Assembly: GCF_030908215.1 (NCBI RefSeq)
Contig: NZ_JAVFJK010000018.1
Coordinates: 1 to 46,236, forward strand
Reading direction: 5' to 3'
Origin: Sinomonas sp. ASV486
GTDB lineage: Bacteria > Actinomycetota > Actinomycetes > Actinomycetales > Micrococcaceae
Length of the DNA: 46,236 nucleotides
The position numbers and the translations under genes are program-made. The notes under the pieces are model-generated. The model searched no databases, was not told where the DNA came from, and worked only from the letters and a program-made list of their open reading frames with translations. Positions 1-46,236 of this stretch are shown here, piece by piece. The number at the start of each line of letters is the position of its first letter. The first letter of the stretch is position 1.

Positions 1-6
1 GACTGC

Positions 7-60
7 TGTGGCGGGACATCGTTGACGCCTTCCGGCATGTCGCGGGACATCGTTGACACC
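7..60 (+). repeat. Duplicated end motif of the IS, outer end
   Basis: Two copies of a 23-bp motif with core GCGGGACATCGTTGAC lie at 7-29 and 38-60, a 31-bp period. They differ at two positions. Related motifs occur at the other end of the element, which suggests paired transposase-binding sites. The binding role is inference. Confidence 0.75.
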
Positions 61-80
61 TCGCCCATTGGGCTTCTGCC

Positions 81-1289
81 ATGTCGAAGAACAAGGTCAT
101 CGTCGTCGCAGTCCTTGAGGGTGGGATGTCCAAGGCCGAAGCAGCCCGCCGGTACGGCATCAGCCGCCAATGGGTCCACCAACTCATCGCCCGCCACGCA
201 GCCGAAGGAGAGGCCGGCCTCGAGGCCCGCTCCCGGCGGCCCCGCACCAGCCCGCAGCAGACGCCGGCCAACGTTCAGGAGAGGATCCTGGTCCTACGCG
301 CCGACCTGCAGGCCAAGGGCCTGGACTCCGGGGCCGAGACCATCGCTGCCCATCTCGGACGCGAGGGCCTCCCGGTGCCCGCGAGCACCACCATCCACCG
401 CATCCTCCGGGCCGCCGGCGCGGTCGCCCCCGAACCCCACAAGCGTCCCAAGTCCTCCCTGCGACGCTTCGCCGCGGCCCAGCCCAACGAGACCTGGCAG
501 TCCGACTTCACCCACTGGCACCTGGCCGACGGCACCGACACCGAGATCATCGACTTCCTCGACGACCACTCCCGCTGCCTGCTCCACCTCACCGCCCACC
601 CCAGGACGACCGGCGCCATCGTCGTGGACGCCTTCCTGGACACCGCACAGGAACACGGCCTGCCCGCCAGCACCCTGACCGACAACGGCATGGTCTACAC
701 CACCCGCCTGGCCGGCGGGAAAGGAGGCCGCAACGCCTTCGAGAGCCTCATCGCAGGGCTCGGGATCGTCCAGAAGAACGGATCCCCCGGCCACCCCCAG
801 ACCCAGGGCAAGATCGAGCGCTTCCACCAGACCCTGAAGAAATGGCTCCACAGCCAGCCTCCGGCCCAGACCATCGAGGACCTGAACGACCAGCTCACCA
901 GATTCCGCCACGTCTACAACCACGAACGCCCCCACCGCGCGCTCGGCAGGCACACACCCGCCGAGGCCTACGCCCAGACCCCCAAGGCCGGCCCCGCGGC
1001 CGCCGCCCAGGGGGCACACTTCCGCGTCCGGACCGACCGCGTCGACGCCGACGGCAAGGTCACCCTCCGCCACGCGGGACGCCTCCGTCACCTCGGCATC
1101 GGCCGCGCCCACAGGCACAAACGCATCATCCTGCTCGTCCACGACGCCGAGGCCACCGCCATCGAGCACGGCACCGGCGAGATCCTCGCCGAGTTCACCA
1201 TCAATCCCACCCGCGGCTACCAGCCCAAAAAACAGAACACCCCCGGTCTGAAGACCGGGGGTGTCAACGATGTCCCGCCACATCCGTAA
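81..1289 (+). CDS. IS481-family transposase, left copy
   Basis: A 402-residue transposase that would cut and join the ends of the surrounding element. An N-terminal helix-turn-helix (about residues 15-40, with SRQWVHQL) is followed by a linker rich in Arg and Pro and an rve integrase core. Likely catalytic residues are D142 (in WQSDFTHW), D201 (in TDNGMVYT) and E246 (in GKIERFHQ), a DDE triad with a 44-residue last spacing. The C-terminal domain ends in DVPPHP. The last roughly 17 codons run through the IS terminator hairpin and the end motifs, so coding and transposition signals overlap. The reading frame is intact. It differs from the right copy by Leu versus Pro in the NTPGxKTGG segment. 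Confidence 0.95.
   Translation: MSKNKVIVVAVLEGGMSKAEAARRYGISRQWVHQLIARHAAEGEAGLEARSRRPRTSPQQTPANVQERILVLRADLQAKGLDSGAETIAAHLGREGLPVPASTTIHRILRAAGAVAPEPHKRPKSSLRRFAAAQPNETWQSDFTHWHLADGTDTEIIDFLDDHSRCLLHLTAHPRTTGAIVVDAFLDTAQEHGLPASTLTDNGMVYTTRLAGGKGGRNAFESLIAGLGIVQKNGSPGHPQTQGKIERFHQTLKKWLHSQPPAQTIEDLNDQLTRFRHVYNHERPHRALGRHTPAEAYAQTPKAGPAAAAQGAHFRVRTDRVDADGKVTLRHAGRLRHLGIGRAHRHKRIILLVHDAEATAIEHGTGEILAEFTINPTRGYQPKKQNTPGLKTGGVNDVPPHP
1227..1264 (-). terminator. Intrinsic terminator inside IS end, facing in from tRNA-Ala
   Basis: Read on the minus strand, that is from the tRNA into the IS, a perfect 12-bp GC-rich stem (ACACCCCCGGTC/GACCGGGGGTGT, 1237-1264) closes a TTCA loop. TCTG and six T residues (1232-1227) follow. 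It would stop transcripts leaving the adjacent tRNA genes and shield the transposase gene from antisense transcription. Confidence 0.85.
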
Positions 1290-1310
1290 AGGATGTCCCG
1301 CTACATCACA
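1260..1310 (-). repeat. Duplicated end motif of the IS, inner end
   Basis: Read inward from 1310, the core GCGGGACATC occurs twice: in TGTAGCGGGACATCC at about 1305-1291 and in TGTGGCGGGACATCGTTGAC from 1282, a 23-bp period. The inner copy matches the outer-end motif almost exactly. The transposase stop codon (1287-1289) lies within this region. Confidence 0.7.
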
Positions 1311-1311
1311 A

Positions 1312-1387
1312 TGGTGGAGGTAAGGGGATTCGAACCCCTGACCTTCTGCATGCCATGCAGACGCGCTACCAACTGCGCCATACCCCC
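1312..1387 (-). tRNA. tRNA-Ala(GGC) with encoded CCA
   Basis: A complete cloverleaf of 76 nt including an encoded CCA. The acceptor is GGGGGTA/TACCTCC, the anticodon loop is ATGGCAT (anticodon GGC, reading GCC/GCU) and the T-arm is AGGGG-TTCGAAT-CCCCT. Its 3' CCA (1314-1312) is one base from the IS end. Its 5' base is one nucleotide from the upstream tRNA-Ala, so the two must come from one precursor. Confidence 0.95.
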
Positions 1388-1388
1388 G

Positions 1389-1461
1389 TGGAGCTGAGGG
1401 GACTCGAACCCCTGACCCCCTGCATGCCATGCAGGTGCGCTACCAGCTGCGCCACAGCCCC
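1389..1461 (-). tRNA. tRNA-Ala(GGC) without encoded CCA
   Basis: A second alanine tRNA of 73 nt with acceptor GGGGCTG/CAGCTCC, the same anticodon loop ATGGCAT and T-loop TTCGAGT. The discriminator A (1389) is followed by a single C and then the first G of the next tRNA, so there is no room for an encoded CCA. It is transcribed first, from the promoter at about 1530-1559. Confidence 0.95.
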
Positions 1462-1529
1462 GAAAGTCCACTCCATCAGCGTGAACAAGGGCCTTTCGGC
1501 CAGCCCACCCCGTTCGGAGCAACTCGACT

Positions 1530-1559
1530 ATCTTAGATCGTCGCGCGCCGTCCGCACAA
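1530..1559 (-). promoter_or_regulatory. Probable promoter of the tRNA-Ala pair
   Basis: On the minus strand a TTGTGC hexamer (1559-1554) is followed by an 18-bp spacer and TAAGAT (1535-1530). The predicted start lies about 60 nt upstream of the first tRNA. The -35 match is only moderate. Confidence 0.5.
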
Positions 1560-1601
1560 ATCCGCCGAGCCGCACGCCGGGCGACCGGGCAGCGTCGTGC
1601 G

Positions 1602-2294
1602 TCACCCCTCCTCGAGGGTCACGGGCACGGGCAGCGTGCCCGCGTTGTGCTCGCCGAGGCGCCACCGCAGAGAGCCGTCGTTGTGGGGCCTGCGCTCCTC
1701 GAGGATCGACCACGAGCAGTTGGACAGCCCGGAGAGCGCACCCCAGAGGTCGTGGGGCAGGCCGAGCAGGTGCGCAAGCCCCACGCGAATCGCGCCGCCG
1801 TGGCTCACGACGACGAGCGTGCCGTCCGCGGCCACGTCACCGAGGGCACGGTCCACGGCTTGGTGGACCCGTGAGGCCACGTCGAGCCGTGTCTCGGCAC
1901 CGCCCGCCGCGGTGTGCACGTCGCCGTCCTCCCAGAGGTGGAGGGCGTCGGGGTCCATGGTGCGGATCGCGTCGAACGTGTGGCCCTGCCAGTTCCCCGC
2001 GTTGGTCTCGCGGAGGCCAGCATCAACTTTCGCGGGCAGGCCTGTGACGGAGGCGAGCGCGTCCGCCGTCGTGCGTGCACGGGCGAGATCCGAACACACG
2101 ATCGCGTCCGGCGAGAGTGAAGCGAGCCGCAGGGCGGCTTCGGCGGCCTGCTGCCGCCCCTCCTCGTTGAGCGGGACGTCGATCTGGCCCTGGAAGCGTC
2201 CGGCGGCGTTCCAGTCGGTGCGTCCGTGGCGCCAGAAGACAATGCGCCTGCCCGTTACCCGCGAGTATCCCGCGCCTGCGGAGTCAGTCGTCAC
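1602..2294 (-). CDS. Histidine phosphatase, GpgP-like
   Basis: A 230-residue histidine-phosphatase (phosphoglycerate-mutase-like) enzyme. The phosphohistidine motif is RHGRTDWN (His23) and the second catalytic histidine is in VVSHGG; an Arg-rich acceptor region (SDLARARTTAD) is also present. The GTG at 2294 is chosen because it follows the rsfS stop by only a few bases. The more upstream ATG at 2369 would overlap rsfS and add an Arg-rich tail. In mycobacteria the gene after nadD and rsfS encodes glucosyl-3-phosphoglycerate phosphatase (GpgP). The same order here makes that the best guess, but substrate cannot be read from the sequence. Confidence 0.85.
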   Translation of the reverse strand: MTTDSAGAGYSRVTGRRIVFWRHGRTDWNAAGRFQGQIDVPLNEEGRQQAAEAALRLASLSPDAIVCSDLARARTTADALASVTGLPAKVDAGLRETNAGNWQGHTFDAIRTMDPDALHLWEDGDVHTAAGGAETRLDVASRVHQAVDRALGDVAADGTLVVVSHGGAIRVGLAHLLGLPHDLWGALSGLSNCSWSILEERRPHNDGSLRWRLGEHNAGTLPVPVTLEEG

Positions 2295-2299
2295 TGGCC

Positions 2300-2692
2300 T
2301 CAGCCCGCGGCGGAGGCGGATGCTCCGGCGCCGTCGAGCCCGAGGTCGATCACCGGGCAGTCCTTCCACAGGCGCTCGAGCGCGTAGAAGGCACGGTCCT
2401 CGTCATGCATGACGTGCACCACCACATCACCGAAGTCCAACAGGACCCAGCGGCCCTCGGACCTGCCCTCGCGGCGCACGGGGCGCCGGTCGAGCTGGAC
2501 CATGAGCTCGTCCTCGACGTTGTCGACGACGGCGTTCACCTGGCGCTCCGACTCCGCGGACGCGATGACGAAGATATCGGTGATGGCCAGACGCTCGCTC
2601 ACGTCCACGGCCACAATATTCTCCGCCAGCTTGTCGGCAGCAGCCTTGGCTGCCGTCCGAGCCAGCTCGATGGCCTGTTCTGTTGCGCTCAC
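2300..2692 (-). CDS. rsfS: Ribosomal silencing factor RsfS
   Basis: A 130-residue RsfS/Iojap protein. It binds uL14 on the 50S subunit and blocks subunit joining when nutrients are short. Characteristic segments are ERLAITDIFVIASA, a middle EGRWVLLDFGDVVVHVM and the C-terminal FYALERLWKDCP. It starts with GTG after an AGGAG site (about 2698-2702). It sits between the tail-anchored protein gene and the histidine phosphatase gene in a minus-strand unit with nadD, the usual actinobacterial arrangement. Length is typical of the family. Confidence 0.95.
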   Translation of the reverse strand: MSATEQAIELARTAAKAAADKLAENIVAVDVSERLAITDIFVIASAESERQVNAVVDNVEDELMVQLDRRPVRREGRSEGRWVLLDFGDVVVHVMHDEDRAFYALERLWKDCPVIDLGLDGAGASASAAG

Positions 2693-2730
2693 TCTTCTCC
2701 TACGGGGTTGCTGACATTTTGCTGCGGAGG

Positions 2731-4116
2731 CTATTTGCTGCCGAGCACGATCATGATGATGGCCACGATGAGGGCGAGGAGGCCCACAGCGGCGACCCCG
2801 AGGAGGATCAGCCGCTCGCGTTCGGCGCGACCCGCTCCTGCCTCCGCGGAGTTCAGGGGGTCGAGCCCGTGGGCGCTGCGCGCCGACACGGGTGCGCCCT
2901 CGGGCGGCTCAGTCCTCCGGGACGACGTCGGTGCGGAGACGGGCTGCGGCGGGCGCTGCCGCGCCGTCCTGCCCGTGATCACGGGCACGTGAGTTGTGGA
3001 GGGCGGCTTCATCACCGGGTGCGGCACTCCCGGGAGGCGCACGAACTCGAGTGGGGTCACCATCGCCAGATTGTCCGTCGCGGCGGGAGCCGGGGCCTTG
3101 CGCGGCGGGGCCACGGCGTCCCTGCGTGATTCCTCGGCAAGGCGCTGCTTGGCCTGCGCACGGCGGTTGAGAATCGCGGCACGCTCTGCCATGGCCACCT
3201 GCTCCGCGAGCACCGCCGGATCGACGTCCGTGCCGCTCCCGCCTCGCTGCGCCTCGAGCATGGCGGTCTGGTTCTTGGCCTGCTCTTTGAGGAGCTCCCG
3301 AGCTGCCGTGATCTGGTCGTGGCTCAGTCTGCGGAACGAACCGGTCTCAGGGCCGAGCGCCGGGGTCACGGTGAGCCCCTGCGGCACGATCCCCTGCATC
3401 GCCGTGGGAGGCGCCGGGTCCACGCCCGGTACCGGAGCACGCCCCGCGCTGCCCGCGCTGTGGCTGGCGTGCCCGTGGGGGGCCGGGATCACCGGCAGAG
3501 CCTGAGCGGGCAGCGATTGACCGCCTTCGGGCTCCGGCTGCGTCGCCGGCAAGGGCGTGCCGACCGTGGGGAGCTTGCCCGTCTCCCGCTCACGGATGGA
3601 CCGTCGGGTCGGGAACGACTGCTGGGCGGCCTGCTCCTTCTCGGCGAGTTCACGCCGCACCCGTTGGGCAGCGCGGTCGCGGGCTCTGGCCTGCGAGCTC
3701 CGCTCGGCCTGGGGCTGGCCGGGGTCGGCCTCGTGCGAGCGGCGGGCCCGCAGGCTCTCGCCTCCGGAGCGATCGGCGGACGACGGCGACGCCTCGGCTC
3801 GTGCTGCAGCCTCAGCCGCGCTCTGGGCGGCTCTCCTGGCCGTGGCACGCTCCCGCGCGGCGGCCTCCGCATCGGCTCGCGCTTGCGCCGCGGCGCGCTC
3901 CCGCGCCGCGGCAGCCTCCGCTTCAGCGCGCTCCCGCACCGCGGCAGCCTCCGCTTCAGCGCGCTCCCGCGCGGCGGCAGCCTCCGCTTCAGCCCGACCG
4001 CGGGCCTCGGCCTCCGCCTGGGCTGGCGTCAGCCGCGTTCCCTCGGCAGCGTCGAGCGAGGCCTGTGCGAGGCGACGCTCGCGCCGGCTCGTCATCGGCT
4101 TGTCCTCGTTGCTCAT
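2731..4116 (-). CDS. Hypothetical tail-anchored protein with Ala/Glu/Arg repeats
   Basis: A protein of about 461 residues with no family I recognise. Residues about 35-95 are a highly charged Ala/Glu/Arg helix built of 11-residue units (RERAEAEAAAA), probably coiled coil. A long Pro/Ala/Gln-rich disordered middle follows, with a short charged helix (SHDQITAARELLKEQAKNQ). The last 27 residues form one hydrophobic helix (LLGVAAVGLLALIVAIIMIVL) ending GSK, so the protein is probably tail-anchored with its bulk in the cytoplasm. The ATG at 4116 is preferred because it lies just after the nadD stop; an upstream ATG at 4260 would overlap nadD. Its position between nadD and rsfS suggests co-expression, not function. 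Confidence 0.8.
   Translation of the reverse strand: MSNEDKPMTSRRERRLAQASLDAAEGTRLTPAQAEAEARGRAEAEAAAARERAEAEAAAVRERAEAEAAAARERAAAQARADAEAAARERATARRAAQSAAEAAARAEASPSSADRSGGESLRARRSHEADPGQPQAERSSQARARDRAAQRVRRELAEKEQAAQQSFPTRRSIRERETGKLPTVGTPLPATQPEPEGGQSLPAQALPVIPAPHGHASHSAGSAGRAPVPGVDPAPPTAMQGIVPQGLTVTPALGPETGSFRRLSHDQITAARELLKEQAKNQTAMLEAQRGGSGTDVDPAVLAEQVAMAERAAILNRRAQAKQRLAEESRRDAVAPPRKAPAPAATDNLAMVTPLEFVRLPGVPHPVMKPPSTTHVPVITGRTARQRPPQPVSAPTSSRRTEPPEGAPVSARSAHGLDPLNSAEAGAGRAERERLILLGVAAVGLLALIVAIIMIVLGSK
3841..3996 (-). repeat. 33-bp in-frame tandem repeats
   Basis: The segment encoding RERAEAEAAAA is repeated about three times almost exactly at a 33-bp period, then degenerates. The 11-residue (hendecad) period fits a right-handed or straight coiled coil. 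The near-identity of units at DNA level makes copy-number variation between strains likely. Confidence 0.75.
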
Positions 4117-4123
4117 GCTTGGC

Positions 4124-4822
4124 TCACCGCGCAGCAGCTGCTGCGCTCCCTGCCTCTCCGTGGTTGTCCTGGCCCCGTCTGCCGTCCTTGCTCGGGCGAG
4201 TTCCGTCGTGTTCTTCAGTGAGGTAGAGGCCGTACTTGGCGATGTACTGCACCACTCCATCCGGCACGAGATACCAGACCGGGTCGGACACCGCCACGCG
4301 GGTACGGCAGTCCGTCGAGGAAATCGCCATGGCCGGGACCTCGAGGAGGCTCACGTCCTTGCGTCCCAGATCGTGGAGCTCATGCCCGGGGCGCGTCACA
4401 CCCACAAAGTGGGCCAGCTCCCAGAGTTCGTCGACGTCCTTCCACGAGACGATCTGCTCCATGGCGTCCGCACCCGTGATGAAGTAGAGATCAGCCTCGG
4501 GCCGCAGACGCCGCAAGTCGCGCAGAGTGTCGATCGTATAGGTCGGCCCTGGACGGTCGATGTCCACCCGGCTGACAGTGAAGCGCGGGTTCGACGCCGT
4601 CGCAATCACCGTCATGAGGTAGCGGTGCTCCGGAGGGCTGACCCTGCGCCCCGACTTCTGCCACGGTTCCCCGGTCGGCACAAAGACGACCTCATCGAGG
4701 TCGAACCTCGCTGCGACCTCACTCGCTGCGACAAGGTGCCCGTGATGGATCGGATCGAAGGTTCCGCCCATGACGCCGAGGCGGACGCGCCGTCCGCTCT
4801 CGGGCTGCTCTCCCGGGGCCAA
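4124..4822 (-). CDS. nadD: Nicotinate-nucleotide adenylyltransferase
   Basis: A 232-residue NadD, joining nicotinate mononucleotide to AMP to give deamido-NAD in NAD synthesis. The nucleotidyltransferase signature [12 protein letters not shown] is near residue 20, followed by [10 protein letters not shown], the GPTYTIDTL substrate loop and the second signature ISSTDCR. The first available start in frame is TTG at 4822 with a weak Shine-Dalgarno site, so the exact N-terminus is uncertain. The N-terminal 12 residues are dispensable by family comparison. The C-terminal 25 residues after GLYLTEEH are charged and probably disordered. It is followed within 8 bases by the tail-anchored protein gene. 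Confidence 0.95.
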
Positions 4823-4833
4823 GGCGAAAGGGC

Positions 4834-5076
4834 TCAGTGGCCCTGACCGCGGTCGTGCTTGTTCGGGTGCTGACGGTGCGGGTCAGCATGCTCGTCGACG
4901 GCCTCGTGGCGGCGGCCGAGGTTCGTGTAGGAGGCCGTGACGAACAGGAGGATCACGAAGATGACAAACATGGCGCCTCCGATCACGAAGGGCGGCGCGA
5001 TAAGCGGCGCGGGCGCCTCCTGGCCTGCGGCTTCGCCGCTCACAGTGACAGCTGCGCTGATCAGCGATGCCAGCAT
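4834..5076 (-). CDS. Small single-pass membrane protein, function unknown
   Basis: An 80-residue protein with an N-terminal hydrophobic stretch, one strong transmembrane helix ([20 protein letters not shown], about residues 30-49) and a His/Asp-rich hydrophilic tail. The ATG at 5076 follows a strong GAAGGGGAG site. It lies immediately upstream of nadD. I do not recognise the family. The His-rich tail could bind metal, but that is speculative. Confidence 0.75.
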
Positions 5077-5156
5077 GGTCTCCCCTTCAGGTCGTAACTC
5101 AGGTATTCAGCTGCGGGTGCAGCTCCTTGGGCTAGGTTTCATCCTACCCCGGCGGA

Positions 5157-6545
5157 TCAGCCGCGGACCTGTCCCTCGCCCTGCACGATCCACTTGGTGG
5201 TCGTGAGCTCGGAAAGGCCCATCGGCCCGCGCGCGTGCAGCTTCTGGGTCGAGATACCGACCTCGGCCCCGAGTCCCAGCTCCCCCCCGTCCGTGAATCG
5301 TGTCGAGGCGTTCACCATGACGGCAGCGGAATCGATCTCCGCAATGAACCGCTCGGCATTGGCGAGGTCATTGGTGATGATCGCCTCGGTATGTCCGGTG
5401 GTCCAACGGCGGATGTGGGCGAGTGCGTCGTCGAGGCTGTCAACCGTCGCGACGGCGATCTCGAGGTCCATGTACTCGGTGGCCCAGTCGTACTCGGTGG
5501 CCGGCTCGGCGCTGACACCGTCCGGAAGGGCAGCCATGGTGCGGCCGTCCACATGGAGCCGGACCCCCCGCGCGGCAAGAGCGCGCGCCACGGCTGGCAG
5601 GACTGTCGAATCACGGTGCACGAGGACCGTCTCGACCGTGTTGCATACGCTCGGTCGCTGAGTCTTGGCGTTGACGAGGATCTCAACGGCCATGTCCTCG
5701 TCCGCGCTCGCGTCGATGAAGATATGCACGTTGCCCTCGCCGGTCTCGATGACGGGGACCGTCGAGTTGATCACGACGTTCTGGATGAGCTCACGCCCAC
5801 CCCGCGGAATGAGCACATCGACTCGCCCGCGTGCCTTCATCAACGCGTTGGCGCCCTCGCGGCCATAGGCATCGACGCTCTGGACTGCGTCCGCGGGCAG
5901 CCCGACGGAATCGAGCGTGTCCCGCAGGATGTCCAGAAGTGCGGCGTTCGTGTGGGCGGCGGCGCTGCCGCCGCGCAGGATCACAGCGTTGCCGCTCTTG
6001 AGCGCGAGGCCGGCGATGTCCACTGTGACGTTGGGCCGGGCCTCGTAGATCGCGGCAACCACGCCCATCGGAACGTTCACCTGACGGACGCGCAGGCCGT
6101 TGGGGAGGGTCTGGCCGCGCACCACATTTCCTACGGGATCGGGGAGGCCGGCGAGCGTCTCGAGGGCATCGACGAGCCCGTCGATGCGTGCCGGGGTAAG
6201 GGCGAGCCTGTCGAGGAGGGCCGTGGACGTGCCATTGGCACGACCGGCTTCCAGATCCTTGGCATTCGCCGCGAGAACCTGCGCCTCGTTCGCCTTGAGG
6301 GCGGCACCGATCGCGCGGAGGGCGCGGTCCTTCCACGCCCGGTTCGCACGGGCGAGGACTCGGGATGCTGCGCGGGCACGATCTCCCATCGCGTTGACCG
6401 CAGCCTCGACGTCCACTGCGGTGTCCGCGGCCGCGCTTCCCAGTGCCGGGCTCTCCGATGCCGGGCTCTCCATTGCCGCGGCAGCGGCAGCAGTCTGCTC
6501 GGCGGGAAGGGTATCGGGCGCGGCCTCACGCGCAGTGTCAGTCAT
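5157..6545 (-). CDS. proA: Glutamate-5-semialdehyde dehydrogenase (ProA)
   Basis: A 462-residue ProA, which reduces gamma-glutamyl phosphate to glutamate-5-semialdehyde, the second step of proline synthesis. The aldehyde-dehydrogenase fold shows the NADP-site segment [16 protein letters not shown], the catalytic cysteine in [16 protein letters not shown], and the C-terminal [19 protein letters not shown]. The N-terminal roughly 35 residues are Ala/Ser/Pro-rich and exceed the family core. The ATG at 6545 lacks a Shine-Dalgarno site but has a -10-like TAGACT six bases upstream, so translation may be leaderless. proB lies 109 bp upstream on the same strand. Confidence 0.95.
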
Positions 6546-6551
6546 GCATCA

Positions 6552-6557
6552 AGTCTA
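6552..6557 (-). promoter_or_regulatory. Possible -10 for leaderless proA mRNA
   Basis: TAGACT on the minus strand is separated from the proA ATG by six bases, placing the expected transcription start at or next to the start codon. No convincing -35 is present, and a chance match is possible. Confidence 0.35.
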
Positions 6558-6654
6558 CCGAGACGCGCCCGCGCCGGGCCCCGCCCGTGTCACAGGGGCG
6601 AGCAGCGCCGAGCGCCGGGCCACAAAGCGGCAGTGCTGCAGCGTGAAAAACGTC

Positions 6655-7791
6655 TCAGAGGAGCACGAGGTCGTCCACGTGGACGACGACGCGCTCGTAC
6701 TCCGGCCCCATCTCGCGCCCGAGGTCTCTCGTGGAGCGTCCGAGCATCGCCGGCAGCTCGTCCGCGGAAAAGTTCACGAGCCCGCGCGCGAGCACGTGCC
6801 CCGACTGGTCCGCGATCTCCACGGGGTCGCCGGCTTCGAAGTCCCCGGACACGGCCGTCACGCCGGCGGGCAGCAGCGAGCGGTGACGGTCCGCGACGGC
6901 CCGCACCGCGCCGTCGTCGAGCGTCAGCGTCCCCCGGACCGCGGCGAGATGCTCGAGCCACAGGAGCCGAACCGGCTTGCGCCGGCCGCTGACGCTGAAC
7001 CAGGTCCCGACATCCTCCCCCGCCAGCGCCCGCGAGGCCGCCGAGGTAGAGGTCACGAGGGCAGGTATCCCCGAGCTCGCAGCGATCGTGGCGGCCTCAA
7101 CCTTGGTCGCCATGCCGCCCGTGCCCACGCCTGCCTTGCCCGCGCTGCCGATCCGGACGCCGTCGAGGTCCCCCGGACCACGCACATGCCCGATCCGGGT
7201 CCCGCCCTCTGACGGCGGCCCCGTGTACACGGAGTCGACGTCCGAGAGCAGCACGAGCGCGTCCGCGTGGACGAGGTGCGCGACGAGGGCGGCGAGGCGG
7301 TCGTTGTCTCCGAAGCGGATCTCGTGGGTCGCGACGGTGTCGTTCTCGTTGACCACGGGGACCACCCCGAGGTGGAGGAGCTTCTCCAGAGCGCGGTGCG
7401 CGTTCTTGTACTGGGTGCGGCGCACCAGGTCATCCGCGGTGAGGAGGACCTGGCTCACCGTGACGCCGTGCGCTCCGAACGCCTGCGTGTACCGGGCCAT
7501 GAGGAGCCCCTGGCCGACGCTCGCAGCGGCCTGCTGGGTCGCGAGGTCTTTGGGCCTGCGGGCGAGGCCCAGCGGCGCCAGCCCCGCAGCGATCGCGCCC
7601 GAGGAGACGAGCACGATCTCGGTGCCCATGTTGGCCCGCTCCGCGAGCGTGTCGACGAGCGCTGCGAGGGCCTTCTCGGAGATGCCGCCCCGGATAGTCG
7701 TGAGGGACGACGAGCCAACCTTGACCACGATGCGACGCGCAGCAGGCAGCCACTCACGTCCGGCGACCTGCACCTCAGAGGTTGTCGTCAT
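6655..7791 (-). CDS. proB: Glutamate 5-kinase (ProB) with PUA domain
   Basis: A 378-residue ProB that phosphorylates glutamate to gamma-glutamyl phosphate, the feedback-controlled first step of proline synthesis. The kinase domain begins [13 protein letters not shown] and includes [19 protein letters not shown] and [14 protein letters not shown]-terminal PUA domain (about residues 280-370) ends in a short acidic tail. The ATG at 7791 is chosen because the longer upstream frame is only a shadow of obg. The start overlaps the obg stop by 17 bases, implying translational coupling. Confidence 0.95.
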
Positions 7792-9403
7792 CGGCCCAAT
7801 CCCCCTCGGCCGCCTCCTCGCTCGCCACTGCCGCGCGGGTCGACTCGTGGGCCGCATCCGCGCCAGCGGCACGACGGCGGGACGACTCGGTCCAGATCCC
7901 GGCGCGCCGCTCGGCTTCCAGCTCATCGCGGGCGGCCGCCTTGGCAGCCTTGCGGTCCTCATAGTCCTCGCGCTTCTCAGCACGCGTCGGACGCTCCCAG
8001 TCAGCGAGCCTCAAGTCCGTTCCGCGGGGGCCCGTGAGCAGCTCGGCGCCCGTCATCATGGTCGGCTCCCAGTCGAACACCACGCCGTCCTCCTCGCCGA
8101 TCACGACGGTGTCTCCCGGCTTTGCCCCGACCTTGAAGAGCTCGTTCTCGACGCCGAGACGGTTGAGCCGGTCGGCGAGATAGCCGATGGCCTCCTCATT
8201 GGTGAAGTCAGTCTGGATGACCCACTTCTCGGGCTTGTCGCCGAGCACGCGGAACAGTGGCTCGAGGTTGCGTTCCTCGCGACGGATCGTGAACTCCGTC
8301 TTGTTGACGGCTCGAGGGCGCAGGATCGTCGGCGTCACCTTGGGCGGGGCGGTCTCGAGCAAGTCCCGCGCCGCCTGGACGATCTCCGCCATCGCAAAGC
8401 CAAGCGCCCTGAGCCCCGCGTGGCTGGTCGCCGAGACCTCGAACACGCGGTAGCCCCGCCGCTCCAGCTCCGGGCGGACCATCTGGGCCATCTCCTGGCC
8501 GTCCGGGAGGTCGGTCTTGTTCAGGGCTACGAGCTTGGGCCGCTCGTTGAGCGGCGTGGCTTCGCCGTCGACGCCCGCGTAGCTCATGTCGACCGCGTAC
8601 TTCTCGAGCTCGCGTTCGATCACATCGAGGTCATCGAGGGGGTTCCGGTCAGCCTCAAGCGTCCCGCAGTCGAGAACGTGCACGATCGCCGCGCACCGCT
8701 CGACGTGCCGCAGGAAGTCGTGGCCGAGGCCGCGGCCCTCGCTGGCACCTTCGATGAGGCCGGGCACGTCCGCGATGGTGAAGCGCACGTCGCCGGCCTG
8801 GACCACCCCGAGGTTCGGCACGAGCGTCGTGAACGGGTAGTCGGCGATCTTGGGCCGCGCAGCAGACATCGCGGCGATGAGGCTCGATTTGCCGGCGGAG
8901 GGGAAGCCGACGAGGGCGATGTCCGCGATCGACTTGAGCTCGAGGACAATGTCGCCCTGTTCGCCCGGAATGCCCAGGAGTGCGAAGCCCGGCGCCTTCC
9001 GCTTGGCGGACGAGAGCGCAGCGTTGCCGAGACCGCCCTGACCGCCCGCTGCGGCGATGAACTCGGTGCCTTCGCCGACGAGATCGGCGAGGACCTCGCC
9101 GTCGCGGGACTTGACGACGGTGCCGTCCGGTACCGGCAGCACGAGCGTCTCGCCGCTGTGCCCGGCGCGCCAGTCGCCCATCCCGGGACCGCCGTTGTCG
9201 GCGTTGCGGTGCGGCGAGTGGTGGTAGTCGAGCAGCGTGGTGGTCTGGTGGGAGACACGCAGGACGACGTCGCCCCCGTTCCCACCGTTCCCGCCGTCAG
9301 GACCGCCCAGCGGCTTGAATTTCTCCCGCTTGACCGAGACGCAGCCGTGGCCACCGTTCCCGCCCGAGACGTGGAGGACCACACGGTCGACGAAGCTGGC
9401 CAC
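7775..9403 (-). CDS. obg: GTPase Obg/CgtA
   Basis: A 542-residue Obg GTPase acting in 50S subunit maturation and stress responses. The Gly-rich N-terminal Obg fold ([18 protein letters not shown], about 1-160) is followed by the G domain: G1 [10 protein letters not shown], switch [14 protein letters not shown]3 [12 protein letters not shown] and G4 NKTDLP. An OCT domain ([19 protein letters not shown]) and a charged Arg/Ala-rich tail complete it. It starts with GTG after AGGAG. It follows rpmA, but a terminator-like hairpin and its own -10 element lie between, so it may be uncoupled from the ribosomal-protein genes. Confidence 0.96.
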
Positions 9404-9435
9404 TTGTAACTCCTAAGGTCTTCGGGTCTGACCCG

Positions 9436-9441
9436 ATTCTA
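9436..9441 (-). promoter_or_regulatory. -10 element ahead of obg
   Basis: TAGAAT on the minus strand lies about 33 bases upstream of the obg GTG and downstream of the rpmA terminator. The matching -35 region is poor. Confidence 0.4.
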
Positions 9442-9474
9442 GTGCTGGCCCCTCGGGAATCCGGTGGGGACAGC

Positions 9475-9507
9475 AAAAGGTGGAGCGGACCACTGGCCCA
9501 CTCCACC
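9475..9507 (-). terminator. Terminator or attenuator between rpmA and obg
   Basis: On the minus strand GGTGGAG and CTCCACC (outer arms at 9507-9479) form a hairpin with further internal pairing and are followed by TTTT (9478-9475). This fits partial termination after the abundant rplU-rpmA transcript. Confidence 0.6.
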
Positions 9508-9549
9508 CTCATGCTGGGCGCGCCCTGATGGGCGCGGGTCACTGCAGCG

Positions 9550-9807
9550 TTATGCCTGCGCAGCGACGATGTCCACGACGCGGCGGCCGCGACGGGTACC
9601 GAACTGGACCGCACCGGGCGTCAGGGCGAACAGAGTGTCGTCCTTGCCGCGGCCGACGCCGTTGCCCGGGTGGAAATGCGTGCCGCGCTGGCGGACGATG
9701 ATCTCGCCAGCGTTGACAGTCTGGCCGCCGAAGCGCTTGACGCCAAGGAACTGAGCGTTCGAGTCGCGGCCGTTGCGAGTGGAGCTTGCGCCCTTCTTAT
9801 GTGCCAT
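9550..9807 (-). CDS. rpmA: 50S ribosomal protein bL27
   Basis: An 85-residue bL27, a component of the peptidyl-transferase region whose N-terminus reaches the tRNA acceptor ends. The start [16 protein letters not shown] and the motif [18 protein letters not shown] are diagnostic. There is no cleavable N-terminal extension of the Firmicutes type. It lies 49 bases downstream of rplU, the normal gene order, with obg next. Confidence 0.98.
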
Positions 9808-9856
9808 GAGCTGTGCCTCCCTGAGGAAATCTAGAGTCTGGGCGAACCGGAGAGGT

Positions 9857-10168
9857 TCAGGCGTTGATGCCGGTGATCTTGACCTTGGTCAGCTCCTGGC
9901 GGTGGCCCTGGCGCTTCTTGTAACCGGTCTTGTTCTTGTACTTCTGAATGACGATCTTCGGGCCACGGAGGTCTTCGAGGACCTCGGCCGTGACCGTCAC
10001 CTGAGCCAGCTCAGCAGCGGCAGAGGTAACCTTCTCACCGTCGACCAGCAGGAGGGCGGGCAGCTCGATAGTGCTGCCAGCCTCACCGGCCACGCGGTTG
10101 AGGGTGACGTAGTCTCCGACGGAAACCTTCTCCTGACGGCCGCCGGCGCGGACAATCGCGTACACCAC
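9857..10168 (-). CDS. rplU: 50S ribosomal protein bL21
   Basis: A 103-residue bL21 that binds 23S rRNA. It begins [14 protein letters not shown] and contains [23 protein letters not shown] near the C-terminus, the rRNA-binding end. The start is GTG at 10168, one codon before a second GTG, with an AAGTGAG site upstream. The longer frame opening at 10324 is non-coding leader. It heads the rplU-rpmA unit from its own promoter. Confidence 0.97.
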
Positions 10169-10331
10169 TGGGGAACTCACTTCTCTCGACGATATTTCTA
10201 AAAGCTCTTTGCGCGCGACGCCCGGCGTCCGTGCACTGCACGGCGCGTCAGGCGTCCAAACTGTGCTTTCTGCCGTGAGTCCGCAAGGGGAATCCCTGGG
10301 AGTGAACCCCAAGTGACGGCGCAAGCACCGA
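10169..10331 (-). promoter_or_regulatory. Structured 5' leader of rplU
   Basis: About 160 nt between the predicted start and rplU. A nested hairpin at 10217-10256 has outer arms GACGCC/GGCGTC, middle GCG/CGC and inner CCGTGC/GCACGG around a 3-nt loop. Its position suggests control by bL21 or another factor. I cannot assign it to a known leader family. Confidence 0.45.
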
Positions 10332-10337
10332 GGATCA

Positions 10338-10367
10338 AGGATACGCTAGTCCTCTGCCCGGCCGCAA
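10338..10367 (-). promoter_or_regulatory. Probable rplU promoter
   Basis: On the minus strand TTGCGG (10367-10362) is followed by an 18-bp spacer and TATCCT (10343-10338). It lies after the thiD-tenA stop and before rplU. Confidence 0.5.
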
Positions 10368-10441
10368 ATGAGCCGGCCACCGGCCATCATCGACCGGCAA
10401 GCACGCCTGTACAGTCTAGCCCACCCGCGGGGCACCTGTGC

Positions 10442-12022
10442 TCACGCATACCGGCGCGGCGCGTCGAAGAACTCCCGCTCATAGACGGACGAGGCCATGA
10501 AGGCCTCCCGCATCGCCTCGCGCTCGGGTGCTGACGCCCGCCGGCCGGCCGCATCCGTATACGCGATGGCACGGCGGGTCGACGCGGCGAACGCCTCGTC
10601 CGCGTACGTGCCAATCCACTCGGCGTACGGATGCTTCCCCGACTCCGAGCGGCCGGCATGCCGCGCGTGCAGCGCCGAACCGACTTCGGCGTAGATCCAG
10701 TAGCAGGGCAGCGCAGCAGCGGCGAGCACGGCATAGCTCCCCGAGGCGGAGGCGGCCAGAAGATGGTCCACGTAGGCCTTCGTCACGGGGCCCGGACGCC
10801 CCGCGCCGTCCGCACCCGATCGTGGGGCGCCACCACGAGAGGCACCGGAAGGTGAGACATCCGGAAGCCGCTGCCCGGCGGCGTCGTGCGCCTGAACCGG
10901 GTGACGGGACAGCCAGGTGCGGTGCAGCTCCGCCTCGACCGCGAGGCATACCCGGGCACCCTCGGCCCAGAAGGCCTGCTCCTCCTCGCTCGGCGCGAGG
11001 GCGCTCGCACGGGCCAGGACCCGTGAATAGCCATTGAGGTAGAGCGCGTCCTGAGTTAGGTAGTACGCGAAGTGGGCCTCGGGCAGCGTGCCTCCGTCCA
11101 GCTCCGCAATGAAAGGCAGGGCATCGATCTCCGCCCGCACCTTCGCCGTGTCCTCCCACAGGGAATCCGTGAACTCCCCCTCGGCGAGGGGCACGGAGGC
11201 CTGAGCATGGTGGAAGTGGTGCACGGGACCGTGCCCGTGCCCGACCTCGAGCTCACCCGAAGCCTCGAGGGCGCCGCGCAGCCAGGCCTTGGCCACGGCC
11301 AGCGAACGCTGCCAGTCACCAGTGCGCGCCTGTACTGTCGCGAGCGCGGAGGAGAGCGAGCAGCCCGTCCCGTGCGTATTGGGGGTATCGATCCGCTCGC
11401 CGCCGAGCTCGGCGATCAGAGGACCCTCGGGATGGTTCGCGTCGACGAGCGCATCCGGACAGCTCGATCCTGCGAGGTGGCCGCCCTTCACGAGCACCGT
11501 CGCGCCCGTGCGCTCGGACAGCCGCGTGCCCTGGTCAAGGGCCACGGCCCACGTGGACGCTGTCGGCTCCCCGAGGAGCGCGGCCAGCTCGGGCAGGTTC
11601 GGCGTGATGAGGTGCGCCCGCGTCAGCAGGCCGCGAAGGGCTTCCTCGGCGTCGGGGGCGAGCAGCCGGTCACCGCTCGTGGCGACCATCACGGGATCGA
11701 GCACGACGACGTCCGGCCGTGTCGCGTCGAGCCATGCCGCCACGGTGCGGATCACCTCCGCATCGGCGAGCATGCCGATCTTGACGGCGTCCACCGCGAT
11801 GTCGCTGCCGACGGCCTCGAGCTGGGCGGCGAGGAACTCAGGCGGCGGCGTGTGGACTGCCGTGACACCGCGAGTGTTCTGCGCGGTGAGTGCCGTGATG
11901 GCACACATCCCGTATCCGCCCATCGCGGCGATGCTCTTGAGGTCGGCCTGGATGCCGGCTCCGCCCGAAGGATCGGAGCCGGCAATGCTCAGAACCCGGG
12001 GAACCCGGGCTGTACCAGGCAC
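10442..12022 (-). CDS. thiD: ThiD-TenA fusion: HMP(-P) kinase / thiaminase II-like
   Basis: A 526-residue two-domain protein. Residues 1 to about 265 are ThiD, phosphorylating hydroxymethylpyrimidine and its phosphate for thiamine synthesis: [29 protein letters not shown] and [13 protein letters not shown] near the catalytic Asp/Gly region. From about residue 285 the protein is TenA/TENA-THI4-like, which salvages pyrimidine from degraded thiamine: [15 protein letters not shown], the catalytic cysteine in [11 protein letters not shown] and a final [10 protein letters not shown] His/Gly linker ([12 protein letters not shown]) joins them. The gene starts three bases after the rne stop. No TPP riboswitch precedes it, so it probably depends on rne transcription. 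Confidence 0.93.
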
Positions 12023-12025
12023 TCC

Positions 12026-15000
12026 CTACAGCTCCGACGCCGGTACGCCGACCCCGAGGATGAGCGGACCGCCATCCTCCGGCGGCGTCTGCGGTTCGGT
12101 GCGCGGTGCCGGTGACGCGGAGCGGGTCTGGCCGCCGACGGCGCCCTCGGACGCTTCCACGCGGGTCACCTCGGCGGAACCCTGGCCGCTGCGCGCACCG
12201 CGGGAGCGGCGGCGGCCCGGGCGCGCCTCCCCCTCGGATGTCGTGTGGCGCTCGCCGGTGATCTGGTCGAAGGCCTGGCTCAGGGCGTCGAGGCTCAGGA
12301 CCGGCTCCGGCGCTGGCGGCTCGTGGACGACGTCTCCGTGCGGGAGTTCGATCCGCTCGCCGCCGATGGTGAGGACAGAGAGGTGCTCCGCGTCTCCCGC
12401 CGGCACGCGGACAACGTCCGCTGCGTGGGTGGCCTCGGCCTGCGCCGCCGGTGCAGAGGCCGCGACCGCGGCGGTCGGCGACTTCTGGGGCGCCTCCGTC
12501 CCAGCAGCCGGCACCGGTGCCTGTACCGGTGCTGAAGGTGCCCCGGCATGCTCCGTCGCCTCGGTGTGGGCCTCAGCATGCATGTCGGCATCGTGGGCGT
12601 GCGCCGCGTGCGCCGCGGCCGCAACCGCCGCAAGGGCAGCCCGGGTGGCCTGGGCGCGGGCCTGCCGCTCGGCGTCGTCCACAGGGGGTTCGGGCGCTGC
12701 GGCTGGAGTCGCGGGGACATCGGCCGGCTGGCCGCCCCCCCGACGGCGGCGCTTGCGGCCAGCAGCGGCACCGTTGACCTCGGTGACGCGGGGCGCCTGG
12801 TGCTCCACGGCCGGGGCCGAGGGACGGCCATTCCCGCGCTCGACCGGCTCGTCGTAGGTGATGACGCCGCGGCCCGCGCAGACCTCGCAGGTCTCGCTGA
12901 AGACCTCGAGGAGCCCTGTTCCCATCCGCTTGCGGGTCATCTGCACGAGGCCGAGCGAGGTGACCTCGGCGACCTGGTGCTTGGTCCGGTCGCGGCCGAG
13001 GCACTCGACGAGACGGCGCAGGACGAGATCGCGGTTGGATTCGAGCACCATGTCGATGAAGTCGATCACGATGATGCCGCCGATGTCGCGCAGCCGCAGC
13101 TGGCGGACGATCTCCTCAGCGGCCTCGAGGTTGTTCTTCGTCACCGTCTCCTCGAGGTTGCCCCCTGAGCCTGTGAACTTTCCCGTGTTGACGTCGACCA
13201 CGGTCATGGCCTCGGTCCGGTCGATCACGAGGGAGCCGCCCGAGGGAAGGAACACCTTGCGGTCGAGCGCCTTGTGGATCTGCTCGTCGACGCGCCACTG
13301 GGCGAAGATGTCCTCGTCACCCTGGTACTTCTCGAGCCGGCCCAGCAGGTCCGGGGCCACGTAGGTCACGTAGGCCTCGATCGTGTCCCAGGCCTCGTCG
13401 CCGCTCACGATGAGCTTCGAGAAGTCCTCATTGAAGACGTCGCGGACCACCTTGATGGTCAGGTCCGGCTCGCCGTAGAGGAGCTCGGGGGCGAGGACCT
13501 TGGTTGAGGTGGCCTGGCCCTGGATCGACTCCCACTGGGAGCGCAGACGGTTGATGTCGTGCGTGAGCTCTTCCTCGCTTGCCCCCTCGGCGGCGGTCCG
13601 GACGATGACGCCGGCATCCTCGGGGAGTCGGTCCTTGAGGATCTTCTTCAGGCGCGTGCGCTCGACGTCGGGCAGCTTGCGCGAGATGCCGGTCATGGAG
13701 CCGCCGGGTACGTACACGAGGTAGCGCCCCGGCAGGGAGATCTGGCTCGTGAGGCGTGCACCCTTGTGGCCGACCGGATCCTTCGTGACCTGCACGAGGA
13801 CGGAGTCTCCGGACTTGAGCGCGTTCTCGATACGGCGCGGGGCGCCGTCGAGCCCTGCCGCGTCCCAGTTGACCTCTCCCGCGTACAGCACGGCGTTGCG
13901 GCCGCGCCCGATGTCGACGAAGGCCGCTTCCATGGATGGGAGCACGTTCTGCACCCGGCCCAGATAGACGTTGCCGATGAGCGAGTCCTGCTGGGTCTTG
14001 GATACGAAGTGCTCCGCGAGCAGACCGTCCTCGAGGACCGCGATCTGGATGCGGTCCTCGTTCTGGCGGACCACCATCTGCCGGTCCACGGACTCGCGCC
14101 GGGCCAGGAACTCGGCCTCGGTGATCACGTGACGACGGCGGCCGGATTCGCGGGACTCACGGCGGCGCTGCTTCTTCGCCTCGAGGCGGGTCGAGCCCTT
14201 GACACTCTGGACACGCGTGCTCGTGGACTCCGACGGCGTCCGCGGCGCCCGGACACGTGTGACCGTTCCGGGCGGATCGTCATCGAGACCGCCTTCGAGC
14301 TCGAGGTCCACGTCTCCGCGACGACGGCGCCGACGACGGCGCGAGGTGACCTCCTCGGACTCCTCCTCGTGCGCCTCGCCGTCCTCTTCGCCCTGCTCCT
14401 CGGAGCCCTCGGCACCCTCGGCGCCGCGAGCGGTCCGGCTCCGGCGCCCCCGGCTACGGCGGCGGCGGCGGCTCGCGACATCGGTGTCGTCGTCGTTCTC
14501 GTCCTGCTCTTCCTCGTCGACGGGCTCGACGGCAGGAGTGGGCCGGACGATGGTGCTGAGGTCCGGCGCCTGGAAGATCATCGAGGTCGGGGAAAGCTGC
14601 TCGCTGAACAGCACCCCGCGTGCGCTCTGGGGCTTCTCGGACTCGTCCGCCGGCTCGGCGCCGCTTGCCGAGGCCGCGGCAACTGCGGTTCCCTCTGCGA
14701 TCGTGGCCTCTGCTGTGGTGGCCTCTGCTGTGGTGGCCCCTGCCGTGGTGGTCCCCGCTGTCGGGGTCACTGGCGCGGTTTCGCGGTCTGCGCCCCGCTG
14801 ATCGAAGGTGGCGGCTGCCGCGGAAGCCGCGCCGCGGGCGGTGCGCGTGCGCCCTGCTCGAGCGGGCTTCTGCTCGGCGACGGCCTTCCCCGTCTGCGGC
14901 TGCGGCTCGGCCTGCGCAGTGGGTGCGGGCTCGGCAGCGGCTGACGCAGCGCTCGTCGATGCCCTCCGGCGGGCGCGGACCGAACTTTTCGCACGCCGTG

Positions 15001-15538
15001 CCGCGGCTGGCTCGTCGCGAACGGGCTCGGCGGCCGGCTTCGTTTCTTCAGGCTCTGGTTCCTGCCGCTCCGGGAGGCTCGTCTCCGCCTTGACGGCCGC
15101 TGCGCGGGCTGACGTGCGGCGCCGCGACCGCGCATGCGCCGGCTTCTCCCCGGGTGCGGCCTCCGGCTCGGCAGAGTCCTCGGCCGCGGGAACGTCCGCA
15201 ACGGGTGCCGCGGCGATTGAACTGTCCGCGGTGTCCGTCTCCGGCGTGGTGTCTTCGGCCTCCTCGGTCGGGGCAGCGGCCTTGCGGCGGCTCCGGGTGG
15301 CCCGCTTGGCCGGAGAGGCCGGGGCCTCGCCAGCGACCGCGTCCTCACCGGGACCTGCCGCGGGGGCCACGTCGACCGGTGCCGCGTCAACGGGTGCCGC
15401 AGTGGCGTCCGCCGTCGCGGCGGGGGCGCCGGTAGGCGCCGAGGCGCTCCGGCGGCGGGAAGTACGGCGGGGCTTGTCCTGCTGGTCCGCCGGTGCTGCA
15501 TCCGGGGTCGAGCCGCCGGGCTGCTGTTCGATATCCAT
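12026..15538 (-). CDS. rne: Ribonuclease E/G
   Basis: A 1170-residue endoribonuclease for mRNA decay and for rRNA and tRNA processing. The catalytic core (about residues 480-900) holds an S1 RNA-binding domain ([20 protein letters not shown]), the 5'-sensor/RNase H-like region, the metal-binding aspartates in [10 protein letters not shown] and IVIDFIDM, and a CEVCAGRG zinc-link. Nearly 480 residues of Ala/Pro/Arg/Glu-rich disorder precede it and about 270 follow, the actinobacterial layout. The ATG at 15538 is preferred to the more upstream GTG because of the TTTGGAG site before it. thiD follows within four bases. Confidence 0.95.
14703..14762 (-). repeat. 15-bp tandem repeats in rne
   Basis: Four consecutive 15-bp units of the type GTGGCCTCTGCTGTG (two identical, two diverged) encode [10 protein letters not shown]-like pentapeptides in the disordered N-terminal region of RNase E. 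It is in frame and likely polymorphic in copy number. Confidence 0.8.
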
Positions 15539-15996
15539 CTGTGAGTACTCCAAAGCCGCCCCGTCCGCCCCCACATACGGCGGCCGCGGCGACGCCACGA
15601 GTCGGCACCCGCGGGCGCCGACGAAAGTCGGTTCTGTGCCAGCACGGCCACGCCGTGCAGGCCGGTGCCGCGTTCAACCCGCCACCGGTCAAGGCCGGGC
15701 AGGTGCCGCTCTGGCCCGAGTCACCCGGTCAGGATCGGTGGATCCGGACGGGGTCTGGGCCGGCGGTCTTCTCGCTGTGCACCTGACCGGGCACTGCATG
15801 TGGGACAGTGTCCGGCCAATGGCATTGTCTCACACGGCCTCTCACATCATGCCGCGGCCCACCCCAAGGACACGAGACTTCACAGGGCGCGGGATGTCTC
15901 GGCGCGGACGGCACGAGCGGGGTTCGGGTCCCACGACCCAGCCGCCGCCCAGACGGCCCGCCTAGAATCGAAGTCATCCGGCCAGGAAGGACCTCC
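15539..15996 (+). other. Divergent intergenic region rne / VKOR
   Basis: No credible gene lies here. Toward rne it holds GC hairpins that would fall in the rne leader: GTCGGC/GCCGAC with an inner CCCGCGGG (15601-15622) and GCACGGC/GCCGTGC (15642-15658). Toward the VKOR gene there is a TAGAAT -10-like hexamer at 15963-15968, 28 bases before its ATG. I see no convincing rne promoter. Confidence 0.5.
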
Positions 15997-16689
15997 ATGA
16001 CCCCCCAGACCAGCGCCAGCCGGGCCAACCCGGCCACCGAACGCAGCAGCGTTCCGTCTACAGCAGACCGCAGTGGCGCTGACCCGCAGGATTCCGCCGT
16101 CCACGTCATGACGCGTGCCAAGCCGTTCGCCTGGCTCCTCCTGATCACGAGCGTGGTCGGCTGGCTCGCCTCGGGCGATCTGGTCCTCGAGAAGCTCGAG
16201 AAGCTCATCAATCCGGCTCACACGACGATCTGCGACGTGAATCCGTGGGTCTCGTGCGGCGAGGTCATGAGCACGTGGCAGAGTTCCCTCTTCGGATTCC
16301 CGAACATGTTCATCGGCATCGTGGCCTTCGCGGTCACGACCACGGTGGCCATGGCCATCCTCTCGGGGGCGGCGTTCGCACGGTGGTTCTGGATCGGCCT
16401 GCAGATCGGCGTCACGCTCGGCTTCGTATTCGTCGTGTGGCTGTGGAGCCAGGCCCTCTACTCAATCGGGATCCTGTGCCCGCTGTGCATGGTCGTGTGG
16501 TCGATGATGATCCCGATGTTCGTCTGGACCACAATCCGCAACATCGTCCACGGCATCATCCCCGCGCCGGCCGGTGTGGCCCGTGGCATCGCCGACTGGG
16601 GCTGGGTGATCGTGGCCGTCGGCTACGTGGCCGTCATCGCCACGATCTTCTTCCGCTTCCTCCACATGTTCATCCCCTCCACCATGTAG
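15997..16689 (+). CDS. Vitamin K epoxide reductase (VKOR) family protein
   Basis: A 230-residue integral membrane thiol oxidoreductase. VKOR homologues reoxidise DsbA/Trx-like partners with a quinone as electron acceptor, giving disulfides outside the membrane. About 40 hydrophilic residues precede the first helix (FAWLLLITSVVGWLASG). The loop cysteine pair is CDVNPWVSC and the active-site pair is CPLC (in GILCPLCMVVW), followed by three more helices. The ATG at 15997 has AGGAAGG six bases upstream. No partner oxidoreductase is adjacent. It is the only plus-strand gene in this region. Confidence 0.9.
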   Translation: MTPQTSASRANPATERSSVPSTADRSGADPQDSAVHVMTRAKPFAWLLLITSVVGWLASGDLVLEKLEKLINPAHTTICDVNPWVSCGEVMSTWQSSLFGFPNMFIGIVAFAVTTTVAMAILSGAAFARWFWIGLQIGVTLGFVFVVWLWSQALYSIGILCPLCMVVWSMMIPMFVWTTIRNIVHGIIPAPAGVARGIADWGWVIVAVGYVAVIATIFFRFLHMFIPSTM

Positions 16690-16752
16690 CACTTCGCCGG
16701 TATCCATCTCGGATACACGTCCTGCGCGCCTTGAACCCTTTCAGGTACGCGG

Positions 16753-16800
16753 ACGACGACGGCCGGCGCCTTCCACGCGGAAGGCACCGGCCGTCGTCGT
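16753..16800. terminator. Hairpin between convergent VKOR and ndk genes
   Basis: A 22-bp arm from ACGACGACGGCC through GCCTTCC pairs with its complement across an ACGC loop, with one mismatch. It lacks a T-tract on either side but sits where a bidirectional terminator is expected. Confidence 0.65.
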
Positions 16801-16868
16801 ACTCGCAATGCCGAACCGGCGCGAGAGCCGTACCCGGAACACCAGGGCGGCTGGCGGGGAGGCAGGGG

Positions 16869-17288
16869 TCAGGCGGAGAACCAGATGGCGATCTCGCGCT
16901 CGGCCGACTCCGGCGAGTCCGAGCCGTGGACGAGATTCTGCTGGACCTTGAGCCCCCAGTCACGGCCGAAGTCCCCGCGGATGGTCCCGGGAGCCGCGAC
17001 GGTCGGATCCGTGGCGCCGGCGAGCGAGCGGAAAGCTTCGATGACGCGCTCCCCCTCGAAGATCGCCGCGACCACCGGACCGCTCGCCATGAACTCGAGG
17101 AGGGGCTCGTAGAAGGGCTTGCCCTCGTGCTCGGCGTAGTGCTCGGCGAGGAGCTCGCGGCCCGGGGTGAGCTGCTCGAGGGCGGCGAGCCGGTACCCCT
17201 TCGCCTCGACGCGGGCGAGGATGGCTCCGGTCAGGCCGCGCGAGACGCCGTCCGGCTTGACGAGAACAAGGGTGCGTTCGGTAGTCAC
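16869..17288 (-). CDS. ndk: Nucleoside diphosphate kinase
   Basis: A 139-residue NDK transferring the gamma-phosphate of ATP to nucleoside diphosphates through a phosphohistidine. The start [16 protein letters not shown] and the catalytic [16 protein letters not shown] (active His) are diagnostic, and length is typical. It lies 39 bases after the DUF4233 gene in the ileS-folC unit, a common actinobacterial order. Confidence 0.97.
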
Positions 17289-17327
17289 AGGTACTCCTGG
17301 GTGAAGTCGGCTGGTTTCCTGCCCAGT

Positions 17328-17771
17328 CTACTGATCACGCCCCCCGGGGTGCTCCCGCTCCCACTCGGCCTGCTCTAGGTCGCGCTGGGCGTTCTCACGG
17401 TCGAGCCGAGCGCCCGTGCGGATCGTGAAGAACCAGGTGACGAGCAGCACCGCCCCGACGAGGAACATCATCGGCTCAAAGAACCCAAGCGCGAGGAGGG
17501 CCAGCTGGAGGACCCATCCCACCCAGAGGCCCCACGGCCGTGAGACCACGGCGCACGCGAGGATGAACACGACCATGAGCCCGAGCCCGCCGCCGAGGAT
17601 CGCCCCGGCGCCCAGCTCCCTCCCCCGCAGCCCGAACAGGACGAGGGTCGCGAAGAACACCACGAACGCTTCCATCAGGAGCAGCACCGAGGCGAACATC
17701 ACCCGGACTGACCGGCGCTTCCTGGGCATCCCCGGCCGCCATTCGCGCTGGGCCCTCGTGAGACCGGCCAT
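17328..17771 (-). CDS. DUF4233 membrane protein
   Basis: A 147-residue protein with four hydrophobic helices (beginning VMFASVLLLMEAFVVFFATL, then GGGLGLMVVFILACAVV, VLQLALLALGFF and MFLVGAVLLVTWFF) and charged termini. It matches the DUF4233 family found next to folC in Actinobacteria; function is unknown. Its ATG overlaps the folC stop as TGATG, so translation is coupled to folC. A long alternative frame through this region is a shadow of folC. Confidence 0.88.
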   Translation of the reverse strand: MAGLTRAQREWRPGMPRKRRSVRVMFASVLLLMEAFVVFFATLVLFGLRGRELGAGAILGGGLGLMVVFILACAVVSRPWGLWVGWVLQLALLALGFFEPMMFLVGAVLLVTWFFTIRTGARLDRENAQRDLEQAEWEREHPGGRDQ

Positions 17772-19156
17772 CACGCAGCATCCTTCCCAAGCAGCGTCCG
17801 GGCCTCGCCGACCACCGTGATCGACCCGGTGATGAGGACGCCCCCGCCGAAGTCGCCCGTCGCGTCTGCGCGCTCGACGGCGTACTCGATCGCGTCGTCG
17901 AGCTTCTCGGCGACGCGGATGCTCTCCTCGTCGTAGCCGAGGTCGAGCGCGAGCTCGGCCAGCTCGTCCGCCGGGATCGCGCGAGGCGATGCCGACTGGG
18001 TGAAGCAGTACTCGACCGGGAGGTCGGAGAACTCCTCCTGGAGCGTCCGCAGGATCTCCTCGGCGTCCTTCTCGCGCAGCACACCCAGGACGACGACGAG
18101 GCCCGAGAAGTCGAAGGCCTCCGTCAGCGCACGGGCGCTCACGCGGATGCCGTCCGGGTTGTGGGCGGCGTCGACGATGATCGTCGGGGACGTCCGGATC
18201 ACCTCCAGGCGGCCGGGCGAGGACACCTGCTCGAATCCCTCGCGGAGCAGATCGATGCTGAGCTCCTTCTCTCCCCCACCGAAGAAGGCCTCGAGCGCAG
18301 CGACGGCGACCGCGGCGTTCTCGGCCTGATGCGCCCCATGGAGCGGCACCGCGAGGTCCTCGTAGCGGCCGGCGAGCCCGCGCACGGTCACGATCTGGCC
18401 GCCGACGGCGAGCGCCCGCGATTCGACGCCGAACTCGACGCCCTCGAACCGGTACGGAACGCCGACCTCGCGGGCCTTGTCCAAAAGGATCTGGGCCGCG
18501 CCGGCCGGCTGGGCCGCGCTCACGAGGAAACCCCCGGGCTTGATGATGCCGGCCTTCTCCCGCGCGATGTCCTCGACCGTGTCGCCGAGCAGGTCCGTGT
18601 GGTCGAGCGAGATCGGCGTGACCACGGAGACCGCGCCGTCGCCCACGTTGGTGGCGTCGGTGATGCCGCCGAGGCCCACCTCGATCACAGCGACGTCGAC
18701 GGGTTGGTCGGCGAAGACCGCGAAACCGAGGATCGTGACGCACTCGAAATACGTCAGGCGCGGCTCGCCGGCGGCGACGAGTTCGGCGTCGACGATGTCC
18801 AGATACGGCGTGATCTCGTTCCAGATCCGCACGAACGCCTCATCGGACACCGGTGCACCATCGATGCTGATCCGCTCCGTCACGCGGGACAGATGCGGGC
18901 TCGTGTACCTGCCGGTGCGGAGGCCGTGGGCGCGCAGCCCGGCCTCGATCATGCGGGCTGTGGACGTCTTGCCGTTCGTGCCGGTGATGTGGATGATCGG
19001 GAACGCCTTGTTCGGCTCGCCGAGCACGTCCATCGCGCGGAACAGCGGCGCGAGCCTGGGCTCCATCCTGTTCTCCGGCGCGCGGCCCAGGAGGATCCCG
19101 TAGACCTCCTCGACCGTGGTCGGCTCCGAGGGGGTACTGGCAGTGTTCTCGGTCAC
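17771..19156 (-). CDS. folC: Dihydrofolate synthase / folylpolyglutamate synthase
   Basis: A 461-residue Mur-ligase-fold enzyme adding glutamate to dihydropteroate and to folates. Key segments are the ATP loop [14 protein letters not shown], the folate-type [16 protein letters not shown], the metal-site [10 protein letters not shown], and [10 protein letters not shown] in the C-terminal domain. It starts with GTG in a GTGA overlap with the ileS stop and overlaps the next gene too, so it belongs to an ileS-folC-DUF4233 unit behind the T-box. Confidence 0.95.
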
Positions 19157-22100
19157 TTGGCCTCCCTTCCGACCGCGAGATTCGCGGCCTGCACACGCTC
19201 GACAAGCGCCGTGGCGTCGACGTCCGCCACGAGCAGCTCCAGTTCGAGCGCCAGGGTCTCCCCCTTCACGAGGTCAATGTGGGCCTCGGCCGCGGCGATG
19301 ACGTGCCTCCTGGCCGTGATGCTCGCCCGGATTCGGTCGCTCACGTCAAGGTCGGCGTCCTTGCGGGCCTGCTGCACCGTGCGGACGAGGTCGCGGGCCA
19401 GACCCTCGGCCTCGAGCTCGGGGGTCACCTCGGTGTCGAGGACCACGAACCCGCCGCCCGGCAGCATCGCGACAGCCGCGTGCTCGCCGGCCTTCTCCGG
19501 ATCCACCACCGTCTCGAGCGTGTACTCGTTCGGCTCGAGGGCGAGGCCGCCGGAGGTGACCGTGCCGTCGTCGGCCACGGACCAGTCCCCCGACTTGGAT
19601 CCCTTGATCGCCTGCTGCACGCCCTTGCCCAGCCGCGGGCCGGCCGCGCGGGCGTTGACCACGAGCCTGCGCTCGATCCCGAACTCCTCCTCGCTTGCCT
19701 CGGCGGCGTCGAGCAGCCGGACGGACTTGAGGTTGAGTTCATCGGCGATCACCGTCTCCGAGCCCTTGAGCGCGTCTGCGCTCGGCACGACGACGGTGAG
19801 CGTCCGGAGCGGGAGCCGCACCCGGAGCTTCGCGGCCTTGCGCAGGGACGAACCCGCCGAGCACACGGCCTGCGTGCGGTCCATCTGGGCCACGAGCGCC
19901 GGATCGTCGGCGAAGACCGACGCAACCGGCCAATCGGTCAGGTGGACCGAACGCCCGCCCGTGAGCCCGCGCCAGATCTCCTCGGCCACGAGCGGCAGGA
20001 GCGGCGCCGCCAGGCGGCAGACGGCCTCGAGCGTCGTGTAGAGGGCATCGAACGCGTCACGGTCCTCGTCGAAGAACCGCTGACGGGAGCGGCGGACGTA
20101 CCAGTTGGTGAGCATGTCGAGGTACTCGCGCAGCGCGTCGCACGCCGTCGAGATGTCGTAGCCGTCGAGGTGCTCCTGCATGGCTCCCACGAGCCGCCCG
20201 GTCTCGGCCATGAGGTAACGGTCGAGCGGGTCGGTGTAGCCGTCATGGCGCAGCGCCGCATCGTAGCCCCCCGGAGCAGCACCGCCGTCGAGCGCTGTGC
20301 TGTGCGCTGTGCTGTGCGCGGCGTTCGCGTACATCGTGAAGAAGCTGTACACGTTCCACAACGGCAGGATGACCTGGCGGACGCCGTCCCGGATTCCCTG
20401 CTCGGTGACGATGAGGTTGCCGCCGCGCAGGATGGGGCTGGCCATGAGGAACCAGCGCATCGCGTCGGAACCGTCGCGGTCAAGGACCTCGGAGACGTCC
20501 GGGTAGTTGCGCAGGCTCTTGGACATCTTCTGTCCGTCCGAACCGAGGACGATCCCGTGGCTGATGACGTTGCGGAACGCCGGGCGGTCGAAGAGCGCGG
20601 TCGCGAGGACGTGCAGAAGGTAGAACCAGCCGCGAGTCTGGCCGATGTACTCGACGATGAAGTCCGCCGGGTTGTGGGTCTCGAACCAGTGCTGGTTCTC
20701 CATCGGGTAGTGGACCTGCGCGTAGGGCATCGAGCCGGAGTCGAACCACACGTCCAGGACGTCCGCGACGCGCCGCATCGTGGACTGGCCCGTGGGGTCG
20801 TCCGGGTTGGAGCGCGTGAGCTCGTCGATGAACGGGCGGTGCAGGTCCGGCTGGCCCTCGTGGTTGAGCGGGAGCCTGCCGAAGTCGGCCTCCAGCTCGG
20901 CGAGGGAGCCGTAGACATCGGTGCGCGGGTATTCGGGGTTGTCCGAGACCCAGACGGGGATCGGCGAGCCCCAATAGCGGTTGCGGGAGATCGACCAGTC
21001 GCGCGCGTTCTCGAGCCATTTGCCGAACTGGCCATGCTTGACGTTGCCGGGGATCCAGTTGATCTGCTCGTTCAGCTCGACCATGCGGTCCTTGAACTGG
21101 GTGACCTGCACGTACCAGGAGGCCACCGCCCGATAGATGAGCGGCTTCCGGCAGCGCCAGCAATGCGGGTAGCTGTGCACATAGCTGGCCTGCTTCAGCA
21201 GGCGGCCCTGCTCGCGCAGCACCCTGGTGATGGGCTTGTTGGCGTCGAAGACCTGCTGGCCCACGATCTCCGCGAGCGGAGACGTCGCGTCGGAGGCAAA
21301 GAGCGGCAGGAAGCGCGCGCCGTCGTCCACGGACAGGACCACGGGGATGCCCGCGGCCTCACAGACCTTCTGGTCGTCCTCGCCGTAGGCGGGCGCCTGG
21401 TGCACGATTCCGGTGCCGTCGGTCGTCGTGACGTAGTCGGCGACGAGGATCTGCCACGCGTTCTGGGTGCCGTGCACCTCGGCGTTCGCGAAGTAGTCCC
21501 AGAGCGGCTCGTACCGGACCCCGTCGAGTTCTGTGCCGAGGTAGGTGCGCTCGACAGCTTCGGATGCGGCGGCCGCGTCGTCGTACCCGAGATCCCTCGC
21601 GTAGGAGCCGAGGAGATCCTCCGCCAGGAGGAAGCGCGTCCCCGGCGCAAAGGCAGACACGCCCTGCGCCTTCCCCTGCGCGGGTCCCAGGGGCACGACG
21701 GCGTAGCGCACCTCTGGCCCGACGGCGAGCGCCAAGTTCGTGGGCAGCGTCCACGGCGTGGTGGTCCACGCGAGCGCGAGGACGCCCGCGAGCTCCCGGG
21801 ACACCTCGGACTCCCCGGCGACCAACGGGAACGTCACGGTCACCGTCTGGTCCTGGCGGTCCTTGTAGACGTCGTCATCCATGCGCAGCTCGTGGTTGGA
21901 CAGCGGCGTCTCGTCGTTCCAGCAGTACGGCAGCACGCGGTAGCCGCTGTACGTGAGGCCCTTCTCGTGGAGGGTCTTGAACGCCCACATGACGGACTCC
22001 ATGTACTCGACATTGAGCGTCTTGTAGTCGTTCTCGAAGTCGACCCAACGGGCCTGGCGCTTGACGTACGCCTCCCACTCATGGGTGTACTTCAGAACCG

Positions 22101-22533
22101 AAGCCCGGCAGGCTTCGTTGAACTTGTCGATGCCCATCGCGCCGATGTCGGACTTCTGGGTCATCCCCAGCTGCTTCATCGCCTCGAGCTCGGCGGGCAG
22201 GCCGTGCGTGTCCCAGCCGAAGCGCCTCTCGACGCGCCTGCCGCGCTGCGTCTGGTAGCGCGCCACGAGGTCCTTCGCGTAGCCCGTGAGGAGGTGTCCG
22301 TAGTGCGGGAGCCCGTTGGCGAAAGGGGGGCCGTCGTAGAAGACGAACTCATTGGCGCCGTCGCGCCCTGCGTCGCGGTTGTCGATCGACGCCTGGAAGG
22401 TCCCGTCCTCGTCCCAGTACTTGAGGATGCGCTCCTCGAGCTCGGGAAAGCGCACGGCGGTCGACGCCGCGGTGCCCGGCTGGTCGGGGGCCGTCGCGTC
22501 TCGTGCGGGTTCTGCAGTGGCCTTGGGGTACAC
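19153..22533 (-). CDS. ileS: Isoleucine--tRNA ligase
   Basis: A 1126-residue class I synthetase charging tRNA-Ile. The HIGH-type motif is in [12 protein letters not shown], the KMSKS motif in [12 protein letters not shown], and the CP1 editing domain includes [20 protein letters not shown]. The long C-terminal region resembles the eukaryote-like IleS type common in Actinobacteria. The GTG at 22533 (VYPKAT) with GAGTGAG just upstream is chosen. GTG 22539 and ATG 22560 are in-frame alternatives. A T-box leader precedes it, and folC overlaps its stop. A duplicated AHST segment comes from a 12-bp tandem repeat near 20292-20315. Confidence 0.95.
20292..20315 (-). repeat. 12-bp tandem duplication in ileS
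   Basis: GCGCTGTGCTGT occurs twice in tandem (plus-strand reading), giving the peptide AHSTAHST in a Gly/Ala-rich loop of IleS. It is in frame and looks like recent slippage. Confidence 0.8.
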
Positions 22534-22589
22534 GCTCACTCGGATCCTGGCTCGCTTCATGCTGCTGGATGCGAGGACGGCGTTCACCC

Positions 22590-22784
22590 GGATCTGCCGG
22601 GCGGCACCGCGGTACCACCTCACTTGCCGGCCCTGGGCGCACCAAGGCCAGACCTCTCGTTGACGGCGGTGACGGGCCTGACCGTCCGGTTCTACTGGGC
22701 TCTCCCCGTGCCGGGGCTCCCCGCCATCCGGGGAAGGAGCTGTTCTTCCGGAAGCTCACCGGTGATTGCCGGGTCGAAGCTTTG
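22590..22784 (-). promoter_or_regulatory. T-box riboswitch controlling ileS
   Basis: The leader has the canonical T-box sequence TGGTACCGCGG (22617-22607); its TGGT can pair with the ACCA end of tRNA-Ile. Near the 5' end is a very short Stem I: lower arms AAGCT/AGCTT (22782-22778 and 22756-22752), upper arms CCGG/CCGG, and hexaloop CAATCA (22768-22763) displaying the Ile codon ATC as specifier. Hairpins follow, including CCCCG/CGGGG and a GGCC-TTGG stem just before the T-box. There is no T-tract after it, so it should act on translation, as known for actinobacterial ileS leaders with ultrashort Stem I. Uncharged tRNA-Ile would raise IleS and the coupled FolC. Confidence 0.9.
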
Positions 22785-22790
22785 GTGTCA

Positions 22791-22820
22791 AGTCTACGCA
22801 CTCCCTTTCGGGTGTGTCGA
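22791..22820 (-). promoter_or_regulatory. Probable promoter of the ileS leader
   Basis: On the minus strand TCGACA (22820-22815) is followed by an 18-bp spacer and TAGACT (22796-22791). The predicted start, about 22784, falls exactly at the base of T-box Stem I. A TTGACA at 22791-22786 is better as a hexamer but would start transcription inside Stem I. Confidence 0.6.
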
Positions 22821-22830
22821 AAGAAAATAT

Positions 22831-22845
22831 TTCCAATCGCTGGAA
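22831..22845. promoter_or_regulatory. Dyad in divergent ileS / ATPase-domain promoter region
   Basis: TTCCA-N5-TGGAA lies in an unusually AT-rich patch between the divergent genes. AATAAT (22844-22849) could be the -10 of the plus-strand gene. This could be an operator, but the arms are short. Confidence 0.35.
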
Positions 22846-22896
22846 TAATTCGGCGAAGCCGACCACAATGGAATCAGCTCGTCCCGAAAGGAGTCC

Positions 22897-23406
22897 ATGA
22901 TGCGAACCATTCCAACCCCTCCGCTGCCGACCCTGGCATCGGCGGCCGATTGGGTAGAAGCGGCCGTCCTCGCCGGGCTCCGCCTCGAGATGGCCCACAC
23001 GGGCCGCCCCATCCGGCTCCCGCGGTCATCCCGGGTGGCCGCCCGAGCGATCCTTGCCACCGCCATCGACAACGCCGCGCAGCACGCCGACACGTCCGAT
23101 GCCGTCGCGCTCGAGATCATGTGGCAGCCTGACGGGCTCACCGTCCGGATGGTCAACGTGCCCGGCGAAACGGCCATGGGCCAGATTGTCCGTCCCGGTC
23201 GCGGAATCGCCACGATGATGTCCCTCGCGCACCGCGCGGGCGGCTGGCTCCGGGCAGGACTGTGCGCCGATGGCTTCGAGGTCGAGGCCTTCCTCCCGCG
23301 AATGCCGTCGAGGCTCACAGCCCTCCTCCTGCCCGCGACCCACCCCGCGCCCGGTCGTCGGCCGCCCCCGCATGCGGCGCTGGCCCGATCGGCCCTCGGG
23401 GCATGA
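22897..23406 (+). CDS. Stand-alone histidine-kinase-like ATPase domain protein
   Basis: A 169-residue protein resembling only the C-terminal ATP-binding domain of a sensor kinase. ILATAIDNAAQHADTSD looks like an N-box and GRGIATMMSLAHRAGGWLRAG like the G2/lid region before a final beta strand (GFEVEAFLPR). The usual DxGxG motif appears degenerate (VRMVNVPG), so ATP binding is uncertain. No dimerisation helix, sensor or receiver is attached, and no regulator gene is adjacent. The ATG at 22897 follows a GAAAGGAG site. It could be an anti-sigma-type kinase or a kinase remnant. The C-terminal 40 residues are low complexity. Confidence 0.7.
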   Translation: MMRTIPTPPLPTLASAADWVEAAVLAGLRLEMAHTGRPIRLPRSSRVAARAILATAIDNAAQHADTSDAVALEIMWQPDGLTVRMVNVPGETAMGQIVRPGRGIATMMSLAHRAGGWLRAGLCADGFEVEAFLPRMPSRLTALLLPATHPAPGRRPPPHAALARSALGA

Positions 23407-23434
23407 GCCCTGAGCGCCTCAACTCCTCGCCGAG

Positions 23435-24214
23435 TTACGCGCCCCGACGGATGAGCTTATGGGCCGCGGCCTGGGCCACGGGGCGGATCACAATCTCATC
23501 GAGATTGATGTGGTGCGGGACCGTGACTGCATAGCGCACGACGTCGGCCACGTCCTCGGCGGTCAGGGGCTCCTCGACACCCGCGTACACCTTCTCGGCA
23601 GCGTCGGCATCGCCGCCGAGCCGCCTGAGCGTGAACTCCTCCGTCTTGACGAGCCCGGGGAGAACCTCGATGACGCGGACGTTGTGCTCGGCCTCCTCGA
23701 GGCGCAGGGCGCGTGTCATGCCGCGCTCGGCGAACTTGGCGGCGTTGTAGCCGCCGCCGCCCTCGTAGGAGACGAGCCCAGCGACCGAGGTGAGGTTCAG
23801 GACCGTTCCCCTGCCGGTCGCCCGGAGCATCGGCAGGAAGGCGCGCGTGATCTTCATCGTGCCGATCACGTTGGCCCGGAGCATCCACTCCCAGTCCTCG
23901 GTCTTGGCCTCCGCGATCCAGTCCGTGCCGCGGGCACCACCAGCGATGTTGATGAGGGTGTCCGCGCCGCCGCCCGCCGTGACCGCCTCGAGCAGGCGCG
24001 CCACGTCGTCGTCCTCGGCGATATCCGCTGCAACCGGGATCGCTCCGGTCTGCGCCGCGAGCGCTTCGAGCCGCTCCGCGCGGCGCGCAACCGCGTAGAC
24101 CTGCCAGCCCCCCGCGGCGAGAGCCCGCACGGTCGCCTCGCCGATCCCGGTGCTCGCGCCCGTCACAACGGCGGAACGCTTCTCGTCTTCAGTGCTGTGG
24201 TGCGCAGTCGTCAT
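23435..24214 (-). CDS. Short-chain dehydrogenase/reductase
   Basis: A 259-residue classical SDR, an NAD(P)-dependent oxidoreductase of unknown substrate. The cofactor motif is TGASTGIGEA, the NNAG equivalent is NIAGG, and the catalytic Ser-Tyr-Lys lies in LTSVAGLVSYEGGGGYNAAK. ARRAERL after the second strand favours NADP(H). The C-terminal VPHHINLDEIVIRP resembles the YdfG-like serine/3-hydroxy-acid dehydrogenase group. It ends 28 bases from the convergent ATPase-domain gene. Confidence 0.9.
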   Translation of the reverse strand: MTTAHHSTEDEKRSAVVTGASTGIGEATVRALAAGGWQVYAVARRAERLEALAAQTGAIPVAADIAEDDDVARLLEAVTAGGGADTLINIAGGARGTDWIAEAKTEDWEWMLRANVIGTMKITRAFLPMLRATGRGTVLNLTSVAGLVSYEGGGGYNAAKFAERGMTRALRLEEAEHNVRVIEVLPGLVKTEEFTLRRLGGDADAAEKVYAGVEEPLTAEDVADVVRYAVTVPHHINLDEIVIRPVAQAAAHKLIRRGA

Positions 24215-24255
24215 AGGCCCAACCTACCCGCGGCAGAGAACGTGCGGCCAGCAGA

Positions 24256-24603
24256 TCAGAGATCGCCGAGCAGCCCGGCGAGGACCACCGCCTGGTTGTG
24301 TTCGGTGTCGTGCGCCGAGTAGACGAGTTCCGCCGTGCTGTGGTCTGCTACTGCCCGCTCGAGTTCTGCGTAGGCCTCGGAGCCCTCCAGCTCAGCGCGG
24401 TACTTCGCGGCGAACTCCTCGAAGCGCTCCGGAGTGTGGCCGAACCATTTGCGCAACCCGGTCGAGGGGCCCACCTCCTTGAGCCAGAGGTCGACGGCGG
24501 CGGCCTCCTTGCTCAGGCCGCGGGGCCACAGCCTATCCACGAGAATCCTGAAGACGCCCTCCGGGGAAGGCTCGTACACCCGGCGGATCGTGATCCTGGC
24601 CAT
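24256..24603 (-). CDS. DUF488 family protein
   Basis: A 115-residue protein of the DUF488 family, with the characteristic RILVDRLWPRGLSKE near the N-terminus, WLKEVGPSTGLRKWFGH in the middle and VYSAHDTEHNQAVVL toward the end. Function is unknown. Length is typical. It lies between the SDR and the divergent valS, with no strong Shine-Dalgarno site before its ATG. Confidence 0.9.
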   Translation of the reverse strand: MARITIRRVYEPSPEGVFRILVDRLWPRGLSKEAAAVDLWLKEVGPSTGLRKWFGHTPERFEEFAAKYRAELEGSEAYAELERAVADHSTAELVYSAHDTEHNQAVVLAGLLGDL

Positions 24604-24679
24604 GCTGCCATGCTAGGCCGCTCCGCCCGCACGGGCCATGGACCGGTACCGGTACCGGAACCGGCACGGAAAAGCATGG

Positions 24680-24685
24680 AACAAT
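24680..24685 (+). promoter_or_regulatory. Possible -10 for leaderless valS mRNA
   Basis: AACAAT is seven bases before the valS ATG, and there is no Shine-Dalgarno site. Just upstream (about 24643-24666) are four 6-bp units of the CCGGTA type. A good -35 is lacking. Confidence 0.3.
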
Positions 24686-24692
24686 CAGTGGC

Positions 24693-27308
24693 ATGCCTGA
24701 AGCAGCCATCACGGGTACAGACACGCCCGGCAGCACCCCGACCAACGTCCCCGACAAGCCCGCCCTCGAGGGCCTCGAGACCAGGCTCACGCAGCGCTGG
24801 GACTCCGAGGGAACCTACCGGTTCAACCCCGAGACCACCCGCGGCGAGGTCTACTCGATCGACACTCCCCCGCCCACGGCGTCCGGTTCGCTCCACGTCG
24901 GGCACATGTTCTCCTACACGCAGGCGGACCTCCTTGCGCGCTACCAGCGCATGACGGGCAAGAACGTCTTCTACCCCATGGGGTGGGACGACAACGGCCT
25001 GCCCACCGAGCGCCGCGTGCAGAACTACTACGGCGTCCGCTGCGATCCGGCCATTCCGTACAACGACGCATACCGCCCGCCCGCGCAGCCGGCCAAGAAC
25101 CAGCGCGACTTCGACGTCGTCTCGCGTCGGAACTTCATCGAGCTGTGCGAGGAACTCGCGGTCGAGGACGAGAAGGTCTTCGAGAACCTGTTCAAGACGC
25201 TCGGCCTCTCGGTCGACTGGGACATGACGTACCGCACGATCGACGATGCCTCCCGCGGCGTCGCCCAGCGGGCCTTCCTGAAGAACTTCGCCGCCGGCGA
25301 CGCATACCTGGCCGAGGCGCCCACCTTGTGGGACGTGACCTTCCGCACGGCAGTGGCCCAGGCGGAGCTCGAGGACCGCGAGGTTCCCGGCGCGTATTAC
25401 CGCTACGCCTTCACGACGCACGACGGCGACCCCGTGCACATCGAGACCACCCGCCCCGAACTCCTGGCCGCCTGCGCCGCCCTCGTGGCGCACCCTGACG
25501 ACGAGCGCTACCAGCACCTCTTCGGCACGAAGGTGACCTCCCCGCTGTTCGGCGTCGAGGTAGAGGTGCGGGCGCACCCGCTCGCGAAGCCGGACAAAGG
25601 CTCGGGCGTCGCCATGGTCTGCACCTTCGGCGACCTCACCGACGTCACGTGGTGGCGCGAACTCCAGCTCCCCACCCGCGCCATCATCGGACGCGACGGC
25701 AGGCTGGCCGGCGAGGCCCCCGAGTGGATCACGAGCGAGGACGGCAAGGCCGCCTACGCCCGGATCGCGGGCAAGACCGCGTTCTCTGCGAAGGAAGCCG
25801 TCGTCGAGATGCTCTCCGAGCGTGGGCTCCTCGATGGCGAGCCGAAGAAGATCCTCCACCCCGTGAATTTCTACGAGAAGGGCGACAAGCCCCTCGAGGT
25901 CGTCACGTCGCGCCAGTGGTACATCCGCAACGGCGGCCGCGACGAGCATCGCCGCGCCACGTTCCTGGCCCGCGGCCGCGAGCTCGAGTGGCACCCCGCC
26001 TTCATGCACTCGCGCTACGACAACTGGGTGGGCGGTCTCAACGGCGACTGGCTCGTCTCTCGCCAGCGCTTCTTCGGTGTGCCGATCCCGGTCTGGTACG
26101 CCCTCGACACCGAGGGGAACCCCGACTACGAGAACCCGATCGTCCCGGATGATTCCGCGCTTCCGGTCGACCCTGTTGCCGAAACGGCGCCCGGGTTCGA
26201 CGAATCGCAGCGTGGTGTCCCGGGCGGCTTCACAGGTGACCCCGACGTTCTCGACACCTGGGCGACGTCCTCCCTCACCCCGCAGATCGTCGGCCGCTGG
26301 AGCCGTGACGACGCGTTCTTCGCCAACGTCTTCCCCTTCGACCTGAGGCCGCAGGCCCACGAGATCATCCGCACCTGGCTGTTCTCCACGGTGGTCCGCG
26401 GAGAGGAGCTCCACGGCACGGTTCCCTGGAAGCACGCGGCCATCTCGGGCTGGGTCCTCGACCCGGACCGGAAGAAGATGTCGAAGTCCAAGGGCAACGT
26501 TGTGGTTCCGACGGACATCCTCGAGGAGTTCGGCGCGGACGCGGTGCGGTACTGGGCGGCCTCGGCCAAGCTGGGCGCCGACACGGCCTTCGAGGTCGCT
26601 CAGATGAAGATCGGGCGGCGACTCGCCATCAAGATCCTCAATGCGTCCAAGTTCGTGCTGGGTCTCGGAGCGACGGCGGAGACCGTGCTGACGGATGGCA
26701 CGGATCCCGTCCTCGTCAACCCTCTGGACCGTGCTCTCCTTGCGCAGCTCTCAGATGTCGTCGAGCAGGCTGGCGAGGCCTTCGCCGCCTACGATCCGGC
26801 ACGCGCCCTCCAGCTGACCGAGGCGTTCTTCTGGCAGTTCACGGACGACTACGTCGAGCTCATCAAGGACCGCGCCTACGGCGCGCAGGGCGAGGAACAG
26901 AAGGCTTCGGTGCTCGCGGCCCTCGCAACGACTCTGGATGCGATCCTGCGGCTCTTCGCACCGGTGCTCCCGTTTGCCACCGACGAGGTGTGGAGCTGGT
27001 GGCGTGCCGGTTCAGTGCACCGTGCGGCGTGGCCTGCGCCCGTGCGGGTCGCCGACGGTGACCGCGGCATGCTCCCGATCGTCGGCCAAGCGCTCTCTGG
27101 CATCCGCAAGGCCAAGTCCGAGGCCAAGGTGAAGCAGCGCACCGAGGTGCTCACCGCCGTCGTCGCGGCGCCGGCAGAGCTGCTTTCGAAGCTCGAGGCG
27201 GGCCTCGGAGATTTGCGCGCCGCCGCTAACGCCCGCACGATCGAATTGCGCGACGGCGCCGGGGAGCTCACCGTGAGCGAGGTCGAGCTCGCGCCTGCGG
27301 AGGGCTAG
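24693..27308 (+). CDS. valS: Valine--tRNA ligase
   Basis: An 871-residue class I synthetase charging tRNA-Val. The HIGH-type motif is HVGH (in TASGSLHVGHMFSYTQ) and the KMSKS motif is in DRKKMSKSKGNVV. The catalytic-domain segment MGWDDNGLPTERRVQNYYG is typical of the alternative ValS group shared by Actinobacteria, rickettsiae and archaea rather than the E. coli type (family knowledge, not searched). The C-terminus has an anticodon-binding domain and a short coiled segment (IRKAKSEAKVKQRTEVL). The gene stands alone, divergent from the DUF488 gene, and ends before a strong terminator. Confidence 0.95.
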   Translation: MPEAAITGTDTPGSTPTNVPDKPALEGLETRLTQRWDSEGTYRFNPETTRGEVYSIDTPPPTASGSLHVGHMFSYTQADLLARYQRMTGKNVFYPMGWDDNGLPTERRVQNYYGVRCDPAIPYNDAYRPPAQPAKNQRDFDVVSRRNFIELCEELAVEDEKVFENLFKTLGLSVDWDMTYRTIDDASRGVAQRAFLKNFAAGDAYLAEAPTLWDVTFRTAVAQAELEDREVPGAYYRYAFTTHDGDPVHIETTRPELLAACAALVAHPDDERYQHLFGTKVTSPLFGVEVEVRAHPLAKPDKGSGVAMVCTFGDLTDVTWWRELQLPTRAIIGRDGRLAGEAPEWITSEDGKAAYARIAGKTAFSAKEAVVEMLSERGLLDGEPKKILHPVNFYEKGDKPLEVVTSRQWYIRNGGRDEHRRATFLARGRELEWHPAFMHSRYDNWVGGLNGDWLVSRQRFFGVPIPVWYALDTEGNPDYENPIVPDDSALPVDPVAETAPGFDESQRGVPGGFTGDPDVLDTWATSSLTPQIVGRWSRDDAFFANVFPFDLRPQAHEIIRTWLFSTVVRGEELHGTVPWKHAAISGWVLDPDRKKMSKSKGNVVVPTDILEEFGADAVRYWAASAKLGADTAFEVAQMKIGRRLAIKILNASKFVLGLGATAETVLTDGTDPVLVNPLDRALLAQLSDVVEQAGEAFAAYDPARALQLTEAFFWQFTDDYVELIKDRAYGAQGEEQKASVLAALATTLDAILRLFAPVLPFATDEVWSWWRAGSVHRAAWPAPVRVADGDRGMLPIVGQALSGIRKAKSEAKVKQRTEVLTAVVAAPAELLSKLEAGLGDLRAAANARTIELRDGAGELTVSEVELAPAEG

Positions 27309-27356
27309 CTGGAGAAGGCTCGGCCGGATCTGGGCACACCGGATCTGGGCAAAGGG

Positions 27357-27400
27357 GAAGCCCCATCAGCGTATGTCGCGTTGGTGGGGCTTCGACTTTT
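27357..27400 (+). terminator. Rho-independent terminator of valS
   Basis: A 15-bp stem starting GAAGCCCCATCAGC (27357-27371) pairs with 27379-27393 around a 7-nt loop and is followed by GACTTTT. It lies 50 bases after the valS stop. Confidence 0.85.
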
Positions 27401-27648
27401 CGGCTGCTCGGTGACGTTCTCGCAGTCTGGTGGACTCCTCGGCATCCAGGTCTTGCCGTCTCGTCACTGGCGGCCAGTCGCCGGCTTTGCCTGAGGCTGC
27501 GCCGATCGACTGTCACTGGGTCTTCGGTTTCCACGTCCTCATCCTTGCGGATGAGGTACCTCCCATTGTGATATCGGCCAAAGCCGGAGGCAAGGGGGTT
27601 GCGTGAACTACAGACCGGTAGTTCAGCGGAGTACCCCTTGACGCGGCG
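27401..27648. other. Gene-free, highly structured intergenic segment
   Basis: No convincing gene. Positions 27481-27587 form one long imperfect palindrome: CCGGCTTTG/CAAAGCCGG outside, GCCGAT/ATCGGC, TCACTGGG/CCCATTGTGA with a bulge, and CCTCATCC-TTGC-GGATGAGG at the tip (27537-27556). A separate perfect hairpin TGAACTAC-N6-GTAGTTCA lies at 27604-27625. On the minus strand the tip loop reads GCAA, a GNRA tetraloop. It could be a small structured RNA, a 3' element of the minus-strand gene that ends at 27649, or a miniature mobile element. Confidence 0.55.
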
Positions 27649-28302
27649 TCAGAGGGCCGACGGGCGCTCGGTGCGGGTCCGCTTGAGCTCGAAGAAGTGC
27701 GGGAACGAAGCGAGTCCGACGGCGGCGTCCCACAGTTTCCCCGCCTCCTCGCCCCGCGGTATCCGGGTAATGACCGGGCCGAAGAACGCGGTGCCGTTGA
27801 AGGCAACGATCGGGGTACCGACGTCTTGTCCCACCCGCTCGATACCGGACTTGTGGCTCGCCCGAAGCTGGGGATCGTATTCGTCCGAGTCTGCGTATCC
27901 GGCCAACTCCGCCGGGAGGCCCACCTGCTCGAGGGCCCGACGGATCACCTCCGGCCGGTCGTTGACCTTCTCCTGGTGGATGAGCGTGCCCATGGCGTCA
28001 TAGAGGGGCTTGATGTTCTCTGATCCGTGGAGCTCAGCCGCCGCGATGATCACGCGCACCGGCCCCCAGTTCTCGTCCATCGCCCGCATGTAGTCATGAT
28101 CGAGTTCGCGGCCCTCGTTCAGGACCGAGAGGCTCATGACATGCCACTCCGTCTCGATGTCCCGGACCTTCTCTACCTCGCCGATCCACCGCGAGGTCGC
28201 CCAGGCGAAGGGACACGCGGGGTCGAACCAGAAGTCGGCCTTCTGCTTCTGCGTGGTCCCGGCCTCGGCCTCGGCTGGAATCTGCACGGAATCTGTGGAC
28301 AT
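27649..28302 (-). CDS. DsbA-fold protein of the mycothiol-dependent nitroreductase (Rv2466c) family
   Basis: A 217-residue thioredoxin/DsbA-fold protein. The Rv2466c family reduces electrophiles, including nitro-aromatic drugs, using mycothiol. Diagnostic segments are ADFWFDPACPFAWATSRWI, VGTPIVAFNGTAFFGPV and the C-terminal FPHFFELKRTRTE. The active site is CPFA: the nucleophilic Cys30 is present, but the position of the second cysteine in M. tuberculosis Rv2466c (CPWC) is Ala33, a monothiol form. The ATG at 28302 with GAGGAG upstream is preferred over 28323. It is next downstream of clpX on the same strand. Confidence 0.88.
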   Translation of the reverse strand: MSTDSVQIPAEAEAGTTQKQKADFWFDPACPFAWATSRWIGEVEKVRDIETEWHVMSLSVLNEGRELDHDYMRAMDENWGPVRVIIAAAELHGSENIKPLYDAMGTLIHQEKVNDRPEVIRRALEQVGLPAELAGYADSDEYDPQLRASHKSGIERVGQDVGTPIVAFNGTAFFGPVITRIPRGEEAGKLWDAAVGLASFPHFFELKRTRTERPSAL

Positions 28303-28364
28303 GACGGCTCCTCGAAAAGGCATGAAGAGGCGCGCCCCCGCTCAGGTGCGGGCACGTGCCGGGC

Positions 28365-29648
28365 TTAGGCGGACTTGTTGCGACGCTTGGCGACGACGCT
28401 GTGGGGGATGAGTGTCGGCTCCTCGCCCCCCACCACCACACCCTTCGTGATCACGACGCTCGCGATGTCATCACGGCTGGGCAGATCGAACATGACGGGC
28501 AGGAGGACTTCCTCGAGGATCGCCCTGAGACCGCGCGCGCCGGTACCCCGGTCGAGGGCGAGATCGGCAATCGCCTCGAGGGCGCCGGCGTCGAAATGAA
28601 GCTCGACGCCGTCGAGCTGGAACATCTTCTCGTACTGCTTGACCAGAGCGTTCTTGGGCACCGTGAGGATCTGCATGAGAGCGGCGCGGTCGAGATTCTC
28701 CACAGTGGTGATGACTGGGAGGCGGCCGATGAACTCCGGGATGAGGCCGAACTTGAGGAGATCCTCGGGCATGACGTCGGCGTAGGAGCTCTCCTTGGCC
28801 GTGAGCGAGCTGAGGGGTGCGCCGAAGCCGATGCCCTTTTTGCCTGCGCGCTGCCCGATGATGTCCTCGAGCCCCGCGAAGGCCCCTGCCACGATGAAGA
28901 GCACGTTGGTCGTGTCGATCTGGATGAATTCCTGATGCGGATGCTTCCTGCCGCCCTGCGGCGGAACCGAGGCCACAGTGCCCTCGAGGATCTTCAGGAG
29001 CGCCTGCTGGACGCCCTCTCCCGAGACATCGCGGGTGATTGACGGGTTCTCGCTCTTGCGCGAGATCTTGTCGATCTCGTCGATGTAGATGATCCCCTGC
29101 TCGGCCTTCTTGACGTCGTAGTCCGCGGCCTGGATGAGCTTGAGGAGGATGTTCTCGACGTCCTCGCCGACGTAGCCCGCCTCGGTCAGCGCGGTCGCGT
29201 CGGCGACGGCGAAAGGCACATTGAGCCGACGGGCCAGCGTCTGGGCCAGATAGGTCTTGCCGCAGCCGGTTGGGCCGATGAGGAGGATGTTCGACTTTGC
29301 GATCTCGACGTCGTCGTGGGCCTCCGCGAGGGAGCTGCCCTTGGTCGCGTGCCCCGACTGGATGCGCTTGTAGTGGTTGTACACGGCGACGGCGAGCGAC
29401 CGCTTGGCCGGTTCCTGCCCGATGACGTACTCCTGCAGGAAGTCGAAGATCTCACGCGGCTTGGGCAGCTCGAACGATCCGAGATCCGAGACCTCGGCGA
29501 GTTCCTCTTCGATGATCTCGTTGCACAGCTCGATGCATTCATCGCAGATGTACACACCCGGACCTGCAATGAGTTTACGGACCTGCTTCTGGCTCTTACC
29601 GCAGAAGGAGCACTTCAGCAGGTCTGCGCTCTCGCCAATGCGCGCCAT
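28365..29648 (-). CDS. clpX: ATP-dependent Clp protease ATP-binding subunit ClpX
   Basis: A 427-residue AAA+ unfoldase feeding substrates to ClpP1P2. An N-terminal zinc-binding domain (CSFCGKSQ and CDECIELC) is followed by Walker [13 protein letters not shown], Walker [11 protein letters not shown], the pore-loop region and the GATE/sensor segment [13 protein letters not shown]. The ATG at 29648 ([12 protein letters not shown]) with GGAAGGGAA upstream is chosen over 29735. It lies downstream of clpP2 across a 168-bp gap with a GC hairpin, so it may have a separate promoter. Confidence 0.97.
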
Positions 29649-29736
29649 TCGTAGGTTCCCTTCCTGAAGAAGCCTTTGACCATCCCACTGTAGGCCACGA
29701 CGCCGACAGTCGTCGCAGATGCACCACAGCGACACG

Positions 29737-29769
29737 GCGCCGGCGCCCGGGATTCCCGGACACCGGCGC
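29737..29769 (-). terminator. Hairpin between clpP2 and clpX
   Basis: GCGCCGG/CCGGCGC outer arms and CCGGGA/TCCCGG inner arms form a strong stem with small symmetric internal loops. No T-tract follows on the minus strand, so it may be a processing or partial termination site. Confidence 0.5.
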
Positions 29770-29816
29770 TGCGGTGACGGCTCTGGCCGCCGAGATGCCT
29801 CTGCGGAAGTGCCCCG

Positions 29817-30476
29817 TCAGCGGGTGATCGCGCTCTGACGGATCTTGCGCGACTCGAGCACCTCGTCAACGAGTCCGTAGTCCTTGGCCTCAGCAGCCGT
29901 GAGGAACTTGTCGCGCTCGATGTCCGCGCTGATCTCCTCCGGGGTCTTGTTCGTGTGCTTCGCCCACGTGTTCTCGAGCCACTCGCGCATCCGAAGAACC
30001 TCGCGTGCCTGGATCTCGAGGTCAGTCGCCTGGCCGCCTGACCCCCCGGACAGGGACGGCTGGTGGATCATGACCGTCGAGTTCGGCAGGGCCAGCCGCT
30101 TGCCCGGCGTGCCGGCCGCGAGCAGGACCGCCGCTGCGGAGGCCGCCATGCCGAGGCACACCGTCTGGATCTCCGGGCGGATGAACTGCATCGTGTCGTA
30201 GATGGCTGTCATGGCCGTGAACGAGCCGCCCGGGGAGTTGATGTACATCGTGATGTCACGGTCGGGGTCGTTCGCCTCGAGGACGAGGAGCTGGGCCATG
30301 ATGTCATCCGCGGAGGCGTCATCGACCTGAACGCCCATGAAGATGATCCGGTCCTCGAAGAGCTTCGTGTACGGATCCTGGCGCTTGAACCCATACGGGG
30401 TGCGCTCCTCGAACTGCGGGAGGACGTAGCGGCTCGAGGGAAGGCTGGCTGGGTTGACGCCCATGCTGTAGTTCAT
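29817..30476 (-). CDS. clpP2: ATP-dependent Clp protease proteolytic subunit ClpP2
   Basis: A 219-residue serine peptidase subunit. Catalytic Ser lies in CLGMAASAAAVLLAAG, His in VMIHQPS and Asp in the following helix region (LEIQAREV). The N-terminus ends in a YGFKRQDPYTKLFEDRII segment, typical of the second actinobacterial ClpP. The ATG at 30476 follows AAGGAG. It sits 28 bases after clpP1; in Actinobacteria the two form a mixed double-ring protease. Confidence 0.96.
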   Translation of the reverse strand: MNYSMGVNPASLPSSRYVLPQFEERTPYGFKRQDPYTKLFEDRIIFMGVQVDDASADDIMAQLLVLEANDPDRDITMYINSPGGSFTAMTAIYDTMQFIRPEIQTVCLGMAASAAAVLLAAGTPGKRLALPNSTVMIHQPSLSGGSGGQATDLEIQAREVLRMREWLENTWAKHTNKTPEEISADIERDKFLTAAEAKDYGLVDEVLESRKIRQSAITR

Positions 30477-30504
30477 CTGATGCTCCTTGTAGTCCAGGCG
30501 TCTC

Positions 30505-31122
30505 TTACTTGGTGGTCCCGCCGCCGCCGGACACGTGCCCGGCACGCTCGGCGATCTTGTCGAAGAATCCGTACTCGAGCGCCTCGGTCGCCGTGAACCA
30601 CTTGTCGCGGTCGTTGTCCTTGAGGATCTGCTCGACCGACCTGCCGGTCTGCTCCGCCGTGAGCTCAGCCATGACCCGCTTCATGTGCAGGATGAGCTCC
30701 GCCTGGATCTTGATGTCCGAGGCAGTGCCCCCGATCCCGCCGGACGGCTGGTGCATGAGGATACGGGCGTGCGGGGTGGCGTAGCGCTTGCCCTTGGTAC
30801 CCGATGAGAGCAGGAACTGCCCCATCGAGGCCGCGAGGCCGGTGGCAACGGTCACGACGTCGTTCGGGATGAACTGCATCGTGTCGTAGATCGCCATACC
30901 GGCGGTGACCGACCCTCCAGGGGAGTTGATGTAGAGGTAGATGTCCTTCTCCGGGTCCTCCGCGGACAGGAGGAGGAGCTGGGAGCAGATGGCGTTCGCG
31001 TTGTCGTCGCGGACCTCGGAGCCGAGCCAGATGATGCGCTCCTTGAGGAGGCGCTGGTAGATGTAGTCCTGACCGTTCCCCTCGGCCGGCCCGGCCATGC
31101 TCGGCGAGTTCTCCTGCTGCAT
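30505..31122 (-). CDS. clpP1: ATP-dependent Clp protease proteolytic subunit ClpP1
   Basis: A 205-residue serine peptidase subunit. Catalytic Ser lies in [15 protein letters not shown] and His in [10 protein letters not shown], and the N-terminal [17 protein letters not shown] loop is typical. The ATG at 31122 is chosen for the GGAGAGG site nine bases upstream; ATGs at 31149 and 31098 are alternatives. It is the first gene of the clpP1-clpP2 unit and is preceded by a ClgR-type palindrome. Confidence 0.95.
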
Positions 31123-31215
31123 TGTGCGATACCTCTCCATCAGATGCACTGGGCTAGTTGCTTCTACAGGGACACTAGCCGTTTTCCGCAGCGCTTTGTT
31201 CCGTGCCAGCTCACT

Positions 31216-31229
31216 GTTCGCTTCAAGCG
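31216..31229 (-). promoter_or_regulatory. Candidate ClgR operator upstream of clpP1
   Basis: GTTCGC-TTCAA-GCG matches the published actinobacterial ClgR core GTTCGC-N5-GCG. It centres on the palindrome CGCT-TCA-AGCG and lies about 95 bases before clpP1. ClgR activates clp genes in Streptomyces, mycobacteria and corynebacteria. No clgR gene is in this window. Confidence 0.6.
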
Positions 31230-31256
31230 CATGGCGGTGCGGATCGGGGATACACA

Positions 31257-31299
31257 GAGGCCGCCGTCCATGCCCCAGAGGGCATCGAACGGCGGCCTC
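31257..31299 (-). terminator. Terminator hairpin after tig
   Basis: GAGGCCGCCGT/ACGGCGGCCTC outer arms and ATGCCC/GGGCAT inner arms form a strong two-part stem just after the tig stop. The T-tract is poor. Confidence 0.65.
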
Positions 31300-31324
31300 G
31301 TGCCGCAGTCGGAATCGGCTCAGA

Positions 31325-32719
31325 TCAGAACTTCACGGACGCCGGGTCGTCGCTCGGAACGACGTCGGAGGCATCGCTGTCAGCGGCCTCGAGGACCTCG
31401 GACGCCTCAGCGGGCTCTTCGTCGAGCGGGCGCACGAACTCGCTCAGATCGACGGCATTGCCCTCCGAATCAGTGACCTCGGCCTTGCCCAGGACGGCGG
31501 CGAGCGCCTTGCGGCGGCGGACCTCGCCGACCATCATCGGCACCTGGCCGGACTGGTCCATGATCTGGGCGAACTGGTTCGGGTCCATGCCGTACTGGCC
31601 AGCGGTGGTCACGAGGTACTCGATGAGCTCCGACTGGGAGACACCGATCTCCTCCTTGTCGGCAATCGCGTCGAGGATGACCTCGTTCTTGAAGGCTCGC
31701 TCCGTGTTGGCCTTGACCTCGGCGCGGTGCTCCTCGGTGTCGTGGTCCTCGTCGGCCGCGTGCTCGCTGTTGGCCGGGTTGAAGTGCGCGTCAACCTGCT
31801 CGGTGACGACGCTGTCCGGGACCGGGACCTCGACCAGCTCAACGAGCTTGTCGAGCACCTTGTCACGGGCCTCGACGCCCTGCGAGACGACCTTGGACTG
31901 GGAGGCCTGCTTGGCCAGGTCCCCGCGGAGTTCGTCGATCGTGTCGAACTCGGACGCGAGCTGCGCGAAGTCGTCGTCGGCCTCGGGGAGCTCGCGCTCC
32001 TTCACGGCCGTCACCTTGACGGTCACGGAGGCGGTTTCGCCTGCGTGCTCGCCGCCGGCCAGCTTGGTCTCGAAAACGGACTCCTCGCCTGCGGAAAGGC
32101 CGGTCACGGCCTCGTCCATGCCTTCGAGCATCGTGCCGGAGCCGACCTGGTAGGAGAGACCCGAGGCCGAGTCGACCTCCTCGTCACCGACGTTCGCGCT
32201 GATGTCGATGGTCAGGAAGTCCTCTGCCGCCGCGGGGCGCTCGACGGGCTTGAGCGTGCCGAACCGGCCGCGGAGCTCGTCAAGGGCAGTCTGGACGTCG
32301 TCGTCGCCTGCTTCGGCGGCAGCGACCTCGACCTTGAGGTTCTCGTAGTCGGGGAGCTCGATCTCGGGACGCACGTCCACCTCGACCGTGAACTTGAGCT
32401 CCCCCTCGGTGGCCGCCGGGTCGGGAACCTCGGAGATCTCGACATCGGGGCGCGACAGCGGGCGGATGCCGGTCTCGGCGACGGCCTGCTGGTACCAGTC
32501 GTTGAGGCCCTCGTTGATCGCGGTCTCGAGGACGTAGCCCCGGCCAACGCGCTGGTCGACGATGCGGGCCGGGACCTTGCCCTTGCGGAAGCCCGGGACC
32601 TGGATCTGCTCGGCCACGGCCTTGTAGGCGGCATCGATGTTCGGCTTCAGCTCGTCGAGGGTCACCTCGACGTTGAGCTTGACCCGGGTGGGGCTGAGGT
32701 TCTCGGCAGCGCTCTTCAC
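31325..32719 (-). CDS. tig: Trigger factor
   Basis: A 464-residue ribosome-bound chaperone and prolyl isomerase meeting nascent chains at the exit tunnel. The ribosome-docking signature is in [18 protein letters not shown]-type PPIase domain follows (about 150-250) and then a helical C-terminal arm. The last 40 residues are acidic and probably disordered. The GTG at 32719 has AGGAG nine bases upstream. It lies upstream of clpP1-clpP2, the usual tig-clpP-clpX order, but a terminator hairpin separates them. Confidence 0.96.
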
Positions 32720-32785
32720 AGCGTGGCTCTCCTGGATGGTCGGATAGGGGGTACTGCCCTGGTCACGTGACTCAGGACGCGACTG

Positions 32786-32860
32786 TCGGGGTGACAGGAT
32801 TTGAACCTGCGACTTCCTGCTCCCAAAGCAGGCGCTCTAGCCAAGCTGAGCTACACCCCG
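32786..32860 (-). tRNA. tRNA-Pro(TGG)
   Basis: Cloverleaf of 75 nt without encoded CCA: acceptor CGGGGTG/CACCCCG, anticodon loop TTTGGGA (anticodon TGG, codon CCA) and T-loop TTCAAAT. It lies just upstream of tig on the same strand. Confidence 0.95.
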
Positions 32861-32926
32861 GTCTAGTGCACAGACCACGATACCGTGACGGGATCGGCCG
32901 ATGCACATCCGCCCCCGGGAACGGCA

Positions 32927-32954
32927 ACGGGCCTCTCCTGTCGGAGAGGCCCGT
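32927..32954 (-). terminator. Hairpin between tRNA-Gly and tRNA-Pro
   Basis: A perfect 12-bp stem ACGGGCCTCTCC/GGAGAGGCCCGT with a TGTC loop directly follows tRNA-Gly. It lacks a T-tract but is a plausible tRNA terminator. Confidence 0.6.
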
Positions 32955-32961
32955 GTCGCGG

Positions 32962-33032
32962 AGCGGCCGACGGGAATCGAACCCGCGTAATCAGTTTGGA
33001 AGACTGAGGCTCTACCATTGAGCTACGGCCGC
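32962..33032 (-). tRNA. tRNA-Gly(TCC)
   Basis: Cloverleaf of 71 nt without encoded CCA: acceptor GCGGCCG/CGGCCGC, anticodon loop CTTCCAA (anticodon TCC, codon GGA) and T-arm CGGG-TTCGATT-CCCG. Discriminator T is normal for glycine tRNA. Confidence 0.95.
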
Positions 33033-33114
33033 GAGGGCCCTCTCACTAAAGCGAACCCGGACGCGCGTGTCAAATCGGCGGCGTCAAATCAGCGCTGATC
33101 CGCGAGCCTTTCCG

Positions 33115-34050
33115 TCAACTCTGGCAGCGGGGGCACCAGTAGAGCTTCCGGCCCGCTTCCTCGGCCAGCATCACAGCGGTACCGCAGGTTCGGCATGCGA
33201 GCCCATGGCGCCTGTAGACATAATGCGCCTCCACGGGCGCCGGCAGAGTGTCCGGACCATCCGTCCACAGCGCCGGGTCTGTCGTGACGATGCGGCCGTC
33301 GCGGACGCCCTGGGACATCGTCGCGACTGCGTCCCGCCACAGCGCGGCGGCCCGGTCGGCGCCAAGGTCTGTACCCGGTGTGGCGGGGTCGATCCTTGCG
33401 CGGTATAGGAGCTCCGCACGGTAGACGTTGCCGATCCCGGCAACGATGTCCTGCTCCATGAGGAGGCGCGCCACAGGCGTCCGACGGCGGGTGAGCCGGC
33501 GGGCGAACTCCTCGCCGTCGTCGCCGGGCTTCTCCTCCCCTGGCCCCCTCCTCCTGCCCTGTCCCGGAACCCGCCCCGCCAAGGGATCGGGCCCGAGCCG
33601 GTCCCTCACGGCCAGCGCCTCGGCCACGGTCTCGACGGTGCACGTGCTCGCGCCGCGCAGGTCGGCCCACCCGTGGTCGGACACGAGCCGTGCGCGGACC
33701 GCCCCGCGCGGAGGGGGCGGTGCGGCGCTGAGCCGGGTGCCGCCGTCGTCCGCGATCTCCCGCTCCCCTACACGGCGTGGGGCCCCGATGCTCGAGGCAC
33801 CCGCGAACGTCTCGTCTCCGCCGAAGTCCCACGCACCGTAGAGGCCGAGATGAACCCTGAGGACGAGCCCGCCCTCGAAGTCGAGGAAGAGCTGCTTGCC
33901 GTGGGCGGACGCCAATTCGAGGACGCGCCCGTCCAAGAGCGCGGCACCGTCGCCGAACCGCCCTTGCGGGCTCGAAACTGCAAGCCGTTGCCCCACGAAC
34001 ACGTCGGAGAACTGGCGGGCGAGCCGGTGGATGGAGTGGCCTTCGGGCAC
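33115..34050 (-). CDS. Fpg/Nei family DNA glycosylase (Nei1-like)
   Basis: A 311-residue bifunctional glycosylase/AP lyase removing oxidised bases. The catalytic N-terminus is MPEGHSIHRLA, where Pro is the nucleophile after Met removal and Glu the acid. The H2TH region contains LLMEQDIVAGIGNVYRAELL. A C-terminal zinc finger (CRTCG... WCPRCQ) holds four cysteines. A Pro/Gly/Arg-rich insert interrupts the region before the H2TH motif. PEGHS and the position by rpiB match the mycobacterial Nei1 type rather than Fpg. It follows rpiB by 16 bases. Confidence 0.92.
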   Translation of the reverse strand: MPEGHSIHRLARQFSDVFVGQRLAVSSPQGRFGDGAALLDGRVLELASAHGKQLFLDFEGGLVLRVHLGLYGAWDFGGDETFAGASSIGAPRRVGEREIADDGGTRLSAAPPPPRGAVRARLVSDHGWADLRGASTCTVETVAEALAVRDRLGPDPLAGRVPGQGRRRGPGEEKPGDDGEEFARRLTRRRTPVARLLMEQDIVAGIGNVYRAELLYRARIDPATPGTDLGADRAAALWRDAVATMSQGVRDGRIVTTDPALWTDGPDTLPAPVEAHYVYRRHGLACRTCGTAVMLAEEAGRKLYWCPRCQS

Positions 34051-34066
34051 CGCTGGGCCGATTCTG

Positions 34067-34546
34067 CTAGACGATCTCGCCAGTCATCTCGTACGCCGCA
34101 ATCTTGCCGATACGGCGCACATGACGCTCGTCCTCGCTGAAGGGCTCGGCCAGGAACGCCTCGATGAGCAGCGTCGCCTCGTCAACGGTGTGCTGGCGGC
34201 CGCCGACCGCCACGACGTTGGCGTCGTTGTGCTCGCGCGCGAGCCGGGCCGTCTCGAGGTTCCAGGCGAGCGCCGCGCGCACGCCGCGTACCTTGTTCGC
34301 AGCGATCTGCTCGCCGTTGCCCGAGCCGCCCAGCACGATCCCGAGGGCGTGGGTGCCAGCTTCCTGGTCGGTGACGACGGCGAGGGCGGCCTTGATGCAG
34401 AACGACGGGTAGTCGTCGAGCGGGTCATAGTCCATGGGTCCGTGGTCCACGACGTCGAACCCCTGGCCACGGAGGTGTGCCACGAGGTGCGCGGACAGCT
34501 CCATCCCTGCATGGTCGGTGGCAATGTGGACGCGCGGCTTGGGCAC
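34067..34546 (-). CDS. rpiB: Ribose-5-phosphate isomerase B
   Basis: A 159-residue RpiB interconverting ribose 5-phosphate and ribulose 5-phosphate. Motifs are HIATDHAGMEL, a phosphate-contact region DYPSFC and the active-site loop GSGNGEQIAANKVRG, whose Glu is the proposed base in the mycobacterial type. The GTG at 34546 with GAGG upstream is chosen; an ATG at 34573 would add nine residues. It is followed by the nei-type gene, a conserved actinobacterial pair. Confidence 0.93.
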   Translation of the reverse strand: MPKPRVHIATDHAGMELSAHLVAHLRGQGFDVVDHGPMDYDPLDDYPSFCIKAALAVVTDQEAGTHALGIVLGGSGNGEQIAANKVRGVRAALAWNLETARLAREHNDANVVAVGGRQHTVDEATLLIEAFLAEPFSEDERHVRRIGKIAAYEMTGEIV

Positions 34547-34584
34547 GGCGTTCCTCTCTCTCGCGGTAGGCACTGGGCTCCAGC

Positions 34585-35553
34585 CTACGCGCCGGCGGCC
34601 GCACGGAGCACGTCGACGACGCGACGTGCGGTGTCCCCGTCACGGCCCGAGAAGGTCAGTCGGCGGCCGTCGTCGAGGACCACTTCCACCGCCTCCCCAC
34701 TCGCGGCCAGAATCGAGACGACCGGTCCCTTCCGCCGATAGCCCCAGCCCCCGAACCGGCGTGCAGCGACTGTCTCCGCGCCCGCGCGGAGCACACGGCC
34801 CGGGCTGAACCTCAGGACGGGCACGACGCCGGCCAGGAACACTGACACGGTCTCGGGACTCACCGCGACCCGCACCACGAGGGACCCTGCTGCGAGAAGC
34901 GCGGCAAGCGTCAGGGCCAGCGAGATCCACGGGGAGACGACGAGCAGGAGCAGCGAGACCGAGATCCCGATGATGCCCAGCATCACGAACACGGAGGAGC
35001 GCGCATGGGCCCAGTAGGAGAACGTCGAGGCCGCACGGTCGGGCTCGAGGACCTCCAGGAGTGCTTCCTGATCGCGCGGGCTCCACTGCTCGTCCGGCTT
35101 GAAGGCGAAGAGCATCACGACGGCGAACGCGACCGTCGCACCGGAACCCATCGCCAGGACGATCGGGTCGGGATGGGAATCGCGCGCGTCCCGGATCCCG
35201 TCCTGGCCGATGAGACCCGAGGCGAGCACCGTCGTGAGGAACATCGACATCCCCACTCCGCCTGCCATGAAGATCCGCCGGGAGATCGGCGGCCGTGAGA
35301 GGAGCGCTGCCTGTAGGCACAGCGCAGCCCCTACGACCGCGACAAGAACGGCGCCCCCGACCAGGTACCCGATGAACGGCACAAACGCCCGGCCGCCGTC
35401 GGCATCCCAGAGCCATGCGACGGGCTCGGGGACGCGTCCGCGGAAGGTCAGCGACGCGAGGCCGAACCCGATCGCGAGGAGGACGGGGTATCCGACGGCG
35501 AAGCGGAGCGCCTTCCGATCCCATCTCTTCTCAGAAACGTCGGACATAGCCAC
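34585..35553 (-). CDS. Multi-pass membrane protein, function unknown
   Basis: A 322-residue protein with about six hydrophobic helices: ALRFAVGYPVLLAIGFGLAS, YLVGGAVLVAVVGAALC, GMSMFLTTVLASGLI, ATVAFAVVMLFAF, then a tight pair FVMLGIIGISVSLLLLVVS and LALTLAALLAAGSLVV. The C-terminal 80 residues are a soluble beta-rich domain (ETVSVFLAGVVPVLRFSPGRV) that could be a PH-like fold. I do not recognise the family. GTG 35553 or ATG 35547 may be the start. Divergent from pepN and just upstream of rpiB. Confidence 0.75.
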   Translation of the reverse strand: MAMSDVSEKRWDRKALRFAVGYPVLLAIGFGLASLTFRGRVPEPVAWLWDADGGRAFVPFIGYLVGGAVLVAVVGAALCLQAALLSRPPISRRIFMAGGVGMSMFLTTVLASGLIGQDGIRDARDSHPDPIVLAMGSGATVAFAVVMLFAFKPDEQWSPRDQEALLEVLEPDRAASTFSYWAHARSSVFVMLGIIGISVSLLLLVVSPWISLALTLAALLAAGSLVVRVAVSPETVSVFLAGVVPVLRFSPGRVLRAGAETVAARRFGGWGYRRKGPVVSILAASGEAVEVVLDDGRRLTFSGRDGDTARRVVDVLRAAAGA

Positions 35554-35600
35554 AACGCTACTTCACGTGATAGTCACAGTTCGCACACAGAGACGCTGGC

Positions 35601-35629
35601 TTGCAGCGGCACCGACATGAAACAATAAC
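35601..35629 (+). promoter_or_regulatory. Probable pepN promoter
   Basis: TTGCAG (35601-35606), a 17-bp spacer and AATAAC (35624-35629) lie about 60 bases before the pepN ATG in a locally AT-rich stretch. Confidence 0.45.
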
Positions 35630-35686
35630 TTCAAAAGTGATTCCCGCCACGCGGATCACTGCACGCAGTACACGCTTGGAGGGCAC

Positions 35687-38242
35687 ATGCCAGGGACGAA
35701 TCTCACCCGCTCGGAAGCCATCGAGAGGGCTGAGGCCATTCGGCACGTCGAGAGCTACCATGTCGAGCTCGACCTCACGCGCGGCGACCGCGTCTTCGGA
35801 TCGCGCACCACGGTGCGCTTCTCAGCGGCGGAGGGCGCGGCGTCCTTCATCGATGCCATCACCGCCGAGGTGCGCTCGGTGACGCTCAACGGGACCTCGC
35901 TCGACACAGCGCGGGTCAGCGACGGTGTCCGCATCCAGCTCCCCTCCCTCCAGGCCGAGAATGAGCTCGTGGTCGATGCTGACGCGCTCTACATGAACAC
36001 GGGCGAGGGCCTGCACCGGTTCGTCGACCCCGTGGACGGCGAGGTGTACCTCTACTCGCAGTTCGAGGTGCCCGACTCCCGCCGCATGTTCGCCGTCTTC
36101 GAGCAGCCCGACCTCAAGGCCCAGTTCCAGTTCACCGTGACGGCGCCGTCGCACTGGGAGGTCGTCTCCAACTCCCCCACGCCGGTGCCCGTCCGCGTGG
36201 CCGGCGAGGACGCGGCGTCCAGATGGGAGTTCGCACCGACGCCGCGGCTCTCGAGCTACATCACGGCGCTCATCGCCGGGCCCTACGAGAGCGTCACCGA
36301 CTCGCTCGTGAACTCGGCCGGCAGGACCGTTCCTCTCGGGATCTTCGCGCGGAAGTCCCTCATCCAGTACCTCGACGCGCAGAACATCTTCGGGATCACG
36401 AAGGCCGGGTTCGCGTTCTACGAGCGCGAGTTCGGGTGCGAGTACCCGTTCGAGAAGTACGACCAGCTGTTCGTCCCGGAGTTCAACGCTGGCGCCATGG
36501 AGAATGCTGGCGCCGTGACAATCCTCGAGAGCTACGTGTTCCGGTCCAAGCCGACCCAGGCCACCGTGGAGCGCCGGGCCATCACGGTCCTGCACGAGCT
36601 CGCCCATATGTGGTTCGGGGACCTCGTGACGATGCGCTGGTGGAATGACCTGTGGCTCAACGAATCCTTCGCGGAGTTCATGTCCCACCTCGCCGCCGCC
36701 GAGGGCACCGACTTCCGCCACGCGTGGACGACATTCGCCTCCGTCGAGAAGTCCTGGGCCTACCGCCAGGACCAGCTTCCGACCACGCACCCGATCTTCG
36801 CCGACATCAGGGACCTTGCGGACGTCGAGGTCAACTTCGACGGCATTACCTACGCCAAGGGCGCCTCCGTGCTCAAGCAGCTAGTCGCGTGGGTGGGCCA
36901 GGAGCACTTCATGGAGGGCGTCCGCCGGTACTTCGCCAAGCACGCCTGGGGCAACACCGAGCTCGGCGACCTCATGGCCGAGCTCGAGGCCGCGAGCGGG
37001 CGCGACCTGACCGCGTGGGGAACGGCATGGCTCGAGACGGCGGGGGTCAACACGCTCTCCCCTGAGATCGAGACGGACGACGCCGGGCGGATCGTCCGCT
37101 TCGCCGTGCGCCAGAGTGCCGTCCCCGCCTTTCCGACGATCCGACCGCACCGGCTGGGGGTCGGCTTCTACGACCGCGACGCCACGGGTGCCCTGGCACG
37201 CACGCACCGCACCGAGCTCGACGTTCACGGCGAGGTGACCGAGGTGCCCGAGCTGGCCGGCCTCGCCCGGCCGGCGCTCATCCTCCTGAACGACGACGAC
37301 CTCGCCTACGCCAAGGTGCGCCTCGATCCGGCTTCCCTCGCGACGGCAACGGCCAGCCTCAAGGACATCGCCGACAGCCTCCCCCGGGCGCTCGTCTGGG
37401 GTTCAGCCTGGGACGGCGCGCGAGACGCCGAGACTCCAGCGCGCGCCTACGTGGAGCTCGTGCTCTCCAACATCGGCGCAGAATCCGATGCCTCGGTGGT
37501 CCAGACGCTCCTGCGCCAGCTCGCGACAACGCTTGACTACTATGTAGCCGCCGGCGCCCAGTCCGAGGCCAAGCGCCGTGCGGCCGAGCGGCTCTGGGCC
37601 CTTGCACGCGAGGCCCATCCAGGCTCCGATTCCCAGCTGCAGTTCGTGAAGGCCTTCTCGGCCCTCGCGGCGACGGGGGACCATCTCGACGCCGTCGCGG
37701 GGCTGCTCGAGGGCTCACTGACCGTGCCCGGCCTCGAAGTGGATCAGGACCTCCGGTGGGAGCTCGTCGCGTCCCTTGCGGCAGGGGGCCGCGTCGACAG
37801 GGCCCGGATCGACGACGAGCTCGCCCGGGACAACACAGCGACCGGCCAATGCGCCGCGGCCCTCGCAACTGCCGCTCTGCCCACCGCGGAGGCCAAGGCG
37901 GAGGCGTGGGAGTCGATCGTGGTGCGGGGCACCCTGTCCAACGCGATCCAGCAGGCTGCCGTCAACGGGTTCGTTCGCACACACGACGCCGCTCTGCTCG
38001 CCCCCTATGCCGAGAAGTACTTCGCGGCCGTGCCGGGGATCGTCGCCGAGCGGACCCACGCCCTCGCCCAGCAGATCGTCGTCGGGCTCTACCCAGCCCA
38101 GCAGACGACACCCGCGACGCTCGAGGCCACCGACGCGTTTCTCGCGGCGCTCGGCGATGACCAGGCGGCCTTACGCCGCATGATGCTCGAGAACCGTGAC
38201 GGGGTGGCCCGGGCCCTTCGCGCTCAGGCCGCGGACCGCTAG
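35687..38242 (+). CDS. pepN: Aminopeptidase N (M1 family)
   Basis: An 851-residue zinc metallo-aminopeptidase trimming N-terminal residues of cytoplasmic peptides. It contains the exopeptidase motif GAMEN (in FNAGAMENAGAVTI) and the zinc site HELAH with the third ligand in NESFAEF. An ERAP1-like helical C-terminal domain follows. The ATG at 35687 has GGAGG five bases upstream. It is a likely consumer of ClpP products, and it lies in the same conserved block as clpP in mycobacteria. No signal peptide. Confidence 0.96.
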   Translation: MPGTNLTRSEAIERAEAIRHVESYHVELDLTRGDRVFGSRTTVRFSAAEGAASFIDAITAEVRSVTLNGTSLDTARVSDGVRIQLPSLQAENELVVDADALYMNTGEGLHRFVDPVDGEVYLYSQFEVPDSRRMFAVFEQPDLKAQFQFTVTAPSHWEVVSNSPTPVPVRVAGEDAASRWEFAPTPRLSSYITALIAGPYESVTDSLVNSAGRTVPLGIFARKSLIQYLDAQNIFGITKAGFAFYEREFGCEYPFEKYDQLFVPEFNAGAMENAGAVTILESYVFRSKPTQATVERRAITVLHELAHMWFGDLVTMRWWNDLWLNESFAEFMSHLAAAEGTDFRHAWTTFASVEKSWAYRQDQLPTTHPIFADIRDLADVEVNFDGITYAKGASVLKQLVAWVGQEHFMEGVRRYFAKHAWGNTELGDLMAELEAASGRDLTAWGTAWLETAGVNTLSPEIETDDAGRIVRFAVRQSAVPAFPTIRPHRLGVGFYDRDATGALARTHRTELDVHGEVTEVPELAGLARPALILLNDDDLAYAKVRLDPASLATATASLKDIADSLPRALVWGSAWDGARDAETPARAYVELVLSNIGAESDASVVQTLLRQLATTLDYYVAAGAQSEAKRRAAERLWALAREAHPGSDSQLQFVKAFSALAATGDHLDAVAGLLEGSLTVPGLEVDQDLRWELVASLAAGGRVDRARIDDELARDNTATGQCAAALATAALPTAEAKAEAWESIVVRGTLSNAIQQAAVNGFVRTHDAALLAPYAEKYFAAVPGIVAERTHALAQQIVVGLYPAQQTTPATLEATDAFLAALGDDQAALRRMMLENRDGVARALRAQAADR

Positions 38243-38253
38243 CCTGTGTGATC

Positions 38254-38718
38254 ATGGCGATCGGCGAGCACCACTACAGCGTGAACGTGACGTGGACGGG
38301 CAATCGGGGCACCGGGACGTCGGGCGTCCGTGATTTCAGCCGTGACCACGACGTCGCACTCCCGTACCTTCCAGTCTTGCCCGGAACCGCCGACCCGGCG
38401 TTCCGCGGCACACGTGACCGGTACAACCCCGAGCAGCTGCTGCTGACCGCCCTGGCCCAGTGCCACATGCTCAGCTATCTGTTCGAGGCGGCCCGGGCAG
38501 GCGTCGTCGTGACCGGATACGCGGACGAGGCCAGCGGAACGCTGCACGTCCACGGTCACGCCGGGGAGTTCTCCGAGGTCACGCTGCGGCCCCGCGTCGA
38601 GCTCGCCGACGAGTCCCAGCGGGACCTCGCGGACAGGCTCCACGACGACGCCCACGCGACATGCTTCATTGCGCGCTCGGTGAACTTCCCCGTGCGGCAC
38701 GAGCCGCGCGTGCCCTGA
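38254..38718 (+). CDS. OsmC family protein
   Basis: A 154-residue OsmC/Ohr-fold protein, probably a thiol peroxidase. It carries the two expected cysteines, one in LAQCHMLSYLF and one in HATCFIARSVNFPV. It starts GEHHYSVNVTWTG. The ATG at 38254 is preferred; GTG 38248 would add two residues. It begins 11 bases after pepN and is likely co-transcribed. The YNPEQLLLTALAQC segment is typical of the single-domain actinobacterial subgroup. Whether it reduces organic peroxides cannot be told. Confidence 0.88.
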   Translation: MAIGEHHYSVNVTWTGNRGTGTSGVRDFSRDHDVALPYLPVLPGTADPAFRGTRDRYNPEQLLLTALAQCHMLSYLFEAARAGVVVTGYADEASGTLHVHGHAGEFSEVTLRPRVELADESQRDLADRLHDDAHATCFIARSVNFPVRHEPRVP

Positions 38719-38779
38719 GCCCCCGGCAGCTCGATAGGGTGGGAGGGCCATCCGTCCCCAGACAAGGAGGCCCAAGACA

Positions 38780-39562
38780 GTGCCCTCTGCCCTGTCCATG
38801 TTCCTTTCAGTGATCCCGTCGAGCACGACGGCGCCCCCCGACCCGGCGCCGACAAGCGGCGCCTCGGGACCGGTACCGCTCACGTCAACAGAGCTGAACA
38901 CCGCAGTGTCGACCCTCAACCAGACGCTCCTCCAGGTCGCCATCGTGATCGGCGTGGGCCTCGTTGTCTGGCTTACGGCGACCTTTGTCATCAGGCAGAT
39001 CGTCAAGAGCGTCTTGGCCGGCCCCGTGCTCTCGGAGCGGCGCATCTTCAAGTGGGCGGCGCCGGCGCTTCGGGCTCTCGATTCCGAGCGCAGGGCACAG
39101 CGCGCCCGGACAATCGGGTCCCTGCTCAATTCCGTGGTCGCCGTGGTGATCACTACCATCGTGGTGATCTACGTGCTCAAGGCCCTGGGCGTCGACATCG
39201 CCCCGCTCCTCACGAGCGTCGGGATCCTCGGCGTCGCGATCGGCTTCGGCGCGCAGCAGCTCATCCGCGACTTCCTCGCCGGCATCTTCATCACGCTCGA
39301 AGACCAATACGGCATCGGTGACATCATCGAGACCGGAATGGGCGAGGTCACCGGCACCGTGGAATCCGTGGGCCTTCGGATCACGCGTGTGCGTGCTGAC
39401 GACGGGGTCATCTGGTACCTGCGCAATGGCGAGATCCTGCGCCTGGGCAACCGTTCGCAGGGGTCCTATGTGCCGCCGGTGCAGGAAGCGCCTGCTCCCG
39501 AGGATTCCGGCGAGCCAGTCGTCGAAGAAACCAGCAACGGAGGTCAGCGGTCCAGTGAGTGA
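38780..39562 (+). CDS. MscS-family mechanosensitive ion channel
   Basis: A 260-residue small-conductance channel that would open under hypo-osmotic stress. An extracytoplasmic N-terminus rich in Pro/Thr/Ser precedes three helices: VAIVIGVGLVVWLTATFVI, VVAVVITTIVVIYVLKAL and the pore-lining TM3, Gly/Ala-rich (SVGILGVAIGFGAQQLI). The beta domain segment FITLEDQYGIGDII is typical. It starts with GTG at 38780 with AAGGAGG nine bases upstream. The C-terminus is short and acidic, without the full vestibule domain of E. coli MscS. It overlaps glbO by eight bases. Confidence 0.92.
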   Translation: MPSALSMFLSVIPSSTTAPPDPAPTSGASGPVPLTSTELNTAVSTLNQTLLQVAIVIGVGLVVWLTATFVIRQIVKSVLAGPVLSERRIFKWAAPALRALDSERRAQRARTIGSLLNSVVAVVITTIVVIYVLKALGVDIAPLLTSVGILGVAIGFGAQQLIRDFLAGIFITLEDQYGIGDIIETGMGEVTGTVESVGLRITRVRADDGVIWYLRNGEILRLGNRSQGSYVPPVQEAPAPEDSGEPVVEETSNGGQRSSE

Positions 39563-39956
39563 ACCGACCAGCTCGGCGCAGAAGAGCTTCTACGAGCTCG
39601 TGGGAGGCCACGAGACCTTCGTCAAGCTCGTCGACGTCTTCTACGACGGCGTCGCGGACGACCCTCTCCTGCGCCCGATGTACCCCGAGGCAGACCTTGG
39701 CCCGGCCCGCCGCCGGCTCACCATGTTCCTCGAGCAGTACTGGGGCGGCCCCGGGACGTACAGCGCCGAGCGTGGGCATCCGCGGCTGCGCATGCGCCAT
39801 GTGCCGTTCACGGTGAATCCCGCGGCGCGCGACCGCTGGCTGCACCACATGCGCAGCGGCGTCGACGCGCTCGGACTGCCGCCCGTGTATGAGGCCACGC
39901 TGTGGGACTACCTCGACCGGGCCGCCCACTCCCTCGTCAACTCGTTCGACGACTGA
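39555..39956 (+). CDS. glbO: Group II truncated haemoglobin
   Basis: A 133-residue trHbO-type globin binding haem and O2. FYELVGGHETFVKLVDVFYDG provides helix B with its Tyr, and WGGPGTYSAERGHPRLRMRH leads to the proximal His in RMRHVPF. Trp G8 is in RDRWLHHM, and the C-terminal helix is VYEATLWDYLDRAAHSLV. The start is GTG at 39555 within the end of mscS, with GGAGG about 11 bases upstream. In mycobacteria glbO also lies close to pepN. Confidence 0.92.
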   Translation: MSEPTSSAQKSFYELVGGHETFVKLVDVFYDGVADDPLLRPMYPEADLGPARRRLTMFLEQYWGGPGTYSAERGHPRLRMRHVPFTVNPAARDRWLHHMRSGVDALGLPPVYEATLWDYLDRAAHSLVNSFDD

Positions 39957-39981
39957 ACATTCGACGACCGAGCAGTCAAAG

Positions 39982-40656
39982 CTAGAGGCGGGCGAGAACT
40001 GAGGGCCTCCTGCACAGGATGTGTCCGCGTCCCGACGAGAGCCTGACCCACGGACCGCACGTGAAGCGGAGAAGGTCCTCCCCCGCCGCCGCGAACCCGA
40101 GGACGTGCGCCGCGAACGCTGCGCCCAAGGGCACCCCCGGGCTCGATCCGAGGTCGCGGCCCCAGACGGCGGAGCGCACTCCGTGGACCATCGAGGCGCC
40201 CGGCCGGTCGGGGACGGTCCCGGCCACCTCGCCGATCCCGGCGGTGGCCTCCGTGAGAATGTCGTCGCCGCTGATCGCACCCTGAGGCTCCCACGGCCCC
40301 CGCGGCGGGCTCACCGCGGCCCAGGACGCCCGCACGTGCGTCGGCGGCAGCTCGAGCACGGTCCCCGTCTCGCCGAGCCGCGCGAGACGGTCGAAGACCG
40401 AGGCCATGGACACAATCGCATCCGCGTGCACCGGCTGGGCCAGCGCCATGGTTCTGAGGCCGAGGACCGTCGGCGTGGCCTCGCCAAGGATGCGCGGGCC
40501 GAGGACGCACACGTAGGCGGCGAGGACGCCCCCCACCGCCTGCAGGCGCACGGCACCGTCCTCGACCGCACGTGCCCGCAAAAGGAAGATCCGCAGATCA
40601 GCGACGGCTTGCGGATCCCCGAGATCGAGCGAACCGTCCAGGACTGGGGTGCTCAT
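39982..40656 (-). CDS. Conserved actinobacterial protein, function unknown
   Basis: A 224-residue soluble protein with no domain I recognise. It has an Ala/Leu-rich N-terminal half (VADLRIFLLRARAVEDGAV, VRLQAVGGVLAAYVCVLG) and a Gly-rich C-terminal half ending in FTCGPWVRLSSGRGHILCRR. The ATG overlaps the thioesterase stop in an ATGA arrangement, so the two are translationally coupled and may work together. Convergent with glbO. A catabolic-operon accessory role is only a guess. Confidence 0.75.
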   Translation of the reverse strand: MSTPVLDGSLDLGDPQAVADLRIFLLRARAVEDGAVRLQAVGGVLAAYVCVLGPRILGEATPTVLGLRTMALAQPVHADAIVSMASVFDRLARLGETGTVLELPPTHVRASWAAVSPPRGPWEPQGAISGDDILTEATAGIGEVAGTVPDRPGASMVHGVRSAVWGRDLGSSPGVPLGAAFAAHVLGFAAAGEDLLRFTCGPWVRLSSGRGHILCRRPSVLARL

Positions 40657-41165
40657 GGGCGCACACTCTCGATCGGGAGCGGGGGTCTGCGGCGGAACGG
40701 CACGTCCGGACCGGCAAACTCGGCGAATTCGGCGCGCATGGCGTCCGGAAGCCGAACTGGGCGGCCGGTCTCGCGGCTCACGAGCACCATAGAGGTCGAG
40801 CAGTTGGCACACGTGCTCCCGTCCTGCGGATCGACGACGGTGTAGCCGAGGTCGAAACTGGAACCGCCCACGCGGGTCACCCAGAGGTCAACGAACACAG
40901 GCTCACGCCGATACATGAGGGGCGCGAGGTACTCGATCTCGTGCCGCCCCACCAGGGTGAAGTTCGCCGCGGTCACGAGATCAGCAAGGGTCGCCGCGTT
41001 CTCGCTCCCGGCCTCCGGCGCTGGCGGTGCGGTCCTGAGGGGCGCGTGAATCCAGTGGACGCGGGCATCCTCGAGAAACTGCAGGAAGCGCACATTGTTC
41101 ACATGGCCGTAGGAGTCGACGTCGCCGAAGCGCAGCTGAAGGGGAAACCGGTACGCGGAGGGCAT
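40653..41165 (-). CDS. 4HBT-type acyl-CoA thioesterase
   Basis: A 170-residue single hot-dog protein of the YbgC/FadM kind, hydrolysing acyl-CoA. The signature RFGDVDSYGHVNNVRFLQF contains the catalytic Asp. A beta-rich core follows (VGRHEIEYLAPLMYRREPV and SSFDLGYTVVD). The ATG at 41165 has a weak Shine-Dalgarno site. Divergent from tesB at 82 bases, and coupled to the unknown gene downstream. A thioesterase near ettA is also found in mycobacteria (Rv2475c, from memory). Confidence 0.9.
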   Translation of the reverse strand: MPSAYRFPLQLRFGDVDSYGHVNNVRFLQFLEDARVHWIHAPLRTAPPAPEAGSENAATLADLVTAANFTLVGRHEIEYLAPLMYRREPVFVDLWVTRVGGSSFDLGYTVVDPQDGSTCANCSTSMVLVSRETGRPVRLPDAMRAEFAEFAGPDVPFRRRPPLPIESVRP

Positions 41166-41247
41166 AGATCCATCTTGCCACCACGGCGTCCCGGCCCCGT
41201 GCGGGTCACGTTGGCCGCACGGGCACCGGGCGTCTAGTCTCGGTCCC

Positions 41248-42150
41248 ATGACATCACCCGTCCGGCCCGCGGGGCCCACCGGAACGCTGCTGACCCTCCT
41301 CGATCTCGACAATCTGGGCGGAGCGCGAACCGACAAGGACGTCTTCGTGGGCCCGAGCGAACGCCAGCCACGCCATCGGGTCTTCGGTGGCCAAGTGCTC
41401 GCCCAGAGCCTCATCGCCGCGTCGCGGACGGTCACGGAGGATCGGCCGGTGCATTCGATCCACGCATACTTCCTCCGGCCCGGCGATGCCGACAAGTCCA
41501 TCACGTTCGGCGTCGAGAGACTCCGCGACGGACGCTCGTTCTCCGCGCGCCAGGTGCACGCGTATCAGGACGGCAACCCGATCCTGTCGATGATCGCGTC
41601 CTTCCAGGTCGAGTCGGAGGGAATCGAGCACCAGTCGACCATGCCGCAGGGCATCCCGGACCCGGAATCGCTCCCGAGCACCGCCGATCTCCTAGGGTCC
41701 ATCGACCATCCCGTGGCCCAGTACTGGGCGTACGACCGCCCCTTCGACGTCCGGCACGTTGATCCCGCGATCTACGTCTCCGCCGCCAGCCCTCAGGTGG
41801 CACGGAACGCGGTCTGGATGAAGACCATCGAACCGATGCCCGACGACGATACCCTGCACCGGGCGGCGCTCGCCTTCGCGAGTGACTACACCGTGCTCGA
41901 ACCCGTCCTTCGCCGCCACGGGCTGTCCTGGATCACACCCGGCATGAGCGTTGCGAGCCTGGATCACGCGATGTGGTGGCACCGGCCTGTACGGGTGGAC
42001 GAGTGGCTCCTCTATGTCCAGGAGTCGCCGAGCGCGCAGGGTGCCCGCGCACTCGGCACGGGGAAGATCTTCAACCGCAGCGGCGTGCACGTCGCGAGCG
42101 TGGCGCAGGAGGGCATGATCCGGCTTCCGTACATGGAAGGCCCGGCCTGA
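41248..42150 (+). CDS. tesB: Acyl-CoA thioesterase II
   Basis: A 300-residue double hot-dog thioesterase hydrolysing medium and long acyl-CoA. Motifs are RVFGGQVLAQSLIAASRTV, HSIHAYFLRPGD and RSFSARQVHAYQDG in the first half, and SLDHAMWWHRPVRVDEWLLY in the second, where an Asp-containing motif contributes to the active site. Length agrees with TesB. It is transcribed away from the 4HBT thioesterase, and the pair suggests control of the acyl-CoA pool. It ends at a strong terminator. Confidence 0.93.
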   Translation: MTSPVRPAGPTGTLLTLLDLDNLGGARTDKDVFVGPSERQPRHRVFGGQVLAQSLIAASRTVTEDRPVHSIHAYFLRPGDADKSITFGVERLRDGRSFSARQVHAYQDGNPILSMIASFQVESEGIEHQSTMPQGIPDPESLPSTADLLGSIDHPVAQYWAYDRPFDVRHVDPAIYVSAASPQVARNAVWMKTIEPMPDDDTLHRAALAFASDYTVLEPVLRRHGLSWITPGMSVASLDHAMWWHRPVRVDEWLLYVQESPSAQGARALGTGKIFNRSGVHVASVAQEGMIRLPYMEGPA

Positions 42151-42162
42151 GCAGGCCCGACT

Positions 42163-42205
42163 GAGACGCAAGGCCGGTCCCGACACGGGACCGGCCTTGC
42201 GTCTC
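42163..42205. terminator. Bidirectional terminator between tesB and ettA
   Basis: A perfect 20-bp stem (42163-42182 with 42186-42205, starting GAGACGCAAGGCC) with a 3-nt loop lies between convergent genes. The tail is TCCTGCG rather than a T-tract. Confidence 0.8.
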
Positions 42206-42235
42206 CTGCGCAGGAGCGTCCGCCACTCTGGGCAG

Positions 42236-43918
42236 TCAGTCGCGCCTGAGCTTGCGGTGCGTCACGCGGTGCGGCTTCGCCGCGTCGGCCCCGAGACGCT
42301 CGACCTTGTTCTCCTCGTAGGATTCGAAGTTGCCTTCGAACCAGTACCAGTTGGCCTCGTCCTCATCGGTGCCCTCGTAGGCGAGGATGTGGGTCGCGAC
42401 CCGGTCCAGGAACCAGCGGTCGTGCGAGACGACGACAGCACAGCCCGGGAATTCGAGCAGCGCGTTCTCGAGGCTTGAGAGCGTCTCGACATCGAGGTCG
42501 TTGGTGGGCTCGTCAAGGAGCAGGAGGTTGCCGCCCTGCTTGAGCGTCAGAGCCAGGTTGAGGCGGTTGCGCTCGCCGCCCGAGAGGACACCGGCCTTCT
42601 TCTGCTGGTCCGGGCCCTTGAAGCCGAACGCTGAGACATAGGCGCGCGAGGGCATCTCGACCTGGCCGACCTGGATGTGGTCGAGCCCGTCCGAGACGAC
42701 CTCCCAGAGCGTCTTGTTGGGGTCGATGCCGCCGCGGGACTGGTCCACATAGGAGATCTTGACCGAGTCACCGATCCTGAGGTCGCCGCCGTCGAGTGGC
42801 TCGAGGCCCACGAGGGTCTTGAACAGAGTCGTCTTGCCGACGCCGTTCGGGCCGATCACTCCGACAATGCCGTTGCGCGGGAGCGAGAAGGAGAGCCCGT
42901 CGATCAGGACGCGGTCGCCGAAGCCCTTCTTGAGACCCTTGGCCTCGATGACAAGCTGGCCGAGGCGAGGGCCCGGCGGGATCTGGATCTCCTCGAAGTC
43001 GAGCTTGCGCGTGCGCTCGGCCTCCGCGGCCATCTCCTCGTACCGGGCGAGGCGGGCCTTGGACTTGGTCTGGCGGCCCTTGGCGTTCGAGCGGACCCAG
43101 TCGAGCTCCTCGGAGAGACGCTTGGCCATCTTGGCGTCCTTCTTGCCCTGGACTTCGAGGCGCGCACGCTTCTTCTCGAGATAGGTCGAGTAGTTGCCCT
43201 CGTACGGGTAGAGACGCCCACGGTCCACCTCACAGATCCACTCGGCAACGTGGTCGAGGAAGTAGCGATCGTGGGTCACGGCCAGCACTGCCCCGGGGTA
43301 CGCGGAGAGGTGCTGCTCGAGCCAGAGGACGCTCTCGGCGTCGAGGTGGTTGGTCGGCTCGTCGAGCAGGAGCAGATCCGGCTTCTGCAGGAGCAGCTTG
43401 CACAGTGCCACACGACGGCGCTCGCCACCGGAGAGCACCTTGACGTCGGCGTCCGGTGGCGGGCAGCGCAGCGCGTCCATTGCCTGCTCGAGCTGGGAGT
43501 CGAGGTCCCATGCGTCTGCGGCGTCGATGGCCTCCTGGAGCTTGCCCATCTCCTCGAGCAGCGCGTCGTAGTCCGCGTCCGGGCTCGCCATCTCTTCGGA
43601 GATCTCGTTGAACCGCTGGATCTTCCCGTAGATCTCGCCAACGCCCTCCTGGACGTTGCCGAGGACGGTCTTCTCCTCGTTCAGCGGGGGCTCCTGGAGG
43701 AGGATGCCGACCGAATAGCCCGCCGAGAGCCGGGCCTCGCCATTGGAAGGCGTGTCGAGACCGGCCATGATCTTGAGGATGGTCGACTTGCCGGCACCGT
43801 TCGGACCCACGACACCGATCTTGGCGCCGGGGAAGAACGACATGCTCACGTCGTCGAGGATGACCTTGTCGCCCACAGCCTTGCGGGCCTTGGTCATGGT
43901 GTAGATGAATTCCGCCAT
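42236..43918 (-). CDS. ettA: Energy-dependent translational throttle protein EttA (ABC-F)
   Basis: A 560-residue ABC-F ATPase that binds the ribosomal E site and gates the first elongation step by ATP level. There are two ABC domains: Walker A GPNGAGKST and GPNGVGKTT, signatures LSGGERRRVALCKL and LSGGERNRLNLAL, and Walker B regions LLLLDEPTNHLD and LLLLDEPTNDLD. The linker between them (WVRSNAKGRQTKSKARLARY) is the tRNA-contacting motif. The ATG at 43918 (MAEFIYTMTKARK) is chosen over 43942. Downstream of ssb, across a terminator hairpin. Confidence 0.96.
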   Translation of the reverse strand: MAEFIYTMTKARKAVGDKVILDDVSMSFFPGAKIGVVGPNGAGKSTILKIMAGLDTPSNGEARLSAGYSVGILLQEPPLNEEKTVLGNVQEGVGEIYGKIQRFNEISEEMASPDADYDALLEEMGKLQEAIDAADAWDLDSQLEQAMDALRCPPPDADVKVLSGGERRRVALCKLLLQKPDLLLLDEPTNHLDAESVLWLEQHLSAYPGAVLAVTHDRYFLDHVAEWICEVDRGRLYPYEGNYSTYLEKKRARLEVQGKKDAKMAKRLSEELDWVRSNAKGRQTKSKARLARYEEMAAEAERTRKLDFEEIQIPPGPRLGQLVIEAKGLKKGFGDRVLIDGLSFSLPRNGIVGVIGPNGVGKTTLFKTLVGLEPLDGGDLRIGDSVKISYVDQSRGGIDPNKTLWEVVSDGLDHIQVGQVEMPSRAYVSAFGFKGPDQQKKAGVLSGGERNRLNLALTLKQGGNLLLLDEPTNDLDVETLSSLENALLEFPGCAVVVSHDRWFLDRVATHILAYEGTDEDEANWYWFEGNFESYEENKVERLGADAAKPHRVTHRKLRRD

Positions 43919-43969
43919 GACCATCAATCTACTGGGTACCACGGACTATCACACATCCGTGCCAGACTC

Positions 43970-44008
43970 GGGGAAGGCCCCCGTGCTGTTGGAGCACGAG
44001 GCCTCCCC
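43970..44008 (-). terminator. Terminator hairpin after ssb
   Basis: GGGGA plus GGCC on one side pair with GGCC-TCCCC on the other; the inner arms GTGCT/AGCAC close a 5-nt loop. It lies between the ssb stop and the ettA start. Confidence 0.6.
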
Positions 44009-44023
44009 GGTCCCTGCAGCCGC

Positions 44024-44641
44024 TCACGCCGACAGAAGGCGCCCCTCGGGACCCATCACCTCCCCAGCCCTGTCGCTCTGAGCAGGCGGCTCCGCGCCCT
44101 CGTACGCGGCACCTGTCCCGTTCGGGCCGAGGAACTCGTGGTCCTCGCCGAAGTCCTCCGGCTCAGGACCGAAGAGTTCGTCGGGCCCCGGGTTGCCCGC
44201 GATCTCTCCGGTGGCCGGATCAACAGCCCCGATCCCCTCGACCTGAGTTGTGCTCCGCAGCGAGGGCCCGCGGTCTGCCTCGTCCCGGCGCCGGTTCCAC
44301 CGCGCGATCCCGAGCGCGAGGTCGTGGCCGAGCGAAGTGGCCACCAGGTCTGCCTCCGTCCCGAAGGTGCCGTCCGTGCGCTGGAAGCTCCTGATCTGCA
44401 GCCGGCCCAGGACGATGATGCGCTGGCCCTTGTGGACGCTCTCGGCGACATTGTCCGCGATGTGGCCGTAGCACGCGACGTTGTACCAGCTCGTGTGCCC
44501 GTCCACCCACGACTGCCTCTCGCGGTCGAACCTCCGCTCGTTGACGGACATGCGGAACCTCGAATAGGGCGTGTTGTGCTTCGTGAGCCCCATGGTGGGC
44601 TCGGTGCCGACCCAGCCGCGCAGCGTGATCATGTCGTTCAT
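44024..44641 (-). CDS. ssb: Single-stranded DNA-binding protein paralogue
   Basis: A 205-residue SSB-family protein. An N-terminal OB fold (ITLRGWVGTEPTMG, RFRMSVNERRFDRERQSW, WYNVACYGHIADNVAESV, RIIVLGRLQIRSFQRTDG) is followed by an acidic Gly/Pro/Glu-rich tail. The tail ends EGRLLSA and lacks the canonical DDDIPF-type tip, so it may not recruit the usual SSB partners. The ATG at 44641 has GGAGG about six bases upstream. Mycobacteria have such a second SSB near ettA (Rv2478c, from memory), distinct from the replication SSB beside rpsF. Confidence 0.9.
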   Translation of the reverse strand: MNDMITLRGWVGTEPTMGLTKHNTPYSRFRMSVNERRFDRERQSWVDGHTSWYNVACYGHIADNVAESVHKGQRIIVLGRLQIRSFQRTDGTFGTEADLVATSLGHDLALGIARWNRRRDEADRGPSLRSTTQVEGIGAVDPATGEIAGNPGPDELFGPEPEDFGEDHEFLGPNGTGAAYEGAEPPAQSDRAGEVMGPEGRLLSA

Positions 44642-44733
44642 CTCTCGACCTCCAGTCCGTGGCCGCCCCGACGGGGGGACCTGGATTCAGGGTGTCCCGC
44701 CCTGGAGCCGTGAAGAAGCACCGTCTGCCTGCA

Positions 44734-44742
44734 TGTGGACAA
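44734..44742 (-). promoter_or_regulatory. DnaA box upstream of ssb
   Basis: TTGTCCACA on the minus strand, the consensus DnaA box of high-GC actinobacteria, lies about 95 bases before the ssb ATG. A related but interrupted TGTGG-AGG-ACAA lies nearby at 44761-44772. Control of ssb by DnaA is inference. Confidence 0.5.
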
Positions 44743-44809
44743 CTCGCCGAAGCTGCGTTTGTGGAGGACAACCCAACGGGGGCGTGCCGGTCGGTGCGTC
44801 CCGTCAGGT

Positions 44810-44839
44810 GCGACAGCCCGCCGCGCCGCAGGATAGAAT
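44810..44839 (+). promoter_or_regulatory. tRNA-Arg promoter
   Basis: GCGACA (44810-44815), an 18-bp spacer and TAGAAT (44834-44839) place the start about five bases before the tRNA. Confidence 0.65.
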
Positions 44840-44850
44840 TTCACAGGCCT

Positions 44851-44926
44851 GCCCCAGTAGCTCAGAGGATAGAGCAGGAGCCTTCTAATCTCTTGGTCGG
44901 GGGTTCGATTCCCTCCTGGGGCGCCA
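44851..44926 (+). tRNA. tRNA-Arg(TCT) with encoded CCA
   Basis: Cloverleaf of 76 nt including CCA: acceptor GCCCCAG/CTGGGGC, D-arm GCTC/GAGC, anticodon loop CTTCTAA (anticodon TCT, codon AGA) and T-arm GGGGG-TTCGATT-CCCTC. In the anticodon stem GGAGC/TCTCT the innermost pair is C31-U39, a mismatch. The IS begins at the next base after CCA. Confidence 0.93.
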
Positions 44927-44947
44927 TGTGATGTAGCGGGACATCCT

Positions 44948-46156
44948 TTACGGATGTGGCGGGACATCGTTGACACCCCCGGTCTTCGGACCGGGGGTGT
45001 TCTGTTTTTTGGGCTGGTAGCCGCGGGTGGGATTGATGGTGAATTCGGCGAGGATCTCGCCGGTGCCGTGCTCGATGGCGGTGGCCTCGGCGTCGTGGAC
45101 GAGCAGGATGATGCGTTTGTGCCTGTGGGCGCGGCCGATGCCGAGGTGACGGAGGCGTCCCGCGTGGCGGAGGGTGACCTTGCCGTCGGCGTCGACGCGG
45201 TCGGTCCGGACGCGGAAGTGTGCCCCCTGGGCGGCGGCCGCGGGGCCGGCCTTGGGGGTCTGGGCGTAGGCCTCGGCGGGTGTGTGCCTGCCGAGCGCGC
45301 GGTGGGGGCGTTCGTGGTTGTAGACGTGGCGGAATCTGGTGAGCTGGTCGTTCAGGTCCTCGATGGTCTGGGCCGGAGGCTGGCTGTGGAGCCATTTCTT
45401 CAGGGTCTGGTGGAAGCGCTCGATCTTGCCCTGGGTCTGGGGGTGGCCGGGGGATCCGTTCTTCTGGACGATCCCGAGCCCTGCGATGAGGCTCTCGAAG
45501 GCGTTGCGGCCTCCTTTCCCGCCGGCCAGGCGGGTGGTGTAGACCATGCCGTTGTCGGTCAGGGTGCTGGCGGGCAGGCCGTGTTCCTGTGCGGTGTCCA
45601 GGAAGGCGTCCACGACGATGGCGCCGGTCGTCCTGGGGTGGGCGGTGAGGTGGAGCAGGCAGCGGGAGTGGTCGTCGAGGAAGTCGATGATCTCGGTGTC
45701 GGTGCCGTCGGCCAGGTGCCAGTGGGTGAAGTCGGACTGCCAGGTCTCGTTGGGCTGGGCCGCGGCGAAGCGTCGCAGGGAGGACTTGGGACGCTTGTGG
45801 GGTTCGGGGGCGACCGCGCCGGCGGCCCGGAGGATGCGGTGGATGGTGGTGCTCGCGGGCACCGGGAGGCCCTCGCGTCCGAGATGGGCAGCGATGGTCT
45901 CGGCCCCGGAGTCCAGGCCCTTGGCCTGCAGGTCGGCGCGTAGGACCAGGATCCTCTCCTGAACGTTGGCCGGCGTCTGCTGCGGGCTGGTGCGGGGCCG
46001 CCGGGAGCGGGCCTCGAGGCCGGCCTCTCCTTCGGCTGCGTGGCGGGCGATGAGTTGGTGGACCCATTGGCGGCTGATGCCGTACCGGCGGGCTGCTTCG
46101 GCCTTGGACATCCCACCCTCAAGGACTGCGACGACGATGACCTTGTTCTTCGACAT
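44948..46156 (-). CDS. IS481-family transposase, right copy
   Basis: An intact 402-residue transposase identical to the left one except for Pro in place of Leu in NTPGPKTGG near the C-terminus. The helix-turn-helix and the D142, D201, E246 triad are preserved, so either copy could be active. Both transposase genes point toward the window centre, and each ends against a tRNA 3' end. Confidence 0.95.
   Translation of the reverse strand: MSKNKVIVVAVLEGGMSKAEAARRYGISRQWVHQLIARHAAEGEAGLEARSRRPRTSPQQTPANVQERILVLRADLQAKGLDSGAETIAAHLGREGLPVPASTTIHRILRAAGAVAPEPHKRPKSSLRRFAAAQPNETWQSDFTHWHLADGTDTEIIDFLDDHSRCLLHLTAHPRTTGAIVVDAFLDTAQEHGLPASTLTDNGMVYTTRLAGGKGGRNAFESLIAGLGIVQKNGSPGHPQTQGKIERFHQTLKKWLHSQPPAQTIEDLNDQLTRFRHVYNHERPHRALGRHTPAEAYAQTPKAGPAAAAQGAHFRVRTDRVDADGKVTLRHAGRLRHLGIGRAHRHKRIILLVHDAEATAIEHGTGEILAEFTINPTRGYQPKKQNTPGPKTGGVNDVPPHP
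44973..45010 (+). terminator. Intrinsic terminator inside IS end, downstream of tRNA-Arg
   Basis: ACACCCCCGGTC and GACCGGGGGTGT (12 bp) close a TTCG loop, giving a cUUCGg tetraloop, followed by TCTGTTTTTT. The left copy has TTCA in the loop. It lies 47 bases past the tRNA CCA end. Confidence 0.9.
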
Positions 46157-46236
46157 GGCAGAAGCCCAATGGGCGAGGTGTCAACGATGTCCCGCGACAT
46201 GCCGGAAGGCGTCAACGATGTCCCGCCACAGCAGTC

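Follow-up and report, generated by a model that had tools for sequence, protein, structure and literature searches.

The window, a stretch of 46,236 nucleotides that makes up the whole of Sinomonas contig C10, is bounded by two inverted copies of one IS481-family element (positions 1–1310 and 44927–46236), which differ at two single bases when the window arms are compared. Both contig ends fall inside copies of the element. Its full length of 1,369 bp was read from other contigs, and the 59 bp of the outer end that are absent from the window were read, together with the outer flanks, on contigs C13, C2 and others. The element begins with TGTGATGT and finishes with ACATCACACA; these ends are short, imperfectly inverted and start with TGT, and a single transposase ORF lies between them, with the remaining ORFs in other frames overlapping it. 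The features are as follows (coordinates, strand, description):

1..1310, +: left copy of the IS481-family element, truncated by the contig end, so that the terminal 59 bp on the outer side are missing
81..1289, +: transposase ORF of the left copy, 402 aa
1227..1264, −: terminator-like hairpin and T-run of the left copy, directed from tRNA-Ala into the element, mirroring the right copy
1311..1326, −: 16-bp target duplication CCCTTACCTCCACCAT, inner copy; repeated past the outer end on contig C2
1312..1387, −: tRNA-Ala(GGC), intact target, CCA encoded
1326..1336, −: T-arm motif GGTTCGAATCC of tRNA-Ala(GGC), cut 3' of GGTTCGAATC
44851..44926, +: tRNA-Arg(TCT), intact target, CCA encoded
44902..44912, +: T-arm motif GGTTCGATTCC of tRNA-Arg(TCT), cut 3' of GGTTCGATTC
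44912..44926, +: 15-bp target duplication CCTCCTGGGGCGCCA, inner copy; repeated on contig C16, present once at the empty site in G011
44927..46236, +: right copy of the element, first letters TGTGATGTAGCGGGACATC, truncated by the contig end
44938..44968, +: two GGGACATC boxes at the tRNA-side end of the right copy (GACATC at offsets 13 and 36)
44948..46156, −: 402-aa transposase ORF in the right copy
44973..45010, +: terminator-like hairpin and T-run of the right copy (12-bp stem, TTCG loop), directed from tRNA-Arg into the element

An earlier note, made from the sequence alone, had placed IS481-family copies at the 3' ends of these two tRNA genes, and this is what we observed: the left copy begins one base (1311) past the CCA of tRNA-Ala(GGC), the right copy directly past the CCA of tRNA-Arg(TCT), and in both the transposase 3' end is turned towards the tRNA. 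Its reading of the pair as two separate insertions also held, as the tRNA genes differ and, for each, a second contig carries the matching duplication. The hairpin of the right copy (44973..45010) falls within the final part of the opposite-strand transposase ORF, and in the predicted lowest-energy fold of tRNA-Arg joined to the first 104 element bases this hairpin forms and the tRNA cloverleaf does not.

Copies in the genome and in a second strain

In the source genome, left ends and right ends numbered five each, with four pairs sharing a 15–17-bp duplication, the outer-flank feature that the earlier note had proposed to look for. Three of these pairs lie at tRNA-Arg(TCT), tRNA-Leu(GAG) and tRNA-Ala(GGC). 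The duplicated stretch is the 3' part of the tRNA gene, which thus remains complete. On contig C19, a copy lies at no tRNA gene and adjoins a T-loop look-alike (GTCAAGTC^CC) within a repeat that is related to other repeats in G011. No partner was found in this assembly for the left end at tRNA-Ser or for the right end at tRNA-Arg(ACG); for the G011 segment between these two tRNA genes, 8.7 of 20 kb were compared with G000.

G011, a single-contig genome of the same species, carries three copies (one diverged), all 3' of tRNA genes and in one orientation. Its sites at tRNA-Arg(TCT), at the first tRNA-Leu(GAG) and at the position corresponding to the C19 copy are uninterrupted, with the duplicated stretch present once. 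The second tRNA-Leu(GAG) is the converse case, filled in G011 and empty in G000. For tRNA-Ala(GGC), no clean empty site was found in G011, where the downstream DNA differs.

Related loci and the site of insertion

We surveyed the best 80 of 219 loci from other genomes, of which 75 were assessable; some share a genome and are not all independent. A complete tRNA gene adjoined the element in 59/80, with the tRNA 3' end facing the transposase 3' end, and the targeted genes spanned 11 amino-acid types. The left flank was something other than a complete tRNA gene in 16/80, 5/80 were not assessable, and reversed orientation at the tRNA-side end was seen in none of these 80. The same arrangement occurs in many Actinobacteria relatives and a few Chloroflexi. 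The enrichment at tRNA 3' ends in a fixed orientation that the earlier note had proposed to test for was borne out among the collected copies, as was its suggestion of an insertion mechanism fixed in site and orientation (own-genome copies, second strain and best 80 of 219 loci), with a minority of copies off tRNA genes. Besides C19, these comprise three of the 75 assessable loci, namely L130 at a T-loop look-alike (GACAAGTC^CC), L098 at another (ATCAAATAC^C, left side only) and L081, which has no clear look-alike, and five loci that adjoin another copy of the element in tandem. At C19, L130 and L098, the letters that resemble the T-loop stand at the spacing seen at tRNA genes. The 3' parts of tRNA genes also serve as targets (L052, L065, L114 and others), including on a megaplasmid; a complete tRNA gene is thus ruled out as a requirement.

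Duplications were called by rule, as exact matches of 11 bp or more that are preceded by ACA and have TGT near their end. This gave 44 duplications and no result in 36/80 loci; in some of the 36 the contig stops near the outer end, and for others (e.g., L052, L099, L116, L130) the rule was too strict, their duplications being visible when the flanks were compared without rules. Considering the 44 rule-found cases among the best 80 of 219 loci, the cut fell precisely at TTCRANTC^C (tRNA positions 61/62) in 41. The duplication was 15 bp long in 14 and 16 bp in 27 (41/44 in total), with the second cut 15–17 bp downstream, mostly just past tRNA position 76 or 77. As read from these junctions, what stays constant at the target is the T-loop TTCRANTC, the cut falling immediately past it, and the stagger is mostly 15–16 bp, ending just behind position 76. 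The extended pattern GGTTCRANTCC matches this genome 57 times, compared with 7 for the reversed pattern; therefore, taking the 57 matches as a whole and not one by one, this motif by itself probably picks out tRNA genes for the most part.

The encoded CCA fared differently. It had been noted that only the two targeted tRNA genes of the five in the window encode it, and this stands (the other three, Ala2, Pro and Gly, do not), but CCA was rejected as a signal, since it is present in 19/56 targeted tRNA genes and absent from this species' Ser and Arg(ACG) sites.

The two ends of the element are unequal. The tRNA-side end has two boxes and the outer end four (offsets 13, 36, 73, 104), and among 42 elements compared the outer end had more boxes in 32, fewer in 3 and an equal number in 7. 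A terminator-like hairpin and T-run reading inward was found at 54/65 tRNA-side ends and in the opposite direction at 1/65, against a shuffle background of 233/1300, which at 18% is not low; by the same rule, 11/65 ends have no hairpin. Relative to other IS481 elements, hairpin and T-run occurred in 57/75 versus 1/30 and 3/25, a slightly noisy comparison in which some ORF ends may be misframed.

Proposed mechanism and alternatives

We consider it very likely that the transposase of this IS481-family element steers it to the tRNA T-arm. The junction sequences show that the target is opened at staggered positions, one fixed at TTCRANTC^C (61/62) and the other 15–17 bp downstream, and that the transposase 3' end of the inserted element faces the tRNA. 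Duplication of the staggered target leaves a tRNA-side copy that restores the whole tRNA gene, and the tRNA 3' part is repeated past the outer end, where the native downstream sequence resumes. The T-arm may be read as DNA by the transposase itself, and orientation may be set by the unequal ends (two boxes versus four here). The hairpin may stop tRNA transcripts, substituting for the displaced native terminator and keeping antisense transcription out of the transposase gene. As every insertion rebuilds its target, one tRNA gene can be hit repeatedly, and such repeated insertion would yield the tandem copies seen.

The best-surviving alternative, which we still judge unlikely, is that structure or activity is recognised and not the DNA letters, with the transposase recruited by tRNA transcription, by a factor that processes tRNA, or by a T-arm extruded as a hairpin. 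In its favour are the palindromic T-arm, the position of the C19 site within a repeat that has relatives in G011, and the sister elements at ~40% identity, which lie beside repeats; however, tRNA 3' parts and look-alikes are used where a complete tRNA gene is absent, so that such a gene is unnecessary, and one motif precedes the cut in 41/44 loci. Far less probable is random insertion followed by survival of the copies that spare the tRNA, so that the pattern reflects selection. An insertion that spares the tRNA gene and comes with a terminator-like hairpin should indeed be harmless, but selection would not pin the cut to a single base or give the non-tRNA sites a likeness to the T-loop, and ordinary IS481 elements of the same bacterial family had no tRNA gene in the fetched flank at any of 30 loci (0/30). 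The phylum-wide control is not a clean negative (6/28 loci with a tRNA gene in the flank, including further tRNA-associated IS481 types), and the family-wide control, with one best-scoring locus per genome, leans to classical IS481. Finally, although the own-genome copies from the contig search lie at contig ends, misassembly, or a single ancestral element duplicated along with its flanks, has next to no probability and is refuted by different tRNA genes each with a matching duplication on a second contig, by the empty sites in G011, and by the same arrangement in single-contig G011 and in long contigs of other genera. Targeted insertion by the transposase would also account for the breaks of this assembly at tRNA genes.

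Family placement and relation to known systems

IS481-family elements have one transposase ORF and short imperfect inverted ends starting TGT, and their target duplications range from about 4 to 15 bp; the 15–17 bp found here (15 or 16 bp in 41/44 relatives) is at or just above that upper limit. The transposase scored 252.7 bits against the curated IS481 model (NF033577, NCBIfam; cut-off 224), above the cut-off, and below it for IS3 (NF033516, 127.4 bits, cut-off 160) and IS21 (NF033546, 66.1 bits, cut-off 160). Pfam matches were rve and HTH domains, and the DDE residues of the RNase H fold (D142, D201, E246) are invariant across 44 aligned rows. In a tree of tblastn-frame translations, the 77 transposases fall together on one side of a branch with an SH-aLRT of 98. 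Judged by these comparisons, the element is a tRNA-targeting branch of the known IS481 family. We further think it probable, with more reserve than for targeting itself, that in this branch (Actinobacteria, Chloroflexi) the transposase directly reads the T-arm, the least variable part of a tRNA gene, as its universal landing site, with the tRNA gene rebuilt by the duplication and given a new terminator, and that a second IS481 branch inserts at tRNA genes in the opposite orientation with the cut shifted by five or six bases.

The element shares with classical IS481 the model match, the DDE transposase and the TGT...ACA ends; most ordinary members sampled are ~325–335 aa, whereas the tRNA-targeting transposase is ~400 aa with a predicted C-terminal beta-barrel in the structure model. 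The fold search used the whole model, and its matches, dominated by the catalytic domain, were uninformative on this barrel. A unique role for the extra domain is unsupported, as sister elements of similar length were not at tRNA genes in the fetched flanks. Sister elements (~40% identity) adjoin repeats.

Casposons and tyrosine-recombinase islands also use tRNA gene 3' ends and leave the tRNA gene complete, by means of a Cas1-like enzyme or a tyrosine recombinase. The likeness ends there, since the enzyme here is a DDE transposase matching rve, HTH and the IS481 model, and, judged by the transposase ORF, an element of either kind was rejected. As for IS21 (IstA) and Tn7-like TnsB, the IS21 score is below its cut-off, and the transposase ORF takes 1,209 of 1,369 bp, leaving no room for a second, non-overlapping ATPase gene. 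Within IS481, ISLxc2 of Leifsonia has its target listed as NCTAGN (PMC2516522), in contrast to the tRNA T-arm and 15–17-bp duplication here. The Dada DNA transposons of eukaryotes, as described in PMC3706591, are DDE elements with fixed insertion sites in tRNA and snRNA genes, 6–7-bp duplications inside the gene and their own tRNA for each family; they belong to another superfamily, whereas the element here uses many tRNA types, duplicates 15–17 bp and restores the tRNA gene. Our literature search, of partial coverage, found no published description of tRNA-gene targeting by IS481 elements.

Simple one-gene insertion sequences do not usually choose their targets strictly, and Tn7-like elements use helper proteins or guides to do so. 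Here, one ~400-residue transposase seems able to choose many kinds of tRNA gene, at a fixed base and in a fixed orientation, without either. If so, target choice would be testable in a single protein, and the landing site would be present dozens of times per genome (57 motif matches here) and should be harmless. On viral contigs, 17 loci were found, including one close relative (L252, 53%) that lies 3' of tRNA-Pro in the same orientation.

Element copies in two strains

The window is the complete contig C10 of the 4.28 Mb, 19-contig assembly G000, and inverted copies of a single element form both of its ends. This element is 1,369 bp long (TGTGATGTAGCGGG...ATGTCCTGACATCACACA, with the outer end taken from other contigs) and encodes a 402-residue transposase that scores above the IS481 family model cut-off. 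We located five left ends (the transposase 3' side) and five right, or outer, ends in G000. Four of the left ends lie at tRNA-Arg(TCT), tRNA-Ala(GGC), tRNA-Leu(GAG) and tRNA-Ser(GCT), and the fifth is at a non-tRNA site on contig C19. Four left/right pairs have a duplication in common.

Duplications common to left and right ends in G000
tRNA-Arg(TCT) pair: CCTCCTGGGGCGCCA
tRNA-Ala(GGC) pair: CCCTTACCTCCACCAT
tRNA-Leu(GAG) pair: CCCCTCCGCGCACCACG
C19 pair: CCTAGGTTGCGGGGTC

The tRNA-Ser left end cannot be paired with the fifth right end. The latter is identical to the tRNA-Arg(ACG) site of G011, a second strain of the same species, and the tRNA-Arg(ACG) gene itself is absent from the G000 assembly. 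On the simplest reading, G000 would hold six full copies, and the assembly would have dropped a segment lying between two of these. In G011, about 20 kb separate tRNA-Ser(GCT) from tRNA-Arg(ACG) (G000 contigs C9 and C14; L179), and the 8.7 kb of this segment compared with G000 gave no near-identical match.

G011 has uninterrupted sequence at the Arg(TCT), first Leu(GAG) and C19 sites, each with the duplicated stretch present once. A second Leu(GAG) gene is followed by a diverged copy in G011 and is empty in G000. Ala(GGC) offers no clean empty site because the downstream DNA differs between the two strains. The three copies in G011, one of them diverged, share the same orientation and each lies behind a tRNA gene. 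A diverged copy in G000 (L043, C16:1-4000; 80% protein identity) begins exactly at the end of contig C16; the DNA past its outer end starts CCCCATCTCCACGTT, a sequence similar to the 3' part of a tRNA, and its inner flank falls outside the contig. The non-tRNA site on C19 (L050; also L247) is within an interspersed repeat, relatives of which occur at other places in G011, and its GGGGTCAAGTCCC is T-arm-like.

tRNA neighbours and target duplications among relatives

As relatives we took the best 80 of 219 related stretches from a scan of genome contigs, not all of which are independent, as some share a genome (four lie in one Acidimicrobiales chromosome, for example). All 80 were checked with ARAGORN: a complete tRNA gene points its 3' end towards the transposase 3' end in 59, and a reversed tRNA gene occupies that position in none. 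The tRNA genes at these junctions represent 11 amino-acid types. Five loci end too early on their contig to be judged (L061, L069, L085, L097, L129). By eye, eight adjoin a tRNA 3' part or degenerate tRNA alone (L052, L054, L065, L090, L111, L114, L123, L126), five adjoin another element copy (L060, L079, L083, L086, L094), and three lie elsewhere (L081, L098, L130). When 20 loci, including 18 of the 80, were searched with Rfam, tRNA genes were found in L083 and L086 alone, distant from the junction; tandem locus L086 has a tRNA-Gly near its outer end. In the five tandem loci the spacer resembles a target duplication, as expected if every insertion rebuilds its target. Among 72,556 plasmid records, a single one contained a close relative at E 1e-60 (L251, NZ_CP012477.1), and there the element lies behind a tRNA 3' part.

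A rule-based search returned a duplication in 44 of the 80 relatives, and TTCRANTC directly precedes the cut in 41 of these; the other three are the tandem copies L060 and L094, plus L111. Duplication lengths were 15 bp (14 loci), 16 bp (27), 17 bp (1), 20 bp (1; L084, mis-set by the search rule) and 46 bp (1, tandem). Fifty-six loci combine a tRNA gene, a placed end and the motif; among them the cut-to-element distance was 15 in 24, 16 in 28, and 13, 17 or 20 in four, and 19 of the 56 targeted tRNA genes encode CCA. Beyond these 56, L092 and L107 carry TTCGAAAC in place of the motif. The genome count for GGTTCRANTCC is 57, against 7 for the reversed pattern.

Controls and other IS481 elements at tRNA genes

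Among 30 ordinary IS481 loci from the same bacterial family (Micrococcaceae; the single best-scoring locus per genome), none had a tRNA gene in the flanking DNA that was retrieved, and in the phylum-wide control 6/28 did (L220, L225, L230, L233, L237, L238). Elements about 40% identical, from Sinomonas genomes, adjoin repeats and, at the five loci examined, have no tRNA gene in their flanks. Short repeats lie alongside sister elements L173-L177 and L146 in Sinomonas genomes, some showing by eye candidate duplications roughly 14-15 bp long. A quick tree of 138 transposases, built with long rows, placed all 77 members of the tRNA-targeting branch on one side (SH-aLRT 98), with the ~40%-identity sisters next and a value of 99 for both together.

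L225, L230 and L233 (31-33% identity) represent a second IS481 branch, in which it is the transposase 5' end that faces the tRNA. Searching 396 genomes with one of these three as query gave 20 loci in 15 genomes (L269-L288). Eight adjoin a complete tRNA gene, every one with the transposase 5' end towards it (the first set had already contained three of these), a ninth locus, L281, adjoins a tRNA 3' part, and the remaining 11 either show no tRNA in the visible sequence or have too short a flank. The three readable loci (L269, L271, L281) have a 16 bp duplication and a cut that falls five or six bases beyond the position described above. Two further IS481 elements (L237, L238; ~28% identity) adjoin tRNA-Ser and tRNA-Arg 3' ends in mutually opposite orientations, with duplications of apparently 8-9 bp (by eye). 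No account of tRNA-gene targeting by IS481 was found in the literature searched, which included portions of PMC9569102, PMC12500396, PMC2516522 and PMC3706591.

Hairpin, unequal ends and transposase fold

A search of the 200 bp next to the tRNA-side end showed a hairpin with a T-run behind it in the tRNA sense in 54/65 elements and in the opposite sense in 1/65; simple shuffles yielded one in 233/1,300. Near the transposase 3' end, the counts for tRNA sense and other sense were 57/75 and 1/75 in relatives, 1/30 and 3/30 in Micrococcaceae IS481, and 3/25 and 2/25 in the phylum set. Stem sequences vary from branch to branch, and we infer that the hairpin and T-run act as a terminator. The predicted fold of tRNA-Arg plus the element's first 104 bases contains the hairpin and lacks the cloverleaf. 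The displaced downstream DNA at Ala, Leu and Arg(ACG) starts with a hairpin of its own (by eye).

The window's element has two boxes resembling GGGACATC near its left end, at distances of 13 and 36, and four near its right end, at 13, 36, 73 and 104. Under a loose box rule applied to 42 relatives, excluding tandem loci L060 and L094, the right end was richer in 32, poorer in 3 and equal in 7. Unequal ends fix orientation in Mu and Tn7, and by analogy they could set it here.

The AlphaFold2 model of the transposase (mean pLDDT 81, pTM 0.64) predicts a helical N-terminal part, where Pfam helix-turn-helix domains fall, an RNase H-like core in the middle and six strands in the C-terminal part. By fold it comes closest to retroviral integrases, IstA and TnsB, and the core accounts for the match.
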